DNA of 42,813 nucleotides. Origin: an uncultured Lachnospiraceae bacterium. GTDB taxonomy: Bacteria > Bacillota > Clostridia > Lachnospirales > Lachnospiraceae. The notes under the pieces were generated by a model, which had not been told where the DNA came from, made no database searches, and worked only from the letters and a program-made list of their open reading frames with translations. The stretch covers positions 1-42,813 of the forward strand of contig CAMSTM010000008.1 in NCBI GenBank assembly GCA_947063675.1. The letters run 5' to 3'. Both the position numbers and the translations under genes were made by a program. This document shows, piece after piece, positions 1 through 42,813 of this stretch (its first letter is position 1; each line of letters opens with the position of its first letter).

Positions 1-58
1 GTATGGCTTCAGAGATGAATTTTAATAAAATAAACTATTAGTTTTTTGAGAAGAGGGT

Positions 59-1636
59 ATGGACATGGACATTTTATCAAATGGAAATACTTTGATATCT
101 GATGTGCTTAATCGGATACTGATATGCCGGAGAGTAAGTGATTTATATCTACTGGGCAATTCTGGAGAAGAGCTGGATTATTTATATCCTTTTGTAAATA
201 TCATCCCGTTGATAGATAATAGTGACAGGGCGGAAGACGTTATTTACATACGCGTTACGGATGAAGATGAATTGGACAGAGCGATACAATGGGTTGAAAA
301 ATATAAAGATATCAAAGATTTCATTATATATGTTTTACCTCATGTAAAAATGTCAGATAAGGACAGGGATGTTCTGGGTGTACCTTATGATGTCAGTTTG
401 TATTCGGGTTTAACGGGAATTTTGTTTTTAACCGGAAAAACTTTTTTGTCGCCAGTAGAAGCAGAAGTGCCGGATACATTTAAAGTTTTGGCAATAGTTC
501 ATTTTTATAATGAAGCAGATATTATCGGGGAGACGATACAATATCTTTTAAGCCAGGACATTGCGGTTTACCTGTTAGACAACTGGTCTGATGATGGGAG
601 TTATGAAATTGCGCAGGAATATCAGAAAAGGTATCCTTCAAAAATATATTTGGAACGCTTTCCTTTCACAGGAAGAAGTGAAAATTATGAATGGTATCTC
701 CAAATGGAAAGGACGGAACAGATAAGTAAGGAGCTTGAATTTGACTGGTTTATTCATTATGATGCTGATGAAATGAGGGTAAGCCCCTGGAGGGATGTTA
801 CCTTAAGAAAGGCAATATATTGGATAGATATCCAAGGCTATAACGGCATAGAAAATACGGTAATTGATTTTAGGCTTACAGAGTATGATAAAGAAAATAT
901 TTTTATGAGAGATGTTTTTTTTGATTTCAGACATTATAATGTTCAGTTTGACCAGTTTAAGACGTGGAAAAAAACGGAACAGATAGAACTAAAGTCAACA
1001 GCCGGGCATTGCGCCGACATAGCCTGTCCGAGGATTTATCCCTTGAAGATTTTAAACAGGCATTATCCCATGAGGGATATCAGACAGGCTGAAAAAAAGA
1101 TTTTCTCAGACAGAAAGCCAAGGTTTAAGAAAGAACGAAAAGAACGCGGGTGGCATGGGCATTATGAAAGATTTAAGGAAACGAAAGATATTCTTTTTGA
1201 CTCCAAAGAATTGTTATTGTGGGGAAAAGATACATTTGAACGATTGTATATTCCGCTGTTTATGGAATGTGGGGTAAGGAAAGAAGAGGAAAAAGAGGAT
1301 AATAGTCTGACAGGAATTAAATTGCCTGATATTACAAAGAAAAGGATAGTGCTTTATGGCGCCGGGAATATTGGAAAAAGAGTATATTTTGAATTGGAAA
1401 GGAGAAATATCATTATTGCTTGGGTAGACAAAAGATATGAAGTCTTAAAGGCCCCACGGTGCAAAAAAATAGTTTCACCTGAAGAAATAAAAAAATTAAA
1501 TTATGATTATATAATAGTAGCTATAATAAATAGGGAGCTAGTGTCTGAGGTGGTTTGGGAATTGGAGGGCGAATACGGAGTTGGCAGGGATGAGATTCTG
1601 CTTATTGAAAGAGATGAGGGTAAGAATCATGGCTAA
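59..1636 (+). CDS. Family 2-like glycosyltransferase with C-terminal Rossmann module
   Basis: Probable cytoplasmic or membrane-associated sugar transferase for a surface polysaccharide. A GT-A core starts near residue 142 (VLAIVHFYNEAD, then DNWSDDG), and a metal-binding type motif HYDADEM lies near residue 235. From about residue 428 a separate Rossmann-like module begins (IVLYGAGNIGKRV) and ends with a VAIINRELVSEV-type strand. The first ~140 residues are unassigned. The start at 59 sits only 1 nt after the GAGGG; an in-frame ATG at 65 has normal spacing and may be the true start. Its stop overlaps the next gene by 8 nt, so the two are translationally coupled. Donor and acceptor sugars cannot be read from the sequence. 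Confidence 0.85.
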   Translation: MDMDILSNGNTLISDVLNRILICRRVSDLYLLGNSGEELDYLYPFVNIIPLIDNSDRAEDVIYIRVTDEDELDRAIQWVEKYKDIKDFIIYVLPHVKMSDKDRDVLGVPYDVSLYSGLTGILFLTGKTFLSPVEAEVPDTFKVLAIVHFYNEADIIGETIQYLLSQDIAVYLLDNWSDDGSYEIAQEYQKRYPSKIYLERFPFTGRSENYEWYLQMERTEQISKELEFDWFIHYDADEMRVSPWRDVTLRKAIYWIDIQGYNGIENTVIDFRLTEYDKENIFMRDVFFDFRHYNVQFDQFKTWKKTEQIELKSTAGHCADIACPRIYPLKILNRHYPMRDIRQAEKKIFSDRKPRFKKERKERGWHGHYERFKETKDILFDSKELLLWGKDTFERLYIPLFMECGVRKEEEKEDNSLTGIKLPDITKKRIVLYGAGNIGKRVYFELERRNIIIAWVDKRYEVLKAPRCKKIVSPEEIKKLNYDYIIVAIINRELVSEVVWELEGEYGVGRDEILLIERDEGKNHG

Positions 1637-2987
1637 AGTTTCAGTGATTGTTCCAGTTTATAATGTACAGGATTATGTAGAAGAATGTATTAAAAGTATT
1701 TTAAATCAGACATTAGCTGATTTTGAAGTTATATGCATTGATGATGGCTCAAAGGATAACTCAGGAAAAATTCTCGACAGGCTCGCTCAGATGGACAGGC
1801 GAATAAGGGTAATACATAAAGAAAATACAGGTTACGGAAACACTGTGAATGTGGGTTTGAGGCAGGCAAAGGGAGAGTATATTGCAATTATTGAAAGTGA
1901 TGACTTTATAGAAAATAATATGCTGATGGAGTTATCTGCTATTGCCGATGAATATGAATTGGACTATGTGAAATCAAACCATTGGGCATACAGTGGAAAG
2001 GGCAGAGAACTCATTGATACAGGCGGTATCCGTGAATACAACAGAGTGATTTTAAGATATGAAAGTATGAATAAAATACTTTCCTGTAAAAGTATCTGGG
2101 CTGGGCTTTACAGAAAAAAATTTTTAGAGGATAATCAGATTTATTTTTTAGAAACGCCAGGGGCCTCGTATCAGGATATATCATTTTGGTTTAAAGTATG
2201 CATAATGGCGCAAAGGGGTTATTTTACCAGAAAAGCATATGTAAATTATAGGGTAGACAACAGTAATTCTTCTGTGAAATCCCGTGAAAAGGTTTTTTGC
2301 GTTTGTGATGAGATGGAGGAATGCGAAAGATACTTGCTGGGGACGGATTTGGATATAGAATGCATATATCCATATTTTGTGATAAGTAAGAGCAATGCGT
2401 TTACCTGGAATATAAGAAGAATATTGCCGGAGCATAGACAGAAATTTGCGGAGAAGGCCAGTGAGGATTTGCGCGCGGATATTTGCGGGCCTTATATGAA
2501 AAAAATGGGCGCATCAGAATGGAAGATGACAGGAATTTCGGAATGGGATATTAATGAAATGAATCTGCTGATGAACTTCCCGGAATCTTACTTAAAATAT
2601 GAAGGTAATGAATTTGTCACAATTACAATGGAAAATAGAGAAACTGTCCTCGCGGCTATAATGAATGAAAAAGAAATATATATTTATGGTGCTGGGAAGA
2701 ATGGACAGAGGTTATCAAAATATATATCAAATAGCGAAAACGATTGCTGTATTAAATACGTAGTTACGGCTTTAAAGGGTGGGGAAGCGGATATTAACTC
2801 AAAGGTTCTGGAAATAAAAAATGAGAAGCTGAACATTGAGAAAAAAATAATTGTAACTGTAGCTAATAATTGTATTAGGAAGGAAATGGTTATTAGAGCA
2901 ATGAACAGAGGATTTAAAAGTATATTTTTACTTGATAATGAAATTATACAGTTTTTAAGGAGATATGAAGATGAATGTAATATATAA
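1629..2987 (+). CDS. Family 2 glycosyltransferase with C-terminal Rossmann module
   Basis: Classical GT2 enzyme: the N-terminus reads VSVIVPVYNVQDYVEECIKS, followed by IDDGSKDNSG and the metal-binding ESDD near residue 88. Such enzymes transfer a nucleotide-activated sugar to a growing glycan on the inner membrane face. The C-terminal third carries another IYIYGAGKNGQRL module (about residue 349), as in the preceding protein. I place the start at 1629 (MAKVSV) rather than at an upstream in-frame ATG (1581), because GT2 proteins begin right at this strand and a GAGGG lies 9-13 nt upstream. It overlaps the previous gene by 8 nt and the next by about 17-23 nt. Confidence 0.88.
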   Translation: MAKVSVIVPVYNVQDYVEECIKSILNQTLADFEVICIDDGSKDNSGKILDRLAQMDRRIRVIHKENTGYGNTVNVGLRQAKGEYIAIIESDDFIENNMLMELSAIADEYELDYVKSNHWAYSGKGRELIDTGGIREYNRVILRYESMNKILSCKSIWAGLYRKKFLEDNQIYFLETPGASYQDISFWFKVCIMAQRGYFTRKAYVNYRVDNSNSSVKSREKVFCVCDEMEECERYLLGTDLDIECIYPYFVISKSNAFTWNIRRILPEHRQKFAEKASEDLRADICGPYMKKMGASEWKMTGISEWDINEMNLLMNFPESYLKYEGNEFVTITMENRETVLAAIMNEKEIYIYGAGKNGQRLSKYISNSENDCCIKYVVTALKGGEADINSKVLEIKNEKLNIEKKIIVTVANNCIRKEMVIRAMNRGFKSIFLLDNEIIQFLRRYEDECNI

Positions 2988-4632
2988 AGATTTTTTGCAT
3001 AGAGTTAAAAATGCAAAAAATGTAAAAATATACGGAGCCGGTAAATTTGCAAAAACTTTATATTATTTATTTAACCGAAAAGGAATTAAAGTGGAAGCAT
3101 TTGTTGTTGCAGATACAAGTCAGAATCCGGCAGAACTTTTTCAAAAGCCGGTTATAGCGTTGGAAAACCTTGAAAAACAGGAAGACTATAGCTTGGTAGT
3201 AGGGGTTGAAAGAAAAGAAACTACACGAAAAATTTTAGAAAATCTTCTTGCTCAGCATATAAAAAATATTATTATTGTACCTGCAAGTATTGTAAATGAT
3301 ATTTATTGCAATTTTGTTATAAATGAGGAATCTATAAAAATATTTATGGAAAACCTTGCAAATGAAAAAAAAGTAATTGTATATGTTGCTGATAGAGACG
3401 GAAATTTGATTATTAGATATATGCAGAACAAGGGTGTGCAAATAGATGCAATATGTACAGAAAAGAAAGAATTGCTTCTGGATTGGCAGATGCCGATATT
3501 ATCTTTTGAGCAGTTGGGAAGTGTTGATAAGAATACCATTATTATTCTGACTATGGGGAATCCGGATTGGCAAAGAGGTTTTGTAAGCAGATTGAGGAGT
3601 AGCGGATTTGAAAGAATTGTTTTGCTATCAGCGGAAATAAAGGAAGCGATTGAAAATGACTTTGGTAGAATGATATGGGAGGAAAAGGGCGCTGATTTTC
3701 AAGTGATTAATACACAGAATGTTGAGCAATATCATTATATTGTCCAAAAGGAAAAGGCGTCTAAAGTATATCGATGGCGGATAGCGGCACGAGACCACTA
3801 TACTTATACAGATAATGAGATAGAATCCATAAGAAAGGGGAGTTTTGTCGAGGAATATGAGAGATTGTTTCCCAACTGCTGTTTTTGTCCTTATGATGAA
3901 GTGCCATTTTGTAAAGTGGATAGCCCTGATATAAATATTGAAATATATTTGTCAAAATGCCATAAAGATAAAAAAATTGCCCAGCAGTCTCTTCCAGCGT
4001 GGCTTATCCCCATTCAAGTGGGAAAAGCCCTGACCGATATTCGAATTGCAGAAGTCTGCGACAACACTGGAGATAATATTTCCATGAAAAATACAGACTA
4101 CTCGGAAGGAACCGCGCTATACTGGATTTGGAAAAATACTCACGGCCAGGATTATGTTGGTTTATTTCATTACAGACGTCAGATGGCAATGGGAAAGGAC
4201 AGCCTGTATAAGCTAATGCAGTATGATGTGCTGCTTACGGTTCCCACCTATATCCCGATGAGTACGAAAGAGTTTTTCTGTACAAACTTCATATTGGAAT
4301 ATGACTGGAATCTGATGATGAAGTACATAAAAGAGTATGATGAATTCTACTATAAGACCGCTCTAAAGCATGAGAAAGCTCATAGTTATTTTCCGTGCAA
4401 TATCTTTATTATGCGCAGGGAATATTTTGATGAGATGTGCGAGTTTATATTTGGCGTATTGGAAAAGGTTGATGGTTATTACGAGAATATTCATATGGTG
4501 AGGAAAGACCGGTATCTGGGGTATCTGGTGGAGAATTTACTGTCTATTTATATGATGCATCATGCGGCGGACCGAAATATAGCTTATACGGATATGAAAT
4601 ATTATTATCCTATAGAGGAAAGTACTTTTTGA
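2971..4632 (+). CDS. DUF4422-type glycosyltransferase with N-terminal Rossmann modules
   Basis: The N-terminal half holds a Rossmann-like module (VKIYGAGKFAKTLYYLF) and a second, degenerate copy near residue 130 (KVIVYVADRDGNLI). From about residue 320 the protein matches the DUF4422 family, putative glycosyltransferases common in capsule clusters (landmarks: EGTALYWIWKNT, VGLFHYRRQM, HSYFPCNIFIMRREYFDEMC). The start at 2971 is 8 nt after AAGGAG; the in-frame ATG at 2965 is only 2 nt away and less likely. The gene appears to stop early: removing one T from the T5 run at 4626-4630 would extend it by 28 basic residues. Function is inferred from family and neighbours. Confidence 0.8.
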   Translation: MNVIYKDFLHRVKNAKNVKIYGAGKFAKTLYYLFNRKGIKVEAFVVADTSQNPAELFQKPVIALENLEKQEDYSLVVGVERKETTRKILENLLAQHIKNIIIVPASIVNDIYCNFVINEESIKIFMENLANEKKVIVYVADRDGNLIIRYMQNKGVQIDAICTEKKELLLDWQMPILSFEQLGSVDKNTIIILTMGNPDWQRGFVSRLRSSGFERIVLLSAEIKEAIENDFGRMIWEEKGADFQVINTQNVEQYHYIVQKEKASKVYRWRIAARDHYTYTDNEIESIRKGSFVEEYERLFPNCCFCPYDEVPFCKVDSPDINIEIYLSKCHKDKKIAQQSLPAWLIPIQVGKALTDIRIAEVCDNTGDNISMKNTDYSEGTALYWIWKNTHGQDYVGLFHYRRQMAMGKDSLYKLMQYDVLLTVPTYIPMSTKEFFCTNFILEYDWNLMMKYIKEYDEFYYKTALKHEKAHSYFPCNIFIMRREYFDEMCEFIFGVLEKVDGYYENIHMVRKDRYLGYLVENLLSIYMMHHAADRNIAYTDMKYYYPIEESTF

Positions 4633-4717
4633 AAGGATAATTCATAGATACAAAAAGAAACGAGTATGCCAACTGGGTCTTAAGAGACTGTACGGCATAA
4701 AGGCTTCTTTTAATTAA
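4626..4717 (+). other. Out-of-frame continuation of the DUF4422 gene
   Basis: Just past the TGA of the DUF4422 gene, the +1 frame is open from GAA 4631 to TAA 4715 and encodes 28 residues, starting ERIIHRYKKKRV and ending KRLYGIKASFN. A short basic tail like this is common at the C-terminus of glycan-transfer enzymes. It joins the gene in frame if the T5 run at 4626-4630 had four T. This is either a recent frameshift, a sequencing error or coincidence. Its last codons come shortly before the next gene's ribosome binding site, so it also explains an otherwise empty 100-base gap. Confidence 0.4.
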
Positions 4718-4733
4718 TTGATGGAGAAACAAT

Positions 4734-7115
4734 ATGTACAGTTTTGATGTGTTTGATACTTTAATTACAAGAACGACTGCTACGCCATGGGGAATTTTTG
4801 CCCTTATGCGTGACCGACTGAAATTGGAAAAACAGATTCACAATCTTGATGAATATGTGGTTGATAATTTCTACGGGATGAGAATCCACAGTGAAGAGCT
4901 TGCCAGAAAAGCAGGCTCATTTCAGCATGTGGAGGAAGTTACTTTACACGATATTTATAAAGCGATGGCTGTCTGTGGCTGTATCAGTGATGAGCAGATA
5001 AAATATTTATGTAAACTGGAGCAGGAAACAGAGGTTGCCAATGTAGTGCCGATTCCGGAAAATATTCAGAGGCTGAAAGGACTGGTAGAGCAGGGAGAAA
5101 GAGTTGTTCTTATTTCGGATATGTATCTTCCCGAGAATACAATACGAAGAATGCTGCTGCAGGCGGATGATATATTTGAGACAATTCCTCTATATGTTTC
5201 CTCAGAGTATGGGAAACGAAAAACAACGGGAAATCTGTACCGTCTGATTAAAGAATTAGAGCAGATTGATATCAGCGAGTGGACGCATATAGGGGATAAC
5301 ATTTATCAGGACATTGAGATATCTTTTCAGTTGGGAATCAGACCGGAGTTTGTGGAAAGAATTGGACGGAGTAATTTTGAAAATGAATTGCTGGAGAAAT
5401 ATGGAGATGACAGCAGACTCCAATTGATGACCGGCACAGCGATAAGAGCCGAAAGAAGTAATGAAGCTGTTTTTCTACAAACCGGCGATATTAAGCAAGG
5501 TATTTCTGAAAGCAGATGCAATGCCTATCATATCGGCTGTCGATATGCAGGCCCTGTATTGTACAGCTACGGGGAATGGATAATTGACCAGGCGGAAAAG
5601 AAAGGTATTGACAGGCTTTATTTTATTGCAAGAGACGGTTACCTGGTGAAAAGGATTGTAGACGTTATCCTGAAAAGCAGAAAGTCAGGTATTGCTACAA
5701 GTTATATTTATGGTTCCAGAAAGGCTTGGAGGATGCCGTCTTTATCCAAAGAAAACTATAATTTGTATCAGATGATTTTCTGGTCGCATGTCCGCAGGAT
5801 AAAAACACTGGAAGATTTGGCGGCGGTTATACATGTGCCTTTACAAAAATTGTACGAATATCTTCCGGGGAGCTTTGCAAGTAATAGGAAAAACATGGCT
5901 ATTTCCCAGTATGAATTGGAGTATGTTATGCGGGAACTGTCAGAAAGTGAGGCTTTTAAAGAATATCACTTGAAAGAACTGGACGAGGAAAGGAAACTGG
6001 TTCGGCAATACCTTTCACAGGAAATCGATACCTCAGATGACAGATTTGCCTTTGTAGATGTTTCCGGAGGCGGGCTTACCCAAGGGTGCCTCAAAGAACT
6101 GCTTAAGGACAGGTATAATAAGTCGATTCACACATTTTTCTTTAAAATTGACAGGGTGAACCTGGTAGAAGGTTCTATAACAGATACCTTTGTGCCCGGT
6201 TTTCTGGAAAACAATCTTACAATAGAGATGATGTGCCGTGCGCCTCATGGGCAGACCAGGGGGTATGAAAAAAGGGACGGGAAAATAGTGCCGGTTCTGG
6301 AGGAGACCGAGGACAGGCAGATAATAGAGCATGGTTTTTATGAATATGAAAAAGGAATTTTTGATTTTTCGGAGCGGATGTATGAAGTGTCTGCTAAAAC
6401 CGGCGTGAAAATTGGTTCAATGAAAAATATTTTGTTGTATATAAAGCATATTGCCGAAGAACCGACAGAAGATGTTTTGGAGTATTTCGCCTCAATACCC
6501 AGCAGCGAATCCGGCAGAGGGGATAAGGTGGTGGAGTATGCGCCAAAGCTGACAAAAGAAGAGATTAAGACAATATTTTTAAAACGTACAAATGAACCAA
6601 TTGAGTTTTTTTATAAAGGAACTGATTTGAATTATTCTCTAATGCGTGCAACGGAAGAAGAAAAAGCTCTGGCAGAGCGTTATAAAAAAGAGCGTAACGG
6701 AACGCTTGGCAGATTTTACAGACAGGAAGCGGAAAAGGAACTGAATGCCAAGCGAAAACAGTATGGCCGGGCGGCGCTTTATCCTGTCAGACTGCTGGAA
6801 GAAAAAGTTGTTCTCTATGGAGCCGGGAAGTTTGGCCAAGACTTATATAAAAGACTGTTGGAAGATGACGGGCATGAGGTTGTTTTATGGGTGGATAAAA
6901 ATGCGGCTGCCTGTCGGCAGCAGGGGCTGGCAAATGTGCAGAATGTTTCGGAGATAAGAAATGCTTCTTTTGACCAGTTAGTTATTGCTGTGGTGGATAA
7001 AAAATTGGCTGAAGAAATTCAGGAAGAATTGGTGCAGACAGGGATGGAAAGAGAGAAGATTATCTGGCTGAGCCCAAACCAGATTGTGGAGTGGAAAGTG
7101 GAAGGGATTGGGTGA
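4734..7115 (+). CDS. COG5610-like HAD-family protein with C-terminal Rossmann module
   Basis: The N-terminus has all four HAD phosphohydrolase motifs: DVFDTL (D5, D8), VVLISDMYLP, the lysine region RKTTGNLY, and HIGDNIYQDIEIS. A second domain of about residues 255-600 includes RLYFIARDGYLVKRI, typical of the large HAD-like proteins found beside glycosyltransferases (COG5610 type). The last ~105 residues carry the cluster's shared module (VVLYGAGKFGQDLYKRL ... LVIAVVDKKLAEEI). It probably acts on a phosphorylated sugar or polymer intermediate, but substrate and direction are unknown. A GGAG lies 8-11 nt upstream of the ATG. Confidence 0.8.
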   Translation: MYSFDVFDTLITRTTATPWGIFALMRDRLKLEKQIHNLDEYVVDNFYGMRIHSEELARKAGSFQHVEEVTLHDIYKAMAVCGCISDEQIKYLCKLEQETEVANVVPIPENIQRLKGLVEQGERVVLISDMYLPENTIRRMLLQADDIFETIPLYVSSEYGKRKTTGNLYRLIKELEQIDISEWTHIGDNIYQDIEISFQLGIRPEFVERIGRSNFENELLEKYGDDSRLQLMTGTAIRAERSNEAVFLQTGDIKQGISESRCNAYHIGCRYAGPVLYSYGEWIIDQAEKKGIDRLYFIARDGYLVKRIVDVILKSRKSGIATSYIYGSRKAWRMPSLSKENYNLYQMIFWSHVRRIKTLEDLAAVIHVPLQKLYEYLPGSFASNRKNMAISQYELEYVMRELSESEAFKEYHLKELDEERKLVRQYLSQEIDTSDDRFAFVDVSGGGLTQGCLKELLKDRYNKSIHTFFFKIDRVNLVEGSITDTFVPGFLENNLTIEMMCRAPHGQTRGYEKRDGKIVPVLEETEDRQIIEHGFYEYEKGIFDFSERMYEVSAKTGVKIGSMKNILLYIKHIAEEPTEDVLEYFASIPSSESGRGDKVVEYAPKLTKEEIKTIFLKRTNEPIEFFYKGTDLNYSLMRATEEEKALAERYKKERNGTLGRFYRQEAEKELNAKRKQYGRAALYPVRLLEEKVVLYGAGKFGQDLYKRLLEDDGHEVVLWVDKNAAACRQQGLANVQNVSEIRNASFDQLVIAVVDKKLAEEIQEELVQTGMEREKIIWLSPNQIVEWKVEGIG

Positions 7116-7160
7116 AGAATTCTGTAATTTTGCCCCAATTATAGGACGAGGAAAAATAGG

Positions 7161-7385
7161 ATGTTAAAAGTAATTGATAATACCAGAGATTTTAAAGAAC
7201 TTTTTGATAACCCTGACCGTAATTTTTACATATATGGTGCTGGATTTCAAGGTAGACATCTTTTGGATCATATACGTTCTAATATCAGTCTAAGGTCAGG
7301 CACTGTTGATATAAAAAACATTTTAGTTACGAATAAGCAGGGTAATCCCGATAATGTGGGGGGGGGTTCCGGTTGTACAGTATGA
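7161..7385 (+). CDS. N-terminal fragment of a frameshifted sugar transferase (Rossmann module)
   Basis: This 74-residue reading frame begins with a GAGG-type ribosome binding site and encodes the first half of the Rossmann-like module (FYIYGAGFQGRHLLDHI). It runs into a nine-G tract at 7358-7366 and stops a few codons later. With eight G the frame would continue as NVGGVPVVQYD into the following frame, giving one protein of about 399 residues. The GVPV strand matches the same position in the cytidylyltransferase fusion downstream (VLGVPVYQPED), which supports the view that the two frames form one gene. As written, it makes a truncated product. Confidence 0.7.
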   Translation: MLKVIDNTRDFKELFDNPDRNFYIYGAGFQGRHLLDHIRSNISLRSGTVDIKNILVTNKQGNPDNVGGGSGCTV

Positions 7386-8361
7386 CAGAATGAATTTTAC
7401 AGAGCAAGATGTTATTATTATAGCTGTAGATAAACGGATAAAAGGAGAAATTGATGATTATTTGCAAGATTGTGGGGCAGAACGTATCGATTTACGTTCC
7501 GGTATCGTGAAATATGAGGATATTTATAATAGAATTAGGCCGCTTGCCGATAATTTTCCTGCTAATATTATGGGAATTAATGAACCTTTGAATTGTTATG
7601 GTGGCAGGATTGTGTGGACATGCTGGTGGCAGGGAGAAGCAGATGCCCCTGATATTGTTAAGGTTTGTTGGCAAAGTCAGCGAAAAAATCTTTCAGAAGA
7701 TATAAAGCATGTTATTATTACAAAAGATAATTATTCTGATTATATTACAATACCGGATTATGTGTTGGATAAGTTTGAGGATGACAAAAATGCTATTGCA
7801 CATTTATCCGATTTTATTCGTGCAAGTCTGTTATATAAATATGGGGGAGTGTGGTTGGATGCAACTGTTTTGCTATTAGAGAAATTACCCGAAGAATGTT
7901 GGGAACTTCCTTTGTATTCTTGGCGAAGTGATAAGATTGATAATATGACGCTGTTTGGCTCAGAATTTAAATGGACAACTTGGTTTCTGGCCGCACAGAA
8001 AGGAAGCGCACTATATCAATTTATCATGGAGGCCTTTTTATATTATTTTTCAGTTTACAATAGGATAGACTATTATTTTACTTTAGATTTTTTTATTTCA
8101 ATAGGAATTAATATATTGGAAGGAGTGTCAGAGCAATTTTTAAATATACCATATAACAATGAAACGGCGGCACGGTTAATTGGTCACCTTAATGAACCAT
8201 ATTCCGAGGAGAAATTTCGTCAATACTGCGAAGGTTCATTTCTACAAAAACTTAGTTGGCATCGGAATGATTATCCAAAAGGTTCTATTTTCGATTATTT
8301 GGTTAGCGGTAATGTCGGCACGGAACCAGCTTTATTAAAAGAACAAGACCCGTTAGAGTAA
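7354..8361 (+). CDS. Capsular polysaccharide synthesis (DXD sugar transferase) protein, frame separated from its N-terminus
   Basis: The catalytic part of the split gene. It carries the end of the Rossmann module (VIIIAVDKRIKGEIDDYL) and then a capsular-synthesis/Gly_transf_sug-like domain: IVWTCWWQGEADAPDIVKVC, HLSDFIRASLLYKYGGVWLD with a D-A-T where DXD-type enzymes bind metal, and DNMTLFGSEFKWTTWFLAAQ. Related enzymes transfer a hexose onto capsule or phosphate-linked polymers. The ATG at 7354 precedes the G tract and has only a weak ribosome binding site, so efficient expression probably requires the tract to shift the upstream frame into register. Could be annotated as a pseudogene with 7161-7385. 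Confidence 0.72.
   Translation: MWGGVPVVQYDRMNFTEQDVIIIAVDKRIKGEIDDYLQDCGAERIDLRSGIVKYEDIYNRIRPLADNFPANIMGINEPLNCYGGRIVWTCWWQGEADAPDIVKVCWQSQRKNLSEDIKHVIITKDNYSDYITIPDYVLDKFEDDKNAIAHLSDFIRASLLYKYGGVWLDATVLLLEKLPEECWELPLYSWRSDKIDNMTLFGSEFKWTTWFLAAQKGSALYQFIMEAFLYYFSVYNRIDYYFTLDFFISIGINILEGVSEQFLNIPYNNETAARLIGHLNEPYSEEKFRQYCEGSFLQKLSWHRNDYPKGSIFDYLVSGNVGTEPALLKEQDPLE
7358..7366 (+). repeat. Nine-G homopolymer within a coding region
   Basis: A G9 run inside an A/T-rich gene, at the exact point where one open frame ends and the next takes over. Mononucleotide G tracts of this length are known slipped-strand mispairing sites in contingency genes of other bacteria. Eight, five or eleven G would restore the full transferase. 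A base-calling error in the run is the main alternative. Confidence 0.85.
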
Positions 8362-8400
8362 GAGTAACAGCCTGCAGTATTGCGTACTTTTAAAATTTTA

Positions 8401-8433
8401 CATATGAGAACTGTTTATTGGACAGTACATATG
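8401..8433. promoter_or_regulatory. Inverted repeat upstream of the methylase gene
   Basis: CATATG and ACTGT (8401-8406, 8410-8414) are mirrored by ACAGT and CATATG (8422-8426, 8428-8433), giving a near-perfect palindrome 40 nt upstream of the methylase start. A TTGGAC at 8418-8423 and an A/T-rich TATATT-like box downstream could be the promoter that overlaps it. It may be an operator or a hairpin at the junction between the two gene sets. No dedicated controller gene is visible. Confidence 0.4.
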
Positions 8434-8472
8434 ATATTATATTTACAATAAAGCAAGCCAGGAGGCGATGAA

Positions 8473-11361
8473 ATGAGGAATATCGAAGCTGTCATCCAGA
8501 GATTAGGATATCACAGGTCAAAAAAATTATTCTATTTATCTGATATTGATAAAAGAACTGAATTATCATGGCATGACAGAAGAGTATTGAGGGAATTGTC
8601 TCCTTATGCTGTATATATTGTAGACGGTAGTATACTTACAGCTTTTTTTGACGATTTAAATATTCGCGGGGATATGGATATCCAGGTAAAGATATGGAAT
8701 GCACAAATTCCGGTTGTTATTTCTGATGAAGGTAATTACATCAAAATCTATAATGGAAAGGGAATGGTTTTAGATTCAGGTAAAAAAATCAGGTTGCGGG
8801 ATATTGTTGAATTTGATTTGAGCCAATGTGATGAAAAAAATGCATTTTCGTATTGGAATGTGACTAATAGTTTATCATTAGAGATTTACGAGAATAGCAT
8901 GGGCAAAAAAAGTTTAAATGAATTTTTAATAGATAATCTCAGATATATTACCCAAAGATTGAAAGATGAATATCAGATTTCTTTTGCAAATAAGTTAATG
9001 CTGAGAGTATTGCTTATTCGATATTTGGTTGATCGCGGTGTTAATATTGGGTACATGGATCTTAACGGGGATGTTAAGCATTCACAGGAGGTATTCCTGC
9101 AGATTGTTCAAAATAAAGATAGTTTTTTTGAACTGGTCAGATATTTAAAAGAGAGATTTAATGGTAATCTGTTTGAAGTGGATGAGCAAAAGGAAAAGAG
9201 CGAAATAACCAAAGAAGCTCTTTCTATGCTGCATAATTTTTTGACTGCAAAGGAAGAGTTGAAAACGGGACAATTGTGCCTGTTCCCTTTTTACGACTTT
9301 AATATTATTCCAATTGACTTAATAAGCAATATCTATGAAATACTGTTAGGGAAAGAAAAGCAGGATAAAGATAAGGCATTTTATACGCCGGAATATTTGG
9401 TGGATTATATCGTAAATCGAACAGTTGGAAAATACCTTGTTAATAAGAATGAGTGTAAGGTATTGGACCCTTCTTGTGGGTCAGGTATTTTTTTGGTTAA
9501 ATCACTTCAAAAGATATTGGAGCGTAATGCTGATTTGAATGGTTTTATACAGGATAAAGATAGAATTAATGCGTTGGTTAAAGAAAATATATATGGGATA
9601 GATTATAATGAGGAAGCAGTGGATGTTACAATTTTTTCGATTTATGTGACGCTTTTTGACTACCAGAATCCCAGAAGTTTAGAACAGTTTAGATTGCCTT
9701 TGCTAAAAAATGAAAACATTCTTTTTGGCGATTTTTTTGATGAAGAAAAAATGAGGGCAATTGAAAAGGTAAATTTTAAATTTATCTTAGGAAATCCGCC
9801 ATGGGGAAGTGTTAAACAGCAGAATTATAAAAAATATTGTGCAGATAGGGAGGTTATTGCACAAAACGGAGAAATTTGTGTTGCTTTTTTGCTAAAGGTT
9901 CAGGAAATTGGTGATTCGGATACGGAATGCAGTTTGGTGATTCCGTCAAAAATATTGTATAAGGGAAAGAGGCCTTCTATAGCTTTAAGAAAAATGCTGT
10001 TAATTGATACACAGCTGGAACAGGTGTTAGAACTCTCGGCTGTAAGGAAACAAATTTTTAAAGGCGCAATAGCTCCGGCAGCCGTGATTTCTTTTCTATG
10101 CAAAAAAAGCAGCCGGAATCATAAAGTGGAATATATAAGTTTAAAACCCAATAAATACTTGAAGTTATTTGGAATAATTATGATTGAACCCAATGATGTT
10201 AAGTATGTAAACCAGACATTATTCTTAGAGTATGATAATTTGTGGAAGATACTGGTTTATGGCGGGTATTGGGATTTTGAACTTTTAAGCGGTATGAATG
10301 AAAAGTTTAGAACAATTAAGAATATTGCAGTGGAACATAATTTGATAATGAAAAAAGGACTCCAGGATAACGATGGTGATAAAAAGGACTCTTCGCATCT
10401 GGTTGGAAGAAAAATTTTGGATTCTGATGAAGCGGTTGAACATTTCTGTTTGAATTACAATGTTTATTCAATTTTTAACAAAAAGAAAATACATCGCCCC
10501 AGAACACCGGAGATATATAATGCACCGTATGTCCTTTTTAAGAAAGGATTAGACTGTTCAGACTATTCTATAAGGGCAGTATATACAGAAAAAGACTTCC
10601 TTTATAGAGAAACGATAAACTGTATAAAAGGTACAAAAAACGATAAAAAGATTTTGTTAAATTTATGTGGCATACTCAACTCTGCATTATTTTCCTATTT
10701 CAATTTAATGCTGGGTTCTTCGGCAGGAATAGAGAGAGAACAGGTTTTTCTGGAAGAGTTAGCCAATTATCCATATGCGTATAGTGACGAGCTTGTTGAA
10801 CTGGTTCAGGAAATTCAGCAAGAAGGCGGTAGTGAAAATAGTAAAGAATTACGAGACAAATTAAACAAATGTGTTATGAAGATGTATGGTCTGCAAGATA
10901 ACTGGTTTGTTGATTATGCTTTATCTGTCCAGATTCCGATACTTTGTGGAACTTACCAAGAGACGAAATGCAGTATAAAAGGGATGAGGGACTATGCATC
11001 AATATTTTGTAAGATATGGGATGAACATTTCTCACAAAGTGAAGTGTACAACGCAATAAATATTTATCCGGACATTAAAGGAAAATTTGCTGCTATAGAA
11101 GTAAAATTTTCTTTTGAGAAAATGGCAGAGAGCGTTCGTGTGTTAGATAATATTGACGATGATATTAGTCTGCTTACTGATTTTATGATTTATCAGTTGA
11201 ATGACTGTTTTTATCAAACAAAAAATATTATAGAATTTTTGGATGACTCATTCGTAATTGTAAAATCTATTGAGTCTAAGAATTGGCATCCTGCAATGGC
11301 TGTGAAAGATAGTCATAAAGCGTTGAATGCAGTACTTCTGGGAAAGGGGGACTGCAGATGA
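8473..11361 (+). CDS. Eco57I-type N6-adenine DNA methyltransferase (restriction-modification)
   Basis: A 962-residue protein with the AdoMet motif I VLDPSCGSGIFLVK (near residue 330), preceded by AFYTPEYLVDYIV, and the catalytic motif IV GNPPWG near residue 441. This is the layout of gamma-class N6-adenine methylases of the Eco57I/type IIG kind. The C-terminal part (IHRPRTPEIYNAPYVLFKKG ... GILNSALFSYFNLMLG) resembles the TaqI-like specificity domain that reads the target. No PD-(D/E)XK signature is seen in its own N-terminus, so cleavage is probably supplied by the overlapping downstream gene. Start ATG follows GGAGG by 6 nt. Target sequence unknown. Confidence 0.88.
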   Translation: MRNIEAVIQRLGYHRSKKLFYLSDIDKRTELSWHDRRVLRELSPYAVYIVDGSILTAFFDDLNIRGDMDIQVKIWNAQIPVVISDEGNYIKIYNGKGMVLDSGKKIRLRDIVEFDLSQCDEKNAFSYWNVTNSLSLEIYENSMGKKSLNEFLIDNLRYITQRLKDEYQISFANKLMLRVLLIRYLVDRGVNIGYMDLNGDVKHSQEVFLQIVQNKDSFFELVRYLKERFNGNLFEVDEQKEKSEITKEALSMLHNFLTAKEELKTGQLCLFPFYDFNIIPIDLISNIYEILLGKEKQDKDKAFYTPEYLVDYIVNRTVGKYLVNKNECKVLDPSCGSGIFLVKSLQKILERNADLNGFIQDKDRINALVKENIYGIDYNEEAVDVTIFSIYVTLFDYQNPRSLEQFRLPLLKNENILFGDFFDEEKMRAIEKVNFKFILGNPPWGSVKQQNYKKYCADREVIAQNGEICVAFLLKVQEIGDSDTECSLVIPSKILYKGKRPSIALRKMLLIDTQLEQVLELSAVRKQIFKGAIAPAAVISFLCKKSSRNHKVEYISLKPNKYLKLFGIIMIEPNDVKYVNQTLFLEYDNLWKILVYGGYWDFELLSGMNEKFRTIKNIAVEHNLIMKKGLQDNDGDKKDSSHLVGRKILDSDEAVEHFCLNYNVYSIFNKKKIHRPRTPEIYNAPYVLFKKGLDCSDYSIRAVYTEKDFLYRETINCIKGTKNDKKILLNLCGILNSALFSYFNLMLGSSAGIEREQVFLEELANYPYAYSDELVELVQEIQQEGGSENSKELRDKLNKCVMKMYGLQDNWFVDYALSVQIPILCGTYQETKCSIKGMRDYASIFCKIWDEHFSQSEVYNAINIYPDIKGKFAAIEVKFSFEKMAESVRVLDNIDDDISLLTDFMIYQLNDCFYQTKNIIEFLDDSFVIVKSIESKNWHPAMAVKDSHKALNAVLLGKGDCR

Positions 11362-12011
11362 AAGGGATATTAAATGAGAATATACTGCAGGCATTATATC
11401 GGGCAAATTTTGAGAAAATTATAAACTATATTCTTGGCATATGTGAACTGGTTGTAGAAGACTACGAGAAAAAGCAGTTAAAGCTGCCAAACGATGAAAA
11501 TAAAATCAGGAGTATTATGCTCGAAGAATATATGATAAAGCAGAAGAGTATTTATGGTATGTCAGATTATAGGTTTGAGCTTGAAGTGCCGGAGAATTAT
11601 GCTGGAAATGGGCAGCATATTGGAAGAGTTGATATTCGTATCCTTTTAAAAAATGATTTTGAAAAAGAAGATGCGTATTACATTATAGAATGTAAAAGGA
11701 TTGATGGGACATTTGATTTGAATAAAAAATATGTAAAGGAAGGTGTTGCCAGATTTACTACACAAAAATACTCTTCTTATTATGGCAGAAATATAATGCT
11801 TGGATTTATTGTAAAAAAGATTGATGTATCTGCAAATGTCAGGTTGATTGAAAAAATTCAGAATGCAGAGTTGGATCAACATATGCATGGTGGTTTTCAG
11901 CTTATAAAAAGAGATAATATGACAGAGAGCTATAAGTGTATATATCAGATAAAGGCAGGCGAGGTGGAGCTACGTCATATATTTTCGGATTATTCAAGTA
12001 TTATACAATGA
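11358..12011 (+). CDS. PD-(D/E)XK nuclease-like partner of the methylase
   Basis: 217 residues, overlapping the methylase gene by the ATGA tetranucleotide, so the two are translationally coupled. It shows the PD-(D/E)XK pattern: D92 in GRVDIRIL and E111-C-K113 in YYIIECKRIDG, with a Q-containing helix downstream (TTQKYSSYYG). These are the expected catalytic residues of a metal-dependent endonuclease. I infer it is the restriction subunit, or an effector nuclease, working with the adjacent methylase. No family name is claimed: the assignment rests on the motif and the gene pairing. Confidence 0.68.
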   Translation: MKGILNENILQALYRANFEKIINYILGICELVVEDYEKKQLKLPNDENKIRSIMLEEYMIKQKSIYGMSDYRFELEVPENYAGNGQHIGRVDIRILLKNDFEKEDAYYIIECKRIDGTFDLNKKYVKEGVARFTTQKYSSYYGRNIMLGFIVKKIDVSANVRLIEKIQNAELDQHMHGGFQLIKRDNMTESYKCIYQIKAGEVELRHIFSDYSSIIQ

Positions 12012-12303
12012 AAGTCCCGGACAATATGATAGTTTCAGAAGCTAAATGGTAATCCTGTTAAATTATTTTACCATATATGCCGATATAAAAAGCAGTAACA
12101 TTCATCATAAAGCAAGGATTGCGGAAAAGGTTGCATGGAGGCATTTTATACAGGCAGGCAATTATTCAGGCTCGTCACGGCAAATTTTCTGCGGTGACGG
12201 GCTTTTCTATTCCCATGGACAGTAGGCCGGGCGGGCTCGACAGATGTCATTTGGCGAATGTTCCATTGGTATATGAACAGAGGCAATACAGGAGAGGTAG
12301 ACA
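12012..12303. other. Intergenic region between cassette and CDP-glycerol transferase gene
   Basis: No gene is supported here. A weak hairpin (ATGGTAA 12046-12052 with TTACCAT 12068-12074) is followed by the stronger terminator at 12170-12206. A GGAGAGG ribosome binding site for the next gene lies at 12291-12297. A 62-residue frame at 12119-12307 has no recognisable content. Base composition changes near this point, from A/T-rich to more balanced. Confidence 0.5.
12170..12206 (+). terminator. Rho-independent terminator after the nuclease gene
   Basis: GCTCGTCACGGCA (12170-12182) pairs with TGCGGTGACGGGC (12190-12202) across a short A/T loop, with one G-T wobble and one mismatch, followed by TTTT. 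It probably ends the upstream transcript. Because it lies in the leader of the next gene, attenuation is also possible. Confidence 0.65.
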
Positions 12304-14871
12304 ATGACCAGAGAGTGTAAAAACCAGATTTTTAAAACGTGGCAGCTTATTGGAAAGCTGCGGCAGATACTGGAAAAGCAGATGAACACATGGCTGCGGC
12401 CGGAAAAGAAAGAAGAGTATTTAAAATTTCTGGAGGAGTATCAGCAGGCGGTGATTTCTGTGGGCAATACTGTCGACAGGCAGACCAGGGAAGAGGAAAG
12501 CAAATTGGTTATTCCGGGTCTGGAGGAGTACTGTGAAGAGATTTACCAGATGGTAAATTGTACCGGAGGGATTTCTGATTATAGCAGGCAGACAGAGGTT
12601 CTGAAGAATAGACATAGACGCATAACAAGAGCACTGGAAGAGATTCCGGTAAGGACAGAAATGCTTTTTATGCCTTACAAATTCAGTATGTGGGACAGTC
12701 TGGAATCAGTTTATCTTGCGGCTGCCAGGGACGAAAACTGTGACGCTTATGTGATGCCTATTCCTTATGTAGAACAGGATAAAGAGGGAAAAACAGAATG
12801 GAAATTTGAGGGAAGAGACTTTAAGGGAATACCGGTACAGGATTTTGAAGAGTATAATTTTGACGAACACAGGCCGGATGTGGTCTTTATACATAATCCC
12901 TACGATAATTGCAATAATGTGACTTCGGTTCCGGCAGAGTATTACACGGCGGAGATTAAAAAATACTGCCGTTATCTGGTTTATATTCCATATTTTTATG
13001 TAGGTGCGGAGCTGCCGAAAATGCATTTAAGTCTGCCTTCATATAATAATATAGATTATATTGTGGTTCCCTCAAACTTTTCCGTGGAACAGATGAGTCC
13101 TTATGTGCCGAAGGATAAACTTTTACCATTAGGCTCGCCCAAGGTTGACCGGATGCTCATTATGAATGAAAAGAGGGAAGTACCGGAAGCGTTCAGGAGG
13201 CAAATACGCGGGAAAAAAGCGGTTCTGTATAATGTGGGGATTAACGGGCTTTTGCGGAATGGTTTCCGCACAATCTTTAAGATGCGTTATGTGTTTGATT
13301 ATTTTAAGAAGCAAAGCGATTTGGTGTTGTGGTGGCGTCCGCATCCGCTGTTAAAGGCAACGGTGAAGTCTATGAAGCCGGAGCTTTTACCGGCCTATGA
13401 GGAACTGGAGCGGGCATTTTTGCTGGAACGGATTGGGATTTATGACCTTACGCCGGACAGCAACATGGCAATTGCCGCCACAGATGCGTTTTTGGGGGAT
13501 TATTCTTCTCTGGTGTGTTTGTATGGACTTTTAGGCAAACCTATTTTCTTTCTGGATGATTTTTCCATGGCAGAGCCCACAGAGGAAGAAAAGAGGCTGA
13601 TGTGGATATCAGGGCTGATTCGGGAATCTGATGGGAATTTTATTTTTTATTCGCCAGATTACCGCTCCCTTTGCAGGCTTTATGATAAGAGTGGAGAGAT
13701 TGAATTTCTATACCGGATGGACGGAAATTATGCGGGCGGGCAAGCCTATTATTTCGAGGAACCGGAGCGGGCGCAGATGCGTTATTTCCCTGTGGAGAGG
13801 CAGAAGCCTACGGTGGTTTACCATATGGCGGATAAGTCCGTTACGTTGGAAGATGCCCCGGAAAACGAGCTGGATTATACTTTTTACAGTACTATTTGGG
13901 AAGATGGGGAACAGACGATTTTCTGCCCGGGGGCGAAGGAGGAATTTGTATTCCGGAACCGCGTGACAGGAGAAGTAAGCCGGTATGACGATTATGCGAA
14001 AGAGCTGATGCCTTATGTGAAGATGACAGGCGACCATTTGCTGAGAGGAGGAGCTATCCGCGTGGGTGATTATGCCTATATGTTGTCATATCAGACAAAT
14101 AAAATGCTGGAATTTAATCTATTGGGCAAGAGTTGGAAACTGTATGATATCGGAGAGGATGAAATGCGTTTTTCATCTTTCTTCTATGATGGTGTGGATT
14201 TCTGGTTTTTCGCGTGGGATGGCTCCTGTATTGTAAGATGGTATACGGAGGGGCATGAAGCAGAATATTACAGCCGGATGCCGGAGGGATATCTGGGATT
14301 ATGCAGCAGTATGACGTCACCTTATACGCCGGCTTTTGGCCCGGTGGTGCTTTTACCGGAGGAAATTATTGTATTTCCCCATGTCGCCAATATGATTCTT
14401 AAAGTTAACAGGGCAAGCGGAGCAATCAGCGAGTGGCGTCCGCAGCTTTTCTATGAGGAGGGACAGAGGAAGTCTTCTCTGTATAATATAAGTTCTAATT
14501 ATGTTTTTGCCTGTCTCTATGATGAAGGGCATATTCTGGCTCAGACAGCTTACGATGGAAGTCTTCTGGTGATTGATATTGCCACCGGAGAGGTGGAGAG
14601 GAAGAAATGCGTCCTTTCGAAAGAGGCCTATGAGAAGCTGGACAACAGCGTAGAGAGTACTGCCTATCGCACACAGGCATTGTCGCCGTACTATTTTAAA
14701 GAAAACGGGCTGCATCAGAGTCTGGGGGATATGATGCGCTATCTGACAGCCGGTTCGGATTCGCAGAAGGAGCGGCAGAAAAAGGTAAGCGTAGAAGGTG
14801 TTGAGAACGTCAACGGTGAATGTGGTCAGAAAGTATATGAACAAATGAAAAAATTGTTGGAGGTAAAATAG
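12304..14871 (+). CDS. CDP-glycerol glycerophosphotransferase-like protein with propeller-like C-terminus
   Basis: 855 residues. Residues ~115-410 resemble the GT-B fold of CDP-glycerol:polyglycerophosphate transferases: VFIHNPYDN, YLVYIPYFYVG, WWRPHP, and DAFLGDYSSLVCLYGLLGKP, the last close to the TDYSS...GKP signature of TagB/TagF enzymes. Such enzymes add glycerol phosphate to a teichoic-type polymer at the membrane. Residues ~470-790 are repeat-like with aromatic strands (YAYMLSYQTNKMLEFNLLG, DGVDFWFFAWDGSCIVRWY, VIDIATGEVE), suggesting a beta-propeller fused to the catalytic part. A matching cytidylyltransferase lies downstream at 18948. Substrate not proven. Confidence 0.72.
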   Translation: MTRECKNQIFKTWQLIGKLRQILEKQMNTWLRPEKKEEYLKFLEEYQQAVISVGNTVDRQTREEESKLVIPGLEEYCEEIYQMVNCTGGISDYSRQTEVLKNRHRRITRALEEIPVRTEMLFMPYKFSMWDSLESVYLAAARDENCDAYVMPIPYVEQDKEGKTEWKFEGRDFKGIPVQDFEEYNFDEHRPDVVFIHNPYDNCNNVTSVPAEYYTAEIKKYCRYLVYIPYFYVGAELPKMHLSLPSYNNIDYIVVPSNFSVEQMSPYVPKDKLLPLGSPKVDRMLIMNEKREVPEAFRRQIRGKKAVLYNVGINGLLRNGFRTIFKMRYVFDYFKKQSDLVLWWRPHPLLKATVKSMKPELLPAYEELERAFLLERIGIYDLTPDSNMAIAATDAFLGDYSSLVCLYGLLGKPIFFLDDFSMAEPTEEEKRLMWISGLIRESDGNFIFYSPDYRSLCRLYDKSGEIEFLYRMDGNYAGGQAYYFEEPERAQMRYFPVERQKPTVVYHMADKSVTLEDAPENELDYTFYSTIWEDGEQTIFCPGAKEEFVFRNRVTGEVSRYDDYAKELMPYVKMTGDHLLRGGAIRVGDYAYMLSYQTNKMLEFNLLGKSWKLYDIGEDEMRFSSFFYDGVDFWFFAWDGSCIVRWYTEGHEAEYYSRMPEGYLGLCSSMTSPYTPAFGPVVLLPEEIIVFPHVANMILKVNRASGAISEWRPQLFYEEGQRKSSLYNISSNYVFACLYDEGHILAQTAYDGSLLVIDIATGEVERKKCVLSKEAYEKLDNSVESTAYRTQALSPYYFKENGLHQSLGDMMRYLTAGSDSQKERQKKVSVEGVENVNGECGQKVYEQMKKLLEVK

Positions 14872-16053
14872 TTGCTGCAAATCAAAAACGATTATCTGGA
14901 AGCTGTCTTTCATAAGTATTCTCATGTGGTCTTGTTTGGAGGGGGAGCCGTGACTTCTGCAATGCTTGCGGCATACGAAGAACAGGAATTTGCGAAAAAG
15001 ATAGATTATATCCTTGACAATGACAGGAGCCGGGACGGAAAAAGCCTGAGTATAAATGGCCGGGAAATGACTCTGATTTCCCCGGAAAGCTTTGCGGGAC
15101 TCAATTATAAAGATTATGCTTTAATTATTATGCCGGTGTTTTTTCTTGATATTGTCAGGAAAATTGACAGGAATGTCTTGTTTGACGGGATACCTACATA
15201 TATTTATGCTTTTATGATGAACGGGGAAAGGAGAAGAGACTTTTCGCTGAAAACGACGGAACAGATGAAAATTCCTAAGATAATTCATTACTGCTGGTTT
15301 GGAGGAAAGGCGATTCCGGAAAATTATAAAAACAACATTGAGAGCTGGAAAAAATATTGTCCTGACTATGAGATAGTGGAGTGGAATGAGACTAACTATG
15401 ATTTTAAAAAGAATCAGTTTATGTATGATGCATATCTGACAAAGAACTGGGCATATGTGTCAGATTATGCACGAAAAGATGTTGTCTATAATTACGGGGG
15501 AATCTATCTGGATGTAGATGTGGAAATATTGAAGCCATTGGACGATTTGTTATATAATAAATTTTTCATGTGTCGGGATGATGTGGCTAATATAGCAACG
15601 GGTGCCGGTTTCGGTGCGGAAAAGAAGAATGAAATTATAAAATCGCTCAGGGATGATTATGAAAATCACAGATTTATCGATGAGAGCGGGCGGGTTATCG
15701 GAAAGGCATGTGGCAATTATGAAACGGCAAGTATGATAAGATACGGTTACAGGCCGGATAACGAGTGTCAGACAATTGCCGGAGGAAAAATATATCCAAG
15801 AGAAGTTTTATGCCCGGTTAGTTGGATGGGGCTGCCTGACAGTTATACTGACAGGACAGTTGCGGTACATAAATATGACGATTTCTTGGTGGATAAAGAA
15901 GGAAAGGAAAACGCACCGGAACTTCGAAAGGAAATAAGGGGTCTGTTGGAGAGGGCATCGGCAAGAGGGACGCAAGAACCGTTTAAGGTAAGGAGAGAGC
16001 GGGAAGATTTATCGGAGTATATTGCACAGAGAAGGTTGCTGGCTTTGCAGTAA
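14872..16053 (+). CDS. DXD-type sugar transferase (GT32-like) with N-terminal Rossmann module
   Basis: TTG start directly after the previous stop, with GGAGG 8 nt upstream. Residues 1-110 form a variant of the cluster module (HVVLFGGGAVTSAML, DYILDNDRSRDG, YALIIMPVFF). From about residue 131 it is a Gly_transf_sug/OCH1-like enzyme: IPKIIHYCWFGGKAIPENYK, WAYVSDYARKDVVYNYGGIY, and the DVD metal motif near residue 214. Members transfer hexoses to lipopolysaccharide, capsule or teichoic-type acceptors. Translational coupling to the glycerophosphotransferase suggests both act on one polymer. Confidence 0.85.
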   Translation: MLQIKNDYLEAVFHKYSHVVLFGGGAVTSAMLAAYEEQEFAKKIDYILDNDRSRDGKSLSINGREMTLISPESFAGLNYKDYALIIMPVFFLDIVRKIDRNVLFDGIPTYIYAFMMNGERRRDFSLKTTEQMKIPKIIHYCWFGGKAIPENYKNNIESWKKYCPDYEIVEWNETNYDFKKNQFMYDAYLTKNWAYVSDYARKDVVYNYGGIYLDVDVEILKPLDDLLYNKFFMCRDDVANIATGAGFGAEKKNEIIKSLRDDYENHRFIDESGRVIGKACGNYETASMIRYGYRPDNECQTIAGGKIYPREVLCPVSWMGLPDSYTDRTVAVHKYDDFLVDKEGKENAPELRKEIRGLLERASARGTQEPFKVRREREDLSEYIAQRRLLALQ

Positions 16054-16110
16054 TATATAGGAGCAGCCGGGACATGGAGTCACCGGAAACAGAGAAAGGA
16101 CTATACACTC

Positions 16111-18951
16111 ATGGCAAAGTTAATCACAACTGAAAAAAATAACGGCCAATTGTCCGACTTAAATCGTCAGGTCATTCACTACATCGAGCAGTACCCGTCA
16201 GATTATTACGATGACTGCCTCTCTGAGGAAAGTAATTTCCAGGTATGGTATCAGTTGTCGGAACTGCGTACGGGGCTCCTGAGCTGGTATCCATTTGAAA
16301 GAGAAGCGCAGATACTGGAAATCGGCGCGGGATTTGGCGCGCTTACCGGGCTTTTATGCGACAGGTGCGCGCAGGTAACGGCAACGGAGCGTTCTGTGCC
16401 CCGGGCGGAGGCACTGGCGAAACGCTGGGCGGCGAAGGAAAATCTGACGGTTTATGCGGGGGAATGGAGCGGGCTGGATTTTGGCTGTCAATTTGACTAT
16501 ATTATCCTTACCGGCATCCTGGAACGGATTGCCGGAGGTTCGTCGGAGATGGAAAAGTATGCGGACTACCTGAAAAAGGTGTCCGCACTTTTAAAACCGG
16601 AGGGGAAAATTTTATTTGCCGTAGAAAACCGTTTTGGCCTTAAGTATTTTTGCGGCGTACCTGAGCCCCACACGAACCGTGCTTTTGACGGGCTCAACCA
16701 TTACAGAAAGGGCACAAGAGGGTATTCCTTCAGTAAAAAGGAAATTGAGGATATTTTGTCGCTTGCAGGACTGACCTTTTCCAAATTTTACTATCCCCTG
16801 CCGGATTATAAGCTGCCGCAGATGATTTATACGGATGCGCATCTTCCTGGAAAAAATCTGCATGAACGTCTCCTGACTTATTATCTTCGAAATGACACGT
16901 TAATTGCTTCGGAGACGGCGCTTTATGACGATGTGATTGATAATAATGTGTTTCCTTTTTTCGCCAACTCATTTCTTGTAGAATGCGGAAAGGCAAATAA
17001 TGCAAGTCCAGTGGTTTACGCAGCCGTATCCACAGACAGGGGGGCGGAGAGAAGCTACGCTACGGTTATAGAGGGAGCAGATATTGTGCGGAAGATACCC
17101 CTTCATGCAGAGGGGAAGAAAAACGCTTTGAAGTTGCTGGCAAATATTGGGGATTTGGAGGAGCATCGGATTCCAGTGGTTCCCCACAGTCTGGAAGCGG
17201 ATGGAAGCCTTAAGCTGCCATATATATCCTGGCCCACTTTATCCGATTATATCAAGGAGATAATGGGGAAGGACGAGGGGCTTTTTTTGCAGCTTGTGGA
17301 CCGGATTTATGAGTATATTCTGCAATCCTCTGTGGAAGTACCAAAGGAGCGGAATGAAATGCCGGGATGCGCGGCAGAGGAAACTTTCGGCTTCGGCCCG
17401 ATTCTCGAGAAGGCCTACATCGAACTGATTCCCTTAAACTGCTTTTATAAGCCTGAAACGGGAGATTTTCTGTACTTTGACCAGGAATTTGTATATGAAA
17501 ATTATCCGGCGAAATTTGTGTTGTTCCGCACCATTCATTATATTTACTGTTTTACGCCGGGAACGGAAAGGTATTATCCAAAGCAAAAACTCTTTGAACG
17601 GTATGATATGCAGGATACCTGGAAAGTTTTTCAGGAAGAGGAGATGCGTTTCCTGGACAGTGTCCGTAACCATAAGAAATACCAGAAGTTTTACGAGTGG
17701 ACAAAGATTGACTGGAAGCGGATTGACGATAATGCCGGGCGTCTTGAGTCCGAGGCGGAAAAGATTGCCAATTATCAGATTTCCGATAAAATGAAAAAAA
17801 TCTGGAAGGTGGAGCTTGAGATACTGGATGAGATTGACAGAATCTGTAAAAAGCATGATATTCAGTACTTTCTTGTCCATGGCAGCCTTTTGGGGGCAGT
17901 CCGTCATAAAGGCTTTATCCCCTGGGATGATGATTTGGATGTCGCCATGCTGAGACCTGATTATGACAAATTCCTTTCAGCGGCGGCGGGGGAGTTGCCG
18001 GAGCATCTGTCGGTGCATACGCCTTCCACGGAAAAGGATATTTTTTGGGGCGGCTTTGCCCGGATTAGAAATAAAAACACCACGGGCATCGAGACGCGGG
18101 AGTTAAATCATAAAGGGAATCTGGGAATCTGGGTTGATATTATGCCTGTTGACGTATGCACTATGGACGATGAAAAATTTGTTGAAAAACAAAAGAAAAT
18201 AAGGCATTGCCACAGGCTGATTTGTGCTAAAATATACGGGAGAGATTATAAGCGGTATGCGGACATGAAGCCTCTTATGTGGAATGCATTTAAGATTATG
18301 GCGCATTTTTACAGTCAGGAAAAGCTTGGCGCTATGCTGGATAATGCCATGAAACTGTACACAGACGAGGCGTCCGAGGATGTGGCGTTTTTTCAGGGGT
18401 ATTTTAAACACAGAAGGCTTTCGGCAAAGGATTTTGCCGGGACGGCAATGTTGGAGTTTGAACACCGCAGAGTTCCGGTTCCCGTTGGTTATGAGAACTA
18501 CATGTTCACGATTATGGGGAAGGATTATATGAAGTACCCACCCGAGGAGGAGCGCAAACCCCATCACAGAGGGATTTTCGATGCAGAGAAGCCTTACGGG
18601 GAATATCAGAAAATGTTCGGGGAGACCTTTGAGGGGGCGAAAGGAAAGAAGATTATTCTGTTTGGTTCCGGGCTGATGTTTGAGGATTATATGGAGCGGT
18701 ACGGCGGTAAGTACCGTCCTGATTTCCTGGTGGACAACGATGAAAACAAGTGGGGGCGCTCTCGTATGGGAATTAAAATTAAGGAGCCGAAAGCGATTCT
18801 GGAGGTGCCGGAAAAGAAGCGTCGCCTGATTATCTGCAGTTTTTATTACCGGGAGATTTCAAAACAGCTGGACGAGATGGGGATTCATGATTATAAGGTA
18901 TATATTCAGCATATGGAATGGATTTTGAAGACAGAGGAGCAGCAGGGATGA
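16111..18951 (+). CDS. Methyltransferase-LicD fusion with C-terminal Rossmann module
   Basis: 946 residues with at least three parts. A class I SAM-dependent methyltransferase is at the N-terminus (ILEIGAGFGALTGLLCDRC near residue 67, and LLKPEGKILFAVENRFG). The middle (~300-560) is less clear and has faint kinase-like features (IVRKIPLHAEGKKNALKLL). A LicD phosphotransferase domain starts near residue 568, with HGSLLGAVRHKGFIPWDDDL (residues ~588-607), holding the metal-binding aspartates. The C-terminus adds KIILFGSGLMFEDYMERYGG, the cluster's module. LicD proteins attach phosphocholine or related phospho-alcohols to glycans. Here glycerol phosphate is plausible given the neighbouring cytidylyltransferase. 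ATGA overlap with the next gene. Confidence 0.82.
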   Translation: MAKLITTEKNNGQLSDLNRQVIHYIEQYPSDYYDDCLSEESNFQVWYQLSELRTGLLSWYPFEREAQILEIGAGFGALTGLLCDRCAQVTATERSVPRAEALAKRWAAKENLTVYAGEWSGLDFGCQFDYIILTGILERIAGGSSEMEKYADYLKKVSALLKPEGKILFAVENRFGLKYFCGVPEPHTNRAFDGLNHYRKGTRGYSFSKKEIEDILSLAGLTFSKFYYPLPDYKLPQMIYTDAHLPGKNLHERLLTYYLRNDTLIASETALYDDVIDNNVFPFFANSFLVECGKANNASPVVYAAVSTDRGAERSYATVIEGADIVRKIPLHAEGKKNALKLLANIGDLEEHRIPVVPHSLEADGSLKLPYISWPTLSDYIKEIMGKDEGLFLQLVDRIYEYILQSSVEVPKERNEMPGCAAEETFGFGPILEKAYIELIPLNCFYKPETGDFLYFDQEFVYENYPAKFVLFRTIHYIYCFTPGTERYYPKQKLFERYDMQDTWKVFQEEEMRFLDSVRNHKKYQKFYEWTKIDWKRIDDNAGRLESEAEKIANYQISDKMKKIWKVELEILDEIDRICKKHDIQYFLVHGSLLGAVRHKGFIPWDDDLDVAMLRPDYDKFLSAAAGELPEHLSVHTPSTEKDIFWGGFARIRNKNTTGIETRELNHKGNLGIWVDIMPVDVCTMDDEKFVEKQKKIRHCHRLICAKIYGRDYKRYADMKPLMWNAFKIMAHFYSQEKLGAMLDNAMKLYTDEASEDVAFFQGYFKHRRLSAKDFAGTAMLEFEHRRVPVPVGYENYMFTIMGKDYMKYPPEEERKPHHRGIFDAEKPYGEYQKMFGETFEGAKGKKIILFGSGLMFEDYMERYGGKYRPDFLVDNDENKWGRSRMGIKIKEPKAILEVPEKKRRLIICSFYYREISKQLDEMGIHDYKVYIQHMEWILKTEEQQG

Positions 18952-19655
18952 GTAAAAAGTATAAGTTGGGCTATGTCCCGGGGGTTTTTGACTTGTTCCA
19001 TGTGGGGCATTTAAATTTAATCAACCGTGCGAGGGAACAGAGCGAATATCTTCTGGCGGGAGTCCTTTCGGACGAGCTGGTCATGCATTTTAAGGGGAAA
19101 AGACCGTATATTCCCTTTGAGGAGCGTTTTTCCATTGTGCGGGCCATAAAGGGCGTAGACGAAGCGGTTAAGGTTGATTTTTCCAATACGGTAAAAATGG
19201 ATGCCTGGAAGTTGTATCATTATGACGCTTATTTTTCCGGCGACGACCACGGGCATGAGTGGGACGAAGAAAAAAAGGCGCTGCAGGCGGTGGGGGCTGA
19301 TATTGTTTTTCTTCCCTATACCCAAAGCACCAGCTCCACGATGATTAAGGGGGCAATCAGCGGAAAGGAAAAGAAGCGCCTGTATCTTTTCGGAGCCGGG
19401 AAGATTGGGCAGAGGCTTCTTCATGATTTCCGGAAGGATGAAAGAAGTTCCGTCTGGGAGGTTGCCGGTTTTCTTGACAATTCGCCGGAAAAGTACTTAA
19501 CACGAGTCCTGGGTGTGCCGGTGTACCAGCCGGAGGACTTAAAGCTTTTGGAGGCTGGAGAGCAGTTTGGGGTGATTTTTGCGGTAAAGAACAGAGAAGG
19601 TATGGCGGAGCAGCTTGGCGGGCTTTCTCTGGATTATACTGTGCTGGAAATGTAA
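18948..19655 (+). CDS. Glycerol-3-phosphate cytidylyltransferase-like protein with C-terminal Rossmann module
   Basis: The N-terminal ~143 residues are a TagD/GCT-type nucleotidyltransferase: GYVPGVFDLFHVGHLNLINR with the HxGH motif, KRPYIPFEERFSIVRAI, and TQSTSSTMIKG in place of the usual RTxGISTT. It is expected to make CDP-glycerol, or a similar CDP-alcohol, for the transferases upstream. Residues ~146-235 are the shared module (RLYLFGAGKIGQRLLHDF, GFLDNSPEKYL, VLGVPVYQPEDL, GVIFAVKNREG), so the protein is longer than ordinary GCT (~130 residues). The start at 18948 overlaps the previous stop as ATGA; an upstream in-frame ATG at 18918 is unlikely. Confidence 0.85.
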   Translation: MSKKYKLGYVPGVFDLFHVGHLNLINRAREQSEYLLAGVLSDELVMHFKGKRPYIPFEERFSIVRAIKGVDEAVKVDFSNTVKMDAWKLYHYDAYFSGDDHGHEWDEEKKALQAVGADIVFLPYTQSTSSTMIKGAISGKEKKRLYLFGAGKIGQRLLHDFRKDERSSVWEVAGFLDNSPEKYLTRVLGVPVYQPEDLKLLEAGEQFGVIFAVKNREGMAEQLGGLSLDYTVLEM

Positions 19656-19701
19656 ACGACGAAATGTCAAAATTTACGACTGAATTAAGAAAGGAAAAGA
19701 C

Positions 19702-20637
19702 ATGGATTATCTTTTAAGAAGTATGCTGTTCGTTCCCGCATACAATGAGAAGTTTCTGGACAAGGCGGCGAAAAGCGAAGCGGACGCCATTATCTTTGAT
19801 TTGGAGGACGCGGTGCCGCCGGCAAAGCGGAAAGAGGCAAGGGATACCCTTGGAAAATATTTATCTGACGGGACGTTTGCGGGAAAGCAGCTTTTTATCC
19901 GCGTAAATGAGCTTGGCTCGGGTGATTTGATTAAGGACCTGAAGCTGATTGACGGCAGGCGGATTCTGGGAGTGGTGACGCCCAAAATTAAGGGCGTTTC
20001 TGAAATTCAGGAATTTTCCAATCTTCTGAAAAAATGTGAGGACAGAGACGGCCTGCCGGAGGGAACCATTAAGCTTCTGCCTTTGATTGAGACAGCGGGG
20101 GCGGTTGCAGGCGTGCAGAGCATTGCGGGCAGCAGTAAGAGAATCATCGCGCTTTTGTTCGGCGGCGAGGATTATCTTGACAGCATATGGGGAACCCATG
20201 AATATTCCGCGAAGGCTTTCGAGATTCCAAGGGCGATGATTGTGATGGCGGCAAGGATGAACAATCTTCTCCCCATCGACACGCCCTATATGGATTTAAA
20301 GAATGAGGCGGGCTTTATGGCGGAGGAGAGGATGGCGTATTCTATGGGATTTGCAGGGGCGCTTTTGGTAAATCCCGTACAGATTCCGTGGGCCAATCGG
20401 TGCTTTTGTCCGTCAAAGGAGGAAGTAGAGCATGCCATGGCGGTACTGGAAACTGCGGAACAGGCCAGAGAGGAAGGGCGGAGTATTGCCACCTTAGAGG
20501 GCAAGGTGGTGGGGCCTCCTATGCTGAAAAGGGCAAATAAGGTGATGGACTGCGTAAACAAAATCAGGGAGTATGAAAAGAAAACCGCCAAAGGTAACCA
20601 GGCTGGCGATAAGCTGAGCGGGAGCGCAGGGAGGTAA
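19702..20637 (+). CDS. HpcH/HpaI aldolase / CitE-like CoA-ester lyase (1)
   Basis: 311-residue TIM-barrel protein of the citrate lyase beta/malyl-CoA lyase type: RSMLFVPAYNEKFLDKAAKS, IIFDLEDAVPPAKR, RVNELGSGD, LPLIETAGAVAGV and LLFGGEDYLDSIWG provide the usual arginine, glutamate and aspartate residues. Such enzymes cleave or form C-C bonds in CoA-activated hydroxy acids. It lies 46 nt after the cytidylyltransferase gene and 1 nt before a second copy, so all are probably one transcript. No citrate lyase alpha or gamma subunit is nearby, which argues against a standard citrate lyase. Confidence 0.82.
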   Translation: MDYLLRSMLFVPAYNEKFLDKAAKSEADAIIFDLEDAVPPAKRKEARDTLGKYLSDGTFAGKQLFIRVNELGSGDLIKDLKLIDGRRILGVVTPKIKGVSEIQEFSNLLKKCEDRDGLPEGTIKLLPLIETAGAVAGVQSIAGSSKRIIALLFGGEDYLDSIWGTHEYSAKAFEIPRAMIVMAARMNNLLPIDTPYMDLKNEAGFMAEERMAYSMGFAGALLVNPVQIPWANRCFCPSKEEVEHAMAVLETAEQAREEGRSIATLEGKVVGPPMLKRANKVMDCVNKIREYEKKTAKGNQAGDKLSGSAGR

Positions 20638-20638
20638 A

Positions 20639-21466
20639 ATGGCAGGGATAAGCAAAACCTGGCTTTTTGTACCGGCAAAGGAAAAATATGCAGGGCGTAT
20701 CGGGCAGATAGAAGCGGACGCTGTTATTCTGGATTTGGAGGATTCCCTTGCCCCGGCGCAGAAGGAAGCGGGACTTTTGATTGCGGCTGATATTCTGCAA
20801 AGGTACGGAGGAAGCCGAAAGCTGTATGTGCGCTTAAATTCCGGGGAGCGATTTGACAGGGAAATAAAAGCACTGAGCGGTTTTGGGTTTGCGGGCTTCA
20901 TGCTTCCCAAATTTGAGGATACGGCGCTTCTGGAGGATTATCAGGAACATCTGAAGGGAAAAGAATTGATTGCCCTCATAGAAAGTGTGAAGGGGATTAT
21001 GGAGCTGCCGAAAATTGCAGCCCACCCTCTGGTAAGCGGGCTTGCTTTCGGAGGAGAGGATTTCCGTAAGGAGCTTGGCTTCGAGGCGGGGGAGGAAGCG
21101 ACGGTTTATGCAAGGAACCGGCTGGTGATGTATGCTTTTTATCACGGCAAATATTCTCTGGATACTGTGAGCATGGAAATCCGGGATATGGATAAATTCA
21201 TGGAGGATTACAAAAGGAGCAAAGGGCTGGGATTTTTGGGAAAGCTCCTGATTCACCCGGCGCAGGCAATGGCAGTAAGGGAGTACTACCGTCAAAGGGA
21301 CCCGGGGTATCTGCAAAGCGTTGTGGAGGCCTTTGAAAACAGTGCGGACGGGATTTTGCAGATGGACGGGAAATGGTACGAGCGGCCGCACATCGAGAAG
21401 ATAAAGAAATATCTGCGGGAACTGGAGGCCGGGCAGCAGATAAGGACTGATGCAGAAAAAGGATGA
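20639..21466 (+). CDS. HpcH/HpaI aldolase / CitE-like CoA-ester lyase (2)
   Basis: 275 residues, from the same family as its upstream neighbour but clearly diverged: KTWLFVPAKEKYAGRIGQIE, VILDLEDSLAPAQKEAG, RLNSGERFD, LIALIESVKGIMELPKIAAH, GLAFGGEDFRKELG. The pair looks like an old duplication, possibly forming a heteromer or two consecutive steps. The ATG follows the first gene's stop almost directly, with GGGAGG as ribosome binding site. Substrate unknown. Context with a carboxyltransferase suggests acyl-CoA chemistry. Confidence 0.78.
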   Translation: MAGISKTWLFVPAKEKYAGRIGQIEADAVILDLEDSLAPAQKEAGLLIAADILQRYGGSRKLYVRLNSGERFDREIKALSGFGFAGFMLPKFEDTALLEDYQEHLKGKELIALIESVKGIMELPKIAAHPLVSGLAFGGEDFRKELGFEAGEEATVYARNRLVMYAFYHGKYSLDTVSMEIRDMDKFMEDYKRSKGLGFLGKLLIHPAQAMAVREYYRQRDPGYLQSVVEAFENSADGILQMDGKWYERPHIEKIKKYLRELEAGQQIRTDAEKG

Positions 21467-21580
21467 GAAGCAGATGAAGACAGATACGGAAAAATGCCGG
21501 GCGGCAGAAATGTAAACGGAAAATAAACAGATAACCGAGAACTGGCAGAGATATGGACAGAACCGGAGGGGAATCGGAAA
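21467..21580 (+). other. Short spacer before the carboxyltransferase gene
   Basis: About 114 nt with no supported gene. A short frame starting ATG 21450 (reading MQKKDEKQMKTDTEK) is open but is lysine-rich and featureless, and is not annotated. The GGAGGGGAAT just before 21581 is the ribosome binding site. Confidence 0.4.
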
Positions 21581-23104
21581 ATGGCACTGGAAGAGGAATT
21601 AAAAAATCTGGAAGTCAGAAAGAGTGAGGTTCACGGCAGGGAGCGGGCGGTCAGGCAGCATGCGTCGGGCAAGCTCTCCGCCTGGGAGCGCATACAGCTT
21701 TTGATGGATAAGGACACCTTTGTGGAGACCGATGTGTATCTGGAGCACCGCTGTTCCTATTTCGGGATGGATAAAAACAAAACGGAGGGGGACGGCGTGA
21801 TTGCCGGCTACGGAAAGGTGGAAGGCAGGACGGTGTGCGTGTATGCCCAGGACTTCACGGTGTTCGGCGGCTCTATCAGCGAGATGAACGCCAGAAAGAT
21901 ATCCAATATCCAAAACAAGGCGCTGCAGATGGAGGTGCCCATAGTGGGGCTTTTTGATTCGGGCGGCGCAAGGGTGCAGGAGGGGATTTTAGGGCTTTCC
22001 GGGCACGGAAATATTTTTTTCAACAATGTGAAAGCCTCCGGGAAAATTCCTCAGATATCGGCAATCATGGGAACCTGCGCAGGAGGGGCGTCCTATTCTC
22101 CGGCGCTTACGGATTTTATTATCATGGTGGACGAGACCAGCAACATGTTCATCACGGGGCCGAAGGTGGTGAAAGCAGCCATTGGTCAGACGGTCACTAT
22201 GGACGAGCTGGGGGGCGCTGAAATCCATGCCAGAATCAGCGGCATGGCGGACCATGTGGCGAAGGACGACGAGGATTGTATCAGGTACATCAGGCAGCTT
22301 TTGCAGTATCTGCCGGATAATTTTCATGAAAGCCCGGCCCGGGCAGAGGAGTACACCTTTAACGGGGAGAGGGGGAAAACCATTGCCTCCGTGATACCGG
22401 AATCCAAACGCCATGCCTATGACATGCACAAAATCATCGACTGCCTGATTGACGAGGGGAGCGGCCTGGAAATTAAGGAAAAATTTGCCTCCAATATCAT
22501 TACCATGCTGGCCAGAGTGGGCGGTTATCCGATGGGGATTATTGCCAATCAGTCCTCCCGGATGGCGGGGTGCATCGATATCAATGCGGCCGATAAAGCG
22601 GCCGGTTTTATTCGGGTCTGCGACAGCTTTAACCTTCCTCTGCTGAATCTGGTGGATGTGTCCGGTTTTTATCCGGGTAAGGAACAGGAGCAGGGAGGGA
22701 TTATCCGGCATGGGGCAAAAATGCTTTTTGCCTACAGCGAGGCGGAGGTTCTTAAAATCACCGTGATTCTGCGGAAGGCTTACGGGGGCTCTTATCTTGC
22801 CATGTGCAGCAAGGAGCTGGGGGCGGACGTGGTTTATGCATGGCCGAAAGCCGAGATTGCCGTGATGAGCGCGGAGGCTGCTGTGGACGTGCTGTTTAAA
22901 AATGCGGACGGGGAGCAGCGGCAGCAGTATTTAAAGGAGTATTGCCGGCAGTTTTTAAATCCCTTTGAGGCGGCGCATATGGGATATGTGGACGAGGTTA
23001 TCGACCCGCATCTGACCAGGGAGAACATCATAAAGGTTCTGGAGCTGTACCCCGGGAAAAAAGCGGCGGCGAAGAAGACGGCTCACGGGAACATTCCGCT
23101 GTAA
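21581..23104 (+). CDS. Acyl-CoA carboxylase carboxyltransferase subunit (MmdA/PccB-like)
   Basis: 507 residues, the usual length of a propionyl-CoA carboxylase beta or methylmalonyl-CoA decarboxylase alpha chain. Landmarks are GLFDSGGARVQEGILGLSG, GTCAGGASYSPALTDFIIMV, FITGPKVVKAAIGQTVTMDE, HARISGMADHVAKDDEDC and, in the second half, GIIANQSSRMAGCIDINAAD. It moves a carboxyl group between biotin and an acyl-CoA. No biotin carrier, biotin carboxylase or membrane decarboxylase subunit is in the window, so the partners must be elsewhere. It follows two CitE-like genes, suggesting one acyl-CoA route. Confidence 0.88.
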   Translation: MALEEELKNLEVRKSEVHGRERAVRQHASGKLSAWERIQLLMDKDTFVETDVYLEHRCSYFGMDKNKTEGDGVIAGYGKVEGRTVCVYAQDFTVFGGSISEMNARKISNIQNKALQMEVPIVGLFDSGGARVQEGILGLSGHGNIFFNNVKASGKIPQISAIMGTCAGGASYSPALTDFIIMVDETSNMFITGPKVVKAAIGQTVTMDELGGAEIHARISGMADHVAKDDEDCIRYIRQLLQYLPDNFHESPARAEEYTFNGERGKTIASVIPESKRHAYDMHKIIDCLIDEGSGLEIKEKFASNIITMLARVGGYPMGIIANQSSRMAGCIDINAADKAAGFIRVCDSFNLPLLNLVDVSGFYPGKEQEQGGIIRHGAKMLFAYSEAEVLKITVILRKAYGGSYLAMCSKELGADVVYAWPKAEIAVMSAEAAVDVLFKNADGEQRQQYLKEYCRQFLNPFEAAHMGYVDEVIDPHLTRENIIKVLELYPGKKAAAKKTAHGNIPL

Positions 23105-23214
23105 ACCACCGGATTGCCCCTGACCGGAAAGAAATACCAGAAATCTTTCAATTTATTTTTCATTTTATCGTTTTCGGGCAGCAGGCCCCGGTATGGCGGT
23201 TATTCTCATGTATA

Positions 23215-23226
23215 ATTGTGAACAAT
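23215..23226. promoter_or_regulatory. Small palindrome overlapping a possible -10 box
   Basis: ATTGT-GA-ACAAT is a 12-bp inverted repeat that overlaps TATAAT (23211-23216), about 25 nt upstream of the first XRE gene. The position is that of an autoregulatory operator. No good -35 box lies 17 nt upstream of the TATAAT. Confidence 0.35.
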
Positions 23227-23250
23227 AATTCCATATGCGGAGGACGAAAG

Positions 23251-23475
23251 ATGAAAGAACAGGATATGCTGGCGGAAAGAATTAATAATTTGTGTAAGGA
23301 AAAGAGGATGACATATTGCTCTCTGGCCTGCGCATCCGCTGTACCGATAGGAACTATTATGCATATCGTGGATAAATCCACAGCAAATCCCGGTATGCTC
23401 ACAATAGAAAGGCTGTGCGAGGGGTTCGGAATCACGTTAAATGAGTTTTTTGATTCCCCGGAATTTATTTCTTAA
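23251..23475 (+). CDS. Small XRE-family HTH regulator (1)
   Basis: 74 residues consisting almost entirely of one helix-turn-helix of the Cro/CI (XRE) type: LAERINNLCKEKRMTYCSLA, SAVPIGTIMHIVDKSTANPG, ITLNEFFDSPEF. It should bind DNA and could regulate the nearby glycan genes or itself. The start at 23251 is set by GGAGG 8 nt upstream; an upstream in-frame ATG (23218) lies inside the palindromic region. No ligand domain is present. Confidence 0.82.
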   Translation: MKEQDMLAERINNLCKEKRMTYCSLACASAVPIGTIMHIVDKSTANPGMLTIERLCEGFGITLNEFFDSPEFIS

Positions 23476-23495
23476 AATAAAATTTATATTTTTTT

Positions 23496-23526
23496 GAGTG
23501 ACTGTAGTTTACAGGTGTGATATACT
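23496..23526 (+). promoter_or_regulatory. Extended -10 promoter of the second XRE gene
   Basis: TGATATACT (23518-23526) is an extended -10 element (TGN-TATACT); the -35 region (GTGACT at 23498-23503) is weak. It lies about 55 nt before the start of the second regulator, giving this gene and the mutase gene behind it their own transcript. Confidence 0.5.
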
Positions 23527-23581
23527 TATGAATTAGTTAGAGAAAAGACTTAAGATGCTATTAATAATGGAGGTCATCACA

Positions 23582-23917
23582 ATGACAAAAGCAGAAATAT
23601 TGAAACAGGAAATTTTAAAGCAGTACAAAAGTGTGAGACAGTTTGCTATTGACATGGAAATTCCCTACAGCACTCTGGTGACAGCATTGGATAGAGGCAT
23701 TGAAGGTATGGCCTACGGAACTGTGATTCGCATGTGTGACAAGCTGAGCTTAAACCCGGTTGACTTTTCCTCTCTTGAAAAGGGAGAAGTGTTGGGAGAA
23801 AAGATTCTGGAAAACCGTGTTATGCAGTATTATATCCGTCTGAACAAGAAGGGACGTAAGAAAATCCTTGAGATGATGGAGGATTATGTTCAGCTTGAGA
23901 AGTACAGGGAGCTGTAA
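23582..23917 (+). CDS. XRE-like HTH regulator (2)
   Basis: 111 residues. The first ~70 form an HTH (LKQYKSVRQFAIDMEIPYST, LVTALDRGIEGMAYGTVIRM, LSLNPVDFSSL); the C-terminal helix (KKGRKKILEMMEDYVQL) resembles the dimerisation tail common in small phage-like regulators. GGAGG lies 9 nt before the ATG at 23582, preferred over an upstream in-frame ATG at 23555. The gap to glf is only 5 nt, so the regulator and the mutase are probably co-transcribed and it may control polymer synthesis. Confidence 0.82.
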   Translation: MTKAEILKQEILKQYKSVRQFAIDMEIPYSTLVTALDRGIEGMAYGTVIRMCDKLSLNPVDFSSLEKGEVLGEKILENRVMQYYIRLNKKGRKKILEMMEDYVQLEKYREL

Positions 23918-23922
23918 AATAA

Positions 23923-25056
23923 ATGAACAATTACTATGATTACCTGATTGTGGGGGCCGGGCTTTTTGGCGCGGTCTTTTCGCATGAAATGAATAAGCGC
24001 GGCAGGAGCTGTCTTGTGATTGACAGAAGGGAGCATATTGCCGGAAATATTTATACCAGCTTAAAGCGGGGCATTCATGTGCATGAATACGGCGCACATA
24101 TTTTTCATACCTCCAATCCCAGGGTATGGGAGTATATCAATCAGTTTGCGCAGTTCAATCACTTTGTAAATTCCCCTATGGCGGTTTATAAGGATGAGAT
24201 TTACAATCTGCCTTTCAATATGAATACTTTCAGCAGGCTCTGGGGGATTAAGACCCCGGACGAGGCCAGGGCTGTTATCCGGGAACAGATAAAGGACTTA
24301 TCGATTGAAGAACCTCAGAATCTGGAGGAACAGGCGTTATCGCTTGCAGGCCGGGATGTGTATGAAAAACTGGTGAAGGGATATACGGAAAAACAGTGGG
24401 GACGGGACTGCCGGGAACTGCCGGCATTTATCATCAAACGTCTGCCGCTTCGCTTTACTTATGACAATAATTATTTTACAGACAGATATCAGGGGATTCC
24501 CGAGGGCGGTTACACGGCAATTATAGAGAAAATGCTGGATAACGCGGAGGTTTTGCCAAATACTGATTACCGGGATTTTGTCAGGAGGCAGGAGGAGGCC
24601 GCCGAAAATGGCACGGATTTTGTTTCATACGGGAAGGTGCTTTATACCGGTATGATTGACGAGTACTTTGATTACCGGCTGGGGCATCTGGAATACCGCT
24701 CCCTGCGTTTCGAGAAGGAGGATATGCCGGACTGCGAAAATTATCAGGGAAACGCTGTGATAAATTATACGGAGCGGGAGATTCCCTATACCCGGATAAT
24801 CGAGCATAAGCATTTTGAGTTTGGAAAAGGAGAGGGCACTGTCATCACCAGAGAGTACCCGGCAGACTGGAAGCCGGGGGACGAGCCCTATTACCCCATT
24901 AACGATGAGCGCAACAATAACCTGTTCGCCGCCTATCAGAAGCTGGCGGAAAAGGAAAAAGGAGTTTTGTTCGGCGGAAGGCTCGGGCAGTACCGCTATT
25001 ATGATATGGACAAGGTGATTGAGGCGGCTCTTGATATGGCGGAGAAGGAAGCATAA
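23923..25056 (+). CDS. glf: UDP-galactopyranose mutase
   Basis: 377 residues, the family's usual size. The FAD-binding N-terminus is DYLIVGAGLFGAVFSHEM, followed by VIDRREHIAGNIYT, HEYGAHIFHTSNPRVW, GYTEKQWGRDCRELPAFIIK, YFTDRYQGIPEGGYT and the C-terminal FGGRLGQYRYYDMDKVI. The flavoenzyme interconverts UDP-galactopyranose and UDP-galactofuranose, supplying Galf for cell-surface glycans. It follows the second regulator with a 5-nt gap. Its presence indicates galactofuranose in the polymer built by the upstream transferases. Confidence 0.96.
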   Translation: MNNYYDYLIVGAGLFGAVFSHEMNKRGRSCLVIDRREHIAGNIYTSLKRGIHVHEYGAHIFHTSNPRVWEYINQFAQFNHFVNSPMAVYKDEIYNLPFNMNTFSRLWGIKTPDEARAVIREQIKDLSIEEPQNLEEQALSLAGRDVYEKLVKGYTEKQWGRDCRELPAFIIKRLPLRFTYDNNYFTDRYQGIPEGGYTAIIEKMLDNAEVLPNTDYRDFVRRQEEAAENGTDFVSYGKVLYTGMIDEYFDYRLGHLEYRSLRFEKEDMPDCENYQGNAVINYTEREIPYTRIIEHKHFEFGKGEGTVITREYPADWKPGDEPYYPINDERNNNLFAAYQKLAEKEKGVLFGGRLGQYRYYDMDKVIEAALDMAEKEA

Positions 25057-25062
25057 GACAGT

Positions 25063-25095
25063 TGCGGCGTCTGTTTGCAGAAAACAGACGCCGCA
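25063..25095. terminator. Hairpin between converging glf and fliD-like genes
   Basis: TGCGGCGTCTGTTT (25063-25076) pairs perfectly with 25082-25095 across a five-base loop. It sits 7 nt after the glf stop and 21 nt from the stop of the opposite-strand gene, so it can end both transcripts. It lacks a long U tract. Confidence 0.7.
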
Positions 25096-25115
25096 GCGCT
25101 TTGCAGGACGGATTA

Positions 25116-26420
25116 TCAGCAATAGCTGTTAAAAAGCATCCCGCTGTAGTTGCTGGTCATATAGGGCGTTGCAAAATTGTGCCCGGGATTTTTGTAGGCG
25201 ACCATGGTCCGTTCCACGTATTCCATCGGGTCTAAGGAAATCTGGTCCGTTTTCCGCAGGATGGAATCGGTAAAATCCTTTATGGTGGAAAACTGCGAGC
25301 GGCTTTCGTCGCGTAAGATAGAATGCTTGAACAAATCTTCGTTCATCACAAGCCTGCCGCCTTCCTCAAAGGAAAATCCAAGGCCCTCAAGTTCAGGCTG
25401 GTAGCTCCTGCAGATATGGCCCATTTCGCCTAAGAGACGGTTGCTCCTGGGGTGGCGGGTTACATATTCCGCGGCAGTATCAATGAAAGAGTTATAGCCG
25501 CTTATGAGGTTATTGACATTTTCCGTGAGGGAATCAAGGTCCGTTTTCAGCCCAATCTGCGCCGTTTCTCCCTCCGAGTTGCTGACGCCGTTTAAGGTGA
25601 TTTCAAACATTTTATTAATCGTAAAATGATTGGAGGAAGCGGTATGGGGTTCCCCGTTCAGTAAAAACTCGGCGTTAGATGGCATTCTGGACATAAAGTC
25701 AAACCCGAGATAGTCAATTGTGCCGGAGCGTTTGCTGGTCTTATCGTCGGAGACAAGAAATATGTAATCCTTATTGTTTTTCAGTCCCACGTTCATGGAA
25801 GTGAGGCGCAGGGAGGAATTTCCTCTCCCGTCGGACATCAGGTCGGCGTTTATGCCGATGTCGGCGTTAGTGATAAGGCGTGCAAGACGTTCCTGAAGCT
25901 CCTTATTCGTCTCGCCCTCCCTGACGTTATACTGGAATTCATAGCTTAAATCATTCACTGTGATATCAAAGGAATAAGCGCCGGGCGCCAGTGACGATTT
26001 ACTGTCGGAAGGGAGAAAAGTTCCCAGATTTACCTGATTGGAGGCAAGGGCGGTTACTTCTATATTATAGGAAGGCGCATTGCCGTCCTCGCTGTTGCCG
26101 CCCACGTAAGCGGCGGTGATAATATCCTCCCGGCTGGAATAGGCTGCCTTTTTCCCGAACATTTCCTCTTTTTCAAGTCCGCCAAGGGACGCAATGGTGT
26201 TGCGGAGGTTTCTGGCGCCTTCTTTCAGTCCCACGGCAAACTGCCGGGATTCGCTGCTGGTGTCAAGAATATACAGAGGGGCATCCTTATTCAGCTTTAC
26301 AATGGAATTGTAGATGCTGCGAAGCTCGCTCTTCTTGTGAGTGTCATACTGTGTGGTTTTCGGTACATAGGCAGTCAGATAGTGATTGTAAGCCACATCA
26401 AGAGCCGCACTGTAAGCCAT
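25116..26420 (-). CDS. FliD-like flagellar filament capping / hook-associated protein
   Basis: 434 residues read on the minus strand, starting 6 nt after AAGGAGGG. The middle resembles the FliD core: YNIEVTALASNQVNLGTFL, YSFDITVNDLSYEFQYNV, GETNKELQERLARLITNADI, AEFLLNGEPHTASSNHFTIN and VNNLISGYNSFIDTAAEYV. The N-terminus (MAYSAALDVAYNHYLTAYVP) is not the canonical FliD N-terminal sequence and is short, so it may be a divergent filament cap or another surface filament protein. It stands alone, without other flagellar genes, in its own promoter-terminator unit. Confidence 0.6.
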   Translation of the reverse strand: MAYSAALDVAYNHYLTAYVPKTTQYDTHKKSELRSIYNSIVKLNKDAPLYILDTSSESRQFAVGLKEGARNLRNTIASLGGLEKEEMFGKKAAYSSREDIITAAYVGGNSEDGNAPSYNIEVTALASNQVNLGTFLPSDSKSSLAPGAYSFDITVNDLSYEFQYNVREGETNKELQERLARLITNADIGINADLMSDGRGNSSLRLTSMNVGLKNNKDYIFLVSDDKTSKRSGTIDYLGFDFMSRMPSNAEFLLNGEPHTASSNHFTINKMFEITLNGVSNSEGETAQIGLKTDLDSLTENVNNLISGYNSFIDTAAEYVTRHPRSNRLLGEMGHICRSYQPELEGLGFSFEEGGRLVMNEDLFKHSILRDESRSQFSTIKDFTDSILRKTDQISLDPMEYVERTMVAYKNPGHNFATPYMTSNYSGMLFNSYC

Positions 26421-26474
26421 AACGCATCCCTCCTTCTGAAGTCGTTATTACAGATATCCAACCTGTATAGGCTA

Positions 26475-26503
26475 ATTTTATCATGATGAAAAAGTGAATA
26501 CAA
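26475..26503 (-). promoter_or_regulatory. Promoter of the fliD-like gene
   Basis: On the minus strand TTGTAT (26503-26498), a 17-nt spacer and TAAAAT (26480-26475) preceded by TG-A, an extended -10. It lies about 55 nt upstream of the start codon. It looks like a vegetative sigma-A promoter, not a sigma-28 flagellar one. Confidence 0.55.
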
Positions 26504-26554
26504 TAGTATATGCGGGAATTATTAAAAATTTATAAAAAAGGCAGGAGATTACGG

Positions 26555-26583
26555 TTGACGGGAGGAAAATGATATGGTATAGT
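26555..26583 (+). promoter_or_regulatory. Promoter of the rpmG-secE-nusG operon
   Basis: TTGACG (26555-26560), 17-nt spacer, TATAGT (26578-26583). A consensus-like sigma-A promoter about 70 nt upstream of rpmG. It points away from the divergent fliD-like promoter. Confidence 0.75.
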
Positions 26584-26655
26584 TATCAAACAAAACAAAG
26601 ATTGAGGTCTTTTTTTTATGCTCAAAAATCCGCTAAAGAGATTGGAGGAATAATC

Positions 26656-26805
26656 ATGCGTACGAGAATCACACTGGCATGTACAGAATGTAAACAGCGC
26701 AACTACAATACCACAAAGGACAAAAAGACACACCCTGAAAGGATGGAATTCAAGAAATATTGTAGATTCTGCAGAACTCATACATTGCACAAAGAAACCA
26801 AATAA
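26656..26805 (+). CDS. rpmG: 50S ribosomal protein L33
   Basis: 49 residues ([20 protein letters not shown] ... [17 protein letters not shown]) with two CxxC pairs, so this is the zinc-binding C+ form of L33. It is part of the large ribosomal subunit. The start at 26656 is supported by GGAGG 8 nt upstream; a longer in-frame extension starting at 26569 has no ribosome binding site and overlaps the promoter. First gene of the rpmG-secE-nusG group. Confidence 0.95.
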
Positions 26806-26833
26806 TATTGCAGGTGTCTGAAAGGAGTTAAAG

Positions 26834-27061
26834 ATGGCAGATTCTGCTAAGAAGGAAAAATCGGTCAAGACGGCAAAGACAGCCGGCTCCGGCTTTTTTA
26901 AAGGGGTTAAGGCTGAATTTAAGAAAATTTCATGGCCGGACAAGGATTCGCTCATAAAACAGTCGATTGCGGTTACCTGTGTTTCGGTAGTGGTGGGAGT
27001 CATTATTGCAGTACTGGACTTCTTTATGCAGTACGGCGTGGATTTCTTAACCAGTCTGTAG
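26834..27061 (+). CDS. secE: Preprotein translocase subunit SecE
   Basis: 75 residues with one membrane segment near the C-terminus (about residues 45-70, VTCVSVVVGVIIAVLDFFMQ), preceded by the conserved amphipathic region FFKGVKAEFKKISWPDKDSL. SecE clamps and stabilises SecY in the export channel. Between rpmG and nusG with 15-28 nt gaps, the usual order in Firmicutes. Confidence 0.95.
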   Translation: MADSAKKEKSVKTAKTAGSGFFKGVKAEFKKISWPDKDSLIKQSIAVTCVSVVVGVIIAVLDFFMQYGVDFLTSL

Positions 27062-27076
27062 AGCGAGGGTGAATGT

Positions 27077-27595
27077 ATGGCAGAGGCAAGCTGGTATGTA
27101 GTGCATACCTATTCCGGATATGAAAACAAGGTAAAGGCCAATATAGAGAAAACAATTGAGAACAGACATCTGGAGGAGGAGATTCTGGAGGTCCGCGTGC
27201 CTATGCAGGACGTGGTGGAGCTGAAAAACGGCGCCAGAAAAACAGTCCAGAAGAAAATGTTTCCGGGCTATGTTCTGATTAATATGGTCATGAATGACGA
27301 CACATGGTATGTTGTCCGTAATACCAGAGGCGTGACAGGATTCGTAGGCCCCGGAAGCAAGCCGGTGCCCCTGTCGGAGGCGGAAATGAAGCCTCTGGGA
27401 ATCAAGACGGAAAATATTTCGGTGGACTTTGCGGAAGGCGATACTATCGCCGTGGTAGCGGGCGTATGGAAGGATACCATAGGCGCCGTGCAGAAGATGG
27501 ATTACAACAAACAGACGGCAACCATCAACGTAGAGCTGTTCGGCAGGGAAACGCCTGTGGAAATCAGCTTTGCGGAAGTGAGAAAGATGTCATAG
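27077..27595 (+). CDS. nusG: Transcription termination/antitermination factor NusG
   Basis: 172 residues. The NGN domain begins WYVVHTYSGYENKVKANIEK and includes MFPGYVLINM; the C-terminal KOW domain includes EGDTIAVVAGVWKDTIGAVQ. NusG binds RNA polymerase and modulates pausing and termination. It follows secE by 15 nt. Confidence 0.96.
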   Translation: MAEASWYVVHTYSGYENKVKANIEKTIENRHLEEEILEVRVPMQDVVELKNGARKTVQKKMFPGYVLINMVMNDDTWYVVRNTRGVTGFVGPGSKPVPLSEAEMKPLGIKTENISVDFAEGDTIAVVAGVWKDTIGAVQKMDYNKQTATINVELFGRETPVEISFAEVRKMS

Positions 27596-27838
27596 GCTTA
27601 AAAGCCATAGACTTGAAAGCCGGTTGAAGACCCTGCCGCAGACGGCGGTTTGGCCCGGAGCGGAAGGAACAAAGATATTTATTATGGGACGGTATCGCAC
27701 CGCCTCATATAAATATAGAAACTTTACAATTGGTCTGCATGATTTGCAGGCTGTGGGAGCGGAGGAGATTTCTGCGGAAAGACCTTTCGTGCCATACCAC
27801 GATGCAATTAGGTTTGCATGATTAAGGAGGTGCCATCA
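27596..27838 (+). promoter_or_regulatory. nusG-rplK intergenic leader
   Basis: A 243-nt leader without a supported gene, though a 65-codon featureless frame crosses it. TGCATGATT occurs twice (27736-27744 and 27815-27823), the second copy just before the AAGGAGG of rplK. Short G/C-rich stems are possible around 27640-27700. Leaders of this position in other bacteria can carry ribosomal protein feedback sites; I do not recognise a defined family here. Confidence 0.35.
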
Positions 27839-28264
27839 ATGGCAAAAAAAGTAGAAGGATATATCAAGTTACAAATCCCTGCTGGTAAAGCTACGCCAGC
27901 TCCCCCGGTAGGTCCTGCACTTGGACAGCACGGGGTAAACATCGTTGAGTTTACAAAACAGTTCAACGCAAGAACGGCTGATAAGGGCGATGTGATTATA
28001 CCTGTGGTTATCACGGTATATGCAGACAGAAGCTTCAGTTTTATTACGAAGACTCCCCCTGCCGCAGTGCTTCTTAAAAAGGCATGCAATATCAAATCAG
28101 GTTCGGCAGTACCTAACAAGACGAAGGTTGCAACCATTACCAAAGCGCAGGTAAAGGAAATTGCAGAGACCAAGATGCCCGACTTAAATGCGGCAAGCAT
28201 TGAAGCGGCGATGAGCATGATTGCCGGAACGGCAAGAAGCATGGGCATTACAGTAGTGGATTAA
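27839..28264 (+). CDS. rplK: 50S ribosomal protein L11
   Basis: 141 residues. Signature sequences: [59 protein letters not shown], and the C-terminal [14 protein letters not shown]11 forms the GTPase-associated centre of the ribosome. The start at 27839 (MAKKVEG) has AAGGAGG 9 nt upstream; the longer in-frame start at 27818 overlaps this site. Confidence 0.96.
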
Positions 28265-28392
28265 CTAATAAATATTGAAAAGTGGGAGGCATACAGGGAC
28301 AGCGTGAGCAGTCCCCGCAAAAGGCCGTGAGGTTTTTTAAACGGTAAGGCCGTAGGCCGTCCGATGCCGCAGGAACCATAGGAGGAATAATA
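28265..28392 (+). promoter_or_regulatory. rplK-rplA spacer with GTGGGAGG element
   Basis: The 128-nt gap contains GTGGGAGG near 28282-28289 and several complementary short blocks (GGGAC...GTCCC at 28297-28315, AAGGCCGT repeats). A similar GTGGGAGG is found before rplA in other Firmicutes, and an L1 mRNA-binding site here is plausible but unproven. Confidence 0.35.
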
Positions 28393-29082
28393 ATGAAACG
28401 AGGAAAAAGATATACGGAAGCCGCAAAACAGGTTGACCGCGCAATGTTATATGAGCCCGCTGATGCGATTGGACTGGTGAAAAAGACAGCAGTTGCAAAA
28501 TTTGACGAGACTGTTGAGGTTCACATCAGAACAGGCTGCGACGGACGTCATGCAGAACAGCAGATTCGTGGCGCAGTAGTGCTTCCCAATGGTACAGGTA
28601 AAACCGTTAAGGTTCTGGTTTTCGCCAAGGGCGACAAGTTAAGCGAGGCTGAGGCGGCCGGCGCTGATTATGTGGGCGGCGAGGAGCTGATTCCCAGAAT
28701 CCAGAAAGACGGCTGGCTTGATTTTGACGTGGTAGTTGCCACACCTGACATGATGGGCGTTGTGGGACGTCTCGGTAAGGTTTTAGGACCCAAAGGACTC
28801 ATGCCCAACCCCAAGGCAGGCACCGTTACCATGGATGTAACCAAGGCAATTAACGATATCAAAGCCGGTAAGATTGAGTACAGGCTTGACAGGTCAAACA
28901 TTATCCATGTGCCGATTGGAAAGGCTTCCTTCACAGACGAGAAGCTTCAGGAAAACTTCAGCGCACTGATGGATGCGATTGTTAAGGCAAGACCTTCAGC
29001 ACTGAAAGGGCAGTATTTGAGAAGCATTACGCTTACTTCCACAATGGGCCCCGGTGTGAGAGTCAGCACAGCAAAGTTCTGA
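28393..29082 (+). CDS. rplA: 50S ribosomal protein L1
   Basis: 229 residues, the usual length. Signature regions are [80 protein letters not shown] and the C-terminal [21 protein letters not shown]1 binds 23S rRNA at the L1 stalk and often its own mRNA as a repressor. Ends before the strong terminator at 29132-29166. Confidence 0.97.
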
Positions 29083-29131
29083 TGGGAGACAAACACTGTC
29101 ACGCTTTGTGAGTTACCCTTATGTTAATGAT

Positions 29132-29166
29132 AAAAGCCGCGGCTTGGCCAAGCCGCGGCTTTTTTG
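29132..29166 (+). terminator. Strong terminator after rplA
   Basis: A near-perfect palindrome (AAAAGCCGCGGCTTGG mirrored by CCAAGCCGCGGCTTTT, 29132-29163) followed by further T. It lies just 18 nt before the start of the CapA-like gene, so that gene has no room for its own promoter after the hairpin. Confidence 0.88.
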
Positions 29167-29183
29167 AACCGGAGGTGAGGGGA

Positions 29184-30509
29184 ATGAAACGAAAAGTAAA
29201 GGCAAAAAAAAGAAATAACGAAAGCTACGGAAAAGGAATACTTGTTGTTTTCCTCATCACCCTCTGTCTTGTGCTTTCCATTGGCGTGGCCGGTCTTATC
29301 GCATACAAGGTTCTGGACGGAGACGTTAAGGAGACTTACCATGCGAAAGAGGAGGCGCCTGTTCCGGAAAAGAAAAATGATTTTGAACTGTTTCAGGAAA
29401 AAATACCGGACCGTGACGATAAAGACAGGGAAAGCATTGACACTGGCGAGGAGGCGGGGGAGACGGCGGAACCCGCAGGCCGGTATGACGGGGAGCTTGC
29501 CGATGAGGAATACCTGAAAGCAAACAGGATTCTGCCGTGGGAGGCGGACCGGGAAGACGAGGTGAGCTTTTGCTTTGCAGGGGATTTCCTTCTGGATGAT
29601 GAGTTTGCGATTATGGTGAATCTGCTAAACAGAGGCGGAAGGATTGAGGACGGTATTTCCGAAGGACTTCTTGCCCATATGCGGGCGGCGGATGTCATGG
29701 TAATCAACAACGAATTTCCATATACAAATAGGGGGACTCCCACAGAAGAAAAGGCGTTTACCTTCCGGGCGGATACGGATAAGGTTTCCCTTTTGCAGGA
29801 CACGGGAGCGGATGTGGCGATTCTTGCCAATAACCACATTTATGACTTCGGGGAGGTCGGTCTTTTAGATACGCTGGAAACCCTGGAAAATGCCGGGATT
29901 CCGGGCGTCGGCGCGGGAAGGAACCTGGACGAAGCGTCGGCTCCCCTTTACTTTATCGTGAACGATATGAAAATTGCCCTTGTGGCCGCCACCCAGATAG
30001 AGAGGCTGGAAAACCCCGACACGAAGGGGGCAACGGCGGACAGTCCCGGGGTGTTCCGGTGCCTGGATGCGACAAAGCTTTATCAGGTGGTAGCCGAGGC
30101 GAAGGAAAACAGCGATTTTGTCATTGTTTATATCCATTGGGGGACGGAAAATGTGGAGGAGCCTGACTGGCTGCAGCTGGACCAGGCGCCGAAGCTTGAG
30201 GCTGCCGGAGCGGATTTGATTATCGGCGACCACCCCCACTGTCTTCAGGGGATTGACTATTTCGGTGATACCCCGGTGATATACAGCCTTGGAAATTTCT
30301 GGTTTAATTCCAAAACCATGGACAGCTGCATGGTGCGGGTGACAATCGGACAGGAGGGCTTAAAAAGCTTTCAGTTTATGCCGGCGATTCAGTCGGACTG
30401 CCGCGTGGATTTGGCCAACGGGGAGGAGAAAGACCGGATACTTGAGTACATGCGGGGGCTGTCGCCCAATGTCATTATTGACGGGGAAGGCTTTGTCAGC
30501 CGGCCGTGA
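29184..30509 (+). CDS. CapA-family membrane-anchored protein (poly-gamma-glutamate synthesis type)
   Basis: 441 residues. A basic N-terminus is followed by one membrane segment (about residues 18-43, including VVFLITLCLVLSIGVAGLIA), then an acidic linker and a CapA domain on the outer face. Metallophosphatase-like motifs: CFAGDFLLDDEF, VINNEFPYTNRGTP, ILANNHIYDFGEVG, YIHWGTENVEEPDW and GDHPHCLQGIDYFG. The start at 29184 follows GGAGGTGAGG; upstream in-frame codons overlap the terminator. It is unusual to find it between rplA and rplJ. Family members affect poly-glutamate or other wall polymers. Confidence 0.84.
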   Translation: MKRKVKAKKRNNESYGKGILVVFLITLCLVLSIGVAGLIAYKVLDGDVKETYHAKEEAPVPEKKNDFELFQEKIPDRDDKDRESIDTGEEAGETAEPAGRYDGELADEEYLKANRILPWEADREDEVSFCFAGDFLLDDEFAIMVNLLNRGGRIEDGISEGLLAHMRAADVMVINNEFPYTNRGTPTEEKAFTFRADTDKVSLLQDTGADVAILANNHIYDFGEVGLLDTLETLENAGIPGVGAGRNLDEASAPLYFIVNDMKIALVAATQIERLENPDTKGATADSPGVFRCLDATKLYQVVAEAKENSDFVIVYIHWGTENVEEPDWLQLDQAPKLEAAGADLIIGDHPHCLQGIDYFGDTPVIYSLGNFWFNSKTMDSCMVRVTIGQEGLKSFQFMPAIQSDCRVDLANGEEKDRILEYMRGLSPNVIIDGEGFVSRP

Positions 30510-30623
30510 CGAATGAGCCGGCCAGGAGCCGCCGCCGCGGGAGGCGGACGGTGCGGCGCGCCGGCGGGCTTTATACAGTCGGCAATTGCAAAAGCCGGTT
30601 ACGCAAAAATCGCGATATTTTTG
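30510..30623 (+). other. Intergenic region after the CapA-like gene
   Basis: G/C-rich stretch with possible stems, e.g. CCGCC...GGCGG around 30529-30548, followed downstream by GGGCTTTATA; a weak terminator for the CapA-like gene is possible. No gene is supported here. The promoter and leader of rplJ follow. Confidence 0.4.
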
Positions 30624-30652
30624 TTGACATGAGTCCGTCGGTATGCTATTGT
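30624..30652 (+). promoter_or_regulatory. Promoter of rplJ-rplL
   Basis: TTGACA, a 17-nt spacer and TATTGT, about 155 nt upstream of rplJ. A consensus -35 box with a reasonable -10. The transcript starts just before the L10-type leader. Confidence 0.7.
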
Positions 30653-30659
30653 AAAAAAG

Positions 30660-30775
30660 GTCTTGAATGACCATGCCGAAGACAGCAGGTGCCGGTGTAT
30701 GGCATAAATCCTGCCGAGGAGAAAAGTCTTAAAAAGCTTATTCTGCCTTTCCGTCTTTCGGAGAGGCTTTTTATT
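30660..30775 (+). ncRNA. Ribosomal protein L10 leader with attenuator hairpin
   Basis: The 5' leader of rplJ contains GACAGCAGGTGCC (30681-30693) and later ATCCTGCCGAGGAG (30708-30721), the pairing seen in L10-binding leaders of Firmicutes. It ends in a terminator hairpin, GCCTTTCCG (30745-30753) with CGGAGAGGC (30759-30767), followed by TTTTTA. L10 (with L12) is expected to bind the first part and promote termination, giving feedback control. Confidence 0.78.
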
Positions 30776-30805
30776 CGGCACAAAATCTAATAGGAGGTAA
30801 AGAAA

Positions 30806-31387
30806 GTGGCAAAAGTGGAATTGAAACAGCCTATAGTTGATGAGATTTCTGCGAATATCAAGGACGCCCAGTCTGTGGTTTTAGTTGACTACAGAGGACT
30901 TACGGTAGAGCAGGATACCAGACTTCGCAAGCAGCTTCGCGAGGAAGGCATCACCTACAAGGTGTACAAGAACACAATGATGAATTTTGCATTCAAGGGA
31001 ACCGATTGCGAAGCCCTTGCCCCTCATCTGGAAGGACCCAGCGCAATTGCAATTTCCAAGACAGACGCGACAGCTCCTGCGAGAATTCTGTGCAAATTTG
31101 CAAAGGAAGCAGACAAGCTGGAAGTGAAAGCCGGTATTATTGAAGGCGCGGTATACGACGCTGCCGGTATTGCCGAGATTGCAAAGATTCCGTCAAGAGA
31201 AGAATTGCTGTCCAGATTGCTTGGAAGCATGCAGTCACCTGTTGCGAACCTTGCGCGTGTATTGAACCAGATTGCGGAAAAAGGCGGCGCGGATGCATGC
31301 GAGGCGGCTCCTGCAGAGGAAGCGGCGGCCGAAGAGCCTGCAGCAGAAGCGGCAGCTCCCGCAGAGGAAGCACCTGCAGCGGAGTAA
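30806..31387 (+). CDS. rplJ: 50S ribosomal protein L10
   Basis: 193 residues with a GTG start preceded by GGAGG 8 nt upstream. The core (QPIVDEISANIKDAQSVVLV, YRGLTVEQDTRLRKQLREEG, YKVYKNTMMNFAF) is standard; the L10 family is usually about 165-175 residues. The additional C-terminal 33 residues (161-193) are almost only alanine, glutamate and proline. L10 anchors L12 dimers at the ribosomal stalk. Controlled by the L10 leader upstream. Confidence 0.95.
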   Translation: MAKVELKQPIVDEISANIKDAQSVVLVDYRGLTVEQDTRLRKQLREEGITYKVYKNTMMNFAFKGTDCEALAPHLEGPSAIAISKTDATAPARILCKFAKEADKLEVKAGIIEGAVYDAAGIAEIAKIPSREELLSRLLGSMQSPVANLARVLNQIAEKGGADACEAAPAEEAAAEEPAAEAAAPAEEAPAAE

Positions 31388-31484
31388 GACGGCAGTAAAA
31401 TTATCAGACACTGAAATGTGAAATTGAAAGACCGGCACGGGATGCCGGGACAGTCAGATTAAAATTAAAATGGAGGAAATAAAA

Positions 31485-31862
31485 ATGGCAAAGTTATCCA
31501 CACAGGAATTTATTGACGCTATCAAAGAGCTCACCGTATTAGAGTTAAATGACCTTGTAAAAGCCTGCGAAGAAGAATTCGGCGTATCCGCAGCGGCAGG
31601 CGTTGTAGTTGCAGCAGCAGGCGCAGGCGAGGCAGCAGCGGCAGAAGAGAAGACCGAGTTTGACGTAGAGCTGACAGAGGTTGGCCCTAACAAGGTTAAG
31701 GTTATCAAGGTTGTCCGTGAAGTAACCGGACTTGGACTTAAGGAAGCAAAAGACCTTGTTGATTCCGCACCTAAGATGGTGAAGGAAGCTGCAAGCAAGG
31801 AAGAGGCTGACGACCTTAAGGCTAAACTGGAAGCTGAAGGCGCTAAGGTTACATTAAAGTAA
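31485..31862 (+). CDS. rplL: 50S ribosomal protein L7/L12
   Basis: 125 residues: N-terminal dimerisation helix ([20 protein letters not shown]), an alanine/glutamate-rich hinge, and the globular C-terminal domain ([40 protein letters not shown]). It recruits translation factors to the ribosome. The start at 31485 is given by GGAGG 8 nt upstream; an in-frame ATG at 31470 overlaps that site. Confidence 0.96.
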
Positions 31863-31896
31863 TCAGGGATTCCGGTTCATTATGAAGGATAAAGAG

Positions 31897-31931
31897 GGCT
31901 GTGTACGGTATCGACGTACACGGCCTTTTTT
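31897..31931 (+). terminator. Terminator after rplL
   Basis: GGCTGTGTAC (31897-31906) pairs with GTACACGGCC (31916-31925), followed by TTTTTT. Ends the rplJ-rplL transcript before the rpoB promoter. Confidence 0.85.
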
Positions 31932-31993
31932 GCGGAGAACAAAAACATTATATTATACGTAAAAAAGCAAGACAAAATTTGGAAAAATTTTTG

Positions 31994-32022
31994 TTGACTC
32001 ACTTCCGGATTTGTGGTAGACT
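31994..32022 (+). promoter_or_regulatory. Promoter of rpoB-rpoC
   Basis: TTGACT (31994-31999), 17-nt spacer, TAGACT (32017-32022), about 80 nt upstream of rpoB. Gives the polymerase genes their own transcript, separate from rplJ-rplL. Confidence 0.72.
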
Positions 32023-32103
32023 GGAAAATGCACTATTGTGGTATGGTAGGCTTATTACCTCCATACGACTGTCTAATCATATTAAGAACGGGGTGAATAG
32101 TCA

Positions 32104-35100
32104 ATGGAAAAGAACAGAATACGTCCTATTGCTGCGGGCAAGAGCATGCGTATGAGTTATTCACGACAGAAAGAGGTTCTGGGAGTGCCAAACCTGATTG
32201 AAGTCCAGAAGGATTCCTATAAATGGTTTCTTGAAGAAGGACTGAAAGAGGTGTTTGACGACATTTCTCCGATTGCAGACTACAGCGGGCATTTAAGCCT
32301 GGAGTTTGTGGATTTCGAGCTCTGTGAAGACGATGTGAAGTATTCTATCGAAAAATGCAAAGAGAGAGACGCCACATATGCAGCTCCTTTAAAGGTCAGG
32401 GTTCGTCTTTATAATAAAGAAAAAGAAGAAATCAGCGAACATGAGATTTTTATGGGCGACCTTCCTCTAATGACAGAGACCGGAACATTTGTCATCAACG
32501 GCGCAGAACGTGTTATTGTCAGTCAGCTTGTTCGTTCTCCCGGTATTTATTATGCGATAAGTCATGATAAAATCGGTAAAAGGCTGTTCTCGGCTACGGT
32601 GATTCCCAACCGTGGAGCGTGGCTGGAGTACGAGACGGATTCAAACGACATTTTTTATGTGCGTGTTGACAGAACGAGAAAAGTGCCAATTACTGTTCTC
32701 ATAAGAGCGCTTGGAGTAGGTACGAATGATGAAATCAGAGAGCTGTTCGGCGATGAACCCAAGATAGAAGCAAGCTTTTCCAAAGACGTTTCCACTAATT
32801 ATCAGGAAGGTCTTTTAGAGTTGTACAAAAAAATCCGTCCCGGTGAGCCCCTCAGCGTTGAGAGTGCGGAAAGCCTTATTAACGCCATGTTTTTTGACCC
32901 CAGAAGATATGATTTGGCAAAGGTGGGAAGATATAAATTCAACAAAAAGCTGGCGTTCCGCAACAGGATAAGGCACCAGATTCTTGCGGAAGACGTGGTG
33001 GATACCTTAACAGGCGAAATTCTTGCAGAAAAGGGAACGAAAGTGAGCGCGGAGCTTGCCGATGAAATTCAGAACGCGGCCGTTCCTTATGTATATATTC
33101 AGACAGAGGAGAGAAACGTAAAGATTCTTTCCAATATGATGGTGGAGCTTACCAGCTTCGTTGACTGCAACCCCAGAGAACTGGGCATTACGGAGCATGT
33201 TTATTATCCTGTACTTGCGCAGATTCTCGAGGAATTCGGGGAGGATGCGGAAGGGCTTGCGGAGGCCATTCGGAAGAATGTCCACGAGCTGATTCCCAAG
33301 CATGTAACCAAGGAGGATATCCTTGCATCCATCAACTACAATATCCATCTTGAGTACGGAATCGGCAACGACGACGATATCGACCACTTAGGGAACAGAC
33401 GTATCCGTTCCGTAGGCGAACTTTTACAGAATCAGTACAGAATCGGTCTTTCCAGACTGGAGAGAGTAGTCCGTGAGAGAATGACCACACACGATGCGGA
33501 GGAGATATCTCCTCAGGTGCTGATTAACATTAAGCCGGTTCAGGCTGCGGTGAAGGAGTTCTTCGGTTCTTCCCAGCTCTCGCAGTTTATGGATCAGAAC
33601 AATCCTTTAGGCGAGCTGACGCACAAGAGACGTCTTTCCGCCCTTGGCCCCGGCGGTCTTTCCAGGGACCGTGCCGGATTTGAGGTGCGTGACGTACATT
33701 ATTCCCACTATGGAAGAATGTGCCCCATCGAGACGCCTGAAGGACCCAACATCGGATTGATTAACTCTCTTGCATCCTATGCAAGAATCAACGAATACGG
33801 TTTTGTGGAAGCCCCTTACCGTAAGATAGACAAGACCGACCGCTCAAACCCCAGAGTTACGGAAGAAGTGGTTTACATGACGGCGGACGAGGAAGACAAT
33901 TATCACGTGGCGCAGGCAAACGAGGCTCTGGACGCGGAAGGACATTTTGTCCGAAACACGGTGTCAGGCCGTTATAAGGAGGAAACCTCCGAGTATCCCA
34001 AGGCCATGTTTGACTACATGGACGTGTCTCCTAAAATGGTATTTTCCGTGGCGACAGCGCTCATTCCTTTCCTGGAAAACGACGACGCCAACCGCGCGCT
34101 GATGGGTTCCAACATGCAGCGTCAGGCGGTGCCCCTTCTGACGACGGAGGCGCCTGTGGTGGGTACCGGTATGGAGCCGAAGGCGGCCGTTGACTCGGGC
34201 GTATGCGTGGTTGCCAGAAAGAGCGGAGTTATTGATTACGTGTCCTCCGCGCTGATTAAGATGACCTGTGACGACGGGGAAAAGGCGGAATTCCGTCTGA
34301 CCAAGTTTTCACGAAGCAACCAGTCCAACTGCTACAACCAGAAGCCTATCGTAAACAAGGGCGAGCATGTGGAAGCGGGACAGGTGATTGCGGACGGTCC
34401 GTCAACCGCCAACGGCGAGCTGGCGCTGGGCAAGAATCCGCTGATTGGATTTATGACCTGGGAAGGCTATAATTACGAGGACGCGGTTCTCTTAAGCGAA
34501 AGACTGGTGCAGGAGGACGTTTATACTTCCGTGCACATTGAAGAATATGAGGCGGAAGCCAGAGATACCAAGCTGGGACCGGAGGAGATTACGCGGGACG
34601 TTCCCGGCGTAGGCGACGACGCCTTAAAGGATTTGGACGAGAGAGGAATTATCCGTATCGGCGCGGAGGTGCGTGCCGGAGATATCCTGGTGGGTAAGGT
34701 TACCCCCAAGGGAGAGACGGAGCTGACCGCGGAGGAGAGGCTTCTTCGCGCCATCTTCGGTGAGAAGGCAAGAGAGGTGAGGGATACCTCCCTTAAGGTT
34801 CCCCACGGCGAATACGGAATCATTGTAGACGCCAAGGTGTTTACCCGTGAAAACGGCGACGAGCTTTCGCCGGGCGTCAATCAGGCTGTACGTATTTATA
34901 TCGCGCAGAAAAGAAAAATTTCCGTTGGCGATAAGATGGCGGGACGTCACGGCAACAAGGGTGTTGTTTCCCGTGTGCTTCCGGTGGAGGATATGCCTTA
35001 TCTGCCCAACGGCCGGCCCCTTGATATCGTACTTAACCCACTGGGCGTGCCTTCCCGTATGAACATTGGACAGGTACTGGAAATCCATCTGTCGCTGGCC

Positions 35101-35970
35101 GCAAGGGCGCTTGGCTTTAATGTGGCGACGCCTGTATTTGACGGCGCAAACGAAGACGATATCATGGATACCTTAGACCTTGCAAACGATTACGTAAATT
35201 TAGGATGGGAAGAGTTCGAGGCAAAGCATAAAGCGGATTTGCTTCCCGAAGTGATGGATTATTTATATAAGAACCGGGACCACAGGGAAGTGTGGAAAAA
35301 CGTTCCGATTTCCAGGGACGGAAAGGTAAGGCTCCGGGACGGAAGGACAGGCGAGTATTTTGACAGTCCTGTTACCATAGGGCACATGCATTATCTGAAG
35401 CTCCATCATCTGGTGGACGATAAGATTCATGCCCGTTCCACAGGCCCTTACTCGCTGGTAACCCAGCAGCCCCTCGGCGGAAAGGCTCAGTTCGGCGGAC
35501 AGCGTTTCGGAGAGATGGAGGTTTGGGCGCTGGAAGCTTACGGCGCATCCTATACCCTGCAGGAAATCCTTACCGTGAAGTCCGACGACGTTGTGGGCCG
35601 TGTGAAGACCTACGAAGCAATTATCAAGGGCGATAATATTCCTGAGCCGGGTATTCCTGAATCCTTTAAGGTTCTTCTCAAAGAGCTGCAGTCCCTTGGA
35701 CTCGATGTGCGGGTACTCCGGGAGGATAATACCGAGGTTGAAATCATGGAGACCATCGACTACGGAGATACGGATTACCGCTACGAGATTGAGGGTGAGG
35801 ACAGAAACTACGATTACGATAAGAGTTCATTCAGTTCCATGGGCTATCAGCAGCAGGAGTTTGATGAAGACAGCGGCGAGCTTGTAAGCGCAGACGAGGA
35901 GGAAGAGCTGGAAGACGACTTTGACGAGGAGTTTGACGAGGCTTTGGATGCCGATTCGTTTGATGAGTAA
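32104..35970 (+). CDS. rpoB: DNA-directed RNA polymerase beta subunit
   Basis: 1288 residues. Canonical segments include [40 protein letters not shown], the rifampicin-pocket region [20 protein letters not shown] followed by [11 protein letters not shown], and [19 protein letters not shown]. The subunit forms one jaw of the polymerase catalytic cleft. The last ~35 residues (from about 1254) are very acidic ([20 protein letters not shown]), an extension beyond the conserved core. Within the rifampicin region, the commonly discussed S/H/D residues appear to be in the wild-type form (S-Q-F-M-D and H-K-R-R-L). Confidence 0.98.
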
Positions 35971-36048
35971 GTATAAGCGCAGGTCATAAAGGCATTGCGG
36001 CAAAGCGCAAAGCAGGTATGGCAAGGCAGGAAAGGAGCATGGATAGCG

Positions 36049-39000
36049 ATGTCAGAAACAAAGCAAGAAGTGTATCAGCCAATGACGTTTGACGCCATAA
36101 GAATTGGTCTGGCGTCACCTGAGAAGGTCAGGGAGTGGTCGCGGGGCGAAGTATTAAAGCCCGAAACCATCAATTACAGAACCTTAAAGCCTGAAAAGGA
36201 CGGTCTGTTCTGTGAAAAGATTTTCGGACCCAGCAAGGACTGGGAATGTCATTGCGGTAAATATAAGAAAATCAGATATAAAGGCGTTGTCTGCGACCGC
36301 TGCGGCGTTGAAGTGACAAAAGCAAGCGTCCGCAGGGAGCGCATGGGGCATATTGAACTTGCGGCTCCGGTGTCCCATATCTGGTATTTTAAGGGAATTC
36401 CCAGCCGTATGGGACTTATCTTGGATTTGTCCCCCAGGGTACTTGAAAAGGTATTATATTTTGCTTCTTATATTGTTCTGGATAAGGGTGAAACCGATTT
36501 GGAATACAAGCAGGTTTTATCCGAGAAGGAATACCAGAGCGCAAGAGAAACATGGGGCAGCAGATTCCGCGTGGGTATGGGCGCGGAATCCATCAAGGAG
36601 CTGCTTGAGGCCATTGACCTTGAGACAGAAGCGGATGAGCTTAAAACCGGCCTGAAGGAATCGACGGGCCAGAAGCGGGCAAGGATTATCAAGAGGCTTG
36701 AAGTAGTGGAGGCTTTCCGGGAGTCGGGAAACGACCCGTCCTGGATGATTATGGACGCCATTCCGGTGATTCCCCCCGACCTTCGTCCCATGGTGCAGCT
36801 GGACGGCGGCCGTTTTGCAACCTCGGATTTAAATGATTTATATAGAAGAATTATCAACCGCAACAACAGATTAAAACGCCTTCTTGAGCTGGGCGCTCCG
36901 GACATTATTGTCAGGAACGAAAAGAGAATGCTCCAGGAAGCGGTTGACGCGCTGATTGACAACGGCAGACGGGGCAGACCCGTAACGGGCCCCGGCAACA
37001 GGGCGCTGAAATCCCTGTCCGATATGCTTAAGGGTAAATCGGGACGTTTCCGTCAGAACCTGCTGGGCAAGCGTGTTGACTATTCGGGACGTTCCGTTAT
37101 CGTGGTAGGGCCGGAGCTTAAGATTTATCAGTGCGGTCTTCCCAAGGAGATGGCAATCGAGCTGTTCAAGCCCTTTGTTATGAAGGAGCTGGTGACAAGA
37201 GGAATTTCCCAGAACATCAAGAATGCCAAAAAGCTGGTGGAAAGACTCGATACTCAGGTGTGGGATGTGCTTGAGGAGGTTATCAAGGAACACCCGGTTA
37301 TGCTGAACCGTGCCCCTACACTGCACAGACTTGGTATTCAGGCATTTGAGCCGATTCTGGTGGAAGGCAAGGCTATTAAGCTGCATCCTCTTGTATGTAC
37401 CGCTTTCAATGCGGACTTTGACGGCGACCAGATGGCAGTACATCTTCCGCTTTCCGTGGAAGCGCAGGCGGAGTGCCGGTTCCTGCTCCTATCGCCCAAC
37501 AACCTGTTAAAGCCCTCCGACGGCGGGCCGGTTGCCGTACCCTCTCAGGATATGGTACTCGGTATTTACTATATGACCCAGGAGAGAGAGGGAGCAGCAG
37601 GCGAAGGCAGATATTACAAGAGCGTAAACGAGGCGATACTGGCCTACGAAAACGGCGCATGCACCCTTCACTCCAGAATTAAAGTGAGAATTACCAAAAA
37701 GAACGCGGAGGGAGAAAAGGTATCCGGCATTGTGGAATCCACACTGGGACGTTTCCTCTTTAACGAGATTCTTCCTCAGGATTTGGGGTATGTTGACAGA
37801 AGCAGGCCGGAAAACTTCCTTCTTCCCGAAGTGGATTTCCATGTGGGCAAAAAGCAGTTAAAGCAAATCCTTGAAAAGGTAATCAACATTCACGGCGCTT
37901 CGGTGACAGCCGAGGTACTGGATTTGATTAAATCCACAGGGTATAAGTATTCCACAAGGGCGGCAATGACCGTTTCCATTTCCGATATGACGGTGCCTGC
38001 CCAGAAGCCGGAAATGCTGAATGAAGCGCAGGCAACGGTAGACAGGATTTCCCAGAACTACCGCCGCGGTCTTATCACCGAGGAGGAAAGATACCGTGCG
38101 GTTGTGGAAACCTGGAATGAAACGGATAAAAAGCTGACAGACGTTCTGCTTGCAGGACTGGATAAATATAACAACATTTATATGATGGCGGACTCCGGCG
38201 CCCGTGGTTCCAACCAGCAGATTAAACAGCTGGCCGGTATGCGGGGACTGATGGCGGATACCACCGGACGGACCATCGAGCTTCCGATTAAATCCAATTT
38301 CCGTGAGGGACTTGACGTACTGGAGTACTTTATGTCCGCCCACGGCGCGCGTAAGGGACTTTCCGATACCGCGCTGCGTACAGCCGACTCGGGATATCTG
38401 ACCAGACGAATGGTTGACGTTTCGCAGGAGCTGATTATCCGTGAGGTTGACTGTATGGAAGGCCGCGAGGAGATTCCGGGCATGTGGGTGTCCGCATTCA
38501 TGGACGGAAAGGAAACCATCGAGAGCTTAAAGGACAGAATTACGGGACGTTATTCCTGTGAGGATATCATGGACGGCGAAGGCAATGTGCTGGTGAAAAA
38601 GAACCATATGATTACCCCCAGCCGCGCCGCTAAGATATTGAGTGTGGGTGTGAATGAAAAAGGAGAGCCTGTTGAAAAGGTGAAAATCCGCACCATCCTC
38701 ACCTGCCGTTCCCACATTGGAATCTGTTCCAAGTGCTACGGCGCGAACATGGCGACCGGCGAGGCGGTGCAGGTGGGCGAGGCAGTCGGCATTATCGCCG
38801 CACAGTCCATCGGCGAGCCCGGTACACAGCTTACCATGCGTACTTTCCACTCCGGCGGTGTTGCGGGCGATGACATCACACAGGGTCTTCCCCGTGTAGA
38901 GGAGCTTTTTGAGGCGAGAAAGCCCAAGGGACTTGCCATTATTGCCGAATTCGGCGGCATTGCAACGATTAAAGATACCAAGAAGAAGCGAGAGATTATC

Positions 39001-39816
39001 ATTACCAACAATGAGACCGGGGAAATCAAGGCTTATCTGATTCCCTACGGCTCCAGAATAAAAGTGCTTGACGGCGCAGTGCTTGAGGCCGGAGACGAGC
39101 TGACGGAAGGAAGCATCAACCCTCACGACCTGCTTAAGATTAAGGGAATCCGCGCGGTGCAGGATTATATGCTCCGTGAAGTACAGAGAGTGTACCGTCT
39201 GCAGGGCGTTGACATCAGCGATAAGCATATTGAAGTGATTGTACGCCAGATGCTTAAGAAAATCAGGATTGAAAACAACGGCGACACGGACTTTTTGCCC
39301 GGCGCGCTGGTGGATGTGCTTGATTATGAAGACCTCAACGAACAGCTTATTGCGGAGGGTAAGGAGCCGGCGGAAGGCAAGCAGGTAATGCTGGGAATCA
39401 CAAAGGCTGCCCTTGCGACAAATTCCTTCCTGTCTGCGGCGTCCTTCCAGGAAACCACCAAGGTGCTGACAGAGGCGGCTATCAAGGGCAAAATCGACCC
39501 GTTGATTGGACTTAAGGAAAACGTAATTATCGGTAAGCTGATTCCCGCCGGCACAGGTATGAGACGCTACCGCACCACCAGACTCTCCACCGACAAGGAG
39601 ATTATGGGAACCATCGATGTGGATGAAGAAGACGTATTTATCGATGATGATACCCAAAGGCTGCCGGAGGACGAATTCATAGAGGATGGCTTTGAAGAAT
39701 CTTATGATGAGGATGCATTCGAGGAGGAATCCTTTGAGGATGAGTCTTATGAGGATGAGGAAGCGCCTGAGGATGAATTTTCAGAGGAAGATGCAGTTGT
39801 GACAGATACACTGTGA
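36049..39816 (+). CDS. rpoC: DNA-directed RNA polymerase beta' subunit
   Basis: 1255 residues from the start at 36049 ([12 protein letters not shown]). The zinc ribbon [20 protein letters not shown] is near residue 66, the catalytic [20 protein letters not shown] near residue 454, and the second zinc site includes [13 protein letters not shown]. The bridge/trigger region is represented by [20 protein letters not shown]. The C-terminal ~60 residues are a repetitive acidic tail ([20 protein letters not shown]). GGAG lies 11 nt from the ATG, a slightly long spacing. Longer upstream starts lack conserved sequence. Confidence 0.98.
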
Positions 39817-40030
39817 CAGACCTTCCCGAAATAAAAGGATAAAGAAACTGCCATATTGCTGAAAGCAGTGCGGCAGAAGGATACGGAATTATGAGACGCT
39901 GCGGTCAGGCTTTGCGGTCAGGCCGCAGCATTATATTTAATGTAAGGGCAATTTGTGAAGCGTGCCGGGCGTTGTTTTGCCTGAAAACTAATTTTTCCGT
40001 TGTTTTCTCGTTGTTTTGCAAAAAAATATG
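39817..40030 (+). other. rpoC-rpsL intergenic region
   Basis: No gene is seen. Two stem-loops are possible: CTGCC...GGCAG around 39849-39874 and the terminator candidate at 39898-39929. The rest, up to the promoter at 40031, is A/T-rich without further structure I can support. Confidence 0.5.
39898..39929 (+). terminator. Candidate terminator after rpoC with internal direct repeat
   Basis: GCTGCGG (39898-39904) pairs with CCGCAGC (39923-39929). Between them TGCGGTCAGG occurs twice, so the 3' arm can also pair with the second copy (TGCGG with CCGCA) to give a tighter hairpin. The following TTATATTT is a modest U-rich tail. Confidence 0.5.
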
Positions 40031-40059
40031 TTGACAAAGAAATTTCCGGCATTTATACT
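40031..40059 (+). promoter_or_regulatory. Promoter of rpsL-rpsG-fusA
   Basis: TTGACA (40031-40036), 17-nt spacer, TATACT (40054-40059), about 55 nt before rpsL. Close to sigma-A consensus and expected to be strong. Confidence 0.85.
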
Positions 40060-40114
40060 ATTTTAGTGTGCGTAACTGCGCACGTAACAATTTATAAGCA
40101 GGAGGTGAAACAGA

Positions 40115-40534
40115 ATGCCAACATTTAACCAGTTAGTCAGAAAAGGACGTCAGACATCAGTAAAGAAGTCAACTGCACCCGCTCTTCAGAAAGGATGGAA
40201 CTCCCTTCACAAGAAAGCAACCAATACTTCTTCTCCTCAGAAGAGAGGTGTCTGCACTGCTGTTAAGACAGCAACCCCTAAAAAGCCTAACTCAGCTCTT
40301 AGAAAGATTGCCAGAGTACGTCTTTCCAACGGAATCGAAGTGACAAGCTACATTCCCGGAGAAGGCCACAACCTGCAGGAGCACAGCGTTGTTCTTATCA
40401 GGGGCGGAAGAGTAAAGGACTTACCCGGTACAAGATACCACATCATCAGAGGTACGCTTGATACCGCAGGTGTTGCAAACAGAAGACAGGCACGTTCCAA
40501 ATATGGCGCTAAGAGACCTAAGGCTTCCAAGTAA
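40115..40534 (+). CDS. rpsL: 30S ribosomal protein S12
   Basis: 139 residues: [101 protein letters not shown]12 monitors decoding. Lysine is present at both positions commonly altered in streptomycin-resistant strains (TPKKPNSA and the [10 protein letters not shown] loop region appear wild type). Good GGAGGTGA ribosome binding site. Confidence 0.98.
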
Positions 40535-41193
<659 letters not shown>

Positions 41194-41313
41194 TCGGACG
41201 AATCATAGATTTTGTTTGTCCGGGGCGGCGTGAAACCCCGAATGCGCAATGCCAGGCAGACGCCGGGCCGCAAGGCCGGAAATTCTGCAGATTAATATAA
41301 GGAGGAAAAATCT

Positions 41314-42813
41314 TTGGCTGGAAGAGAATATCCGTTAGAGAGAACCAGAAACATTGGTATTATGGCTCATATTGATGCCGGTAAGACAACTCTGACAGAG
41401 CGTATCTTATACTATACCGGTGTTAATTATAAGATTGGCGATACTCACGAAGGCACTGCTACCATGGACTGGATGGAGCAGGAGCAGGAGAGAGGTATCA
41501 CGATTACGTCAGCCGCTACAACCTGTCACTGGACCCTGGAAGAAAACTGCAAGCCCAAAGAAGGCGCGCTGGAGCATCGTATCAACATCATCGACACACC
41601 CGGACACGTTGACTTTACCGTTGAGGTAGAGCGTTCCTTACGTGTGCTTGACGGTGCTGTAGGTGTATTCTGTGCCAAGGGCGGCGTGGAACCTCAGTCA
41701 GAAAATGTATGGCGTCAGGCTGACACTTATAATGTACCGAGAATGGCTTTCATTAACAAGATGGACATTTTAGGTGCCGATTTCTACGGAGCAGTAGAGC
41801 AGATTAAGACCAGACTTGGTAAAAACGCAATTATTCTTCAACTGCCTATCGGCAAAGAAGATGAATTTAAAGGCATTATTGATTTATTTGAGATGAAGGC
41901 GTATATCTACAATGACGATAAGGGCGAAAACATTTCAATTGTTGACGTTCCCGAGGAAATGGCAGACGACGCCGAGTTATACCGTTCCGAACTTATCGAG
42001 AAAATCAGCGAATTAGACGACGAGCTGATGATGAAATATCTCGAGGGCGAGGAGCCCACTGTAGAGGAAATGAAAGCAGTGCTCAGAAAAGCAACCTGCG
42101 AATGTACGGCAATCCCTGTATGCTGCGGTTCCGCATACAGAAACAAAGGCGTACAGAAGCTCCTGGATGCGGTTCTTGAGTATATGCCCGCTCCTACAGA
42201 CATTCCCGCAATCACGGGAACCGACCTTGACGGCAACGAAGTTGAGAGACATGCGTCCGACGACGAGCCTTTCTCAGCGCTGGCGTTCAAGATTATGGCA
42301 GACCCCTTTGTAGGAAAACTGGCATTCTTCAGAGTTTACTCCGGTACAATGAACTCCGGTTCCTATGTACTGAATGCCACAAAAGATAAAAAAGAACGTG
42401 TGGGACGTATCCTGCAGATGCATGCGAACAAGAGAGCCGAGCTTGATAAAGTATATTCCGGCGATATTGCCGCTGCCGTAGGGTTTAAGTTTACCACAAC
42501 CGGCGATACTATCTGTGACGACCGCCATCCCGTTATTCTGGAGTCCATGGAATTTCCGGAGCCCGTTATTGAGCTTGCTATCGAGCCCAAGACAAAAGCG
42601 GGACAGGGAAAGATGGGCGAGGCTCTTGCAAAGCTTGCAGAAGAAGACCCCACATTCCGCGCTCACAGCAATCCGGAGACAGGCCAGACCATCATTGCCG
42701 GTATGGGCGAGCTCCATCTGGAGATTATCGTGGACAGACTTCTGCGTGAGTTCAAGGTAGAGGCCAATGTAGGCGCACCTCAGGTTGCCTACAAGGAAAC
42801 CTTTACCAAGACC
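41314..42813 (+). CDS. fusA: Elongation factor G (3' end outside the window)
   Basis: TTG start at 41314 behind GGAGG (AAGGAGGAAAAATCT), first residues [19 protein letters not shown]. GTPase motifs are G1 [12 protein letters not shown], the switch I region [13 protein letters not shown]3 [16 protein letters not shown] and G4 [24 protein letters not shown] completes the G domain. Domain II follows ([20 protein letters not shown]) and the window ends inside domain III, after 500 of about 690-700 codons. EF-G moves tRNA and mRNA through the ribosome. Confidence 0.97.

Follow-up and report, generated by a model that had tools for sequence, protein, structure and literature searches.

Polyketide and peptide synthases use docking domains, small domains at protein ends that bring the enzymes of a pathway together. 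How the many cytosolic enzymes that make capsules, teichoic-acid-like polymers, and other glycans stay together and at the membrane is, to our knowledge, largely open. The domain of unknown function in WbaP-type large monotopic PGTs (PF13727) is described, in the sections of PMC10942596 cited here, as dimerizing, supplying most of the dimer contacts, being stabilized by UMP, UDP, or UTP, and structurally resembling PglF. This domain and its counterpart in PglF/WbpM (PDB 3nkl, 8t53, 9s7s) are preceded by a four-helix membrane bundle, and that of WbaP has a dimerizing beta-hairpin. The sugar acetyltransferases NeuD, PglD, and VioB carry a hexapeptide domain after PglD_N, and the redox repressor Rex combines an NAD(H) domain with a winged-helix DNA-binding domain. 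Our literature searches found no description of the cluster-wide module reported below.

We analyzed a 42,813-nucleotide stretch (the window) from an uncultured Lachnospiraceae bacterium, contig CAMSTM010000008.1. Eight of its nine polymer-synthesis proteins carry a homologous Rossmann-type module of ~95 residues, in nine copies, two of them in tandem on the DUF4422 protein (Table 1). The preliminary description had named the correct eight proteins, and its catalytic labels agree with the Pfam and NCBIfam matches. The ninth glycan gene, encoding the Glyphos_transf protein, is the only one of the stretch without a module, and the profiles described below found no match in it. DUF4422 is also contained in the galactofuranosyltransferase WbbM, according to part of PMC12269835; the whole window protein matches the NeuD/PglD model TIGR03570 at 6.7e-10 (38.9 bits, below the cut-off of 160.8). 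The best PDB match of the cytidylyltransferase-like protein is ethanolamine-phosphate cytidylyltransferase (3elb, 3.8e-21), with glycerol-3-phosphate cytidylyltransferases (2b7l, 1coz) at 2e-13.

Table 1. Module-bearing and associated genes of the window, with the positions of the module copies.
Feature	Position	Strand	Evidence
GT2 family glycosyltransferase (GT2a), module C-terminal	59..1636	+	Pfam Glycos_transf_2 2.6e-8
Module 1, GT2a C-terminus	1337..1633	+	YGAGNIG...VDK; leave-out profile E 3e-10 to 9e-16
GT2 family glycosyltransferase (GT2b)	1629..2987 (start 1581 in ORF list)	+	Pfam Glycos_transf_2 1.3e-34
Module 2, GT2b C-terminus	2664..2984	+	leave-out profile E 2e-3 to 4e-7
DUF4422 protein, two N-terminal modules in tandem	2965..4632	+	Pfam DUF4422 1.1e-38
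Module 3a, first N-terminal copy of DUF4422 protein	3007..3318	+	leave-out profile E 2e-11 to 2e-12
Module 3b, second copy of DUF4422 protein, degenerate	3361..3654	+	weak; leave-out profile E 5e-4 to 8
HAD-type protein, C-terminal module	4734..7115	+	NCBIfam TIGR01549 25.2 bits, cut-off 23.3, passed
Module 4, HAD protein C-terminus	6795..7112	+	leave-out profile E 6e-10 to 1e-14
Caps_synth protein, N-terminal module, frame interrupted	7161..8361	+	Pfam Caps_synth 1.7e-56 on 7354-8358
Module 5, N half (Caps_synth protein)	about 7206..7361	+	YIYGAGFQG; leave-out profile E 5e-3 to 4e-2
Module 5, C half, other frame (Caps_synth protein)	7354..7533	+	GVPVV...IIIAVDK; leave-out profile E 8e-2 to 2
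G9 tract, site of frame change within the N-terminal module of the Caps_synth protein	7358..7366	+	
Glyphos_transf protein, without module	12304..14871	+	Pfam Glyphos_transf 6.8e-8
GT32-like glycosyltransferase, N-terminal module	14872..16053	+	Pfam Gly_transf_sug 4.9e-16
Module 7, GT32-like protein N-terminus	14917..15228	+	leave-out profile E 4e-4 to 2e-6
Methyltransferase-LicD (MT-LicD) fusion, C-terminal module	16111..18951	+	Pfam LicD 1.2e-37, Methyltransf_12 1.5e-8
Module 8, MT-LicD C-terminus	18640..18948	+	leave-out profile E 7e-14 to 2e-20
Cytidylyltransferase-like protein, C-terminal module	18918..19655	+	Pfam CTP_transf_like 3.1e-17
Module 9, cytidylyltransferase-like protein C-terminus	19368..19652	+	leave-out profile E 7e-12 to 1e-16

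The homology of the copies was confirmed with leave-out profiles, in which each of eight modules served as a lone seed for a profile grown on 938 ORFs from other contigs and genomes and then run against the 132 ORFs of the window. The training stretches were chosen through matches to an alignment (A1) that includes the window modules, and the profiles tested were free of window sequence after the first round. Seven of the eight seeds recovered the modules of GT2a, GT2b, the DUF4422 protein (first copy), the HAD protein, the GT32-like protein, MT-LicD, and the cytidylyltransferase (E 2e-3 to 2e-20 overall); module 3b as a seed found nothing. No other match at E <= 1 appeared among the 132 ORFs beyond the genes named here, and the window's UDP-galactopyranose mutase, which has an NAD-binding Rossmann domain of its own, went unmatched. 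The N half of module 5 was matched by all seven profiles and the C half by three, being unlisted in the other four; because both halves score weakly, motif and position are the main grounds for the split copy. Thus the shared module of the preliminary description was recovered in seven window proteins, and at the level of sequence profiles the copies did not fall into unrelated families. Of the window copies, only those of the cytidylyltransferase and the split protein retain the G-[VI]-P-V element.

The most conserved columns of the module are those of the predicted nucleotide pocket: among 124 nonredundant copies, the first two positions are glycine in 99% and 93%, the third is glycine or alanine in 79%, and strand 2 ends in aspartate in 81%. 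The full GxGxxG is present in 67 of the 124; in the window, modules 7 (GGGAVTS), 8 (GSGLMFE), and 3b, which has YVADRDG in place of the glycine motif, depart from it. With its glycine-rich loop after strand 1, its acidic residue after strand 2, and a profile that aligns with 3nkl and Rex, the module is predicted to be a compact, Rossmann-type domain for nucleotide binding, like the ones in PglD, WbpM/PglF, and WbaP, a fold assignment drawn from sequence profiles. Its nearest solved relatives, as judged by the module profile (A5), are 3nkl (1e-10), a WbpM/PglF-type N-domain, Rex (5e-9, with a further match at 1e-7), VioB of the PglD family (1.4e-5), and WbaP (4e-5; S. enterica WbaP, 8t53, at only 0.026); 2g6t (1.4e-7) and dihydrodipicolinate reductase 7xdu (2.7e-7) were also matched.

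The module thereby shares profile similarity and a glycan pathway with the CoA_binding_3/WbaP-PglF domain (PF13727), homology to which is seen in the matches to 3nkl and WbaP. In the window it lies before or after catalytic domains. Unlike that domain, it has no four-helix bundle ahead of it, and a single cluster has it on many different enzyme families. Pfam reported PF13727 for no window protein, and the family is absent among the 25 families shown of the 35 matched by 122 modules. PglD_N (PF17836) was matched by more of these modules than any other Pfam family (31 of 122, in relatives, at E <= 0.01), which, with the VioB match, supports the PglD_N likeness proposed earlier; in the window its curated score of 23.4 bits was unreached (GT2a 15.8, HAD 13.5, no other protein listed). 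Whereas NeuD, PglD, and VioB have a hexapeptide (left-handed beta-helix) domain, Pfam found none in the nine window proteins; one genus relative (L043:10785-11693) contains it. C2185-like_N (PF22674), the probable family of 2g6t, was matched by 20 of the 122 modules at E <= 0.01 (best 5e-8), its cut-off of 27 bits being passed by another genus relative (L044:14059-15540, 28.2) and unreached in the window (19.2 and 15.4). Rex differs in its winged-helix domain, which Pfam and NCBIfam did not find in the window proteins, where the module is fused to glycan enzymes instead. The synthase docking domains have different folds, while the module is one homologous domain, used at either end, with no cluster-specific code seen.

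The module is not a local oddity of the window. In the spans of 19 module-rich stretches of the genus, it is found on 145 of 215 genes (including 7 of 11 in the window), and at least five copies are present in 56 of the 299 Lachnospiraceae genomes. Recurrence in related clusters is supported, and the attachment to nearly every enzyme described earlier holds for the window and for most genes of the related stretches. Among representatives of 40 unlike rest-groups, the fusion partners comprise about 25 Pfam families above cut-off, eight representatives having no Pfam family at 1e-3. The module may be N-terminal, C-terminal, or between domains, and in the five-member HAD group it is C-terminal in three and N-terminal in two. 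In this family it has been fused more than once to glycan-cluster enzymes. Module-free genes within these clusters include GT2, GT4, methyltransferase, epimerase, AP_endonuc_2-type, and transporter genes. By comparison, 80 loci chosen by LicD alone have 1110 genes, of which 21 carry the module; in the 14 of these loci titled Lachnospiraceae, it is on 10 of 178.

A second form, new here, is a conserved protein of ~160 residues that consists of a hydrophobic N-terminus and a module, with no enzyme. It is found among module genes in 22 of the 299 family genomes. We examined 26 such putative anchors, from 20 stretches of 20 genomes, these loci having been chosen for holding one. Every anchor has, within its first 40 residues, a hydrophobic segment (19-residue mean >= 1.2), compared with 3 of 69 other module proteins; this segment is single and short, with no four-helix bundle, and 12 of the 26 fall under 1.6, the usual hydropathy limit for a membrane helix. 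The module is on 69 of 240 neighboring genes. On each side, 25 of the 26 anchors point the same way as the adjacent gene, and the partner varies. Of the 22 genomes with a short anchor, 16 are module-rich (at least five copies), compared with 40 of the 277 that lack one (p 1e-8); after subtraction of the anchors themselves, 13 of the 22 still are (p 6e-6). Outside the family, four genomes of the class have anchor-like matches (G391, G405, G429, and G670, the last in a longer frame), and the first three are among the six class genomes with at least three modules. Searched against the PDB, a profile built solely from anchors matched no nucleotide-sensing structure of the Rossmann type; alpha-glucan phosphorylases came first (0.006), followed by GDP-L-fucose synthases (0.02).

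Because the pocket is conserved, an enzyme-free hydrophobic form occurs in related clusters, and a precedent exists in WbaP, as portrayed in part of PMC10942596, the module is more plausible as a shared docking or nucleotide-sensing domain. We tentatively favor, at somewhat less than even confidence, a shared nucleotide-binding tag that gathers the glycan enzymes. Each module would bind a common nucleotide, for which a uridine nucleotide or a nucleotide sugar is the most likely candidate and NAD(H) a possible one, and would associate with other copies of itself; the glycosyltransferases and the LicD, HAD, methyltransferase, and cytidylyltransferase proteins would thus gather in one assembly, whose activity would follow the nucleotide state. 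In part of the relatives, the short anchor, were its hydrophobic end inserted in the membrane, would hold the assembly there as a hub. Several observations stand against this. The window's own genome yielded no anchor at E 1e-5 (contig and window share their first base, and the stated completeness of the genome is 95%), and 277 of the 299 family genomes, including 40 module-rich ones, have no short anchor. The modules of one cluster have no common signature, several cluster genes lack the module, and the full GxGxxG is often incomplete. The PDB matches of the anchor profile and the low hydropathy of 12 of the 26 anchors also count against it. In its general form the idea is more speculative still: a glycan pathway would carry one homotypic module on most of its enzymes, a membrane anchor would bear the module alone, and the copies would assemble at the membrane into a nucleotide-gated multienzyme complex, which new enzymes join by acquiring the tag.

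The strongest competitor, though on balance unlikely, is that the module acts purely as an allosteric sensor. Each copy would tune its own enzyme in response to a common bound nucleotide (UMP, UDP, or a nucleotide sugar) with no physical assembly, a one-size-fits-all feedback like that proposed for WbaP. The conserved pocket and the WbaP precedent, as far as the cited part of PMC10942596 extends, serve this reading, and so does the pattern of similarity among modules. Those on different enzyme groups of the same contig are no closer to each other than those of different genomes (0.100 versus 0.099, a difference equaled or exceeded in 374 of 2000 shuffles of the labels), and between genomes modules track their catalytic group (0.164 within, 0.099 across). 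A sensor leaves unexplained the enzyme-free module with its hydrophobic end, as well as the tagging of enzymes with no obvious nucleotide-sugar chemistry (AP_endonuc_2-type TIM barrels, radical SAM, and GDPD-like proteins).

Slightly less likely is a private structural or substrate-holding domain that serves only its own enzyme, for example as a dimerization device or as a holder of its nucleotide sugar, and has been copied as a fragment among neighboring genes. The greater similarity within groups would fit, PglD-type and C-methyltransferase enzymes contain a like domain as a part of their own (Pfam, PDB), and the closest pairs of modules on unlike enzymes reach 0.44-0.50, so copying does occur. 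A private domain is harder to reconcile with the many catalytic families tagged at either end, with the enzyme-free form, and with LicD, the one family surveyed in this way, in which 1 of 76 ORFs from the loci selected by LicD alone carries the module. A redox sensor, in which NAD(H) binding of the Rex type would tie glycan synthesis to the redox state, is improbable. In its favor, a glycine-rich loop combined with an acidic residue following strand 2 is the classical signature of NAD binding, Rex ranks second among the PDB matches, and weak matches to the NAD-binding family 2-Hacid_dh_C occur in 11 of 30 anchors (best 2e-5); however, the acidic position is also compatible with uridine nucleotides, and the best PDB match, VioB, and WbaP are all glycan-pathway domains. 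Neutral hitch-hiking of a functionless module, for which degenerate copies such as 3b, the incomplete retention of GxGxxG, and the module-free cluster genes could be cited, is very improbable, as it fits neither a first pocket glycine so constant in divergent copies nor fusion to so many families at either end.

A common module on most enzymes of a cluster, together with a lone copy that is probably membrane-anchored, suggests a shared way of gathering or controlling the assembly line. Since the tag is found both on most enzymes and on an enzyme-free, membrane-type protein, the gathering of enzymes is directly testable. The module provides a sequence marker by which glycan clusters, and members missing from them, can be found, and it could serve to bring unrelated glycan enzymes together; if it is a nucleotide sensor only, it would represent one feedback device spread across a whole pathway.

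The window, the opening 42.8 kb of a contig in a 3.74-Mb genome, contains nine polymer-synthesis genes that were identified with Pfam, the HAD-type protein scoring above cut-off in NCBIfam. The preliminary description claimed that a Rossmann-like module is fused to eight polymer-synthesis proteins of the window, and eight of the nine genes indeed carry it, the Glyphos_transf protein being the sole exception. The DUF4422 protein has two modules in tandem, the second of which is degenerate; this pair is a natural subject for the study of module-module contact.

Evidence that the copies belong together comes from a leave-out test in which each of eight modules was the sole seed of a profile that was trained on 938 ORFs lying outside the window before being run on the 132 window ORFs. 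The training stretches were picked by matches to an alignment that includes the window modules (A1), and after the first round the profiles held no window sequence. Seven of the eight seeds agree, with recovery of the modules of GT2a, GT2b, the first DUF4422 copy, and the HAD, GT32-like, methyltransferase-LicD and cytidylyltransferase-like proteins (E from 2e-3 to 2e-20), and their profiles have no match at E <= 1 among window ORFs beyond the named genes. As a seed, the second DUF4422 copy had no training matches among the 938 outside ORFs. For the module of the split Caps_synth gene, the N-terminal half was matched weakly (5e-3 to 4e-2) and the C-terminal half at 8e-2 to 2 in three profiles, being unlisted in four; motif and position support it as a further copy.

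Coordinates of the features discussed, in the window and in fetched loci or stretches (L numbers)
Stretch	Coordinates	Strand	Feature	Remark
Window	59-19655		nine glycan genes	two GT2, DUF4422, HAD-type, Caps_synth, Glyphos_transf, GT32-like, methyltransferase-LicD, cytidylyltransferase-like
Window	2965-4632		DUF4422 protein	
Window	3007-3654		tandem modules	second copy without the glycine motif
L164	10358-12034		radical SAM protein	tandem modules like those of the DUF4422 protein
L050	3-254		module	
L052	9229-9663		stand-alone module, 145 aa	neither enzyme nor hydrophobic end
L059	11205-11678		anchor	
L153	7179-7652		anchor	
Fetched stretches			25 more anchors	
Window	7358-7366		G/C tract of 9-10	
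L044	3054-3062		G/C tract of 9-10	
L047	6823-6831		G/C tract of 9-10	
L057	17024-17032		G/C tract of 9-10	
L057	17926-17934		G/C tract of 9-10	
L152	2468-2477		G/C tract of 9-10	
L160	14571-14580		G/C tract of 9-10	
L167	3245-3253		G/C tract of 9-10	
L168	13502-13510		G/C tract of 9-10	
Window	8473-12011		962-aa Eco57I/MmeI-type restriction-modification methylase; 217-aa neighbour	within the glycan cluster, after the Caps_synth gene and before the Glyphos_transf gene
Window	19702-23104		two HpcH/HpaI-type aldolase genes and a carboxyl transferase	immediately follow the glycan cluster
Window	23923-25056		UDP-galactopyranose mutase	
Window	25119-26420	minus	434-aa protein	flagellar cap-like by eye; nothing in Pfam at 1e-5
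Window	29121-30509		PGA_cap (capsule synthesis) protein	among ribosomal protein and rpoB/rpoC genes (both by eye)

By sequence, the module is a Rossmann-type nucleotide-binding domain, the fold being assigned from sequence profiles compared with the PDB. The pattern of the strand-1 loop over 124 non-redundant copies is [YFW]-G-x-G-x-x-[GA] (G in 99%, G in 93%, and G or A in 79%), strand 2 ends in aspartate in 81%, and 67 copies keep the full GxGxxG. A profile of 122 of these copies (A5, from which the second DUF4422 module and the L050 module were omitted) matched 3nkl (1e-10), Rex (5e-9), 2g6t (1.4e-7), dihydrodipicolinate reductase (2.7e-7), VioB (1.4e-5) and WbaP (4e-5). The 3nkl record is titled UDP-D-quinovosamine 4-dehydrogenase, and we take it to be the N-domain of a WbpM/PglF-like enzyme. 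The likeness to PglD-type enzymes that had been proposed is borne out, as PglD_N is the commonest match among the Pfam families listed (31 of 122 copies at E <= 0.01, with C2185-like_N matching 20 and CoA_binding 11 at the same threshold). In the proteins of the window, the module stays below the curated cut-off of every Pfam and NCBIfam model. A smaller alignment, A4, was built from 20 of 21 modules of named loci.

Beyond the window, its own genome has three module matches, of which contig C25 has two and C11 the third. In a search of 60 genomes, this one counted, 43 had a match at E <= 1e-4; the richest genus genome reached 31, concentrated on few contigs, and each of the 24 genomes from other families of the order had 0 or 1 at that threshold. 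Iterated profiles collected 149 copies in 146 proteins over 20 stretches (19 fetched and the window). A survey of related clusters for the same co-fusion, as the preliminary description had proposed, found that it recurs: within the spans of the 19 module-rich stretches, those having at least two copies, 145 of 215 genes carry the module, with as many as seven carriers side by side.

The remainder of the carrier proteins, outside the module, falls into 40 unlike groups. Pfam scans of 39 group representatives (the fortieth is GT2a of the window) gave about 25 families above cut-off, fewer once methyltransferase models are merged, and eight representatives match no Pfam family at 1e-3. Carrier families include GT2, RgpF, LicD, CTP_transf_like, radical SAM, FkbM, GT4, AP_endonuc_2, HAD, Gly_transf_sug, WbsX, DUF4422, WcbI, DUF5672, GT-D, GT6, Glyphos_transf, TylF, GDPD, TOD1_MUCI70 and DUF268. 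The module is N-terminal, C-terminal or interdomain, and both ends are used within one group (HAD: three C-terminal, two N-terminal). The stand-alone module in L052 scores 23.8 bits against the C-methyltransferase C-terminal domain, for which the cut-off is 23.5.

Family-wide, a match at 1e-6 is present in 218 of 299 genomes, and 56, the window's own included, have at least five copies, these copy numbers being lower bounds with up to 17 candidates scored per genome. Weak single matches could be proteins of the Rex, PglD or WbpM type, judging from their length. In the class, 44 of 196 genomes have a match at 1e-8, and six genomes from outside the family have at least three copies. Of the named records, Clostridium sp. 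NALB_7961_37 is the closest, with 79% in LicD.

As a control, 80 loci were taken from named genomes on the LicD domain alone. Any module was found in 9 of these loci, on 21 of 1,110 genes and on one of 76 LicD ORFs; therefore, within the LicD family that this control covers, such clusters do not usually include the module. Seven of the 21 matches (five in L063 and two in L139) are not independent of the profile, deriving from what is apparently a training assembly, and the 14 loci titled Lachnospiraceae have the module on 10 of 178 genes. A generic Rossmann artefact is rejected, because matches in the control were confined to those 21 genes and no non-module gene of the window was matched. In L080, one of the nine loci and titled Erysipelotrichaceae, 4 of 16 genes match, two strongly and two weakly (1e-4 and 6e-4), which suggests either transfer beyond the family or a second origin.

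The Caps_synth gene is interrupted at a G9 tract within its module, and the genome of the window has only three G/C tracts of at least nine. The 619 kb of fetched module stretches hold eight G/C runs of at least 8, every one 9 or 10 long, whereas the eight such runs in 1.29 Mb of LicD loci are each exactly 8 (p 4e-5, with the window tract included, for a pattern spotted after the fact). The nine long tracts are all inside long open frames; three of them coincide with a frame break and six do not. They look like sites of slipped-strand phase variation of glycan genes, the alternative being sequencing error. The gene for a UDP-galactopyranose mutase is near that of the DUF4422 protein, and DUF4422 is present in a galactofuranosyltransferase (PMC12269835), so the polymer may contain galactofuranose.

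An enzyme-free version of the module, with a hydrophobic end, also exists. This protein of about 160 residues, here called the anchor, consists only of a hydrophobic N-terminus, the module and, joining them, a linker in which one W is nearly invariant; it is found in several genus clusters. At 1e-12 the anchor profile matches 13 of 37 genus genomes, fusions to larger proteins counted; in the family it matches 36 of 299 genomes at 1e-20, with a short near-full-length protein in 22 of the 299. Anchor places fetched from 20 of these 22 genomes (G259 and G326 were left out) comprise 266 genes, 26 of them anchors, and 25 of the 26, with five from the genus, make up alignment A6. Within the first 40 residues, all 26 anchors contain a 19-residue stretch whose mean hydropathy is at least 1.2 (at least 1.6 in 14). 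By the same 1.2 test, such a stretch is present in 3 of the 69 other module proteins and in 19 of the 171 other ORFs. On the same contigs, larger frames of about 390-920 aa also contain the anchor's linker and module together.

Anchors keep company with modules. Among their neighbours 69 of 240 genes carry the module, at least one in 18 of the 20 stretches, a strong excess over the LicD loci as a whole and over those titled Lachnospiraceae (p about 5e-10, computed with 177 genes). On either side, 25 of the 26 anchors have a nearest gene that is co-directional with them, and the neighbours come from many groups. Of the 22 genomes with a short anchor, 16 are module-rich (at least five copies), compared with 40 of 277 without (p 1e-8), and 13 of the 22 remain so after the anchors themselves are subtracted (p 6e-6). 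Most family genomes lack a short anchor, 40 module-rich ones included, and a search of the window's own genome with the anchor profile found none at 1e-5. Outside the family, anchor-like matches in the class come from genomes G391, G405, G429 and G670 (in G670 within a frame of 335 aa), and the first three also belong to the six genomes from outside the family that have several modules. The anchor profile found no Rossmann nucleotide-sensing relative in the PDB, and in scans of 30 anchors no Pfam or NCBIfam model names the family: NCBIfam gave single matches to Rex, TrkA and NeuD (E <= 1e-3), and Pfam gave weak matches, with 2-Hacid_dh_C in 11 of 30.

The module copies share a common descent and a conserved pocket, are fused to unlike enzymes at either end, and are tightly clustered. 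In models of EpsZ, a response regulator contacts the same domain (PMC12802240). Our tentative preference is therefore for a docking tag that is common to the enzymes and binds a nucleotide, the enzyme-free copy serving as a hub where it is present. The module would bind a nucleotide, modules would self-associate, and they would recruit the enzymes that carry them. That the module is purely a sensor is somewhat less likely, and that it is a private helper domain slightly less so again. A docking code specific to each cluster is rejected, as the expected within-cluster likeness is absent: among copies on different enzyme groups, similarity is 0.100 within a contig and 0.099 between genomes, a difference reached by 374 of 2,000 label shuffles (copies on the same enzyme group have 0.164). 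This test is compatible with a generic interface and not with a cluster-specific one.

The domain class and its presence in some glycan enzymes are already known. Our full-text searches of PMC papers, some with terms that were possibly too narrow, found no account of such a tag being carried by the majority of a glycan cluster's enzymes, nor of an enzyme-free copy. If it were shown that the module assembles these enzymes, such a system would be categorically new.
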